Shown here: piece by piece, positions 1-31,491 of the stretch
How the letters are laid out: each line of letters begins with the position of its first letter
How positions within the stretch are numbered: the first letter of the stretch is position 1
Origin: a virus
Length of the DNA stretch: 31,491 bases
IMG/VR virus record: IMGVR_UViG_3300037092_000250
Coordinates: 1 to 31,491 of that record
Direction: 5' to 3' (one strand)
Program-made: the position numbers and the translations under genes
The notes under the pieces: model-generated
Database searches by the model: none
The model's input: the letters and a program-made list of their open reading frames with translations, nothing else
What the model was told of the DNA's origin: nothing

Positions 1-1557
1 ATGAAAACCGAGAAAAACGGGGAAATGCGGCTCGCTTGGAGCTATATTCGCTTCAGTTCTCCGAAGCAGGAGCACGGAACTTCACTGGAGCGCCAGCTGA
101 CAGCCACCCGAGAATTCTGCAAGCATCATAAGCTTTTCCTGGACGAGAAGAAATCCATTAACGATTTGGGTCTGTCCGGCTACAAGGGCAAGAATGCAGC
201 CATCGGCAATCTTAAAATCTTCCTGGACGCGCTTCACGCTCACAAAGTACCATGCGGCCTTGTTTTGGTAATTGAAGCCCTCGACCGGCTCACGAGAGAT
301 TCGATTGTCGAAGCCACGCACTTGCTCACCGACATCTTGAGGCACGGAGTGGACATCGGGCTAGTGACCGAGGGCAAAATCTTCTCGTTGGACTACGTCA
401 ATAAAAACCCGTTTGAGTTGCTGGTTGCCACAACGTATTTGATTCGCGGTGGAGACGAGAGCAGGCGCAAAAGCGGACTGACGACTAAAAACTGGCAAAT
501 CAAAATGGGCTACGTTGCCAGGGAAAAGCGCCCAACTCCGCTTAATCCTCCATGCTGGATTAAATACATTGACCACGGCCCAGGCAAGATTGGGGAATGG
601 GCGGTGGACAAGAAAAAGGCTAAGCTAGTCCAGAAGCTTTTCGCTGACTACCTTGCAACCAGTCAAGGTATCTGGCAGCTCACGCACCGGATGAATGAGC
701 AAGGTGTACCAGTCATAACCAAACGAGCCACGCCTGACTCCAAATGGCACAGAATCACGATGCACCGCCTATTGACCGACAAGGCCACGATTGGCACCTA
801 CGTCAATTTAGAGCCACCAGTGGAGGGGTATTTTCCACCCATCATCTCGGAAAAGGATTTTTATGCGGTACAGGCGAAATTGAAGAGCCGCATACGTGCT
901 AGAGGACGAAGCAACCTGAAGGACATCAACCTATTCAAGGGAATAGCCAAGTGCAGCAAGTGCGGGGCTACGATGACACGGATTACACGCACACGTAAAG
1001 GAGTGCTGGAGTACCGCTATCTGTATTGCCACGGCTCCATTTTGGGCTTATGCAAGCCGGCCAGACGGGTGGACTTGACGAAGTTCGAGAACGCGTTTAT
1101 GCGGTACACCTTTGGTAGCAAAACGGCCAAAGTATTCTTTGCAGAAAAAGAAGCAGAGGATGCAGTGGAGGTAACATTGCCAAGGGAGATTGCAGCGGTT
1201 GACGGACAGTTGCTGGATAGAACAACTAGGCGTGATAGGCTACTGGAGTCTATTGAGGGTGGAGGCGATAATCCAAAGGTTGTCATGGATCGCATTCGGC
1301 AGCTAGAGGACGACATGGTTCAGCTACGCTCAAAAAAGGACAGCCTGCTAGGAGAGCTAAACAACAAGTCCAGCTTTGAAGCTGACTTTGTGAAGTTCTA
1401 TACATCGAGGCCGGTGCTGACCAAACTGGACAGCCCAGACCGGCTAAGGTTGCGGGAGCTGATACGACGGTTTGTGGTAAAAATGACGGTGGGTGCGTTT
1501 GAGAACAAAGCAACTTTCGAGACGATTGCGGGAAAAAACCGAGAAATGACATGGTGA
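1..1557 (+). CDS. Large serine recombinase (phage integrase)
   Basis: This 518-residue protein is a large serine recombinase, the enzyme class that joins phage attP to host attB through a covalent 5'-phosphoserine intermediate. The N-terminal resolvase domain shows YIRFSSPKQ, with Ser19 as the likely nucleophile, and the DRLTR motif at residues 95-99. A Recombinase domain occupies roughly residues 195-300. A zinc ribbon follows with CxxC at 318/321 and cysteines at 343 and 351, then a charged coiled coil at about 390-460, as in phiC31/Bxb1-type integrases. The window opens on its ATG, so promoter and att site are not visible; Met9 is an alternative start. The family call is firm, the direction of recombination is not deducible. 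Confidence 0.95.
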   Translation: MKTEKNGEMRLAWSYIRFSSPKQEHGTSLERQLTATREFCKHHKLFLDEKKSINDLGLSGYKGKNAAIGNLKIFLDALHAHKVPCGLVLVIEALDRLTRDSIVEATHLLTDILRHGVDIGLVTEGKIFSLDYVNKNPFELLVATTYLIRGGDESRRKSGLTTKNWQIKMGYVAREKRPTPLNPPCWIKYIDHGPGKIGEWAVDKKKAKLVQKLFADYLATSQGIWQLTHRMNEQGVPVITKRATPDSKWHRITMHRLLTDKATIGTYVNLEPPVEGYFPPIISEKDFYAVQAKLKSRIRARGRSNLKDINLFKGIAKCSKCGATMTRITRTRKGVLEYRYLYCHGSILGLCKPARRVDLTKFENAFMRYTFGSKTAKVFFAEKEAEDAVEVTLPREIAAVDGQLLDRTTRRDRLLESIEGGGDNPKVVMDRIRQLEDDMVQLRSKKDSLLGELNNKSSFEADFVKFYTSRPVLTKLDSPDRLRLRELIRRFVVKMTVGAFENKATFETIAGKNREMTW

Positions 1558-1561
1558 GATT

Positions 1562-1669
1562 ATGAATAAATTCATTCGAGACTTGGCGGCAGCGTGCCTG
1601 GTTGGCTGGTTGCTGGGCACAGCCATCCGCATTTTGATTGAGTGGAAGCGCAACAAAAGGCACAATTAA
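1562..1669 (+). CDS. Small single-pass membrane protein (35 aa), unknown function
   Basis: A 35-codon open frame starts 4 nt after the integrase stop. The protein has a short charged N-terminus (MNKFIRDLA), a hydrophobic stretch at about residues 9-26 and a basic tail (EWKRNKRHN). This suggests one membrane helix with the C-terminus inside. It sits between the integrase and the next small gene with 3-4 nt gaps, so it is probably co-transcribed with them. No family is recognised. It could be a small membrane regulator or a spurious frame; the support is tight spacing and coherent topology. Confidence 0.45.
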   Translation: MNKFIRDLAAACLVGWLLGTAIRILIEWKRNKRHN

Positions 1670-1672
1670 CCT

Positions 1673-1915
1673 ATGAAAAAGAACAAATATGTACTGACAC
1701 CCAGGAACGAGAATCAGGAGATGAATTGCAGGGTGAAGATGACTGGCTACGAAAAGGAAGCACGCACGGTTGCTAGCACAATGGCAGGTGCGATTCAGGC
1801 TGCTTTGCTAATGCAGGGCACCGTTACGGTTGGCATACAGACCGAGAGCGAAGCGCTACGCGGAGAGTGCAAGCTGTTTGCCACGTGGGATTCCAAGTTC
1901 ATTGACGAACGCTAA
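1673..1915 (+). CDS. Hypothetical protein (80 aa)
   Basis: An 80-residue protein not recognised as any family. It has a polar basic N-terminus and an Ala/Met-rich helix around residues 30-48, followed by a probable beta segment (GTVTVGI). It begins 3 nt after the preceding small gene and is probably the last gene of the rightward integrase unit. Its stop overlaps the stop of the converging endonuclease gene by 4 nt within CTAA, leaving no room for a terminator between the two converging transcripts. Function unknown. Confidence 0.55.
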   Translation: MKKNKYVLTPRNENQEMNCRVKMTGYEKEARTVASTMAGAIQAALLMQGTVTVGIQTESEALRGECKLFATWDSKFIDER

Positions 1916-2511
1916 GGCACCCCTAGCTCAGGCAGTGTCTTCAGTCCCAGGATATGTGCCACAAACCCCGTACGAGCATAAAATGCACGGCTAGTTGAAC
2001 CATGACCCGCTCCCTTTGTTCTAGGCTGTACCAGCTTACCCATCGAGCCAGTGAGGCAATGGAAGCCGTGGTTACGGATACACTCACGCGTCTCTTCGTA
2101 ATCCTTTCGCACTTGGTTGTAAACGTGTGCATTTCCAATGTCAAAGGTAGCTACCCGATAAAGCACCGTATGCTCCTCAGCTTGACTCTCGAAGATTCGG
2201 GCACAGACCACCGCTTTACGCAGTTTGGATAGCAGGTGGCTTTCCTCGATCATCGTGATCGCCATTGTCTCCTTAACTTGTAGCTCGCCGTGCATCCGCT
2301 TTAGAGGCACCAGCTTTAACTCCCACGAACCAAAATTAGGACTCTGTGCTGAGTTTATCGGCAGCTCCAGATACCTTTCCAACACGTGACCAGCCCACCC
2401 CTTGTTTTTCTTATCGCCTTTCCACACAGTTACGTGGAATTTATCGGCTAGTGCGCGGAGATCCACGCCTTCAAGTTTACGCAGCTCTAGTACGGCTTGT
2501 TCTCGTTCCAT
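1912..2511 (-). CDS. MutH/MvaI-fold type II restriction endonuclease
   Basis: A 199-residue protein with the PD-(D/E)XK layout of the MutH/Sau3AI and MvaI/BcnI endonucleases: KGWAGHVLE (Glu45), then SPNFGSWELK with Glu64-Leu-Lys66. The position holding the metal-binding Asp in MutH is Asn59 here. Asn59 to Glu64 has the five-residue spacing that I recall for MvaI. It would cut double-stranded DNA at a short site. It follows the DpnA-like methyltransferase by 3 nt in the same operon, the arrangement of a restriction-modification pair, so GATC is the inferred site. Only the partner, not this protein, supports that specificity. It could also act as a nicking or repair-type nuclease. Confidence 0.75.
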   Translation of the reverse strand: MEREQAVLELRKLEGVDLRALADKFHVTVWKGDKKNKGWAGHVLERYLELPINSAQSPNFGSWELKLVPLKRMHGELQVKETMAITMIEESHLLSKLRKAVVCARIFESQAEEHTVLYRVATFDIGNAHVYNQVRKDYEETRECIRNHGFHCLTGSMGKLVQPRTKGAGHGSTSRAFYARTGFVAHILGLKTLPELGVP

Positions 2512-2514
2512 ATA

Positions 2515-3363
2515 TTACAGTAGCTCCTTTGGCTTGTTGAATTCAGCATCCACCCGCTTCTTCGCCAGCTCAAAATGCTTTTCATCTAGCTCAATACCAA
2601 CGCAGCGCCGGCCAGTTTTAATGCAGGCTATGGCAGTTGTACCACCACCAAGGAATGGATCTAGTACCAAGTCGTTTTCGTTGGTTGAAGCCAGTATGCA
2701 GCGTTCCACCAGTGCCAGCGGTTTTTGCGTGGGATGTTTGCCAAAGCTTTTCTCATCTTTGCCAGGTGAAGTCATCCTCCAGACCGTCTTCATCTGTTTT
2801 CCGGTGATTGCCTTCATCGCTTTGTAATTGAACAAATGTTTAGATTTCAGACCACGAGAAGCCCACAAAATCGTCTCAGTGCTGTGGGTAAAATATCGGC
2901 AGGAAAGGTTTGGAGGGGGATTTGGCTTTTCCCAGCTGATGTCGTTGAGAAGTTTGAATCCGAGTTGCTGGAGGCCAAAACCAATATCGTGAATCACGTG
3001 CAGCGTGCCCGTAATCCAAATCGTGCCGTTTGGCTTGAGAACCCGCTGGCACCTCTTCAGCCACTCCAGGTTAAACTCGTGGTTCAGCTCCGGCCCCTTG
3101 GATTTGTCCCAGTCGCCTTTATGGACTTTGACCATCTTCCCAGCGTGGCAGGTAATGCCACCATTGCTGAGGAAATACGGGGGATCGGCCCACACGCAAT
3201 CGAAGCGCTCAGGCTCCATTGCGTCCAGTAGCTCCAGGCAGTTGCCCTGAAGCAATTCGATGTCTGACTTTTGCAAGCGTGCAGAATACGAAACCGAGGG
3301 GAAGCGATCAAGCGAGCAGATCAGGACAACATCAGGCGTTCCTGGATTGACGGCCTGCACCAT
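2515..3363 (-). CDS. DpnA-like N6-adenine DNA methyltransferase, probable GATC specificity
   Basis: A 282-residue beta-class amino-methyltransferase with the catalytic DPPY at residues 60-63 preceding the AdoMet-binding DPFLGGGTT at 235-243. The segments around DPPYFLSNGG, KGDWDK, PNLSCRYFTHSTETILWA and GKHPTQKP closely match my memory of M.DpnA from the Streptococcus DpnII system. That enzyme methylates adenine in GATC and also acts on single-stranded DNA. The annotated ATG lies 43 nt inside the upstream sigma gene. A downstream TTG (about 20 residues before Met49) is a possible alternative because homology begins near LQKSDIELL. Likely role: protect phage DNA from GATC endonucleases, including its own partner. 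Confidence 0.88.
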   Translation of the reverse strand: MVQAVNPGTPDVVLICSLDRFPSVSYSARLQKSDIELLQGNCLELLDAMEPERFDCVWADPPYFLSNGGITCHAGKMVKVHKGDWDKSKGPELNHEFNLEWLKRCQRVLKPNGTIWITGTLHVIHDIGFGLQQLGFKLLNDISWEKPNPPPNLSCRYFTHSTETILWASRGLKSKHLFNYKAMKAITGKQMKTVWRMTSPGKDEKSFGKHPTQKPLALVERCILASTNENDLVLDPFLGGGTTAIACIKTGRRCVGIELDEKHFELAKKRVDAEFNKPKELL

Positions 3364-4013
3364 TTGCGGAGTTTATTCAGTGCAGCCTCTTCAATTTGGC
3401 GCACACGCTCACGAGTGACATTCTTCACTTTCTTGTACTGTACCTTACCTTTGTAGCTTGGATTGAGTTTCATGCTCAGCTCGTCTAACGTCATCCCAGC
3501 CATCCTGCCGTTGATAACCTGTTTCTCAGCTGGGTTTAGCTTGCTAAACGCTCTATCGTACAGCTCTTGTTGCTCTTTCTGCTCCAGACTTTGGGAAGGG
3601 GAATCGCTCTCATCAGCTAGTACAGAGTGCAGCGTTGCGGGTTGATTGTCTTTGTCCTCCAGCTCAAAATCCAACGATAGGAATAAATGACGTTGCTTCT
3701 TGGCCTTCCAGTCTCTTTGTAGTTTCCTAATAGGAATATGAATAAGCGGCTGTTTGGCCTTGCATAGTAATATACGTTGCATTACCCAATCATAAGCATA
3801 GGTGGAGAACCTGCGCTTTCTATCCCACTTTTTATTCTCAGGGTTAAACGCGTACCACAACCCCTCTAATCCCACGTTATACAAGTCTTGAAACAATGTT
3901 TGATCGCCGTGTGCATATGTTCCAGCCACGCTAATCACATACGGAGTATGATGCTCCAACACCTCATCAAAGCTGATGGGGTGCGTTCTTGGATTGCGTG
4001 GTTTTACTTCCAT
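3321..4013 (-). CDS. Sigma-70 family RNA polymerase sigma factor
   Basis: A 230-residue protein with both DNA-binding halves of a sigma-70 factor. A region 2 core occupies about residues 25-95, with the aromatic-rich FSTYAYDWVMQRI segment used in -10 recognition and melting. A region 4 helix-turn-helix lies near the C-terminus (LNPAEKQVINGRMAGMTLDEL, then VTRERVRQIEEAALNKLRKW). The VRQIE motif is typical of region 4.2. The linker is acidic and no region 1.1 is present. It lies in the early leftward operon between a small Cys/His protein and the methyltransferase. Inference: it redirects host RNA polymerase to phage middle or late promoters. Confidence 0.9.
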   Translation of the reverse strand: MEVKPRNPRTHPISFDEVLEHHTPYVISVAGTYAHGDQTLFQDLYNVGLEGLWYAFNPENKKWDRKRRFSTYAYDWVMQRILLCKAKQPLIHIPIRKLQRDWKAKKQRHLFLSLDFELEDKDNQPATLHSVLADESDSPSQSLEQKEQQELYDRAFSKLNPAEKQVINGRMAGMTLDELSMKLNPSYKGKVQYKKVKNVTRERVRQIEEAALNKLRKWCRPSIQERLMLS

Positions 4014-4182
4014 ACCCTACGCCAACTGTCACCCGCCAACGAGCCATAAGCTGGCAGGTATCGCAGGAGGGATTGATAAACTTGCCATGAGTGCGGCAGT
4101 AGCCAGCCAAAGCCCTCTGATGCTCGCGGAGAAGACGAACACAGAGCAGGCGGTTGTGGCGTTGAATGGGTGTTTCAGTCAT
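3967..4182 (-). CDS. Small Cys/His-rich protein (71 aa), possible zinc-binding
   Basis: A 71-residue basic protein not assigned to a family. It carries a YCRTHG...CDTC arrangement around residues 28-43 that could bind one zinc ion, preceded by an Arg/Leu-rich helix. Its ATG overlaps the stop of the upstream 187-aa gene in an ATGA junction, indicating translational coupling, and its 3' end overlaps the sigma gene start by 47 nt. The overlap makes the C-terminal part uncertain. Role unknown; small zinc proteins in phage early operons often bind host enzymes, but that is only analogy. Confidence 0.6.
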   Translation of the reverse strand: MTETPIQRHNRLLCVRLLREHQRALAGYCRTHGKFINPSCDTCQLMARWRVTVGVGYGSKTTQSKNAPHQL

Positions 4183-4742
4183 GACAGCAAAGCTAGTTCA
4201 GCCTGTAAGCGTAGTTTGCGAAGTTCAATCATGGCGTTTGCATTTGCCTTTGGCATTGAGGCCACCAGGAAGGGTCCACCTTTACGAACCATAGGCTTAG
4301 CAGGCCAGTTGTCGGATTTCTTGCCAGTTTTCTTTAGCCGCTTAGCTTCCCTGATAAGGTCCTCCCTAGCATGTTCTGAATAATAAAAAGGACCACCTTC
4401 ATCCTCTTCACCCTCTTCCCAGAACTCGCTGAATACCAGCAAAGTCCCCTCCATTGGGCCTGCTTCATCCCACTCAACAATGTAGTACAGGTCATACCCG
4501 CAGCTTCCCTTGTAACCTAACTGTAGCTTGCCGTATTTGGCTTTTGGTGGACGGTCTTCGCACATAATCACGCTGTAGGTGCAGACACCTGTCATCACAA
4601 TCTGGAATGCTTTGTACTGGGGGCACGTTATCAGCTGAGAAACACCCTGTTCAATCAGCTGTCGTTGCCGCTGTTCAAACGGTGTTAGCTTCGCCACCGC
4701 AGGCTTACGCTTTGGCTTCGCCAAACGTGCAGCTTGAAGCAA
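4179..4742 (-). CDS. Hypothetical protein (187 aa)
   Basis: A 187-residue protein with no recognised domain. The N-terminus is Lys/Arg/Ala-rich (RLAKPKRKP), the centre contains aromatic and acidic residues (CGYDLYYIVEW, then EFWEEGEEDEGG at about 110-121), and the C-terminus is basic and probably helical. The mixed charge blocks suggest a nucleic-acid- or protein-binding role without fixing one. The gene is coupled by ATGA to the next one and overlaps a probable 38-codon gene upstream, so it belongs to the leftward early operon. Confidence 0.7.
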   Translation of the reverse strand: MLQAARLAKPKRKPAVAKLTPFEQRQRQLIEQGVSQLITCPQYKAFQIVMTGVCTYSVIMCEDRPPKAKYGKLQLGYKGSCGYDLYYIVEWDEAGPMEGTLLVFSEFWEEGEEDEGGPFYYSEHAREDLIREAKRLKKTGKKSDNWPAKPMVRKGGPFLVASMPKANANAMIELRKLRLQAELALLS

Positions 4743-4821
4743 GCTCGCGGTTTTGTTCAGATTGAGTTGGTGGAAACGCTGGCTGTTCCAGCACGTCAGT
4801 TTCTTGTGTTAGTATGTTCAT
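4705..4821 (-). CDS. Possible small protein (38 aa)
   Basis: A 38-codon reverse-strand frame starting ATGAACATAC, 4 nt after the stop of the HTH gene and overlapping the next gene by 38 nt. The protein is acidic to neutral and Gln/Glu/Pro-rich (LEQPAFPPTQ) with one Cys. No family is recognised. It fills an otherwise 83-nt gap in a tightly packed operon, which is the main support. It may simply be a leader that couples translation of the 187-aa gene. Confidence 0.35.
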   Translation of the reverse strand: MNILTQETDVLEQPAFPPTQSEQNRELASSCTFGEAKA

Positions 4822-4825
4822 AAAA

Positions 4826-5404
4826 TTAGTTTTTCCTTGCTAGTTGCGCTTTACGGCTGGCTTCCTTTTGTTCATCAGTCTTGCTATGTGCGTCATGCAC
4901 ACCGAATCTATCTTCAAAATCGCACTTCACATCAGACACGTGAGACCGCTTGATGCCCACGCGGTTTCCAATTTGCTCACAGGTGAGACCTTCACCGCGC
5001 ACGTAGTTACGTAGGATGGTGTCTTTTATGCGCCTGGATGTTTCAAACGACATCTTCACCCCACCTTTGCTGGTGAACTCCTCATCCACCCAGTCGAGCA
5101 AGTCACGCATGGAGATCGCAGCCATCCTGAACGTCAGCTGTCGCAGGGATTCAACGCGCTCTTCCCCGTTAATGTCCGAGGCAACATCAATGGTGGAGCT
5201 AACCTCATCCCAGTTGAATTGGTCCACCGCTACGGGAGAGGCAGTCTCTCCCAGCTCGTGGAATTCCATCGCCACTTCAGGAGTACCACCAGCATGTTCA
5301 CGGCGCTCTTTGCTGGGACGCACGCGGCAGCGGATTTCGGTGATTTTACCCAAGGCTTTCTCTAGCTCTGGGAACTGTAGTTGCTCTTTTTCGTTGGTTT
5401 TCAT
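4826..5404 (-). CDS. HTH-containing protein, possible replication or transcription regulator
   Basis: A 192-residue protein whose C-terminal third contains a helix-turn-helix-like segment (LTCEQIGNRVGIKRSHVSDV, about residues 138-157), followed by a charged tail ending KAQLARKN. The N-terminal two thirds are acidic and unassigned. The gene follows the RepA-like ATPase by 18 nt, so it probably works with it, for example as an origin-binding or operon-regulating protein. It is the only plausible HTH regulator seen in the early region, so an autorepressor role acting on the palindrome at 7264-7283 is possible but unproven. Confidence 0.65.
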   Translation of the reverse strand: MKTNEKEQLQFPELEKALGKITEIRCRVRPSKERREHAGGTPEVAMEFHELGETASPVAVDQFNWDEVSSTIDVASDINGEERVESLRQLTFRMAAISMRDLLDWVDEEFTSKGGVKMSFETSRRIKDTILRNYVRGEGLTCEQIGNRVGIKRSHVSDVKCDFEDRFGVHDAHSKTDEQKEASRKAQLARKN

Positions 5405-5422
5405 GGTTGGTTTCCTTTCTGA

Positions 5423-6946
5423 TTAAAACACTGGATCTAGTTCATCCTTTTCGTACATCTTGCCGTTACGCTTCAAAATGCTCCGCTCCACTAGCTTATT
5501 GAGGATAGCAAACGCCTTACCACGCTTTACCTTCCACACGTTCTGAATGTAGCCATCATCTTCGCATAGGTCGCTAGCAGCCATAGGCTCATCTGGCAGT
5601 TGGTGCCATAGCTCAACAGCAGCAGCACGGAACTCAGCGGCCTCACGCTTAGCCTTATCGTCCTCACGCTTGACTGCATTGGTCTTAACCTTAGCCTCAC
5701 GGCGTGCCTTAGGATCAGCCTGTACCTCCACTAAGTCAGTTGGCAGAGCTTCTACAGCTTCCCACGCAACTTTTCCTGGTACACGCTTGAGGAAGTGTTC
5801 TGATTGAGCTAGACGAGCTTCACGCTTAGTCCAGACCACACGGCTGAAGTTAGGATCAGCTTGAACCTTAGCCAAAACTGCAATAGCACGGTAAAAGTTG
5901 ACAGCTGAGGTATCGCCCTTTTGCTGGTAAGCGGAGAACTTACCATCCTTAGCTTCAGCCTGCCCACGGTGCCCATTGTGCTCCACGAACATGACTATAA
6001 CACCAGTTTTTACTTGTACCTGCTTCCACCCAGCCAACCACCGCTTTTGTTTCTCTTCATCAGTTGAAGCGCCGTAGTAGAATGCTCCCTTTGGATCGAT
6101 AATCATTACATCAAGCTTGAACGCACGAATATGTTCGAGCGCTAATGCGAACTGCGGATCTTCCTCCTCTTGACCGTAATCTAGCTTGCGTGGAGGACGT
6201 GGAAGCTCACGGTCGCTAGCGATGAATACATTCTCATCTAGCAGCTGGAGAAGCTTAGCTTTCTCCTCATCAGTGCTAGCAGTTTCCTTTACTACCTGTT
6301 CAAATGCACCTTGAGCAGCTTGAGCTAAGTCACCAAAGTGATTCTCACGTTGCCAATACTCAACTCGCATAGGACGTACCGGAGTCAGCCCAATGAAGCT
6401 TTTGCCGATTGCCAAACAACCTATAATTCGGCTCATCAACACGCTTTTACCTTCACCGGTACCAGCCGTGAAGCTGACGCTATCCCCCTTGCGTAAGAAC
6501 GCATCTGTTACAATCTTACCATCTTCATCAATGTCCTTACCAGTGAACATGATATCTGGATCTGTAGAAACCCTGTACTTCATTAAGTCGGACCACTTGT
6601 GAAAGCCGGCGGGCTTAGTTGTAGCCTCAACTTGGTCTAGCACTTCCTTCAGGGATTCAGCCGGAGCTACCACCTGAGCAACTACCTCGACTGATGCAGC
6701 AGGTTCAACCTCCAACGGCACTTCCTTAAAGTTCGATTTACAATAGCGTTCCATATAATCAGTTCCACCTTCCAGCATTACATCTAGCGTAAGTGATAGC
6801 TTCATGTCGCTAAGCGCCAGTAGCTCTTCCAGCCTCCACTCAGGAATAACCGGAATTATCCACTTAGCTTCAGCAGCAGCACTGTTTAACGCAGTAGCAC
6901 GAGTAGTGACCGCTTTACGCAGGTTTTCTAGGTATAGCTCGCTCAT
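5423..6946 (-). CDS. RepA-like RecA-fold ATPase (AAA_25), probable replication helicase or loader
   Basis: A 507-residue protein with a RecA-type ATPase core. Walker A is GTGEGKS at residues 162-168, Walker B is VMIID at 280-284, and a FVEHNGHRG segment follows near residue 320, as in plasmid and phage RepA/AAA_25 proteins related to hexameric helicases. The first 110 residues are unassigned. The C-terminal 90 residues have a Lys/Arg-rich coiled segment and a likely winged-helix domain (RGKAFAILNKLVERSILKRNGK). Its ATG overlaps the stop of the first operon gene (ATGA). It is probably the phage replication initiator helicase or loader; the nearby repeat-rich region at 8365-8700 is a candidate target. 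Confidence 0.85.
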   Translation of the reverse strand: MSELYLENLRKAVTTRATALNSAAAEAKWIIPVIPEWRLEELLALSDMKLSLTLDVMLEGGTDYMERYCKSNFKEVPLEVEPAASVEVVAQVVAPAESLKEVLDQVEATTKPAGFHKWSDLMKYRVSTDPDIMFTGKDIDEDGKIVTDAFLRKGDSVSFTAGTGEGKSVLMSRIIGCLAIGKSFIGLTPVRPMRVEYWQRENHFGDLAQAAQGAFEQVVKETASTDEEKAKLLQLLDENVFIASDRELPRPPRKLDYGQEEEDPQFALALEHIRAFKLDVMIIDPKGAFYYGASTDEEKQKRWLAGWKQVQVKTGVIVMFVEHNGHRGQAEAKDGKFSAYQQKGDTSAVNFYRAIAVLAKVQADPNFSRVVWTKREARLAQSEHFLKRVPGKVAWEAVEALPTDLVEVQADPKARREAKVKTNAVKREDDKAKREAAEFRAAAVELWHQLPDEPMAASDLCEDDGYIQNVWKVKRGKAFAILNKLVERSILKRNGKMYEKDELDPVF

Positions 6947-7164
6947 GCTACCCTCCCAATGTTGCGGAACAAGTACACATGTCCCTGTTTGTTTGGTTTG
7001 CTTAGCATAAAAATTGAAGGGGTGGTAAGGCTGGCTTTGTTACCAGCTTGGCTCCCCATGGTGCTCGCGCTAACCCGCGCACGGCGGTTTGAAGTGACCT
7101 TAGCGGTAGGTAAAATTCTATCAGGTTTAGTTCTGATGGTACTATGCCTTATTGACTTTCTCAT
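6943..7164 (-). CDS. Small basic protein (73 aa), first gene of the leftward early operon
   Basis: A 73-residue Arg/Lys/Ser-rich protein without a recognised family, probably nucleic-acid-binding from its charge. Its ATG is only 6 nt downstream of a -10-like TAGAAT box on the same strand, so the mRNA would be leaderless or nearly so. Its stop overlaps the RepA-like start as ATGA, which favours genuine translation coupling. It may be a small regulator or a leader peptide for the ATPase. Codon-level evidence is thin, hence the moderate confidence. Confidence 0.5.
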   Translation of the reverse strand: MRKSIRHSTIRTKPDRILPTAKVTSNRRARVSASTMGSQAGNKASLTTPSIFMLSKPNKQGHVYLFRNIGRVA

Positions 7165-7170
7165 GGTACC

Positions 7171-7197
7171 ATTCTATGCATCCGCGCAAAATTACAA
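7171..7197 (-). promoter_or_regulatory. Leftward early promoter, probably leaderless
   Basis: On the minus strand, TTGTAA (7197-7192) and TAGAAT (7176-7171) are separated by 15 nt, with the first operon gene starting 6 nt after TAGAAT. The assignment rests on a near-identical copy at 10005-10031 placed the same way before another gene: 27 of 29 positions from GTTGTAATTTT to CGGATGCATAGAATG match. Confidence 0.7.
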
Positions 7198-7241
7198 CCA
7201 CACCTGGAAAAGATGGAGCTAGTAGAAGCTAAGCTAGGTGG

Positions 7242-7270
7242 TTAAGTACCGCATAGATATTGGCTATAAC
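7242..7270 (+). promoter_or_regulatory. Rightward promoter for the ardC unit
   Basis: TTAAGT (7242-7247) and TATAAC (7265-7270) are spaced by 17 nt on the plus strand. The predicted start near 7277 gives a leader of about 205 nt before the ardC-like gene. The -10 box lies inside the palindrome at 7264-7283, as expected for a repressible promoter. Confidence 0.5.
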
Positions 7271-7283
7271 TATTTAGTTATAG
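7264..7283. promoter_or_regulatory. Perfect 8-bp inverted repeat, candidate operator
   Basis: CTATAACT and AGTTATAG flank the 4-nt centre ATTT. The palindrome covers the -10 box of the rightward promoter in the divergent control region. A 13-nt part of it (CTATTTAGTTATA) recurs at 11902-11914 ahead of the terminase genes, suggesting one regulator for both places. Confidence 0.5.
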
Positions 7284-7348
7284 AAGGAAAAATAAATCAA
7301 ATTATTTTTTGTGGAGCGTGCTCAATTCCATTTCTACTACTCACGGTT

Positions 7349-7450
7349 CTATCGGGTTCGGCCTTGCTCCATAGGTGGGTTTCCGTGGTGCCCTCTGAAG
7401 ACTACTCCCACGAACCGCACCTAATACGCCGGCTTTCTACGAACCGATAG
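7349..7450 (+). ncRNA. Structured RNA element in the ardC leader
   Basis: About 100 nt fold into a long irregular hairpin by inspection. CTATCGGGTTC (7349-7359) pairs with GAACCGATAG (7441-7450) over 10 bp with one bulged G. CGGC (7359-7362) can pair with GCCG (7428-7431). AGGTGGGTTTC (7373-7383) pairs with GAACCGCACCT (7412-7422) at 9 of 11 positions. It lies between the rightward promoter and the ardC-like gene. It could be a cis-acting regulatory leader or an independent small RNA; no known riboswitch family was recognised. The rest of 7165-7482 holds only the promoters and operator listed separately. Confidence 0.5.
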
Positions 7451-7482
7451 ACATCCGAGAGCAGGTAGTTAAAAAAAAGAAT

Positions 7483-8364
7483 ATGACCACTCAAATCACA
7501 AACACAGAAACGAAAATGAACCTCCAGGCCAAACCGGATCAGTTAGCTAAAAGCAGCATCTACGAACAAATCACAGAGAGAATCTGTGGAATGCTAGAAG
7601 CAGGTACCGCACCTTGGACGAAGACATGGAAGGTAAACAGAGGACTCCCGCGCAACCTAGTTTCCAAGCGTGAGTACAGGGGGATTAACACTTTCTTACT
7701 TCATGCTATGCAATACGAAAGCCCGTTTTGGTTGACGTATCGGCAGGCACACGCAGCAGGCGCTAACGTCCGCAAGGGTGAGAAAGCTTGCCCAGTGGTA
7801 TTCTGGAAACAGGTTGAGGTGCAGGATAAGGAGTCCACCGACACCATCAAGATCCCATTTTTGAGGTTCTACTACGTGTTCAATGTTGCTCAGCTGGACG
7901 GACTGAAAGAAACCCCCACGGTGGAGCTACAGCACACTCCAGCAGCTCAGATTGTCGCAGGCTATGCCAATGCACCCCAAATCAAACACGGCATGGCAGC
8001 GGCCTTTTACGACCCCAATGCGGACACCGTAGGAATGCCTGACCAGGCACGCTTCAATTCCGAAGCTGACTATTTTGGTACACTCTTCCACGAGTTGACC
8101 CATTCGACAGGCAGCAAAAGCCGGCTGGACAGGTTGACTAGCACCAGCTTTGGCAGCGAGGAGTACTCCAAAGAAGAGTTAATCGCAGAAATGGGCTCAG
8201 CTTTCCTTTGCGGTGCAGCTGGACTTGAGAGGCACTTGGAGAACTCCGCAGCATATCTGGCAGGGTGGCTAAAGGCACTTAAGAATGACCCCAAGCTAAT
8301 TGTTCAATCAGCAGCGCAGGTTCAAAAGGCTTCAGACTACATCCTAGGAGTGAAGCCGGAATAA
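7483..8364 (+). CDS. ArdC-like antirestriction protein (ssDNA-binding domain plus metallopeptidase-like domain)
   Basis: A 293-residue ArdC/DUF1738 protein. The N-terminal domain (about 22-140) contains the family signatures APWTKTW, NLVSKREYRGIN, FWLTYRQA and VRKGEKACPVVFWK, which bind single-stranded DNA in the plasmid-borne relatives. The C-terminal domain has the zinc-peptidase motif HELTH at 203-207 and a downstream EELIAEMG (Glu236 candidate third ligand). ArdC proteins of conjugative plasmids protect incoming DNA against type I restriction. Here it would protect phage DNA at entry. It is the first gene after the structured leader, with an A-rich, SD-free start region. Confidence 0.92.
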   Translation: MTTQITNTETKMNLQAKPDQLAKSSIYEQITERICGMLEAGTAPWTKTWKVNRGLPRNLVSKREYRGINTFLLHAMQYESPFWLTYRQAHAAGANVRKGEKACPVVFWKQVEVQDKESTDTIKIPFLRFYYVFNVAQLDGLKETPTVELQHTPAAQIVAGYANAPQIKHGMAAAFYDPNADTVGMPDQARFNSEADYFGTLFHELTHSTGSKSRLDRLTSTSFGSEEYSKEELIAEMGSAFLCGAAGLERHLENSAAYLAGWLKALKNDPKLIVQSAAQVQKASDYILGVKPE

Positions 8365-8376
8365 GTTAGTTCACGA

Positions 8377-8409
8377 AGTCCACGGAGGCCTCAAAAACCT
8401 CCGTGGACT
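8377..8409. repeat. 12-bp hairpin after the ardC-like gene
   Basis: AGTCCACGGAGG (8377-8388) pairs perfectly with CCTCCGTGGACT (8398-8409) around a 9-nt A-rich loop. It begins 13 nt after the ardC stop, where a terminator would sit, but no T-tract follows on the plus strand. It shares its core with the GTCCACGG repeats, so it may be part of the origin-like array. Confidence 0.6.
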
Positions 8410-8432
8410 AACTACCCCTAAAACTGCAAAAT

Positions 8433-8546
8433 AGCCAATGTTTATGCGGTTAGTATTCAGTCCATGGACTAAGTTCACGGCACTTTTAGAAAATCGTCAG
8501 TCCACTTCAATCTATAACGATTACAGAAACCGCATAAACATTGGCT
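8433..8546. repeat. 19-bp perfect inverted repeat with 76-nt spacer
   Basis: The arm at 8433-8451 (AGCCAATG...GCGGTT) is exactly complementary to 8528-8546 (AACCGC...CATTGGCT). A perfect 19-bp match over 76 nt of spacer is far beyond chance and could form a large stem-loop in RNA or single-stranded DNA. It sits centrally in the candidate origin region. Confidence 0.8.
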
Positions 8547-8590
8547 CTAATTAAGTTCACGAAGTTCACGGACTACCGTTCACGGACTTA

Positions 8591-8654
8591 GTCCACGGGA
8601 TAAATATATCCCCCTATATAAATATAGGGGGATATTTATATTTAACCCGTGGAC
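8591..8654. repeat. Bipartite AT-rich palindrome
   Basis: The outer arms GTCCACGGG (8591-8599) and CCCGTGGAC (8646-8654) enclose the inner perfect 13-bp arms ATATCCCCCTATA (8606-8618) and TATAGGGGGATAT (8623-8635) with loop TAAA. The structure could extrude as a cruciform and contains an obvious AT-rich melting zone. Confidence 0.75.
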
Positions 8655-8762
8655 AGTACCAGTCCATAACCGCCAATTAAAAATAAAAAAATAAAAATGA
8701 CCTAGTGTGGTTGTATTCGACACCCCCACGACCTATGATGGATGTGAAAGGTAACCAAAACT

Positions 8763-9098
8763 ATGAAATTACAAACCCCAAAAATGTCAGTCAACGGTTC
8801 ACACCTGGACATCATCGCAGACCTACGCGGGATGATGACAGCCAGGCTTACGAAACTCAAAGCAGGCAAATCATCGGAGGACTCTGGCACAACCATGATG
8901 AACCTCATCCCACCGTTCACCACGAAATACGGAGCTAGGACAGCTAACGACGTGTTCTACAAAGAAAACGGACTGCTAGCCCGCACCATCTACAAAGACG
9001 TTTGCGCGAACGTCCACCGGACACCAATCAGCAAAGACGGCCCAGTCGTTGCAACGTGTGAAACCATCCAAGTGCCAACCGTAGTGGGATTAGACTAA
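8763..9098 (+). CDS. Hypothetical protein (111 aa)
   Basis: A 111-residue basic protein, not recognised. It contains a predicted helix at about residues 14-36 (LDIIADLRGMMTARLTKLKA) and a mixed C-terminal half with two Cys. It is the first gene right of the origin-like region. An AAAGG lies 12 nt upstream of the ATG. A longer frame at 8705-8938 in another register was judged the weaker candidate. It ends 4 nt before the Rmf-like gene, so the two are likely co-translated. Confidence 0.55.
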   Translation: MKLQTPKMSVNGSHLDIIADLRGMMTARLTKLKAGKSSEDSGTTMMNLIPPFTTKYGARTANDVFYKENGLLARTIYKDVCANVHRTPISKDGPVVATCETIQVPTVVGLD

Positions 9099-9102
9099 TT
9101 CT

Positions 9103-9321
9103 ATGAATGCCAAACTTGCACCAGTTAGACCGGACGAAAATACGGCATTTGGCCGCGGATATTACGACCGGCTGGATGGATTTAGCGAAAAGTCAAACCC
9201 CTATGATGGACCGCAAGCTAGACAGCAATGGACATGGGGATGGGAAGCAGCTGACAAAAACGAGGAATCCTGCCAACCATTGGGACAGTTCCAGTCCCTA
9301 CAAGTACTCGAATACAGATGA
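9103..9321 (+). CDS. Rmf/CrpP-like small protein (72 aa)
   Basis: A 72-residue protein whose residues 15-51 follow the pattern of ribosome modulation factor and CrpP-type domains: AFGRGYYDRLDG, then NPYDGPQARQQWTWGWEAA (Gly-Tyr, Gly, Asn-Pro-Tyr, Trp, Gly-Trp, Ala in order). Rmf dimerises stationary-phase ribosomes in gammaproteobacteria. Many phage proteins share only the fold, so ribosome binding is not assured. Its stop overlaps the next tiny frame as ATGA. A second protein of the same type is encoded at 10523-10759. Confidence 0.65.
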   Translation: MNAKLAPVRPDENTAFGRGYYDRLDGFSEKSNPYDGPQARQQWTWGWEAADKNEESCQPLGQFQSLQVLEYR

Positions 9322-9392
9322 TTAGCGAAGAACAATGCGATGAGTGCAAGCGTAACTACGCGATTGTAGATTACGACTACGACTACGCCTAG
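9318..9392 (+). CDS. Possible 24-aa peptide with CxxC and Asp-Tyr repeat
   Basis: A 24-codon frame coupled by ATGA to the Rmf-like gene. The peptide starts MISEEQCDECKRNY and ends with a DYDYDYA repeat. CDEC could be half a zinc site. A frameshift joining it to the following 39-codon frame is conceivable. It is below normal annotation length; the ATGA junction is the main support. Confidence 0.3.
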   Translation: MISEEQCDECKRNYAIVDYDYDYA

Positions 9393-9396
9393 ACAA

Positions 9397-9516
9397 ATGG
9401 TTGGAGTACCAGCTGACGATGCCGACGGGGTAGCAGTAAAGCTCTGGTTTGGCTGCAATCAGTTCGAGCCGGAGGAAGCGTCAGAAGCCAAGCCTGTAAA
9501 AATGGAATTTGAGTAG
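9397..9516 (+). CDS. Possible small acidic protein (39 aa)
   Basis: A 39-codon frame starting 4 nt after the previous tiny frame. The protein is acidic (VPADDADG, then EPEEASEAKP) with a short hydrophobic aromatic segment (LWFGC). No family is recognised. It may be a free-standing small gene or the displaced C-terminal part of the preceding frame. It ends 16 nt before the ACGGGGAC motif that begins the next unit. Confidence 0.35.
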   Translation: MVGVPADDADGVAVKLWFGCNQFEPEEASEAKPVKMEFE

Positions 9517-9532
9517 TCCAGCCATACGCCAC

Positions 9533-9558
9533 ACGGGGACAGGTGGCGTACCGGTATG
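9533..9558 (+). promoter_or_regulatory. ACGGGGACAGGTG start-proximal motif, copy 1
   Basis: ACGGGGACAGGTGGCGTACC lies with its GGGGAC 21 nt upstream of the ATG at 9556. The internal AGGTG can serve as a Shine-Dalgarno sequence with a 10-nt spacer, but the conserved ACGGGGAC block extends beyond it. Six such copies occur in the window. Confidence 0.65.
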
Positions 9559-9939
9559 GAGCTATTATCAAAATTCATTTGTGGCGTTTTCGAGAGCGGA
9601 GGCGCAGAACAGGCAATCGCTTTCCCAATGGCGATGCAACATAATGCAGTGTGGGAATACATGTGCGGAGGCAATCCAGAGGCCAAGCCAGTTTCCGCAG
9701 GGTTTTTTCACCAGGAGGGAGGACAGGTTGACCTGGTAACTGGTAACTCTGAATCAATGGCGCATTACAACAATGGTGACCCATTGCCTAGCCGGCCAGC
9801 CCAGGATGGCGCGTTAATCCAGCAAATGCTCAACAGTGCAGCGCGTAATCGGTTTGACCTACGACTACAGTTATACCGCAACCTACCTAGCAGACCACCC
9901 CAAAAACGGCCAGCACCGCCTGAAATGTCAATGTCGTGA
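9556..9939 (+). CDS. Hypothetical protein (127 aa)
   Basis: A 127-residue protein, not recognised. Residues 1-95 look like folded protein (FICGVFESGGAEQAIAFPMA, then HNAVWEYMCGGNPEA). The last 30 residues are Arg/Pro-rich and of poor quality, while another register at 9836-9950 reads more naturally (YDYSYTATYLADHP). A frameshift or an alternative ending near 9840 is therefore possible. The start is fixed by the motif at 9533-9558. It is the last gene before the terminator at 9957-9987. Confidence 0.55.
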   Translation: MELLSKFICGVFESGGAEQAIAFPMAMQHNAVWEYMCGGNPEAKPVSAGFFHQEGGQVDLVTGNSESMAHYNNGDPLPSRPAQDGALIQQMLNSAARNRFDLRLQLYRNLPSRPPQKRPAPPEMSMS

Positions 9940-9956
9940 AATATTTTTTAGCTACA

Positions 9957-9987
9957 AAGCCCCTGTATTTACAGGGGCTTCTTTGTG
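9957..9987 (+). terminator. Rho-independent terminator
   Basis: AAGCCCCTGT (9957-9966) and ACAGGGGCTT (9971-9980) form a perfect 10-bp stem with loop ATTT, followed by the T-rich tail CTTTGTGTT. It ends the ardC-side unit just before the promoter at 10005. Confidence 0.8.
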
Positions 9988-10004
9988 TTATAGACGATTG
10001 TTAG

Positions 10005-10031
10005 TTGTAATTTTTCACGGATGCATAGAAT
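10005..10031 (+). promoter_or_regulatory. Rightward promoter, duplicate of the leftward early promoter
   Basis: TTGTAA (10005-10010) and TAGAAT (10026-10031) are spaced by 15 nt. The gene at 10037 starts 5 nt after TAGAAT, so its mRNA is probably leaderless. The block is almost identical to the minus-strand block at 7171-7198, including the shared CGGATGCATAGAATG, and it follows directly on a terminator. Confidence 0.7.
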
Positions 10032-10036
10032 GAAAT

Positions 10037-10252
10037 ATGAAAAATACACCTACTCCTACTAACCCGTCATCCTACTCCGTTAATCTTTACGCCGTCTGGC
10101 TACTAAACGGGAATAAAAACGACACCGATACAAAAATACTAGAAGTCGTTGAACCATTCAAAAGCGAAAGCGAAGCACGGGCTTACGGAGAAAAAGCGGT
10201 TTCTAATCAATTTTCCAAGGTAATAGACTTCACAGTTGGTCCAGCTTATTGA
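10037..10252 (+). CDS. Hypothetical protein (71 aa)
   Basis: A 71-residue protein, not recognised. It has a Thr/Pro-rich N-terminus, a beta-like segment (YSVNLYAVWLLNG), and a helix-rich remainder (ESEARAYGEKAVSNQF). The length and pattern resemble small phage accessory proteins of two-layer alpha/beta type, but no function follows. It is first in the unit driven by the promoter at 10005-10031. The predicted leaderless start supports the ATG choice. Confidence 0.6.
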   Translation: MKNTPTPTNPSSYSVNLYAVWLLNGNKNDTDTKILEVVEPFKSESEARAYGEKAVSNQFSKVIDFTVGPAY

Positions 10253-10260
10253 CCCACCCC

Positions 10261-10305
10261 ACGGCGGCAGGTGCCATCGTGGCGTGTTCGAGTCGCGCCC
10301 GCCGT
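10261..10305 (+). ncRNA. tRNA-like acceptor/T-arm minihelix
   Basis: In the 86-nt gap between two small genes, ACGGCGG (10261-10267) pairs perfectly with CCGCCGT (10299-10305) like a 7-bp acceptor stem. Immediately inside, GCGTG (10282-10286) and CGCGC (10294-10298) enclose TTCGAGT, a canonical 7-nt T-loop. Only 14 nt replace the D and anticodon arms, so it is not a complete tRNA. Those 14 nt include GCCA-TCG-TGGC pairing potential, like a variable arm. It may be a degenerate tRNA 3' half or a tRNA-mimicking RNA. Confidence 0.4.
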
Positions 10306-10338
10306 GTCAGTGCCAAATCCCAGTAAGACGAGGCCACC

Positions 10339-10521
10339 ATGAAAATGAAAACCTACAAATTAACGCTATACGAAGGCCAGGACTACGTTGCTGAAATCCC
10401 CTGGAATGACGACACGCCCAACGCTGGGAAAACTTTCAGAGCTGGAGATTTTATATCGCTATCTACGTTGCAACATATCGGTGTAGATGAGGACGCAGAA
10501 TTAACCGCTAGACTAAACTAA
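10339..10521 (+). CDS. Hypothetical protein (60 aa)
   Basis: A 60-residue protein, not recognised, with alternating short beta-like segments (YKLTLYEG, YVAEIPW, KTFRAGDFISL) that suggest a small beta-barrel fold. A GAGG 6 nt before the ATG supports the chosen start over Met3. It lies between the tRNA-like element and the second Rmf-like gene with a 1-nt gap, so the latter is probably co-translated. Confidence 0.6.
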   Translation: MKMKTYKLTLYEGQDYVAEIPWNDDTPNAGKTFRAGDFISLSTLQHIGVDEDAELTARLN

Positions 10522-10522
10522 T

Positions 10523-10759
10523 ATGATACCTACTACTGACTACAACTACTCACGAGGCTCCAACGCAGCAATGCGCAAACAGCCACGCACAGATAACCCA
10601 TTCAAACAAGGCTCCGCAGCGTTCAACGCATGGAACGAAGGCTGGGATTCGTGGAATAATATCGACTGGGACGCCAGACGTAGGGAGTGCCGAGAGCAAC
10701 TAGCAGCTGGAAACTGGCAGAGCTGGGTAGAGGAATCACATAACAAGGAGGCAGTATGA
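10523..10759 (+). CDS. Second Rmf/CrpP-like small protein (78 aa)
   Basis: A 78-residue protein whose residues 12-46 show the Rmf/CrpP pattern: GSNAAM, NPFKQGSAAFNAWNEGWDSW, with the Asn-Pro-Phe and Trp-x-x-Gly-Trp hallmarks. The C-terminal part is acidic and Trp-rich. As for its counterpart at 9103-9321, the family suggests binding to ribosomes or another host target, but this is not demonstrated. Its last codons contain the strong SD (AAGGAGG, 10745-10751) of the next gene, with which it overlaps by 4 nt. Confidence 0.65.
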   Translation: MIPTTDYNYSRGSNAAMRKQPRTDNPFKQGSAAFNAWNEGWDSWNNIDWDARRRECREQLAAGNWQSWVEESHNKEAV

Positions 10760-11286
10760 CACTTAAAGAAATGCTAGGTGAGATGCAGGATGAGTTCCTA
10801 CGCATAAAGAACGTAGCAGGACAGATTGGCAGTTATGATGAGGTTGTTGGTATCTGCGAACGCGCAATAAACCGTGCTGGAGATTGGAAAAAAGAGATAA
10901 GCGAGTCTGACTTTGTCATCACAAAACGCGGTCCAGTATCAGTAATATTCCCACAACAGAAAATAGACATTGTGATAGCTGCATCATTGCGCAGTCAACT
11001 GATTACGCACGGAGCAAGCAAGCTAGCCCCTTCAATAGAAACCTACATACCACTAGAGGAAGGCCATCTATGTAAGTTATCCAAAGATGAACTAATTGCG
11101 CTATACAAGTGGTTAATTTCTACTAGCTGCCCTATAGGACTAGCAGCGTGTGAGAAACTAATTGAAAAGCTTGAACTTGCGTTAAGTGCTGCCGAGTTAG
11201 GCTCCGCATTTCTCACAGGCCACGCAGGCATCAAGCCCACTCCCTCAGCTGCCCCAGTCAAACCATTCGACCCCGACGACCTATGA
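10756..11286 (+). CDS. Hypothetical protein (176 aa)
   Basis: A 176-residue, mostly helical protein without a recognised family. The N-terminus (LKEMLGEMQDEFLRIKN) is amphipathic, residues 55-75 contain beta-like hydrophobics, and the C-terminus is Pro-rich and ends in acidic PFDPDDL. The start is well defined by a near-perfect SD (AAGGAGG) 4 nt before the ATG and an ATGA overlap with the upstream gene. Its stop overlaps the next start in the same way. Function unknown. Confidence 0.7.
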   Translation: MTLKEMLGEMQDEFLRIKNVAGQIGSYDEVVGICERAINRAGDWKKEISESDFVITKRGPVSVIFPQQKIDIVIAASLRSQLITHGASKLAPSIETYIPLEEGHLCKLSKDELIALYKWLISTSCPIGLAACEKLIEKLELALSAAELGSAFLTGHAGIKPTPSAAPVKPFDPDDL

Positions 11287-11549
11287 CCCTAATCCTCGAC
11301 ATCGCCGCCGTAATCACCGCAGGAATCTGCACAGCAACCGCAGCTGACATCTACTTCTCCCAAGGTGGAGCAGTTGACAACTCAGTCCACGCAATCATTC
11401 CACTTGTGAAGGTGGAGCTACAAGCCAACGAAGACGCAAAGGCGCTTGGTTGGAAGCCCATTTACCTGCAAAACGACTTCAACGTGCAGGTAGGCAACAA
11501 CAGCTGGAGTCTAGCTGGCTTGCTGAAGATGGTGGAGGCGGGGATATGA
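11283..11549 (+). CDS. Small protein with N-terminal signal or membrane segment (88 aa)
   Basis: An 88-residue protein beginning with a hydrophobic stretch (LILDIAAVITAGICTATAA) that could be a signal peptide or signal anchor, though it lacks the usual positive N-terminus. The rest is soluble, ending NSWSLAGLLKMVEAGI. ATGA overlaps with both neighbours indicate a coupled cassette. It may act at the envelope, for example in superinfection exclusion, but nothing specific supports this. Confidence 0.55.
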   Translation: MTLILDIAAVITAGICTATAADIYFSQGGAVDNSVHAIIPLVKVELQANEDAKALGWKPIYLQNDFNVQVGNNSWSLAGLLKMVEAGI

Positions 11550-11650
11550 TAACAATCACAACTGGACAAGGCTCTACATGGGATGCCGAAGTTAACAAGT
11601 ATCTAGCTGAATTTCCTTGGCACCAAATCTCAATGTTCATCCTTACATAG
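11546..11650 (+). CDS. Possible small protein (34 aa)
   Basis: A 34-codon frame coupled by ATGA to the preceding gene. The peptide begins MITITTGQGSTWDAE and ends WHQISMFILT. Nothing is recognised. It is the third coupled junction in a row, which favours translation; it is the last frame before the non-coding region at 11651-11999. Confidence 0.4.
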   Translation: MITITTGQGSTWDAEVNKYLAEFPWHQISMFILT

Positions 11651-11999
11651 CATCTGGTTATAGCTCAGAGCCTATCTAATCGCTAGGATGCCCTAGGACG
11701 CATCAGGCTTAGGCAGGGTGTCAGCACACCACCACACACGCAATCGTTCAACAGCGCCCAGCCAGGCTTCCGCACGCAGGCAACAGGCACCCCGCCACCC
11801 CCATAAGGAATCTATTAAGGTGGTGATTTAGCAGGATACCCACCACATGAGCATTCGGGTTTTCTCGGAGACTTTTTGAAACTGAGTCCTGTCCCATTTA
11901 GCTATTTAGTTATATTTAGCCAGATATGGACGCTTCTATAGTGATTACTGGTTGATTTGGGCTTTTCTCAGGCGCTGACGGGGACAGGTGCGGTAAGGT
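11651..11999. other. Non-coding gap before the terminase genes; candidate cos/late control region
   Basis: No convincing gene is present in these 349 nt. The contents are a pyrimidine-rich CA/CC tract (11720-11815), a weak stem GGTGGT...ACCACC-type (11819-11848), a 13-nt match to the early operator (11902-11914), a TATAGT box (11937-11942) without a good -35, and the ACGGGGAC motif at the right end. In lambda-like phages, cos lies immediately upstream of the small terminase gene, so this is where a packaging site would be expected. No cos sequence is identifiable by eye. Confidence 0.4.
11902..11914. repeat. 13-nt copy of the early operator sequence
   Basis: CTATTTAGTTATA here repeats 7270-7282, the right two thirds of the palindrome over the rightward early promoter. 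The left arm is not conserved here. It may be a weaker site for the same regulator upstream of the late genes. Confidence 0.4.
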
Positions 12000-12002
12000 A
12001 TG
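11978..12002 (+). promoter_or_regulatory. ACGGGGACAGGTG start-proximal motif, copy 2
   Basis: ACGGGGACAGGTGCGGTAAG lies with GGGGAC 20 nt upstream of the small terminase ATG at 12000. AGGTG gives an SD with a 9-nt spacer. This copy opens the late head block. Confidence 0.7.
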
Positions 12003-12515
12003 AAGTCCCATCAAAAGTCCCATGCCGGCGAATCGCTGAGAGTTAAGCAAAAGAAGCAGCTAGCATCCCTTTGCGGATGCTCTACCAAGTCCCTGACCCG
12101 CTGGGAAAAGGAGCCTGATTTCCCGAAGAAGCACGCTGACGGCTGGGATGTTGACGAGGTAACAGAGTGGATGACGCTTAACGGCCAGCAGAAGGCAGCT
12201 ACGGGAAGCTTACGCGACCAAAACCTACTGCTAAAGAACGAGCAACTTCGCTGGGAGATAGACCGTGACAAGGAGCTATACTTAAAAAAGGTGGATGTTC
12301 AACGCTGGCTAGGCGAAATGATTGGCGCATTTGAGACTAGCCTATTCTCAGCAGTCAACCGTATAGCAGCACAAGTAGCAGTTCAGGAGCCAGGCGCAGC
12401 TTCCACAACACTTCGTAAGGAGTTCAAGAAAGCCTTAGCCAAGTTATCCACCGAGCCGTGGATTGCAACCAAAGGAGCCAATGAGTCCACAGATAGCACC
12501 AGTAAGCAAGCTTAA
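12000..12515 (+). CDS. Terminase small subunit, Nu1-like
   Basis: A 171-residue protein with an N-terminal winged helix-turn-helix of the lambda gpNu1 type (ASLCGCSTKSLTRWEKEPDF, about residues 18-37) followed by a DEVTEWM helix. The remainder is a helical assembly domain. The small subunit binds cos and loads the large subunit for packaging. The ATG is set by the motif copy 20 nt upstream. The 3' end overlaps the large subunit gene by 35 nt. Position and partner strongly support the call. Confidence 0.85.
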   Translation: MKSHQKSHAGESLRVKQKKQLASLCGCSTKSLTRWEKEPDFPKKHADGWDVDEVTEWMTLNGQQKAATGSLRDQNLLLKNEQLRWEIDRDKELYLKKVDVQRWLGEMIGAFETSLFSAVNRIAAQVAVQEPGAASTTLRKEFKKALAKLSTEPWIATKGANESTDSTSKQA

Positions 12516-14439
12516 CCCGATTGAGCAATGGGCTAGGGAGTTCCTGAAGCCTGAAGATGACTTGCCTGTCCATCAGTGGGCAGCCAAGAACTTCATCATG
12601 GACGCATCCGGTCCCAAGGGCTTGGACTTCTACGACCCGCTGTTTGCCCCTTGGATGAATGAAATCCTGGACGGTTCAGCTGACCCTTTCATTAAGCGCA
12701 TAACGGCAATGTGCTCAGCTCAAGGTGGAAAGACGGCAGCCGCCATCATAATGCTTGGACGGGCAATCGCTGAAGATCCCGGTCCAGTGCTTTGGTTAAG
12801 TTCCAAGGCAGACAGCCTGAAGCAGGACGTAAAGAGCCGTATCCGTCCATCATTTGAACGCAGTCCAGTTATTGCGCGACAACTCGGTGAAGGCCGTGGC
12901 GATAACAACGTCATGGAGATGTACCTGAAGAGCGGGGTGCTCATCAAGTATGGCTCAGGCCGTTCCCCGGGTGACTTAACTGGCAAGCCCATCCGCAAGC
13001 TGTTTGTTGATGAATTGCGCGAGTGGCCACCAGGGCACTTCGGTCAGGCATTGAAGCGGTTGCGCCGTTGGAAGGGATTGAGCCAGGCGTTTGCATTCAG
13101 TACTGCCGGCGTGGAGCGGGATGACATCCACACGTCATTCCTAGATGGTGACCAGCGCTACTGGTACTGCAAATGCCCACATTGCCAGCACGAACAGACG
13201 CTGGTATGGCAGGGTGAAACGGCAGACGGCAGGTATTACGGAGTCTGCGGTATCAAGGATGACCCCACGGCGTTTGACTCCACCCAGGAGGATTTCGAGT
13301 CTCAATGGGATTGGGACAAGGTAAAGAAGACACTCCGCTACGTTTGCAAGAATTGCTTCGGCACCATGTTTGTTGATGACCCAGCCAGCAAGGCAGCAGT
13401 TACGCTGACTGGCCGCTGGATTGCCCACAAACCGCAGGTTAAAGACCACCGCAGCTACACATGGAATGCCCTCATAGATCCATACGGGGATAGCTTAGTG
13501 GACTTAGCCAAGGAATACATGATGGCCAAGTACATGGAGGATTTGGGAATTATGAGCTACCTGCACGACTTTTGGAAGCAGAGCATGGCTATACCAGTTG
13601 GAGACCGAACCGAGAAACAGAAGCTAGACAACATTGAAATCTACGACCCGAAGGAGCCAGTAGCTACTGGTGAGGTGCTATTGATGACCGTGGACTGCCA
13701 AACGCTGGGCAAGTTCTACGCTTTAATTCTGAAGTGGCAGCCTACTGGTACAGCCAAGTTTGTGGCTTGCAAGTGCTGCCAAGGCTGGGATGAAGTCAAG
13801 GCGTTCCAGTTGGAGCACGCAGTCCGCACTAGATGCGTATTCATTGACTGCGGGCATTGGCCTTACGAAGTCTATGCCGCTTGCGTTCGTTACCAAGAGG
13901 TGAAGCTGGTACCAGTTCCAGGACAGCAGCCTAAGAAGGTGATTTTACAATGGCGGGCAATCAAGGGGGACGGCAACCGAACCAGCTTCATTTGGATGAT
14001 TGAAGATAGTAAGGGCAACATGGTCAAGGTACAGAAGCCAGTTAGCCGTTCAGAAAAGGGCGACCCGTCAATGGGCAAGAAAGGCCAAGGCAGGTCTGGT
14101 TACGCCGAGATGTTCTACAGCGCCACCAACGAGGTAAAAAACATCCTACAGATGATGATTCTACGGAAGACGTTTACTATTCCGCCAGGCGTTGACCCTG
14201 ACTTCCATAGGCAGATGAATAGCGAGCGGAAGGTAAAGAAGTGCTTCAAGACGGTATGGGAAAAGATTCAGGGACGGGATAACCACTACTGGGATTGTGC
14301 CTCCATGCAGGTTGCAGCTGCCATTCGTGCAAATCTATTGAAGTACAGGGCGAAGCCGGAGAAGTTCGAGACTATATCAAGTCCACCACAACCGCCGCCT
14401 TTAGAGCCTGAGAATGCGAGCTTTGAAGATCATCAATAG
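12481..14439 (+). CDS. Terminase large subunit, GpA family
   Basis: A 652-residue packaging motor of the lambda GpA family. It has a Walker A-like SAQGGKT (about residues 79-85), Walker B KLFVDELRE (about 174-182) and the SGRSPGDLTGKPIRK segment typical of GpA. Cysteine pairs CPHC and CKNC follow, then the nuclease domain with acidic positions in VDCQ and IDCGH. I chose the ATG at 12481 because AAAGGAG ends 3 nt upstream; an in-frame ATG at 12463 is the alternative. It translocates DNA into the prohead with ATP and cuts at cos. Its last 68 nt overlap an antisense gene. Confidence 0.95.
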   Translation: MSPQIAPVSKLNPIEQWAREFLKPEDDLPVHQWAAKNFIMDASGPKGLDFYDPLFAPWMNEILDGSADPFIKRITAMCSAQGGKTAAAIIMLGRAIAEDPGPVLWLSSKADSLKQDVKSRIRPSFERSPVIARQLGEGRGDNNVMEMYLKSGVLIKYGSGRSPGDLTGKPIRKLFVDELREWPPGHFGQALKRLRRWKGLSQAFAFSTAGVERDDIHTSFLDGDQRYWYCKCPHCQHEQTLVWQGETADGRYYGVCGIKDDPTAFDSTQEDFESQWDWDKVKKTLRYVCKNCFGTMFVDDPASKAAVTLTGRWIAHKPQVKDHRSYTWNALIDPYGDSLVDLAKEYMMAKYMEDLGIMSYLHDFWKQSMAIPVGDRTEKQKLDNIEIYDPKEPVATGEVLLMTVDCQTLGKFYALILKWQPTGTAKFVACKCCQGWDEVKAFQLEHAVRTRCVFIDCGHWPYEVYAACVRYQEVKLVPVPGQQPKKVILQWRAIKGDGNRTSFIWMIEDSKGNMVKVQKPVSRSEKGDPSMGKKGQGRSGYAEMFYSATNEVKNILQMMILRKTFTIPPGVDPDFHRQMNSERKVKKCFKTVWEKIQGRDNHYWDCASMQVAAAIRANLLKYRAKPEKFETISSPPQPPPLEPENASFEDHQ

Positions 14440-14605
14440 GCCGTATGCCGTAAATCTTGCACCCCTCGACAATATCAGCACCGGACATCTCAGGGCAGCC
14501 CTTTAGGAACTTCTCCCTAGTGACCACATAACCGCACTTGATGTGCATTCGGGTGTGCCAGCGGGAGTTCACCTGATGCACGCAGTCTTGTAAGTCGTAA
14601 GTCAT
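14372..14605 (-). CDS. Reverse-strand Cys/His-rich small protein (77 aa) inside the late region
   Basis: A 77-residue protein encoded against the direction of the late genes. It contains DCVHQ, HTRMH, KCGY, KGCPEMSG and EGCKIYG, enough Cys/His for one zinc site. I chose the ATG at 14605 (not the one at 14617) because a minus-strand ACGGGGACTGGTG motif lies exactly 20 nt upstream, the same spacing as for the plus-strand copies. It overlaps the terminase 3' end by 68 nt antisense. No family is recognised; it may be a morphogenesis regulator or a morphon-type accessory gene. Confidence 0.55.
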   Translation of the reverse strand: MTYDLQDCVHQVNSRWHTRMHIKCGYVVTREKFLKGCPEMSGADIVEGCKIYGIRPIDDLQSSHSQALKAAVVVDLI

Positions 14606-14658
14606 ACCTACCCGCACCAGTCCCCGTGCATGACGGGGACAGGTGCCGTACTGGTATG
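14603..14658. promoter_or_regulatory. Head-to-head pair of ACGGGGAC motifs (copies 3 and 4) serving divergent genes
   Basis: GTCCCCGT (14620-14627) and ACGGGGAC (14633-14640) form a perfect 8-bp palindrome with loop GCATG. The plus copy continues as ACAGGTGCCGTAC to the ATG at 14656, and the minus copy continues as ACTGGTGCGGG to the ATG at 14605. GGGGAC-to-ATG distances are 21 and 20 nt. Confidence 0.7.
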
Positions 14659-15078
14659 AGTCCTATAACAAACCTAGCCGACGGCTTTTCGGCTATCGAA
14701 GTAAAAGCAAAAACAGCAGCAATGAAGGCTGCATTCACCGACCACTACCCTAAGCAAAGACGGGCAGCTCCCAAACTCACCCCGCTTCAAGAATCATTCA
14801 AACGGATGGAGGCAGACACTGCGCTCGCATATCACAAACTTAAAGGACTACAGCGCAAGGCCATTAAGGAACACTTGATGCACGGGTTGCCCCTCGAAGA
14901 GCTGCCGGCTCCTTTCACGGTATTACACGCGGCTTCCATAGTTCGCTATGCGATGACCGACAAGGAACGGTTGCAGGCCAGCGAAGCCAGTCACCGCGAA
15001 CAGGCAGCACGCAAGAAGATGGTTGATGATTTGGACTCAGGACGAATGACAGTTCGGGTGGAAGAGGAGGCTGTATGA
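14656..15078 (+). CDS. Hypothetical protein (140 aa), helical and basic
   Basis: A 140-residue protein, not recognised, largely predicted helical (IEVKAKTAAMKAAF; LQESFKRMEADTALAYHKLK) with a charged C-terminus RVEEEAV. The ATG at 14656 is preferred over an in-frame ATG at 14626 because of the motif 21 nt upstream. It is coupled by ATGA to the next gene. It starts the rightward part of the insert between the terminase and portal genes. Confidence 0.65.
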   Translation: MSPITNLADGFSAIEVKAKTAAMKAAFTDHYPKQRRAAPKLTPLQESFKRMEADTALAYHKLKGLQRKAIKEHLMHGLPLEELPAPFTVLHAASIVRYAMTDKERLQASEASHREQAARKKMVDDLDSGRMTVRVEEEAV

Positions 15079-15392
15079 CCCGCACCGTATATTCTCCACA
15101 GGCCAAGCGCTATAAGCGGATAACCAAAGACATCTGCTACTTCATCACCCCAGACGGCACTCACTATAGCTGCGGTTGGAATGGTCAGATCCACGGAGCC
15201 AAGATGATTGCTCCCAGCTTGACTAAGCAGGACGTGGACAATCTGGACAAGCACGACCTAGGCAACTGTAAGGATTACCTACACCAGGTACTTGGCAGGC
15301 GCTTTGGGGTACCCAAAGAGAAGCTTAAACGCGCACCGTGGGAAGTCATAGCCCGTTACGACAACATGCAGGTGGTCCGCATCTATGTGTGA
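15075..15392 (+). CDS. Hypothetical protein (105 aa)
   Basis: A 105-residue basic protein, not recognised, with aromatic and Cys residues (ICYFITPDGTHYSCGW) and a C-terminal segment of beta character (PWEVIARYDNMQVVRIYV). The ATGA overlap with the preceding gene implies coupled translation. It is followed by a hairpin in the gap before the next gene. Its role is unknown; its position between terminase and portal is not one lambda uses for such a protein. Confidence 0.6.
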   Translation: MTRTVYSPQAKRYKRITKDICYFITPDGTHYSCGWNGQIHGAKMIAPSLTKQDVDNLDKHDLGNCKDYLHQVLGRRFGVPKEKLKRAPWEVIARYDNMQVVRIYV

Positions 15393-15413
15393 TTGGCTCA
15401 CCAAATTCAAACT

Positions 15414-15439
15414 AGGCAGGTGCTTATTGCACCTTGCCT
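15414..15439 (+). repeat. Intergenic hairpin
   Basis: AGGCAGGTGC (15414-15423) and GCACCTTGCCT (15429-15439) form a 10-bp stem with one bulged T and loop TTATT. No T-tract follows, so it is not a classical terminator. It may tune expression or mRNA stability of the gene starting at 15465. Confidence 0.55.
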
Positions 15440-15464
15440 GCATTGCACTAGGAGGAAAAATCAA

Positions 15465-15695
15465 ATGGCACATCAAAGGAATACTACACGAACTGGGACT
15501 GTAAAGGGGGATTGGAACCGAGCTACACCGGCCTATTACAAGGACGAGAACTGGAGCTGGCGAACCAAGAAGCCTGAAGAGAAGCCATGCGGCTGTCCGG
15601 CAGGCAAGGAATGTGAACCAGGTTGCTTCATGCTAGACCGAGATGAAAACCGGTCATGTGCAGATGACCTATACCGAAGAAAACCCAATGATTGA
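15465..15695 (+). CDS. Small Cys-rich protein (76 aa)
   Basis: A 76-residue protein with five cysteines in a compact segment (CGCPAGKECEPGCF, then SCADDLYRR), probably a metal-binding knuckle. The N-terminal half is Trp/Lys-rich. AGGAGG lies 9 nt upstream of the ATG, a clear SD that fixes the start; a TTG-initiated extension to 15393 is rejected because it runs through the hairpin. It overlaps the sigma-like gene by 8 nt. Confidence 0.65.
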   Translation: MAHQRNTTRTGTVKGDWNRATPAYYKDENWSWRTKKPEEKPCGCPAGKECEPGCFMLDRDENRSCADDLYRRKPND

Positions 15696-16248
15696 CGAAA
15701 AGGAACATGACTTCTCAGACGAGCAGCTGAGGCAGCTGATGCCGAGCATGGGCAACGTGACATGGGCTGAGGCGTTCCTTGTTCGCAAATTGGTCTATTA
15801 CTGGGTTGGACGGTACCAGCGAGTAGGAAAAAAAGCAGGGCTTGACCGTGAGGATTTGGCGCAGCTGGCATGGATACAGGCACTTGAGGCTTGCAAGCAG
15901 GAGAGAACCAGCACGCTGTCAACCGTGGTATCCCGCTGGGTTAAGTTTCACCTGAGCACGGCTACTCGCTCAGATTTGAAGGAAGACGAACTGGAGGATG
16001 ACCACGACCAGAAGCCAGAGTCTGATGAATTGCCAGCCTTTTACTTTGACGAAAAGGAAGCCTTGGTTGAGGCGATGAAGAAGCTGACCAAGGACGAGCG
16101 ATACATTATACGAAGCTACTACTGGCACGGCCTCCAGTTCCACGATATACGCCGTAGAATGAAGTGGTCTGAGCCAATGTTATACCGGACTTTGGCGCAG
16201 GCTAAGAAGAAACTCCGACAGTTAATTTCGCCTAGTGCTACTAACTAG
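15688..16248 (+). CDS. Sigma-70/ECF-like sigma factor (second copy)
   Basis: A 186-residue protein with the two-domain arrangement of small sigma factors. A region 2-like helical block (about 15-90) contains LDREDLAQLAWIQALEA and a segment comparable to the -10 recognition helix. A C-terminal region 4 (about 130-180) has LTKDERYIIRSYYWHGLQFHD followed by a recognition helix and AQAKKKLRQLI. An acidic linker joins them. The start at Met 15688 overlaps the previous gene by 8 nt; Met at 15664 is possible. It differs in sequence from the early sigma gene. Inference: late-gene transcription or anti-host function. Confidence 0.75.
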   Translation: MIDEKEHDFSDEQLRQLMPSMGNVTWAEAFLVRKLVYYWVGRYQRVGKKAGLDREDLAQLAWIQALEACKQERTSTLSTVVSRWVKFHLSTATRSDLKEDELEDDHDQKPESDELPAFYFDEKEALVEAMKKLTKDERYIIRSYYWHGLQFHDIRRRMKWSEPMLYRTLAQAKKKLRQLISPSATN

Positions 16249-16250
16249 GC

Positions 16251-16580
16251 ATGGCAGAAGGCATCTTACTTGGTTTAGGACTCAGCGAAACAGACTTGCT
16301 TGATGCAAGGGATTCCGCTTTGCAGGTATTCATTGAAGGACGTGCAGTTACTGGTATGGCACTACACGCCGGTTCTGGCGTAGCACGGACAAAACAATGG
16401 CAAATGCTTCAGAACGCCCAAGACCCTAAAATGGTTTTACGCGAAATTCGCTATGCCCTCTACAAGCTAGGGATACCAGCTGACACCACTAAGCCGTTTG
16501 GCCTTAAAACCAATAACAAGTACTTGGACTGCGGACCCACCTTTTCCAAATACCGGTACGCCCAAATTCGATTAAATTAA
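16251..16580 (+). CDS. Possible head completion protein, gpW-like by position (109 aa)
   Basis: A 109-residue protein between the terminase/insert and the portal gene, the slot of lambda gpW. The N-terminal part (LSETDLLDARDSALQVFIEG) is helical and is followed by a short beta-like stretch, loosely like gpW, which plugs the connector after packaging. The C-terminal half (EIRYALYKLGIPADTTK) has no counterpart in the 68-residue lambda protein. The start is 2 nt after the sigma-like stop. The call is mainly positional. Confidence 0.4.
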   Translation: MAEGILLGLGLSETDLLDARDSALQVFIEGRAVTGMALHAGSGVARTKQWQMLQNAQDPKMVLREIRYALYKLGIPADTTKPFGLKTNNKYLDCGPTFSKYRYAQIRLN

Positions 16581-16581
16581 C

Positions 16582-18189
16582 ATGAAGAAGAAACCCTCCA
16601 AGGCAATTTCCCGCCCAAAATCTCCGGTCAAGGCGAAAGGTACACTCCCAGCTAAAACCACAGGCAACGACAAACTGCCAAAGAAACAGGCATTCGTCCG
16701 CGGTGGATACGGCCTTTACAGAGGCGCTGACTATCAGTCCAGGCAACGTGCCCCACTGATTCCGTTACCCCGTGACGCTAAATACGATTGCAGCAGCTTC
16801 AGCCAGCTCCGGTTAATGGCACTTGGCCGCTTCATGGATTCCAACGTCAGCTGGATACGCGGACTGGTTAATGAGATTTGCAACAACGTGGTAGGCGCAG
16901 GCTGGACTCCGGTGTTTGAGGGCAAGAATCAAAACTGGGGACACCAGGCCGAAACATGGTTAGTCAACTGGCACAAAGTTTGTGACGTTCGCGGCCAGCA
17001 GATGAAAACGGTCATGTGGCAGGCACTACGCGGTACCATCGTTGACGGCGACCAGCTTTCCATTCTGACCGAGACCAACACGCACTATCCGCAAGTTCAG
17101 CAGATTCCAGCACACCGCATTTCGACCCGCAGCTACCAGTCAACAGAGCAGTTTGGCGGAGACGCCAATGCTCAGATGCAGAACGGCGTTAAGACTGACA
17201 AGCTAGGCCGTCCGGTTGGATACCTAGTGACTGGCGATGATCCGGAGGGAAACGAGGATGAATTTGTTGCAGCTCAGAACGCCCACCTTATTGCTGGACA
17301 GGAATGGGTTGCCCAGGGACGCGGTGTTACCGCAATGGCATCGTTCCTTAACGAAGCCGTGGACATTGACGACCTCAGCGAATTGCTGAAGTTTGCCGCC
17401 AAAATCTTGGCCAGCATCGCATTGATTGAAAACGTCGAAGGGGATGACGAGGGGGATGACGAAGAATTCCTTAACGAGACCAGCTTGCAGAACGGCAAGG
17501 AAATGGCCATTGAGGAAATCTACGGTGGCATGATTCGTAAGTTCAGGGCAGGCAGCGGTGGCAAGCTGGAGGCTTTTGAGCACCAGCAACCGAGTACCAA
17601 CATCCAAGAATGGCGCAGGGAACTCATGCGCGGTTGCTATGCGGCTATGGGCTGGCCTATTGAACTGGCTCTGGACTTCAAGGGCTTAACTGGTTCCAAC
17701 ACCCGTGCAATCCTAGAGAAAGCACAGAAGACCGTGGAGTACTGGCAGACCATTTTGGGCTACTGGTATTACCGCGTCACCTGCTACGCCATCGCAAAGG
17801 CCATGAAGCTTGGCTTACTGCCCTGGAATCCAGAGTGGTACAAGTGGGATTTCCAGCTGCCTAAGAAGATGACCGTTGATGCAGGCCGCGACTCCCAGCA
17901 AGACAGAGCCAACGTGGCAGCTGGTCTAACTACCCTTTCCGCAGTGTTTGGCAAAAACGGCCTACGCTGGAAACCAGAGACCGACCAATGGTTGGACGAG
18001 GTGGAGTACCTAGTGGAGGGAATCAATAAACGCCCAGCTCTTAAGGAGTTGACCGTTCAATACATCCTGAGCCAGCGCTTTGTGAATACCTTCAGCGGTA
18101 AACCAGCAGCACCTGAGAAGCCAGCGGAAGATCCGGAGACCGACCCTGAGACACCAGCTGAGGACAAAACAGATAAAACCGAAGAATAA
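16582..18189 (+). CDS. Portal protein, lambda gpB family
   Basis: A 535-residue portal protein of the lambda family. Typical features are GGYGLYRGADYQSRQR near the N-terminus, the DSNVSWIRGLVNEICNNVVG helix, VDGDQLSILTE, the RGCYAAMGWPIELALDF segment, and an acidic/proline-rich C-terminal tail (PETDPETPAEDKTDKTEE). The dodecameric portal forms the DNA channel at one capsid vertex and docks terminase. It begins 1 nt after the preceding gene and ends 2 nt before the capsid protease gene. Confidence 0.95.
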   Translation: MKKKPSKAISRPKSPVKAKGTLPAKTTGNDKLPKKQAFVRGGYGLYRGADYQSRQRAPLIPLPRDAKYDCSSFSQLRLMALGRFMDSNVSWIRGLVNEICNNVVGAGWTPVFEGKNQNWGHQAETWLVNWHKVCDVRGQQMKTVMWQALRGTIVDGDQLSILTETNTHYPQVQQIPAHRISTRSYQSTEQFGGDANAQMQNGVKTDKLGRPVGYLVTGDDPEGNEDEFVAAQNAHLIAGQEWVAQGRGVTAMASFLNEAVDIDDLSELLKFAAKILASIALIENVEGDDEGDDEEFLNETSLQNGKEMAIEEIYGGMIRKFRAGSGGKLEAFEHQQPSTNIQEWRRELMRGCYAAMGWPIELALDFKGLTGSNTRAILEKAQKTVEYWQTILGYWYYRVTCYAIAKAMKLGLLPWNPEWYKWDFQLPKKMTVDAGRDSQQDRANVAAGLTTLSAVFGKNGLRWKPETDQWLDEVEYLVEGINKRPALKELTVQYILSQRFVNTFSGKPAAPEKPAEDPETDPETPAEDKTDKTEE

Positions 18190-18191
18190 CT

Positions 18192-19049
18192 ATGAGATAC
18201 CAACACTTAGTCCAGCAAGTCTATCAGCGCCCGTGGCTCATCACCGCAGCAGGGTGGAATAGCATACACATGCTGATGCAGCGGAAGATGAAATCGTTTG
18301 TAGGCAAGAAGGCAGACGATGACGGGGATGATGACGGCGACGGAGGCATCTTCAGTCTGTTTGCCCCGCCGAATAACGAATACAGCGTTAACCAGGGCAT
18401 TGCCTTGATTCCCATTCAGGGCGTGATTGGCAAAGGGCTTTCCAAGATTGAGAAGTCATGCGGTGCGGTTGGAGTCGAGGACATCACTGCAATGTTGAAT
18501 ACAGCTATGGCTGACAACAACGTCAGGGGTATTTTACTTTGCATCAACAGCCCAGGTGGTTCAGTTCCAGGTGTACCTGAGCTGGCAGACAAGGTTGCAG
18601 CGGCAGCCAAAATCAAGCCCATCTTTGTTTTCGTTGACGAACTTTGCGCTAGTGCAGCCTACTGGATTGCAGCTGGAGCCACCGGCATTTATGCCACTCC
18701 ATCCGCAGACGTAGGCTCCATCGGCGTGTACATGCCTTTCTGGGATGTATCTGCATATTATGCGGAACAGGGCATCGCGGTTGAGCTAATCAAAGCAGGT
18801 GAACTAAAAGGCACCGGCTACGAAGGCACCAGCCTGGATGAGAAAGGCAGAGCTTACCTACAAGAGGGAGTTGATGACATCTACAAGATGTTCACAGGGT
18901 TTGTGGCCACCTACAGAGGGGCAGAACTCCCAGCAATGCAAGGCCAGACCTTCATAGCTGCCAAAGCTTTGGATGCCAAACTGATTGACCAAATCGCACC
19001 TGACTTTGAGGAATGCTTCACCGAGGTCAAAAATATGTGTGATAGTTGA
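18192..19049 (+). CDS. Prohead protease, S49/SppA-like (lambda gpC type)
   Basis: A 285-residue S49 peptidase. INSPGGSVPG (119-128) forms the oxyanion-type loop, Ser154 in CASAAYW is the likely nucleophile and Lys206 in GELKGTG the general base, giving the Ser-Lys dyad. A run of acidic residues (DDDGDDDGD, 42-50) is unusual. In lambda, gpC processes portal and scaffold proteins inside the prohead, and a Nu3 scaffold is made from its 3' end. Here a separate scaffold-like gene follows, so no nested product is required. Confidence 0.92.
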   Translation: MRYQHLVQQVYQRPWLITAAGWNSIHMLMQRKMKSFVGKKADDDGDDDGDGGIFSLFAPPNNEYSVNQGIALIPIQGVIGKGLSKIEKSCGAVGVEDITAMLNTAMADNNVRGILLCINSPGGSVPGVPELADKVAAAAKIKPIFVFVDELCASAAYWIAAGATGIYATPSADVGSIGVYMPFWDVSAYYAEQGIAVELIKAGELKGTGYEGTSLDEKGRAYLQEGVDDIYKMFTGFVATYRGAELPAMQGQTFIAAKALDAKLIDQIAPDFEECFTEVKNMCDS

Positions 19050-19083
19050 GACTCTGTCACTGCTACTAACTGGATATAAGGCT

Positions 19084-19533
19084 ATGAATATTTTCGAGAA
19101 GATTAAAAACTACGACGCCCTGGCTGCCAAGGTCAAAGACCTAGAAGCTCAGGTTGAAGCAAGCAAGAACATCTCCACCGAACTCACCACAGCCAAGACC
19201 GCCCTCGAAGAAGCCGTTAAAGCCAATGACACCCTGACCGCTACCAACAGTGACTTAGTCACCAAGCTAGCCGGCAAGGACACTGAGATTACAGCTCTGA
19301 CCGAGAAGGCCAAAGTTTCCACCGAAAAGGTTGAGGAAGTTGCCTCACACAAAGCAGCTGAAGTGCTAGGCGCAGTTGGTCAGCCTCCGGTTGCCAATGG
19401 AGCCGCAGCTGCCAAAGTCGAATCCGACCCATTCACGGAGTTCGCAAATGCAAAGACTCCCAAAGAAGCCCGTGCAATTTTTGAAGCGAAGATTAACCCA
19501 ATGTTCGCCAAGAAAACCGCAGCCAAGAAATAA
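19084..19533 (+). CDS. Probable scaffold protein (149 aa, coiled coil)
   Basis: A 149-residue protein with a long coiled coil from about residue 10 to 85 (KVKDLEAQVEA, LTTAKTALEEAV, KDTEITALTEKAK). An Ala/Pro linker follows, then a basic helical tail ending PMFAKKTAAKK. Coiled coil plus a basic C-terminus that binds the capsid subunit is the usual scaffold plan. Its place between protease and major capsid genes agrees. I chose Met at 19084 over the more upstream in-frame ATG because the latter overlaps the protease gene by 65 nt. Confidence 0.75.
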   Translation: MNIFEKIKNYDALAAKVKDLEAQVEASKNISTELTTAKTALEEAVKANDTLTATNSDLVTKLAGKDTEITALTEKAKVSTEKVEEVASHKAAEVLGAVGQPPVANGAAAAKVESDPFTEFANAKTPKEARAIFEAKINPMFAKKTAAKK

Positions 19534-19565
19534 CAAACGAAACGATTTAGAAGGAACACAAAATT

Positions 19566-20498
19566 ATGAGTAACTCATTAGGTACAGCAAACACCGGCAA
19601 AATCATCAGCCAAAAAGTGCCTTACGCACTGTTGGCCGCATTCCCGGCTCTCGCACAATTTGCAAACAATTACGCTCCTGACCAGCTCCTATGGGGCCAG
19701 TCCGTTGTTGTCAAGAAACGCGGTTTATACACCGCCAGCGACTTTGACCCGGCAACGGGCTACGCTGGAGCTACTCAGCCACTCGGCATGACTGACATCC
19801 TGGTCACACTGAATAAGTGGGCCGTGATGAACGTCCAGCTGAATGACGAGGAACAGACCAGCACCGACATTGACTTCATCGGGGTCAATGCACAGCAAAT
19901 CGCCTACGCGCTGGGCTTGCACCTCTTCGGCAACTTGTTTGCCCAGGTGAATGTTGGTGGTACCCAATCCGCCCCGACTGGCTTCGTGAACGAAACCGTG
20001 ATCGCCAATGCCGCTTACACCCGCAGCTCTGCTAGCGTGGCCATGAAGGCTTTGAACGACCGCAACGTAGTTCCTTTCAACCGCATCGTTATCTTGAATA
20101 ACACGGCTGCTGAGTCCTTACAACAGGACTTCCAAATCGTAGGTAACTACGACCCGACCAACAAGCTCGTGACTGAAGCTGACCTGCCCCGCGTTGCTGG
20201 TGCAGACCACAGCCGCTACTCGGCACTGCCGGCTGGCACACAGAGCCTGTTTGGTATCGCAGCTCACGCTGACGCTTTGGCAATCGCAACCCGCTTGCCT
20301 AAGACCCCGAAGACTGATTTGAACATCAACGGTATCATCGAAACGATTGACGGACCCATTCCGATTCAACTCCGCCGGTGGTATGACATGGACCTAGGCG
20401 TAGAAAACTACACCAACACGTTCATGTATGGTGTCAGCCAGGGTGTCACGGAAGCGCTGCAACGGTTGGTAACAGCCGCCAACACGCTCCCTGCCTAA
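19566..20498 (+). CDS. Major capsid protein
   Basis: A 310-residue protein in the major capsid position. It has a helical N-terminus (KVPYALLAAFPALAQFANNY), a beta-rich E-loop-like segment (LWGQSVVVKKRG), and a TDIDFIGVNAQQIAYALG helix. The pattern resembles the P22-type coat/HK97-fold proteins rather than lambda gpE, judged by eye. AAGGA lies 12 nt upstream of the ATG. A strong terminator follows, as expected for the end of a highly expressed head block. Confidence 0.85.
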   Translation: MSNSLGTANTGKIISQKVPYALLAAFPALAQFANNYAPDQLLWGQSVVVKKRGLYTASDFDPATGYAGATQPLGMTDILVTLNKWAVMNVQLNDEEQTSTDIDFIGVNAQQIAYALGLHLFGNLFAQVNVGGTQSAPTGFVNETVIANAAYTRSSASVAMKALNDRNVVPFNRIVILNNTAAESLQQDFQIVGNYDPTNKLVTEADLPRVAGADHSRYSALPAGTQSLFGIAAHADALAIATRLPKTPKTDLNINGIIETIDGPIPIQLRRWYDMDLGVENYTNTFMYGVSQGVTEALQRLVTAANTLPA

Positions 20499-20536
20499 GC
20501 GGGATAGCCCAGTATTTGGGAAGTGAAGGACTTGCT

Positions 20537-20574
20537 GGGCTGGTGTTAGTAAAATAACGCCAGCCCTTTTTTAT
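20537..20574 (+). terminator. Rho-independent terminator after the major capsid gene
   Basis: GGGCTGGTGTTA (20537-20548) pairs with TAACGCCAGCCC (20555-20566) over 12 bp including one G-T, with loop GTAAAA, followed by TTTTTTATT. It is a textbook intrinsic terminator. Confidence 0.9.
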
Positions 20575-20591
20575 TAAAGGAACAAAAGATT

Positions 20592-20969
20592 ATGACAAGA
20601 ATAAATATCGTAGTAGTGGCAGACACCAAGGGCAACGTAACCGTGCCCTACGCTGGAACTGATTTGGCGAAAGCACAGGCAGCATACAACGCAGACAGGC
20701 CAGAAGCCTCCATCTGTGCTTTGTATCGCAATGCTACCCCTTCCAGTTTGCGCAGGGATAACCAGCCTGAAGCGGTGAATCGCTCCAGTGCAGCTGTCGT
20801 GGCAGTGCCCACAGTTGCTGAAGTTACAGCCAAGCTGAAGGCAGCCAATGAAGCCAAGAAGGCTCCAAAGGTCAAGCCAGCGGCCAAGGTCGTAACGCCA
20901 GCACCAAAGGCACCCGTTGCAACCGCTCCGGTGGTTGGAACAGCTGACAGTGAATTCCTGGCTGGTTAA
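20592..20969 (+). CDS. Hypothetical head-region protein (125 aa) with Ala/Pro/Lys tail
   Basis: A 125-residue protein. The N-terminal 40 residues look folded (INIVVVADTKGNVTV, then ADRPEASICALYR). The C-terminal half is low complexity, rich in Ala, Pro, Lys and Val (KAPKVKPAAKVVTPAPKAP). AAAGGAA is 11 nt upstream of the ATG. The location between capsid and head-tail joining genes fits a head accessory or decoration protein, but no family was recognised. Confidence 0.65.
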   Translation: MTRINIVVVADTKGNVTVPYAGTDLAKAQAAYNADRPEASICALYRNATPSSLRRDNQPEAVNRSSAAVVAVPTVAEVTAKLKAANEAKKAPKVKPAAKVVTPAPKAPVATAPVVGTADSEFLAG

Positions 20970-20974
20970 CCGAT

Positions 20975-21292
20975 ATGGGACAGTTCGCTGACCAATTTGG
21001 TGACGAAGATTTGACCGAGTTAGGAGACAGCGCGGTTTATACGCCGCATGGTGGTTCAGCAGTGAACATCACGGTGCTCTTTGAAGAGCACTACGAAAAG
21101 GTAAGTATGCACGGTGAGCAGGCGGTTTCGAGCATAGTACCAATGGTTCTTTGTAAACGCTCTTTAGTGCCGAATGTGGGCACCAAAGGAGACACAGTGG
21201 CGATAGATGGCACAACCTTCTATGTGACCGCAGTGGAGCCGGCAGGCAACCTAGTGAGACTGATACTGTCAGAGGATAACGTAAATGAGTAA
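20975..21292 (+). CDS. Head-tail joining protein, gpFII-like
   Basis: A 105-residue beta-rich protein with VYTPHGGSAVNITVLFEE and the C-terminal pattern VGTKGDTVAIDGTTFYVTAVEPAG. These are characteristic of lambda gpFII-like head-tail attachment proteins, which sit under the connector and bind the tail terminator. It follows the accessory head gene by 5 nt and overlaps the next gene by 8 nt. The family call rests on pattern and position. Confidence 0.75.
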   Translation: MGQFADQFGDEDLTELGDSAVYTPHGGSAVNITVLFEEHYEKVSMHGEQAVSSIVPMVLCKRSLVPNVGTKGDTVAIDGTTFYVTAVEPAGNLVRLILSEDNVNE

Positions 21293-21773
21293 GCCAATTA
21301 GACAATTACTGATGGAGGCGATACTCGCACGGTTTCAGGGTATCACGGTAGCTAACGGCTACATGACAGACATAGGAAACAGTACCTACCTATGCCGAGC
21401 GGTTGACCCAGATGTCACCGAGCTGCCCTTCTTGAACATTTTGGATTTGGACAGGCAGACGAAGGAAGTCGGAATGGGGCAACTGGCCACACACGAGCAC
21501 ACGCTGACAATTGCAGCTCAGTTGATGGTAGCAGGCAGCCAGCCGGCAGTGACGATTAGGCAAGTTGAGGCAGACCTCAGCAAGGCGATTGGGGAAGATA
21601 GGAAGTGGATAACCACCGACTTCCCGCTAGGAATAGGATTTTACACGGTGTTGACGAAGAGCGGGTTTGGCCAGGATGCCAACGGAGTTAGAATTTTAGG
21701 CGGTTACCATTTTGAATTTACGGTCAAGTACCGGACAAAGGCATTTGACGAAACAAAACAACCAGGACAATAA
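21285..21773 (+). CDS. Tail terminator/completion protein (gpU/gpZ position)
   Basis: A 162-residue protein between the head-tail joiner and the tail tube gene, the position of lambda gpZ and gpU. It shows a helix (IRQLLMEAILARF), a beta segment (PFLNILDLDRQ), HEHTLTIAAQLMVAG, VRQVEADLSKAIGE-like alternation and a C-terminal beta strand (YHFEFTVKYRT). This alpha/beta layout is common to tail terminator proteins that cap the tube. Assignment by context and pattern. Confidence 0.65.
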   Translation: MSKPIRQLLMEAILARFQGITVANGYMTDIGNSTYLCRAVDPDVTELPFLNILDLDRQTKEVGMGQLATHEHTLTIAAQLMVAGSQPAVTIRQVEADLSKAIGEDRKWITTDFPLGIGFYTVLTKSGFGQDANGVRILGGYHFEFTVKYRTKAFDETKQPGQ

Positions 21774-21777
21774 AAAT

Positions 21778-22737
21778 ATGAGTACAGCATTTGGATATGG
21801 AGTAAAGGTCGCACTAGCGAAAGAGACCACGTATGGAACACCCGCAGCCCGCAACTTGTTTGCATGGCTGACAGCGGACGGCGAAAGCTTGTCGCTGAAG
21901 CAATCCCGCAAAATCAAACCCACGCTGGGCAACATCAGTCAGTCCTACAGCTCCCGCAGCAAGGCAGACGTGACTGGTGGTTTGAAATTCTACCCCACCT
22001 ACACCGGCTTGGAATTCTTGTTTGAAGTTGCGTTTGGTTCAGCCACTCAGGCAGCCAACGGCACAGCTGGCTTCTATGACCACACCTACACCCTGACACC
22101 CTCAGCCCTACAGTCCCTGACTGTTGAAGTTGACCGTGACTCAGCGGATGCAGGCAGTGCAGTAGTTTACCCAGGCTGCGGTATCAGCAAGCTGACCCTT
22201 GACCAGAAGCTTGAAGAGCCTTTGGCAATCACCGCAGACTTGGTTGGTTCAGGTGCAGAAACCGAAGTGGCGTCCACCGCTACTGGCACATTGCCGGCAC
22301 TGGTTGGATTCGACTGGGAAGACTTCAGCCTCTCGCTTGGTGGCAACCCCATCTTCTGTGATGAGTTCTCTCTGACAATTGATAACAGCCTTGAGACTGA
22401 CCGCTATAAACTCGGCCAGCGCACCAAGGTTGGCCTAGGCCGCAAGGACGTGGTTAAGATCAGCGGTAAGCTCTCCACGGAGCTATCAGCTGATACATAC
22501 AACAGCATTCTGGTTAATTACCGGAACCTAGGCTTTATCTCTCTGGCAGTCGCCTGGACGAACGGCACTAACAAACTCGCAATCACGCTACCGCGTATCA
22601 GCCCAACTGGTGACACGCCTCACGCAAAGAACTGCGAACGTATCCGCCTCAGTATGCCCTTTACGGCATACGCTACGTTAGGCGGGCAGCTGGACGAAAT
22701 CAGCTGCGTTCTGACCAATCAGACAAACCTCAGTTAA
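21778..22737 (+). CDS. Major tail protein (tail tube)
   Basis: A 319-residue tail tube protein. VALAKETTYGTPAA at residues 10-23, followed by ADGESLSLKQSRKIKP, is the standard opening of Phage_tube_2-type tail proteins. The rest is beta-rich with many Gly/Thr/Ser, including SLTIDNSLETDRYKLGQR, typical of such proteins. The start at 21778 is preferred over an in-frame ATG at 21712 because homology begins there and the upstream segment overlaps the previous gene. A terminator follows. Confidence 0.85.
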   Translation: MSTAFGYGVKVALAKETTYGTPAARNLFAWLTADGESLSLKQSRKIKPTLGNISQSYSSRSKADVTGGLKFYPTYTGLEFLFEVAFGSATQAANGTAGFYDHTYTLTPSALQSLTVEVDRDSADAGSAVVYPGCGISKLTLDQKLEEPLAITADLVGSGAETEVASTATGTLPALVGFDWEDFSLSLGGNPIFCDEFSLTIDNSLETDRYKLGQRTKVGLGRKDVVKISGKLSTELSADTYNSILVNYRNLGFISLAVAWTNGTNKLAITLPRISPTGDTPHAKNCERIRLSMPFTAYATLGGQLDEISCVLTNQTNLS

Positions 22738-22770
22738 TTTTGGGAAACAGGGAGGTTTGGTATGGTGGGA

Positions 22771-22804
22771 ACGGCCAGCTAGCTAACACTGGCTGGCCGT
22801 TTTT
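22771..22804 (+). terminator. Rho-independent terminator after the tail tube gene
   Basis: ACGGCCAGC (22771-22779) pairs perfectly with GCTGGCCGT (22792-22800), followed by a run of T (22800-22804). Only 30 nt separate its end from the next start codon, and that gap holds motif copy 5. Confidence 0.85.
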
Positions 22805-22809
22805 AACTA

Positions 22810-22837
22810 ACGGGGACAGACGGCCTACGGTTATATG
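22810..22837 (+). promoter_or_regulatory. ACGGGGACAG start-proximal motif, copy 5
   Basis: ACGGGGACAGACGGCCTACG lies with GGGGAC 23 nt upstream of the ATG at 22835, directly after a terminator. Unlike copies 1-3 it lacks AGGTG, so ACGGGGAC is conserved without a good SD. This argues for a role beyond ribosome binding. Confidence 0.65.
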
Positions 22838-23350
22838 AGCAAACTAACCTCACAACTAAAATCACGGAACCGCAAACAAGTCACGCTGGACAACGGCGCA
22901 ATCATCGTAGTCCGACGGGTTGACTCAATGGATTACCTTGAGCTAGGCCAGATCCCACAGGTACTGTTTAGCAACTTTTCAAAGCTTAAGAACTTGCCCG
23001 TTGAGGAACAGGCTAAAGCCATCCTCGACAACAAAGACAGCACCGCTGAAGTGCATCGCGTGCTGTTTGGCAACTGCGTATTGGGCGCCTTGGTTGATGG
23101 CAAGCTGGAGCCAATTAAGTTCGTTCAGAAGCCAGCCATCGAATGCGAGGAAGACGAAGTTTCAATTTCAGACGATTTGACATCCAACGAACGCAATCGG
23201 CTTGTAGCTGCAATCAACGGGGTGGAAGGGAGCGTGGCTGATAAATCAGCCACCTTTCGTGGAGAACCAGGAAACCCTACTGACGCTGGACAATCTGGGG
23301 AGACGGTACAGCCGGCTACCGTCGGAGATACTGCACCTCAGCCCGCTTGA
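22835..23350 (+). CDS. Tail assembly chaperone (lambda gpG-like)
   Basis: A 171-residue protein immediately before the tape measure region. It is mostly helical (SMDYLELGQIPQVLFSNFSK) with a low-complexity C-terminus (PATVGDTAPQPA). In siphoviruses, gpG and the frameshift product gpGT chaperone the tape measure protein and recruit tube subunits. A second open frame overlaps its 3' end in the +1 register, as expected for such a pair. The first 155 codons would be shared with the fusion. Confidence 0.75.
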   Translation: MSKLTSQLKSRNRKQVTLDNGAIIVVRRVDSMDYLELGQIPQVLFSNFSKLKNLPVEEQAKAILDNKDSTAEVHRVLFGNCVLGALVDGKLEPIKFVQKPAIECEEDEVSISDDLTSNERNRLVAAINGVEGSVADKSATFRGEPGNPTDAGQSGETVQPATVGDTAPQPA

Positions 23351-23519
23351 TTATTCCATCAACGTCATAGTGGCAATCGCAGGGGTGGAACAGGAGAAGC
23401 GGGAATACGAGAAGGCAAAGAAGGAGTACGGGCACCAGGAACCCTCGATAGAAGAGGCTAACCCGAACAGTAGGCTACAAAAGGCGATAGCTAAGAAAGC
23501 AGCAAGGAAGAAGAAATAA
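23259..23519 (+). CDS. Frameshift extension of the tail chaperone (gpT-like part)
   Basis: The frame is open from 23208 to 23519 and is in the +1 register relative to the chaperone gene. It encodes LPSEILHLSPLDYSINVIVA and a strongly charged helical tail (EQEKREYEKAKKEYG, then IAKKAARKKK). A GTG at 23259 is the only start-like codon, without an SD, so expression as a fusion is more likely. A shift at GGGG (23297-23300) would give a 227-residue product. The end is 1 nt before the tape measure start. Confidence 0.65.
   Translation: MENQETLLTLDNLGRRYSRLPSEILHLSPLDYSINVIVAIAGVEQEKREYEKAKKEYGHQEPSIEEANPNSRLQKAIAKKAARKKK
23295..23323 (+). promoter_or_regulatory. Candidate +1 programmed frameshift site
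   Basis: CTGGGGA (23295-23301) lets tRNA-Gly on GGG (23297-23299) re-pair one base forward. A perfect 7-bp hairpin follows directly: GACGGTA (23302-23308) with TACCGTC (23317-23323). A second possible slip site is CCCG at 23342-23345. Confidence 0.5.
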
Positions 23520-23520
23520 C

Positions 23521-26127
23521 ATGGCAGAAGACAATCAAAGCATAGTTGAGATTATCATTAAGGCGGTTGACGAAACCAAAGACGGCCTGACTGGTAGTAT
23601 AAACTCATTGTCTGATTTGAAGGACAAGCTGGGTGAATTGTCTGTTGCTGCCGAAGCATCGTTTGCAGTTATCGCCGCTGGCTTGGTTGCAATGGGTGAG
23701 CACTTCATCTCTGGCGCAGCTCAAATGGAAGTAATGAGCCAGAAGGTAGGCGTATCCGTTACTGACCTTTCTACCTTCAAGGAAGCAATGGAAGCAGCCG
23801 GCACATCCCCTGACCACTTGCAGCAGTCACTGGTGAAGCTCAATGTAGCCATAGAAAACGCAGCCAAGGGCAACAAGACAGCGCAGATGGCGTTTCAGGA
23901 ATTGGGCGTGGAGTTCCAAAATGCAGACGGTACCGCCCGCAGCACTTCAGACGTATTCCGTGACATTGCGGAACGGTTTGCAGACATGCAGGACGGCGCA
24001 GCCAAGACAGCCATCGCAACCCAGTTATTCGGCAAAGCGGGTGCAGACCTAATTCCAGTACTTGACCAAGGAGCAGCTGGCCTCGACGAGGCAGCCGCTA
24101 AATCAAAGAAGCAAGGCGATGCCAATGACGTATCTGCCAAACAGGCTTTACAATTTCAACTACAGCTGAAGGAGCTAAACAAAGAGTTTATCGGCGTGGT
24201 TAACACTGTCACTGCTGAGGTGCTGCCTACCCTCATTCAATTCGTTCAGGAGCTAAAAGGCACCGGCAACCAGACCTCAGCGTTTGCCACAATCATGGAG
24301 GACGTAGGCTGGACGGTTAAGCACCTGTTGACTGGCTTCGTTGCCATCAAGGACTTCATCGTCATTTTGGCAACGGTTTTGGCTGGTGCAATTGCCAGCT
24401 TAGTAAATGACTGCGAAAACATTCTGACTGTAGCTAACAAGCTTATCCACCTGGACTTCAAGGGAGCAGAGGCAGCCTGGACTTCATGGGGGGTGCAATC
24501 TAAAGCAATCATGAAGGCCGTCCATGACGACCTCGACAAGCAAGTTGACGACATGATGAAGCAGATGGACCGCATGGGCAACACCCAGCCGGCTGCCCAG
24601 GTTGCTCCACCGACCACGGGAAATGCGTCCGGTGTCAGTTTGCAGCTGGTAGATCCAACCGAGCTAGCCAAGGAGCAGAGCGAGTATGATGCGGCGCTGA
24701 AGAGCATGGAGAAGGATCTCCAGACCAGCCAAGAGAGTCAGTATCAGGTTATTGAGGATTCCTACAATAACAGGATGAAGGTCATCGAGGCGTATTACGA
24801 CGGCCAGCGCAAGATGGTTCAAAACTCGATGCAGGACGAGATTACCAAGGACATCAAGCTCAAAACCCTGGACATCCAGCAGGACGCAGACGAGGAAGAA
24901 GCGGCCAACGCAAAGGGAGCTAAGATTTCAGCACTGGCAGACAAATACAATGCCGAGCTGGTAGCCAAGTCTGGCAAGGTGCTAGGCTCAAAGATTGACC
25001 AGCTAAATCAGGAGTGGACTGCTTTCGAGAACACCCTGAAGAAAGAGTTGAACGGCTACGCTGGCTTGCAGGACATGTTGAATGCAGCCGACAAGGCACG
25101 CACCGCAGCAGTGGCAGCAGAGCAGAAGAAACAGCAGGATACGTTTCAGTCCATGATGGACAAGATGAAGAATGAAGCGGTTCAGGCTGGCCCATACAAG
25201 GAGCTACTGGCTGAAGCCCAGCGCTACGATGCAGAGGTTAAGAAGATTCAGGATGATATTGCCAAGGGTACCGTCACAGGTGTTCAAGGCGAGCAGTTGC
25301 TGACCCAGGCCGAGCAGACCCATTACGCGATGGAGCAGAAGATTGAGGTTAGCCTGAAGAATCAGCTAACGCTTGAGCAGTATGACACTAGCACCGCTCA
25401 GGGAGCAATGCAGCAGAAGTTAGCGATGTTCCAGATTGAGAAGCAAGCAGCGCTAGACTTATACAACTCGCAGGTTCAGGCAATTGACAAGCTAGCCATC
25501 AATGCCCAGCAAAAAGACCAGCTGATGGCTCAGGCTTACCAGGGCTATGTCAATAAATGCAAGGAGCTAGACCGGCAAGGTTATGAAGCCCGTATCCAGC
25601 TGTTCCAGAAGTATGCGCAAGACACCTCTTCAATGCTGGGTGATATGGCTACAGCAGCGAAAGCCTACGGTAAATCAGGATTTGAAGTTTACAAGGCCAC
25701 CGCATCCGCACAGGCGATGGTGAACGCACTTTCAGCAGCAACAGGGGCATATAGTGCTATGGCCGCGATACCAGTTGTTGGACCTGCTTTAGGCATTGCC
25801 GCCGCCGCAGCCGCCTTAGCTGCCGGTATGGCAAACGTGGCTTCCATCGAATCTCAGCAGCCATCAGGTGCAGCTCACGGTGGTTTGGATTACGTGCCAT
25901 CAGAAAGTACTTGGTTGCTTCAGAAAGGCGAAGCAGTCCTCAGCCCAAATCAGAACGCAGACCTACGGGCATTCCTAGCTTCCCAGAACACGGGGACTGG
26001 AGGCGGAGGTATGCAACATGTCGTGGTGAACCTGGACAGCAAACCAATTATTGACACGGTTGCGCAGGCCAGCCGACTTGGTTCGCTGGTGATTGATTCT
26101 CGAAATGTAAGGAGAGGTGGCTACTAA
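23521..26127 (+). CDS. Tail tape measure protein
   Basis: An 868-residue protein that sets tail length and is expelled into the host during DNA injection. It has an amphipathic N-terminal block and a TMP core with VGVSVTDLSTFKEAMEAAG-type repeats (about 75-150). A membrane-like stretch lies at about 278-296 (FIVILATVLAGAIASLVND), followed by long Gln/Lys/Glu-rich coiled coils (380-720) and a Gly/Ala hydrophobic C-terminal region (VVGPALGIAAAAAALAAG). It follows the chaperone pair and overlaps the next gene at TAATG. An in-frame ATG at 26011 follows a motif-like sequence (see rejected items). Confidence 0.92.
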   Translation: MAEDNQSIVEIIIKAVDETKDGLTGSINSLSDLKDKLGELSVAAEASFAVIAAGLVAMGEHFISGAAQMEVMSQKVGVSVTDLSTFKEAMEAAGTSPDHLQQSLVKLNVAIENAAKGNKTAQMAFQELGVEFQNADGTARSTSDVFRDIAERFADMQDGAAKTAIATQLFGKAGADLIPVLDQGAAGLDEAAAKSKKQGDANDVSAKQALQFQLQLKELNKEFIGVVNTVTAEVLPTLIQFVQELKGTGNQTSAFATIMEDVGWTVKHLLTGFVAIKDFIVILATVLAGAIASLVNDCENILTVANKLIHLDFKGAEAAWTSWGVQSKAIMKAVHDDLDKQVDDMMKQMDRMGNTQPAAQVAPPTTGNASGVSLQLVDPTELAKEQSEYDAALKSMEKDLQTSQESQYQVIEDSYNNRMKVIEAYYDGQRKMVQNSMQDEITKDIKLKTLDIQQDADEEEAANAKGAKISALADKYNAELVAKSGKVLGSKIDQLNQEWTAFENTLKKELNGYAGLQDMLNAADKARTAAVAAEQKKQQDTFQSMMDKMKNEAVQAGPYKELLAEAQRYDAEVKKIQDDIAKGTVTGVQGEQLLTQAEQTHYAMEQKIEVSLKNQLTLEQYDTSTAQGAMQQKLAMFQIEKQAALDLYNSQVQAIDKLAINAQQKDQLMAQAYQGYVNKCKELDRQGYEARIQLFQKYAQDTSSMLGDMATAAKAYGKSGFEVYKATASAQAMVNALSAATGAYSAMAAIPVVGPALGIAAAAAALAAGMANVASIESQQPSGAAHGGLDYVPSESTWLLQKGEAVLSPNQNADLRAFLASQNTGTGGGGMQHVVVNLDSKPIIDTVAQASRLGSLVIDSRNVRRGGY

Positions 26128-26906
26128 TGAAAATGTATTGGAACAATTTAGTGAGGCTTGGAACCACGGCGCTGACAGCCAGTTCCGCGCAGTCCACATT
26201 GCCCGTTACAAATCTGCAAAATGCCCACCGTGACGCAGTGTGGCAGTCACTAGGTACATCCTCGACTGAATGGATTGTCAGCGACTTTGGAGCCGCATTG
26301 AAAGCCAGCAGCGTAGTTCTGTTCGCCCACAACCTACTGGAGGCGGAGTCAGTCACTATTCAGTTGAGCAACACGGCAGATTTTAGCGTGATTGATTACA
26401 CGGCCAGAATGCAATGGAGCCATAAGGCGCTGGTAGCAATTTTCCCAGAGCGTTCATTCCGTTATTGCAGGGTGAACATCACCAAGTCTGTATCCACCAA
26501 GCTGGCTCAGGTTGGTGTTCTTTTCATTGGCGAATGCGTAGTACCAATCGAAGCACCAGACTTTGCCGGTGTCAAGTGGCAGGTTAATGACCTCAGCAGC
26601 AATCAAAAGACGCTTAACGGCAAGCTATTTTCAGATGTACGGCCGTCTTACCGCAGCTGGACGTTGCCCTTCACCGATGTCAGGGCAGCTCAGGCGGATA
26701 AGCTTTGTGAGATGTACGTGGAGAATGGAACCCACGAGCCTTTCTTCCTTCAGATACAGGACGCAGTTGATGGAGTGCAGAGCAACGCAGACATCAGGGA
26801 CGAAGTCCTTTACGTGATTTTCCAGAAGTTGACGGAGCAGTCCATCACCGGCAGCGATGACACGCTACTGTTTCAATACAACATGCAGCTAGAAGAATAC
26901 CTATGA
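26127..26906 (+). CDS. Tail tip/minor tail protein (259 aa)
   Basis: A 259-residue beta-rich protein in the distal-tail position after the tape measure. The N-terminal half (WNNLVRLGTTALTASS, TEWIVSDFGAALKASSVVLF) resembles a discoidin-like sandwich seen in some minor tail proteins. The C-terminal half (VKWQVNDLSSNQKTLNGKLF; RSWTLPFTDV) fits a distal tail or hub-binding domain. The start overlaps the TMP stop (TAATG) and the stop overlaps the next start by 4 nt. No exact lambda equivalent is claimed. Confidence 0.65.
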   Translation: MKMYWNNLVRLGTTALTASSAQSTLPVTNLQNAHRDAVWQSLGTSSTEWIVSDFGAALKASSVVLFAHNLLEAESVTIQLSNTADFSVIDYTARMQWSHKALVAIFPERSFRYCRVNITKSVSTKLAQVGVLFIGECVVPIEAPDFAGVKWQVNDLSSNQKTLNGKLFSDVRPSYRSWTLPFTDVRAAQADKLCEMYVENGTHEPFFLQIQDAVDGVQSNADIRDEVLYVIFQKLTEQSITGSDDTLLFQYNMQLEEYL

Positions 26907-29794
26907 CCCTACAAGACATGCTAGCATTGCCAAACGTCCCCAGTGTGATACTGGTGGAGGTTTCTGTTGGCGTTGCCTTGGAAGCGTGGATTACCAACAC
27001 CGACGGCAATACGTTCACCTGCCAGGTCCCGCAGCGCGTAAATGTCGAAAGTTTGCAATACAATGGCACGGTGCTCACGTTGGTTACAGGCACACCCACC
27101 GCAGCGGGCCAATGGAGCCAGTCAGGGCAGGCAGTGACTGTGTTTCCACCTACAGGCACCACCAACATCTACAATGACGTGGTTATCGGCTTTGCTGGAT
27201 TCTACTTCTCAGATACCAGCAAGGTGCTCAATGGCAAGTGGTACGAGGACAGGGTGAAGAGCATCCCCAAATTGCAGATGCAGATTGAGGCACGATTCTC
27301 AGGCGCTATGCAGTTTGGACAAGCTACCGTGCAGCTGTTGAACGGCGACGGATACTTCGATGGCTTAGATGATTTGCTATGGGACAACGGCCTGTTGACA
27401 GTCAAGTACGGGGTTGACCTTCCAGGCACTCCGATGGACTACAGTGGCTATGCCACCGTGGCTGCCTTTGCTCTGGCTAATTTCGAGCGGGACAATGACA
27501 TGGCCACCATCCAAGTCAAGGAGCGCAAAACCCGCCTGGCTCAGAAGCTGCCAGCCACGTTCTACGATAGCGACACCTATCCAAACATGGATGCCACCTT
27601 AGCAGGCACAGTTATCCCGATGATTTACGGGCACGTGTTCAGCGCTGAGGTTACGGTGCTAGACCCAGGCACAGGACGCTGCAAAGCTTGCAGCAATGCC
27701 GTAGTGGACTTCCCACTGGCGAAGGTGAAGCGGTCCATCCAGACAATATCTCCGTTGAATCCTCAGTTCATTGCAGACCCAGTCCACACTGGCCTGTATC
27801 GTGCAGCGGCTTCCAATGTCACCGACTTGATTGTTTACAGCACTGACATGCCTCAGTTCCCGACGACCACGCCTACAGTTCCAGCCGCTGGACAGACCAA
27901 CGAAGCATTTACTGACATGCTATACGTTGCACCAAGCTACATTAATCATTGGGGTGTTCCAGTGGTTCCTCCTATTCCAGCTGGGTGGACGGTTTCTCCT
28001 GGATACGACTTCTCATTCAAACTCGATACTCTAACCGGAATTTGGTCAGCTCCAGTTCTTCCAGGAAGCCCTTCTTCTCTTGGAGGAAGCTCAGCTGCTG
28101 TGCTAGATGCAGATGGTATATTTGTAGTCACCCCCGCGCAAGCGTCGTCTTACATTCAAGTGAGGAACCTAAGAATCACTATTTACGTAAATCCGTGGGG
28201 TGCAGGTGGAGCTGGTGGCTTCATCAATGGAAAACCGAATGTTCCAAAACCAAACATTGTTTACAACATGCAGCGAGTTGACGCTAGTAACCTTTCAAAC
28301 ATAACACCAGGTACTTGGGGTCAGGTTGGCGGCACCATTTATGCAAAGCCACCGGCTGGAGTGGACTTCATGAATTCTGTTCCAAACAGCATGAATATAC
28401 CATTTAACAGCGATTATGCTATTACTTCATCAGGTAACAAATGGGGGACAATGGCTCAATCCCATTACCAGCCGTTACCAAAAGTTGACACCATTGAACT
28501 ATGCCAGACCACTGGATGTTGCTGGGCACTCATTAACGAGGTGCTTTACGTAAACCCATCAAATCGAATAACAGCTATACCTGATGATTACGTGGTTGGG
28601 CAAGGTGGTGCAACAGTGGGCTACGAGGTTGCAAATGGCGGATTGGAGGGAACTACAATTCCAGTAACCACGCTAGCAGCGGGCATTGCTAGCGTGTCAG
28701 CTGACAAAATCACTTCAGTTGACAAGTGGATGCCAATTGGCATTCAGGAGAAATTCCTAGACGTTGGCGAGTTCATTCCCGATATGACCGAGTGGGATGG
28801 CGCTGAGGAGTTGGCGGTTGACGTAATCGGAAAACCTGGACTTTACGGCGAGGTTATGGAAAACCCCGCTGAAGTAGTTCGAGACTTGCTGGAGCAAATT
28901 GGCGAGACCTCTTTCGATGATGCTGCATTTGCAGCTACATGGGCTTGGTTTTGCATGTCGCTTAACTCCGACGGCACGCATAACCATCAATTCAAGATTG
29001 CGTTGAATCTGGACACGCAGACCGACGTGATGCAGCTCGTTAGTGACATCAACATGGTTGCAGCCACCTACCTGCTAGACAAGTTTGGCAAGTGGAGCTT
29101 TCAGGCAGTCAGGCCGCAGCCTTCAACAGGCTTGCAACGATTCACTGATGATGACTTCTATGGTACGCCTCAGAAGACAGTCAACAATGACAAACTGGTT
29201 ACGCAGGTTGACGCCTACTACCAATACAGAGCAGCGGAGGACACGGCACTGGTAATGAGCATTGACGATGTACGGGCACAGATGAAGCACGGTAGCCCAT
29301 GGCAGTTTGTTTTGCAAATGGGGCAGACACCAAGCTCAGTGCAGCTGATTGACCGCTACACGAGCCTTGAGACAATCCAGGATTTGCCACTTTACGACCC
29401 GCAGGACGTTACCGCATTTATCTACCGCGAGCTGGCAATGGAAGGTGTTCCCTTAGTCGAAGAAATCGTAAACCTACACAAAGCGGCCATGCTGGTATTA
29501 CCTGGCGGCCACGTTGTAGTTGATAGGGAACGCGATGGCTTGCGGGTAATGGAGGTAATTGGGGCAGAGCTAGACCTAAATAAGAAGCAGGTGAAGCTCA
29601 CACTAGGCAACAACCGAGGCTGGGCAGACAGCTGCGGATATTGGGTAGCTGACAGCGCACCTAATTGGGATGCCAGCCTCACCGACAAACAAAAGAAAGA
29701 GATGATTTGCAGCTCAGGATTCTGGACGAACGATAACAGCATGGCTAACGAGGCAGATCCGAAGAGCTACAAAATAAGCCGCTGGTGGCCATAA
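26903..29794 (+). CDS. Large tail-tip/baseplate hub protein (963 aa)
   Basis: A 963-residue protein in the place of the tail tip or Tal-like hub. The N-terminal 290 residues include a beta-rich domain with FGQATVQLLNGDGYFDGLDD and KYGVDLPG. The C-terminal 370 residues contain MQLVSDINMVAATYLLDKFG and the SWQFVLQMG-type strands of hub proteins. Residues about 343-600 (27930-28700) differ in base composition and codon choice from both flanks, more AT-rich with T-ending codons, suggesting a swapped domain, perhaps in host contact. A Lys-rich GKW/DNN end closes it. Confidence 0.7.
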   Translation: MTLQDMLALPNVPSVILVEVSVGVALEAWITNTDGNTFTCQVPQRVNVESLQYNGTVLTLVTGTPTAAGQWSQSGQAVTVFPPTGTTNIYNDVVIGFAGFYFSDTSKVLNGKWYEDRVKSIPKLQMQIEARFSGAMQFGQATVQLLNGDGYFDGLDDLLWDNGLLTVKYGVDLPGTPMDYSGYATVAAFALANFERDNDMATIQVKERKTRLAQKLPATFYDSDTYPNMDATLAGTVIPMIYGHVFSAEVTVLDPGTGRCKACSNAVVDFPLAKVKRSIQTISPLNPQFIADPVHTGLYRAAASNVTDLIVYSTDMPQFPTTTPTVPAAGQTNEAFTDMLYVAPSYINHWGVPVVPPIPAGWTVSPGYDFSFKLDTLTGIWSAPVLPGSPSSLGGSSAAVLDADGIFVVTPAQASSYIQVRNLRITIYVNPWGAGGAGGFINGKPNVPKPNIVYNMQRVDASNLSNITPGTWGQVGGTIYAKPPAGVDFMNSVPNSMNIPFNSDYAITSSGNKWGTMAQSHYQPLPKVDTIELCQTTGCCWALINEVLYVNPSNRITAIPDDYVVGQGGATVGYEVANGGLEGTTIPVTTLAAGIASVSADKITSVDKWMPIGIQEKFLDVGEFIPDMTEWDGAEELAVDVIGKPGLYGEVMENPAEVVRDLLEQIGETSFDDAAFAATWAWFCMSLNSDGTHNHQFKIALNLDTQTDVMQLVSDINMVAATYLLDKFGKWSFQAVRPQPSTGLQRFTDDDFYGTPQKTVNNDKLVTQVDAYYQYRAAEDTALVMSIDDVRAQMKHGSPWQFVLQMGQTPSSVQLIDRYTSLETIQDLPLYDPQDVTAFIYRELAMEGVPLVEEIVNLHKAAMLVLPGGHVVVDRERDGLRVMEVIGAELDLNKKQVKLTLGNNRGWADSCGYWVADSAPNWDASLTDKQKKEMICSSGFWTNDNSMANEADPKSYKISRWWP

Positions 29795-29799
29795 ACGAT

Positions 29800-30018
29800 A
29801 TGATACCTACACCATCCATAGGAGACGCAACGAAGTTGAGTTGGGCACAATCAGTTCAAGACGCACTGACAGCAGCCGGCATCACCGTCTATGGTCCAGC
29901 GCTGGGCGACCCGCTGAGGCTGGGCTGGGCTATTGAGGTATCGAAGAATTTAACCGCTACAGCACCAACGCTTGGCGATGCAACAAAACAGTCCTGGGCA
30001 GCTCAGGTGGCTAGCTAA
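29800..30018 (+). CDS. Small protein with three tandem repeats (72 aa)
   Basis: A 72-residue protein made of three copies of an about 22-residue unit: IGDATKLSWAQSVQDALTA, LGDPLRLGWAIEVSKNLTA and LGDATKQSWAAQVAS. Each unit looks like a helix with a buried Trp. The start may be this ATG or a GTG at 29785 that overlaps the previous gene. It sits between the tail hub and the tail fibre. A structural or fibre-assembly role is plausible but unsupported beyond location. Confidence 0.55.
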   Translation: MIPTPSIGDATKLSWAQSVQDALTAAGITVYGPALGDPLRLGWAIEVSKNLTATAPTLGDATKQSWAAQVAS

Positions 30019-30042
30019 CGGGGACAGGAGCACACAATTATG
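30018..30042 (+). promoter_or_regulatory. ACGGGGACAGGAG start-proximal motif, copy 6
   Basis: ACGGGGACAGGAGCACACAA overlaps the stop codon of the preceding gene by one base and lies with GGGGAC 20 nt before the fibre ATG at 30040. AGGAG is a good SD with a 9-nt spacer. Confidence 0.7.
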
Positions 30043-31491
30043 ACAGCAACATTAACAGGAACATTCAGAGACACAGAAGGAGCACTGCTAACAAACACGC
30101 AGGTTATCCTAAAACCACTATCAACCCCCCAATTGGTTGGCGGGGCAGCAATCGTTGGCTGGCGCACAGTTTGCCAGACCGACACCAACGGGCAAATCAG
30201 CGTGGTTTTGGAGGAAGGGAGGTACCGCGTTTACATCGAAGACGAAGCGCAATTAGATGTTTTGATTCCAACTGGAGGCGGTACCTATGACGTGAGCGCA
30301 ATCACGATTCAGCTGAATACTCCGATCATGGGTGGACTGGCTACAGCTACAGTGCCGGGAGTCGTGAAGACAGACCAAACGGATTCTGTACCGGTGGTTT
30401 ACTTGAAGCGCTCTGTTGATGCGTTGCTATCAGCTATCAACAGCACCATATCAAGTTTGCAAACTGCGCTCACTAACGGACTGGCTGCTGCTAGCACTGC
30501 TCTGACTAATGCGGTGGCAACTATAAACTCTACACTAGCCACCAAGGCTGATACCAGTGCGCTGACTGCTGAAACGGAACGTGCAGAGGCGGCTGAAGCT
30601 ACAAAAGCAAGCTCAGCTGATGTCGGGTCGCTTGCAGGAAAAGTCTTTAGAATATTTACTGCACTAGGCTACCAATACGCTGACCAGAATAATACTGATG
30701 GAGATTGGATTCAATACCCCCTGTGGTTTGCTACCCTAGATGCAAATGGCCACGTGCCCTTAGCACAACTGCCCCCGACCATTACTGGTGACACCAATTA
30801 CGTTGGAACATTTAACGCCAGCAACGGCACAGTGCAACCTGGAGGCGCAGCAATTCCAACTGCTACTGACGCCCAGCTAGGTTACTTCTACATCACAGCC
30901 GTTGCAGGAACCTACAACAGCGTTGCCTACGCATTGGGTGACAAAATTATTTGTAACGGTGCATCGCAAGGCTGGGTAAGGGTGCCGAATTCAGGCTCAG
31001 TTGCTTCTGTTCAGGGTAAAGTTGGCGCAGTCACTCTGGTTGCAGGTGACTTGAACGCTTACACGAAAACGGAGGTGGATGCAGCGATTGCAGCAGTTCC
31101 AGCCACGATTCCAACATGGAGAAACGGAGCTGGTGCCCCTGCAAACACGCTTGGCATTGACGGAGACTTTTACATCAACGTTTCAAACGGTGACGTTTAC
31201 AAACGCACGGCGGGAACATATTCAGTGGTATTGAACATCATCGGGCCAGCGGGAGCTACAGGGGCAACAGGAGCTACAGGGGCAACAGGAGCTACAGGGG
31301 CAACAGGAGCTACGGGTGCTACCGGAGCGGCAGGAGCTACAGGCGCAACTGGCGCTCAGGGACCAGCCGGCACGAATGGAACTAACGGCACAAATGGTGC
31401 AGCAGGCGCTACTGGAGCCACCGGCGCAACTGGTGCTCAGGGACCAGCGGGACCAGCAGGGCTTAATGGAGTGCAGACCATCACTGGAGCA
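30040..31491 (+). CDS. Tail fibre with collagen-like repeats (partial, no stop in window)
   Basis: At least 484 codons are open to the window end. The N-terminal part ([20 protein letters not shown]) is a beta-rich Ig-like attachment domain. An Ala/Thr/Ser coiled-coil segment with short repeats follows ([30 protein letters not shown]). Then a domain resembling other phage fibres carries [16 protein letters not shown] and [16 protein letters not shown]. From 31246 the protein is collagen-like Gly-X-Y, mainly Gly-Ala-Thr, giving a triple-helical shaft. Receptor-binding parts lie beyond the window. Confidence 0.85.
31252..31305 (+). repeat. Three perfect 18-bp tandem repeats in the fibre gene
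   Basis: The unit GGAGCTACAGGGGCAACA is repeated three times without change, then in diverged form to about 31370. It encodes Gly-Ala-Thr triplets of the collagen-like shaft. Perfect copies suggest recent slippage or recombination, so the shaft length may vary. Confidence 0.9.

Follow-up and report, generated by a model that had tools for sequence, protein, structure and literature searches.

The non-coding element of 340 bases at positions 8365–8704 of the window, which comprises a 31.5-kb IMG/VR virus record at its full length of 31,491 nt, is very probably (at a probability of roughly 0.84) the replication origin of this phage and, judged from its sequence, of the iteron type known from PICIs and P4, because unrelated phages have arrays with this repeat and this layout next to genes for starting replication. 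An initiator-bound origin, as proposed in an earlier note on this DNA, is the best-supported reading, with eight of 11 arrays of this iteron elsewhere being located at replication-initiation genes and TATATA cores between converging iterons found behind AAA_25 genes. The origin would belong to an uncultured phage that possibly infects Verrucomicrobia.

The phage is an ordinary tailed phage with temperate lifestyle. As a GpA-like terminase and a portal protein are encoded in the window, it differs from satellites, which have no virion genes of their own. The nearest relative of the portal is that of Verrucomicrobia phage P8625 (25% identity), hence a verrucomicrobial host is plausible at the sequence level, and searching IMG/VR for homologues of the window's AAA_25 protein or terminase did not reveal close relatives of the phage. 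A large serine recombinase is encoded at the left end (1–1557), followed by a leftward gene block (1912–7164, minus strand) for MutH/BcnI-like, N6/N4-methyltransferase, sigma-like, HTH and AAA_25 proteins and a rightward block (from 7483, plus strand) starting with an ArdC-like protein (ArdcN plus zincin, 7483–8364) and continuing with terminase, portal and tail-type genes. Within the leftward block, the product of 1912–3363 (minus strand) is a weak MvaI/BcnI-MutH-like protein below Pfam cut-offs that adjoins the clear N6/N4 DNA methyltransferase, and both possibly form a phage restriction-modification or nicking pair. Besides, two separate sigma-70-like proteins (3321–4013, minus strand; 15643–16248, plus strand) are encoded in this one 31-kb phage, and a 72-aa ORF (9103–9321, plus strand) matches ribosome modulation factor (PF04957) barely above cut-off, which is unexpected in a phage. 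At about 31100–31491, collagen-like repeats (GGAGCTACAGGGGCAACA) continue off the right end of the window, and the record therefore looks truncated within a tail-fibre-type gene.

Repeats, hairpins and AT-rich segments

The element lies between the stop of the ArdC-like gene (8364), a neighbour not considered part of the origin, and the start of the first notable ORF rightward, encoding a 111-aa protein without family match (8763–9098, plus strand). In agreement with the approximately 330 non-coding nucleotides noted earlier, no ORF of at least 60 aa covers the array, and Rfam and tRNA scans gave no match. Exactly nine GTYCACGR sites, the number previously claimed, were counted in 8365–8700, spanning 286 nt. 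These repeats are indeed present in both orientations, but the distribution is lopsided, with seven forward sites (8369, 8378, 8473, 8555, 8564, 8578, and 8591) versus two reverse sites (8401, in an arm of hairpin A, and 8647, in an arm of hairpin C). The repeat unit is AGTYCACGR, which occurs twice in tandem with a 9-bp period, for example, as the pair AGTTCACGA-AGTCCACGG (8369–8385, plus strand). In the whole window, GTYCACGR is found 13 times, compared to a mean of 2.7 and a maximum of 9 in shuffles, and order-1 Markov copies of the region contain it at most once (2000 copies). As shuffles and Markov copies fail to reproduce the array, its formation by chance is excluded.

All symmetric elements described in the earlier note were found as well. 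Hairpin A (8377–8409) has perfect 12-bp arms (AGTCCACGGAGG/CCTCCGTGGACT, 8377–8388 and 8398–8409) around a 9-nt loop and bears one iteron per arm (8378, forward; 8401, reverse). Inverted repeat B consists of a perfect 19-bp left arm (AGCCAATGTTTATGCGGTT, 8433–8451, plus strand) and the corresponding right arm (8528–8546, minus strand), separated by 76 nt, while the longest inverted repeat in 60 shuffles did not exceed 11 bp. The 76-nt loop of B harbors at 8459–8480 a degenerate, fully palindromic 12-bp copy of the iteron, AGTCCATGGACT (8459–8470), followed by the iteron GTTCACGG. Four forward iterons (8555, 8564, 8578, and 8591) form a block (8555–8598, plus strand) that then leads into nested palindrome C (8591–8654), the proposed melting core, in which the inverted iterons GTCCACGGG...CCCGTGGAC enclose AT-rich arms and CCCCCTATATAAATATAGGGGG. 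The hexamer TATATA occurs only once in the 31.5-kb window, at 8615, that is, at the center of palindrome C and flanked by inverted GTCCACGGG. Directly abutting the array, and absent from the earlier list of features, is the 30-mer with the highest A+T content in the window (8675–8704, 90%), a second candidate DNA-unwinding element. Folded as single-stranded DNA, the region reaches –69.7 kcal/mol (z of about –12), and no other 336-nt stretch of the window folds as strongly. Hence, the region has the compact non-coding block of short specific repeats typical of iteron origins and, with 8675–8704 and the core of palindrome C, AT-rich segments suitable for unwinding. Iterons are found on both sides of the core, as forward block 8555–8598 and reverse site 8647–8654, though in reduced form, since the right-hand set is a single site.

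Located between two codirectional genes, the array might alternatively be a transcriptional control region, in which the repeats, lying between the ArdC-like gene and the rightward operon, would be operators of a phage regulator and the hairpins A and C terminators. Short inverted repeats are common among phage operators, and hairpin C is terminator-like, with 13 pairs followed by TTATATTTAA. Accordingly, palindrome C passes an intrinsic-terminator scan and may thus do double duty, whereas hairpin A, lacking a T-run, fails. However, nine clustered sites, several at a spacing of 9 to 14 bp, do not fit well with operators, the window's four remaining matches are dispersed, in a number within the chance range, and none is close to the divergent gap at 7165–7482, and a sigma-70-like promoter was not found in or beside the array. 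As control of transcription also leaves the recurrence of such arrays beside replication genes unexplained, we consider it unlikely. A second C-run/G-run palindrome, CCCCTGTATTTACAGGGG at 9960–9977, lies in the intergenic gap past an ORF ending at 9939 and is probably a terminator.

The perfect arms of B and their short spacer could likewise represent an invertible switch, or the array an attP site, used by the large serine recombinase. The attP of serine integrases usually adjoins the integrase gene, comprises about 50 bp and is devoid of iteron arrays. In the window, however, the recombinase gene (1–1557) is 6.8 kb off the array beginning at 8365, and the 19-bp arm recurs only once in IMG/VR, about the rate expected by chance and without an inverted partner, so that a role in site-specific recombination appears highly improbable. 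This single exact copy (L085, 6880–6898) is located 45 nt behind a Toprim/DnaB-type helicase gene, but was discarded as coincidence because the 16-mer core gave 25 hits, from which about 0.4 chance 19-mers are expected.

The GC skew, a check suggested earlier, shows a broad minimum at 8.5–12 kb; the position of this minimum is compatible with replication starting from the array, but the skew is confounded by gene orientation. The possibility of an ArdC-linked element was dismissed, as the DNA behind 36 other ArdC genes is not generally enriched in structures or repeats (mean rank 0.49).

Candidate initiator proteins and proposed mechanism

The RepA-like ATPase reported to be encoded nearby is a 507-aa protein (5423–6946, minus strand) with a clear match to Pfam AAA_25 (PF13481, E = 4.8e-15) and the candidate helicase-initiator probably serving the proposed origin, as far as can be deduced from sequence. 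The next gene, with the same direction (4826–5404, minus strand), encodes a 192-aa protein with a weak sigma-region-4-like helix-turn-helix and is a possible source of a partner or alternative initiator. The array is situated 1.4 kb upstream of the AAA_25 start codon, from which it is separated by the ArdC-like gene and about 0.5 kb, and the AAA_25 gene is transcribed away from it. Hence, the array is 3' of the ArdC-like gene and not immediately 3' of the rep gene, as described for PICI-type origins (PMC6092414). This distance as well as the extra cruciforms are unusual for a PICI/P4-like origin.

We infer that the AAA_25 protein is the binder of the array. This is supported, albeit not proven, by the behavior of other initiators and by its C-terminal likeness to the AAA_25 protein of phage locus L123, the closest match in origin design. 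The best local alignment of both proteins covers their C-terminal segments (LPDEPMAASDL...KRGKAF versus LSERPLRASDL...KRTKAF) over about 30 residues, and only 1 out of 2000 shuffles was equally good. A C-terminal likeness to the window protein is absent in the AAA_25 proteins of loci L264 and L128. Among genomes, phages and plasmids, AAA_25 homologues close enough for direct comparison of arrays were not found. AlphaFold models (pLDDT of 41 for the whole AAA_25 protein and 58 for the C-terminal 83 aa) are too poor for fold searches. For the SCCmec self-loading helicase Cch2, binding to the origin repeats was shown with the C-terminal domain alone, and the C-terminal domain is likewise used by SaPI Rep (PMC7581432), while P4 alpha employs a winged-helix domain (PMC4234260).

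Initiation might proceed by binding of the initiator, most likely the AAA_25 helicase via its C-terminal segment, to the AGTYCACGR units of 9 bp. Once occupied on either side of palindrome C, these units would distort and melt its AT-rich core (ATAAATATAT-CCCCCTATATAAATATAGGGGG-ATATTTATATTT), possibly together with the A-rich stretch 8675–8704. Subsequently, the helicase would be loaded, and host primase and polymerase would take over, the former being proposed since a primase gene was not recognized among the window proteins scanned. Hairpins A and C as well as inverted repeat B can extrude as cruciforms, thus presenting iterons in hairpin arms or loops, and these structures may help melting, serve as single-strand priming sites or regulate initiation.

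Comparison with known iteron origins

The RSF1010 oriV with its RepA, RepC and RepB proteins resembles the window in combining a RepA-type ATPase fold, here AAA_25, with a small HTH protein encoded beside it and in using iterons plus hairpins. In contrast, the window does not encode a RepB' primase, its HTH protein lacks a Pfam match to RepC, and its iterons are bidirectional and 9 bp long, whereas those of RSF1010 are 20-bp direct repeats. In satellite phage P4, type I iterons have the GTTCAC core as well. The P4 alpha initiator also binds short origin repeats, namely by its winged-helix domain (PMC4234260). However, an alpha homologue or a Toprim primase fused to a helicase is not encoded in the window, the AAA_25 protein of which shows neither a Toprim nor a D5 domain as in alpha-type primase-helicases, and a second element like P4 crr was not found there.

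PICI origins, with two iteron sets flanking an AT-rich region, support plasmid maintenance and are reported to be absent from all other known bacterial replicons (PMC6092414). The pri-rep-ori modules of PICIs and SaPIs (PMC6092414, PMC7581432) correspond to the window in their two sets of short iterons around an AT-rich, presumed melting site and in the self-loading helicase-type initiator of the replication module. A further link is locus L121, which was found via the repeat of the window and encodes a DUF927 helicase of the Cch/SaPIbov1 Rep family with the array directly behind. In contrast to these satellites, the window is a tailed-phage genome, its candidate initiator belongs to AAA_25 and neither to DUF927 nor to D5/SF3, and its array does not follow the 3' end of the initiator gene and has additional cruciforms as well as a C-run/G-run hairpin within the core. 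A tailed phage with PICI-like origin logic and a different helicase family suggests a variant of a known origin type.

Recurrence of the array beside replication genes

As protein searches revealed no relative of the phage, IMG/VR was searched for the repeat itself in two scans, one for the tandem pair and one for three closely spaced units. All fetched loci were then examined for arrays with at least five GTYCACG per 300 bp, at least two of them in each direction, or eight when allowing GTYCRCG. Bidirectional arrays were found in 12 of 90 viral loci, of which 11 are distinct (L196 and L230 are identical in sequence and counted once), but neither in 57 cellular-genome loci retrieved with the same tandem-pair seed, which showed scattered matches only and acted as negative control, nor in 112 background loci. 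The motif search guarantees the shared word, which alone therefore proves nothing; the evidence is in the gene context. For eight of the distinct arrays, the gene next to or around them encodes a helicase, a primase or a replication-initiation protein. They are located behind a PriCT_1 primase and the DUF927 helicase (L121), between AAA_25 and a DnaG-like primase (L123), inside the 3' end of a RepB_primase/AAA_25/HTH gene (L128), between AAA_25+HTH and a PriCT_2 primase (L264), inside a Toprim primase gene (L211), beside a D5_N helicase-primase (L228), behind a replication-initiation protein and an IstB/DnaC-like ATPase (L251) and behind a weakly phrog_270-like protein (L196/L230). Three arrays are without a replication gene, one in an integrase region (L250) and two inside ORFs (L212 and L252). 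Since the initiators come from several families, convergence might account for the word they have in common. A packaging (pac/cos) or partition site would fit two unidirectional GTTCACGG/GTTTGTTC arrays that other phages (L229 and L231) have near terminase-like genes. In the window, however, the terminase genes start 3.3 kb from the array, ParA/ParB-like proteins are not among the scanned products, and AAA_25 is of RepA/DnaB type, which makes such a function very improbable.

The nested symmetric layout, previously regarded as unusual, is not unique, as the palindrome is closely mirrored in L123 (IMGVR_UViG_3300031994_000876). This phage locus shares AGTYCRCG iterons, a palindrome with nested iteron/AT/C-run...G-run/AT/iteron order and an AAA_25 protein with similar C-terminal segment. 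Its palindrome reads GTTCACGGGG-TTTTATAGATATA-CCCCCC-TTTA-GGGGGGG-ATATATATCTATAAACCC, compared to GTCCACGGG-ATAAATATAT-CCCCC-TATATAAATATA-GGGGG-ATATTTATATTTAACCC-GTGGAC for palindrome C of the window. On the other hand, the L123 array is located between the AAA_25 and primase genes and is devoid of the 19-bp inverted repeat B, and no further relationship to the window was detected.

For a comparison independent of the repeat, relatives of the L123 and L264 AAA_25 proteins were collected from annotated phages, and their loci were fetched regardless of repeats (n = 10). Under a strict rule requiring TATATA to be flanked, no more than 75 nt away on either side, by perfect inverted arms of 8 bp or longer, inverted iterons around TATATA were found starting 4–85 nt behind the AAA_25 gene in 6 of these 10 loci, corresponding, however, to fewer than six independent events, as several of the loci are related. 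Only four other sites in these 76 kb comply with the rule. The arm words of the six loci differ (TTTAGTTTA; GTATGGTTTA; GTTTACTTTGGT; CCACTTCA with TTCATTCA; AGGTTTAGTTTAGTC; GCTTCACTTAA). Two loci show deviating sites, an imperfect version in L306 and inverted iterons without TATATA in L311. In the strict-rule scan, the single TATATA of the window (8615) has the arrangement seen behind these AAA_25 genes. Tentatively, with slightly less than even confidence, PICI-type origins might extend beyond satellites and be standard for a large class of tailed phages with AAA_25 helicase-initiators, in which iteron words diverge with the DNA-binding domain of the initiator and the branch of the window and L123 has a C-run/G-run cruciform in the melting core. 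This would provide a practical rule for unannotated phages, namely that the origin is marked by TATATA with inverted iterons on both sides in the vicinity of an AAA_25 gene. Should this rule be correct, a single origin design would be common to phage satellites and their potential helpers, with consequences for the source of satellite replicons, and initiator-iteron recognition would become testable through swaps of C-terminal domains.

The fetched loci also hold some observations of their own. The arrays at L128 9718–10007 and L211 4484–4693 are embedded within the 3' coding end of initiator or primase genes and therefore double as protein-coding sequence (e.g., VHEVHEVHEL repeats). In L250, a Bacteroidetes-like prophage, two GTTCAC arrays (830–987 and 2690–2990) flank a tyrosine integrase gene, one of them close to a tRNA-like sequence; the surroundings lack a replication gene. 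In L113 (13540–13790), a Prim-Pol/AAA_25 gene is followed by a different bidirectional iteron, TGTAGCAA, plus CCCCCTAAAGGGGG hairpins, a layout equal to that of the arrays with a differing iteron word. Finally, a 955-aa protein of the viral DNA contig L230 (78–2945, minus strand) matches PF05183 (RNA-dependent RNA polymerase, E = 1e-20).

Follow-up and report, generated by a model that had tools for sequence, protein, structure and literature searches.

Why does one short repeat recur at a nearly fixed distance before the start codons of several phage genes, and is it read in DNA or in RNA? We studied this for the window, i.e., the whole analysed stretch of 31,491 nt, which is a virus record in its own right. 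An earlier note had listed six copies with a GGGGAC-to-ATG distance of 20-23 nt. All six were recovered with their positions, strands and spacing, but a seventh copy at 25990, within the tape-measure gene, had been overlooked. Numbered along the window (copies 3, 4 and 6 of the earlier note are our copies 4, 3 and 7), the copies and their relevant neighbours are as follows.

3321..4013, minus strand: second phage sigma factor, sigma-70 family (profile matches)
9533..9545, plus strand: copy 1, ACGGGGACAGGTG; ATG 9556 of a 127-aa ORF without assigned function
11978..11990, plus strand: copy 2, ACGGGGACAGGTG; ATG 12000 of the small terminase gene (terS)
14615..14627, minus strand: copy 3, ACGGGGACTGGTG; minus-strand ATG 14605 of a 77-aa ORF
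14633..14645, plus strand: copy 4, ACGGGGACAGGTG; ATG 14656
15643..16248, plus strand: phage sigma factor, ECF-like, with regions 2 and 4 (NCBIfam TIGR02937 over cut-off, Pfam scores under)
22778..22804, plus strand: terminator-like hairpin with T-run, 3' end 5 nt before copy 5
22810..22822, plus strand: copy 5, ACGGGGACAGACG, without Shine-Dalgarno (SD) match; ATG 22835
25990..26002, plus strand: copy 6, ACGGGGACTGGAG, within the tape-measure ORF, encoding TGTGG; in-frame ATG 26011
30018..30030, plus strand: copy 7, ACGGGGACAGGAG; ATG 30040 of the tail fibre gene

The repeat is bounded in number and fixed in spacing and orientation. The module ACGGGGAC occurs exactly seven times in the 31.5 kb (0.55 expected), and none of 100 dinucleotide shuffles contained seven. 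Six of the seven lie 22-25 nt upstream of gene ATGs, counted from the A of ACGGGGAC, and all six are oriented with their gene; 5/6 of these start-linked copies show the extended form ACGGGGAC(A/T)GGnG. With about 0.4% of positions at 22-25 nt before listed starts by chance, this placement has P ~2.5e-14, a value for which both the gene list and the distance window were picked post hoc on data already seen. A scoring matrix built on the six start-linked copies found seven sites at 18.3-22.4 bits, followed by sites at 15.6, 13.2 and 13.1, and the best score per shuffle averaged 13.1 (30 triplet-block shuffles). The spaced pattern GGGGACNGGNG + 6-14 nt + ATG, which omits the copy at 22810 (ACG replaces GTG) and takes in the extra copy at 25990, matched 6 times vs. 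0.01 expected. A degenerate further copy, picked by eye ahead of the sigma gene at 4013, is absent from the 30 best matrix sites.

The claim that the copies begin gene blocks stands for the most part. Those at 9533, 11978, 14615, 14633 and 22810 fall in gaps of the gene list, but copy 7 overlaps the stop of ORF 29785-30018, its first A being the last stop-codon base (zero gap). The gene at 22835 is the first after the terminator-like hairpin; it has no PHROG, Pfam or NCBIfam match, and we take it, by its position, to be a probable tail assembly chaperone. The window holds 13 terminator-like sites vs. 12.6 in shuffles, such that a match alone is weak. Copy 6 may be a coding coincidence because, given TGTGG, we reckon a chance of about 1 in 32 that its three free third-codon positions fit. 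Scans of the window with Rfam (gathering thresholds) and for tRNAs gave no match.

Translation signal or promoter

Our preferred reading, to which we give an even chance, is that the repeat is a start-associated sequence (SAS) that tags a gene set for common translation-initiation control. Each copy combines the invariant upstream module ACGGGGAC with an SD-like stretch, which is AGGTG, AGGAG or TGGTG but is missing in copy 5. Ribosomes would use the SD-like part. A phage or host factor, either a protein or an RNA, would recognise the module in the mRNA and thereby increase or block initiation at terS, at the tail-assembly block, at the fibre gene and at nearby small genes. That is, we infer that the repeat acts as RNA and is read by a factor; no trans-acting factor was identified. 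Among the three roles proposed earlier (translational, promoter, mobile repeat), the translational one is best supported, given the fixed ATG distance, the SD-like matches, the conservation beyond the SD and the likeness to SAS, while the mobile repeat found no support.

The repeat might instead be an unusually uniform ribosome-binding site and nothing else, preserved by a high demand for translation. Among the start-linked copies, 5/6 do have an SD-like match of 4-5 nt, with an average of 3.9 nt in 30 other genes. However, copy 5 lacks an SD match and still has ACGGGGACAG, and SD matches of 5-7 nt occur in 10 of those 30 genes although the motif is absent there; we consider this explanation very unlikely. 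In agreement with the earlier note, conservation goes beyond ribosome binding, i.e., ACGGGGAC is invariant in 7/7 copies while the SD stretch varies or is lost. AGGTG and AGGAG would pair with the anti-SD at the 16S 3' end in different registers, but the position of the module is fixed.

Alternatively, the repeat may be a promoter element for one of two phage sigma factors, such that late blocks are transcribed with short leaders, which we regard as possible but unlikely. Of the two sigma-70-family factors that the phage encodes, the ECF-like one, whose gene lies about 1 kb past the head-to-head pair, is the candidate partner. Gene blocks start at the copies, copy 5 sits 5 nt past a terminator-like T-run, and the lone minus-strand gene 14375-14605 would need its own promoter. 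Furthermore, host-type sigma-70 sites are not commoner in the window than in shuffles, and neither sigma factors nor the full motif were seen in 43 relative loci, all of them partial. Excerpts of PMC4331800 describe phage sigma promoters that are short, low-copy repeats: those of phiEco32 and 7-11 resemble our motif in being conserved, intergenic and linked to a phage-encoded sigma factor, but they are A+T-rich (tAATGTAtA, TGTGATGTTATA), whereas the window motif is G-rich and fixed to the ATG. The location of five of six copies at block starts, as for promoters or operators, counts against the start-associated reading, as do the place of copy 5 just past the terminator-like hairpin and the head-to-head arrangement of copies 3/4.

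On the other side, of the sigma-promoter proposal the two encoded sigma factors stand, but a second box at promoter spacing, common to the 40 nt upstream, was not found; such a box is not necessarily obligatory for a phage sigma factor. Upstream of the start-linked copies we found no conserved sequence, the best common 6-mer being present in 3/6 (shuffle mean 3.03, 60 shuffles). The G-rich invariant module would make a poor melting -10 box. If it served as the -35 box, transcripts would begin past the ATG, and terS and fibre show no good start codon further on. Copy 7, moreover, abuts a stop codon. A search for a T7-like polymerase gave no match, and likewise none in any control, such that this negative carries no weight.

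Comparison with known phage repeats

The start-associated reading draws on repeats described in 2011 for Cluster K and later for Cluster EF actinobacteriophages (excerpts of PMC3203893 and PMC7302621), for which a 2024 paper still gives the role as not known (excerpt of PMC11373665). As given in the excerpt of PMC3203893, the Cluster K SAS (consensus GGGATAGGAGCCC) is a 13-bp asymmetric repeat at the ribosome-binding-site position before the ATG, conserved beyond the SD, oriented nearly always with the genes, found mostly at genes after gaps >50 bp, lineage-restricted and of unexplained role. The window motif is like it in all these respects: 6/7 copies are short, asymmetric, gene-oriented repeats at this position, conservation goes beyond SD pairing, and the match to the SAS lies 5-9 nt from the ATG (all seven copies counted). 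Agreement with the Cluster K consensus ranges from 8 to 11 of 13 positions over the seven copies; only copy 7 keeps to two deviations from GGGATAGGAGCCC, the others having 3-5.

It differs from the Cluster K SAS in an extra invariant ACG upstream and, relative to the same excerpt (PMC3203893), in copy number (6-7 vs. 11-19), in gene set (packaging, tail and fibre genes, including terS, vs. the non-structural right half only) and in having no common upstream repeat, where about half of the Cluster K sites have ESAS inverted repeats upstream. A comparison of the head-to-head site with a place in Adephagia was not significant (E = 6). The Cluster EF SAS of Microbacterium phages, GGGAAAGGACCCC, is similar in position and form and shares a GGGAnAGG core with copies 1, 2, 4 and 7, but has ten copies, every one linked to an ESAS (excerpt of PMC7302621); our seven copies match it at 7-10 of 13 positions. 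By description only, we also compared the repeats of Cluster EC (Quhwah) and EG (Hyperion) Microbacterium phages, with 10-12 copies lying 22-30 bp and, with one exception, 14-21 bp before start codons, respectively. This is near-fixed as in the window, but the Hyperion repeat, unlike ours, has two short inverted motifs inside (excerpt of PMC7302621).

A repressor operator that silences late blocks in the prophage would be another reading of such sites, and one we hold to be distinctly unlikely. It is modelled on the stoperators of Cluster A mycobacteriophages, which are 13-bp, asymmetric and oriented with transcription, as is the window motif, with its mostly intergenic sites. The phage is probably temperate because an integrase is encoded in the window, and copies 3/4 form a palindrome. 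In contrast, the ATG distance is fixed here, which stoperators are not known to need; nor are they known to keep a fixed start-codon distance. In addition, the divergent gap 7165-7482 has no copy, and no repressor was recognised among the scanned proteins. Cluster A stoperators are mentioned in the excerpts of PMC3203893 and PMC4351075.

Copies 3 and 4 stand head-to-head as one near-perfect inverted repeat, GTCCCCGT-GCATG-ACGGGGAC. This palindromic pair at 14615-14645 recalls a dispersed REP-like mobile repeat recruited as a leader, as proposed earlier with reference to REP/RAYT elements. The remaining copies are not paired this way, however, and the window has no Y1 transposase match, nearby or elsewhere (the family matched 5/14 control genomes). 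The spaced pattern was dense in 0/387 genomes sampled (phylum of an Opitutae relative), and none of 45 motif-matching viral stretches is a contig with two full matches. We see only the slightest chance for this origin.

Pairing of the flanks

Next to the start-associated role, we considered the structure around the core, i.e., ACGGGGAC. Flank pairing suggests, but no more than suggests, a hairpin that would present ACGGGGAC as its loop and whose 3' arm would lie over the SD region. Copy 1, for instance, has an 8-bp stem TACGCCAC/GTGGCGTA. In a swap test with the core held unpaired, using the five non-overlapping start-linked copies (1, 2, 4, 5, 7), pairing across the core was stronger with native than with exchanged flanks. 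Out of 120 arm assignments, the native one ranked first at arm lengths 18 and 20 (p 0.0083), with p 0.017 at arms 15, 22 and 25 and 0.1 at 12. Without copy 4, it was the best of 24 at arms 15-25 (p 0.042, the minimum possible; 0.083 at 12). All six start-linked copies gave 0.065, 0.078 and 0.225 at arms 10, 25 and 30. This test was designed post hoc, with the folds already seen.

Against other backgrounds, the five copies reached a Fisher p of 0.0013 (arms drawn randomly from the window) and p 0.009-0.020 (41 distinct chance copies of the pattern, one of which out-folds the real copies). By rank, 0.3% of 2000 sets of five other genes equalled or surpassed them, and by energy gain 0/5000, where the control leaders fold more weakly overall. 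The count of core-spanning pairs gave p 0.10-0.12 only, and, tested one by one, no copy other than 1 and 5 outdid shuffled arms at 0.05. When folded freely, only copies 1 and 5 adopt the loop hairpin, joined by copy 6 in short context, and the unpaired share of the core exceeds one half in copy 1 (0.79) and copy 5 (0.52) alone. In copies 3 and 4, a strong GTCCCC/GGGGAC stem takes up the core, and copies 2 and 7 fold differently and weakly. For 16 Adephagia SAS, flank pairing is absent in a test that held 5 rather than 8 nt unpaired.

One chance occurrence at another locus combines motif, ATG and, by eye, a 9-bp hairpin; its motif lies inside a frame open on both sides (GDGDRC) and it is taken as chance. 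It was excluded from the chance-copy comparison, being too near the locus end, and shows that a chance origin of such hairpins is possible. We rejected an antisense RNA. The sequence CCTGTCCC at 11888, within the 450-nt gap upstream of terS, would be able to pair with the core, but this is a single additional site against an expectation of about one, and the region 11651-11975 folds no better than shuffles.

Further, ACGGGGAC might be the loop of an RNA operator hairpin, read by one phage-encoded RNA-binding regulator that co-switches terS, the tail block, fibre and several small genes; this more specific version is doubtful. A CsrA/RsmA target, in which a hairpin with GGA as part of its loop would cover the SD, is highly improbable: CsrA sites likewise expose GGA in a loop close to the SD, and the SELEX consensus RUACARGGAUGU has the same AC-GGA spacing (excerpt of PMC7652899), but the A of ANGGA is replaced by G in all copies, loops would be 8-15 nt vs. 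hexaloops, and the window has no CsrA match (3/14 controls matched).

Relatives and meaning

The relatives found are 43 partial loci with 24-34% portal identity. None of these partial loci has the full motif, the sigma factors or the downstream genes, the six motif-led genes have no tblastn match in them, and a search for start-linked 8-mers in relatives gave nothing comparable. Searching IMG/VR by terminase, integrase and motif patterns gave no relatives or chance matches only. In the 45 motif-matching viral stretches, the next ATG opens at least 60 codons in 11, and 1/45 has a second ACGGGGACWGG. Among named phages, it is a Verrucomicrobia phage that gives the closest portal match (25% identity).

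The GGGAnAGG-like core and its position, in a phage with such a portal match, suggest that the SAS-type device is wider than the actinobacteriophages or has arisen more than once. The window motif offers a difference from known SAS, namely a possible hairpin made by its flanks with the core between them. If the RNA operator were true, several genes of one DNA phage would share a translational regulon, with a conserved loop and stems of free sequence, unlike SAS.

Copies of the repeat and their placement

The window holds 7 exact matches of ACGGGGAC, where 0.55 are expected (copies 1-7 at 9533, 11978, 14615 on the minus strand, 14633, 22810, 25990 and 30018). A weight matrix built from the six start-linked copies scores seven sites at 18.3-22.4 bits, with all others at or below 15.6 and the best site in 30 shuffles averaging 13.1. 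The six copies are located 22-25 nt upstream of the ATGs at 9556, 12000 (terS, the small terminase), 14605 (minus strand), 14656, 22835 and 30040 (tail fibre). Copy 6 (25990) lies inside the tape-measure gene with an in-frame ATG 21 nt downstream; we regard its membership as unsure, since most of its letters are dictated by the encoded peptide TGTGG.

When aligning the seven copies, the core (columns 0-7) is invariant in 7/7, while the next five columns comprise two invariant G columns, one with G in 6/7 copies and two variable ones. Upstream of the core, the alignment shows no sequence common to the copies, and over the 40 nt ahead of it no 6-mer is shared by more than 3/6 copies, a level that shuffles also reach. 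The stretch from core to ATG varies in length by at most 4 nt and ends with GGTATG in 5/7 copies. The repeat is real, sharply bounded and fixed relative to start codons.

Copies 1-5 are found in gaps of 50-450 nt between listed genes, where the gap 9322-9555 also contains two small ORFs. Copies 3 and 4 are arranged head-to-head, and copy 7 has one base in common with the stop codon of the preceding gene. The T-run of a terminator-like hairpin ends 5 nt ahead of copy 5; such hairpin sites are equally common in shuffles. The 450-nt non-coding gap 11550-11999 before terS holds CCTGTCCC, which is complementary to the motif; this gap is possibly a packaging site or a small RNA.

Possible pairing of the flanks around the core

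Copy 1 shows a perfect 8-bp stem flanking ACGGGGACAG; the stem of copy 5 has 8 pairs and a very different sequence. We therefore kept the core unpaired and tested whether the two arms of a copy, upstream and downstream, pair with each other. Shuffling the upstream arms results in a Fisher p-value of 0.004 with or without copy 6, driven by copies 1 (0.023) and 5 (0.006); the count of spanning pairs yields 0.10-0.12. When arms are exchanged between the six start-linked copies, the p-values are 0.065, 0.004, 0.001, 0.078 and 0.225 for arms of 10, 15, 20, 25 and 30, respectively, and 0.073, 0.001, 0.0002, 0.029 and 0.126 when copy 6 is added.

We also dropped copies 3 and 6 from the swap test, the former because copies 3 and 4 overlap. 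For the five remaining copies, the native set ranks first among 120 at arms 18 and 20 (p=0.017 at 15, 22 and 25; 0.1 at 12). Without copy 4 it is the best of 24 at arms 15-25 (p=0.083 at 12). For calibration, native and swapped energies of 31 other gene starts are alike (-1.98 vs. -1.93), and of 2000 sets of five drawn from other gene starts, 0.3% attain the same rank. Compared with 41 distinct sites where the pattern occurs by chance, the five copies fold better (p=0.009-0.020), though one of these sites outdoes all five. Against a hairpin, free folding forms the loop structure only in copies 1, 5 and (short context) 6, and the core of copies 3 and 4 is almost fully paired. Taken together, these results are no more than suggestive of a hairpin around the core.

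Translational tag or promoter element

The SD-like match covers 5 nt at genes 9556, 12000, 14656 and 30040, 4 nt at 14605 and 0 at 22835. Copy 5 keeps ACGGGGACAG despite having no SD. For 30 other genes, the mean match is 3.9 nt, and 10/30 reach 5-7 nt while lacking the motif. Pairing with the anti-SD would fall on different parts of it for AGGTG and AGGAG, yet the invariant module keeps the same distance to the ATG. PMC10783764 reports SD scarcity in some Verrucomicrobia, which may or may not apply to the host of the window phage.

The repeat is most likely a translational start tag of the kind of start-associated sequences (SAS), a reading to which we give about even chances. Its main rival, a promoter element read by a phage sigma factor, stays alive given the two sigma factors encoded by the phage and the placement of copies at the starts of gene blocks. 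We nevertheless consider it rather unlikely, as the second box is missing and neither terS nor the fibre gene shows a good later start codon. Sites of the sigma-70 type are not commoner in the window than in shuffles (3 vs. 8.1 and 6 vs. 9.0).

Sigma-factor-like genes of the phage
3321-4013, minus strand: sigma-70-family factor (family match)
15643-16248, plus strand: sigma-70-family factor (family match)
4826-5404, minus strand: third protein, weak region-4-like match, in addition to the two sigma-70-family factors in one phage

The 31,491-base virus record carries a tailed phage gene set (serine integrase, terminase, portal, protease, capsid, tail, fibre), and the phage is probably temperate. 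At 1912-3363 (minus strand), a MutH/Sau3AI-like endonuclease (weak matches, under the cut-offs) adjoins a CcrM-like adenine methyltransferase (under the cut-off); going by these matches, both may form a restriction-modification pair. A 29-nt inverted repeat (93% complementary; 7170-7198 and 10004-10032) encloses 2.8 kb around the anti-restriction gene region. The strong palindrome ATATCCCCCTATAT/ATATAGGGGGATAT at 8600-8641 has a T-rich tail and may be a terminator or operator. Ahead of the tape measure, overlapping ORFs (22835-23519) show the layout of a frameshifted tail assembly chaperone pair, which their position makes a probable identity. Within the fibre gene, 31241-31474 consists of collagen-like nine-base repeats.

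Relatives and known start-associated repeats

Over the 12,852 bases of 14928-27779, contig L011 is identical to the window, contributing no variation. Other portal matches show about 22-34% identity, with Verrucomicrobia phage P8625 being the best among named phages. Our 43 relative loci total 510 kb, with overlap between some of them and 18 shorter than 8 kb; in this set ACGGGGAC occurs twice (L119 and L121) and ACGGGGAC(A/T)GG not at all. In eight of the records, one-mismatch matches to ACGGGGACNGG show no excess over the reversed control (8 and 14). Via tblastn, portal is found in 41 and terL in 27 of the 43 loci, and the window's two sigma factors and six motif-led genes are found in none, which is weak evidence of absence because the loci are partial. 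In 387 genomes from the phylum to which the Opitutae contig belongs, 17 genomes contain the spaced pattern, 18 times in all (reversed control: 8), and no genome is dense in it. Within IMG/VR, an exact form is present once per stretch in 45 stretches.

We found no report of the window repeat among the open-licence papers covered, mostly at the level of listings. According to PMC3203893, Cluster K SAS are asymmetric 13-bp repeats with 11-19 copies per genome that typically lie 3-7 bp upstream of the start, predominantly after gaps >50 bp; they contain AGGAG, with conservation extending beyond it. Their role is not known there, nor in PMC11373665, where the linked upstream repeats (ESAS) contain putative promoters. 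PMC7302621 gives GGGAAAGGACCCC as the Cluster EF repeat and describes repeats at near-fixed distances upstream of starts in other Microbacterium phages.

In SAS register, the window copies agree with Cluster K SAS at 8-11/13 positions, 5-9 nt from the ATG. They differ in the set of genes they precede, in copy number and in flank pairing; for 16 Cluster K SAS, the flank pairing test (5 nt held unpaired) yielded nothing (p=0.66-0.86). Based on this comparison, the window repeat is SAS-like in form, and by its sequence it falls outside the Cluster K family.
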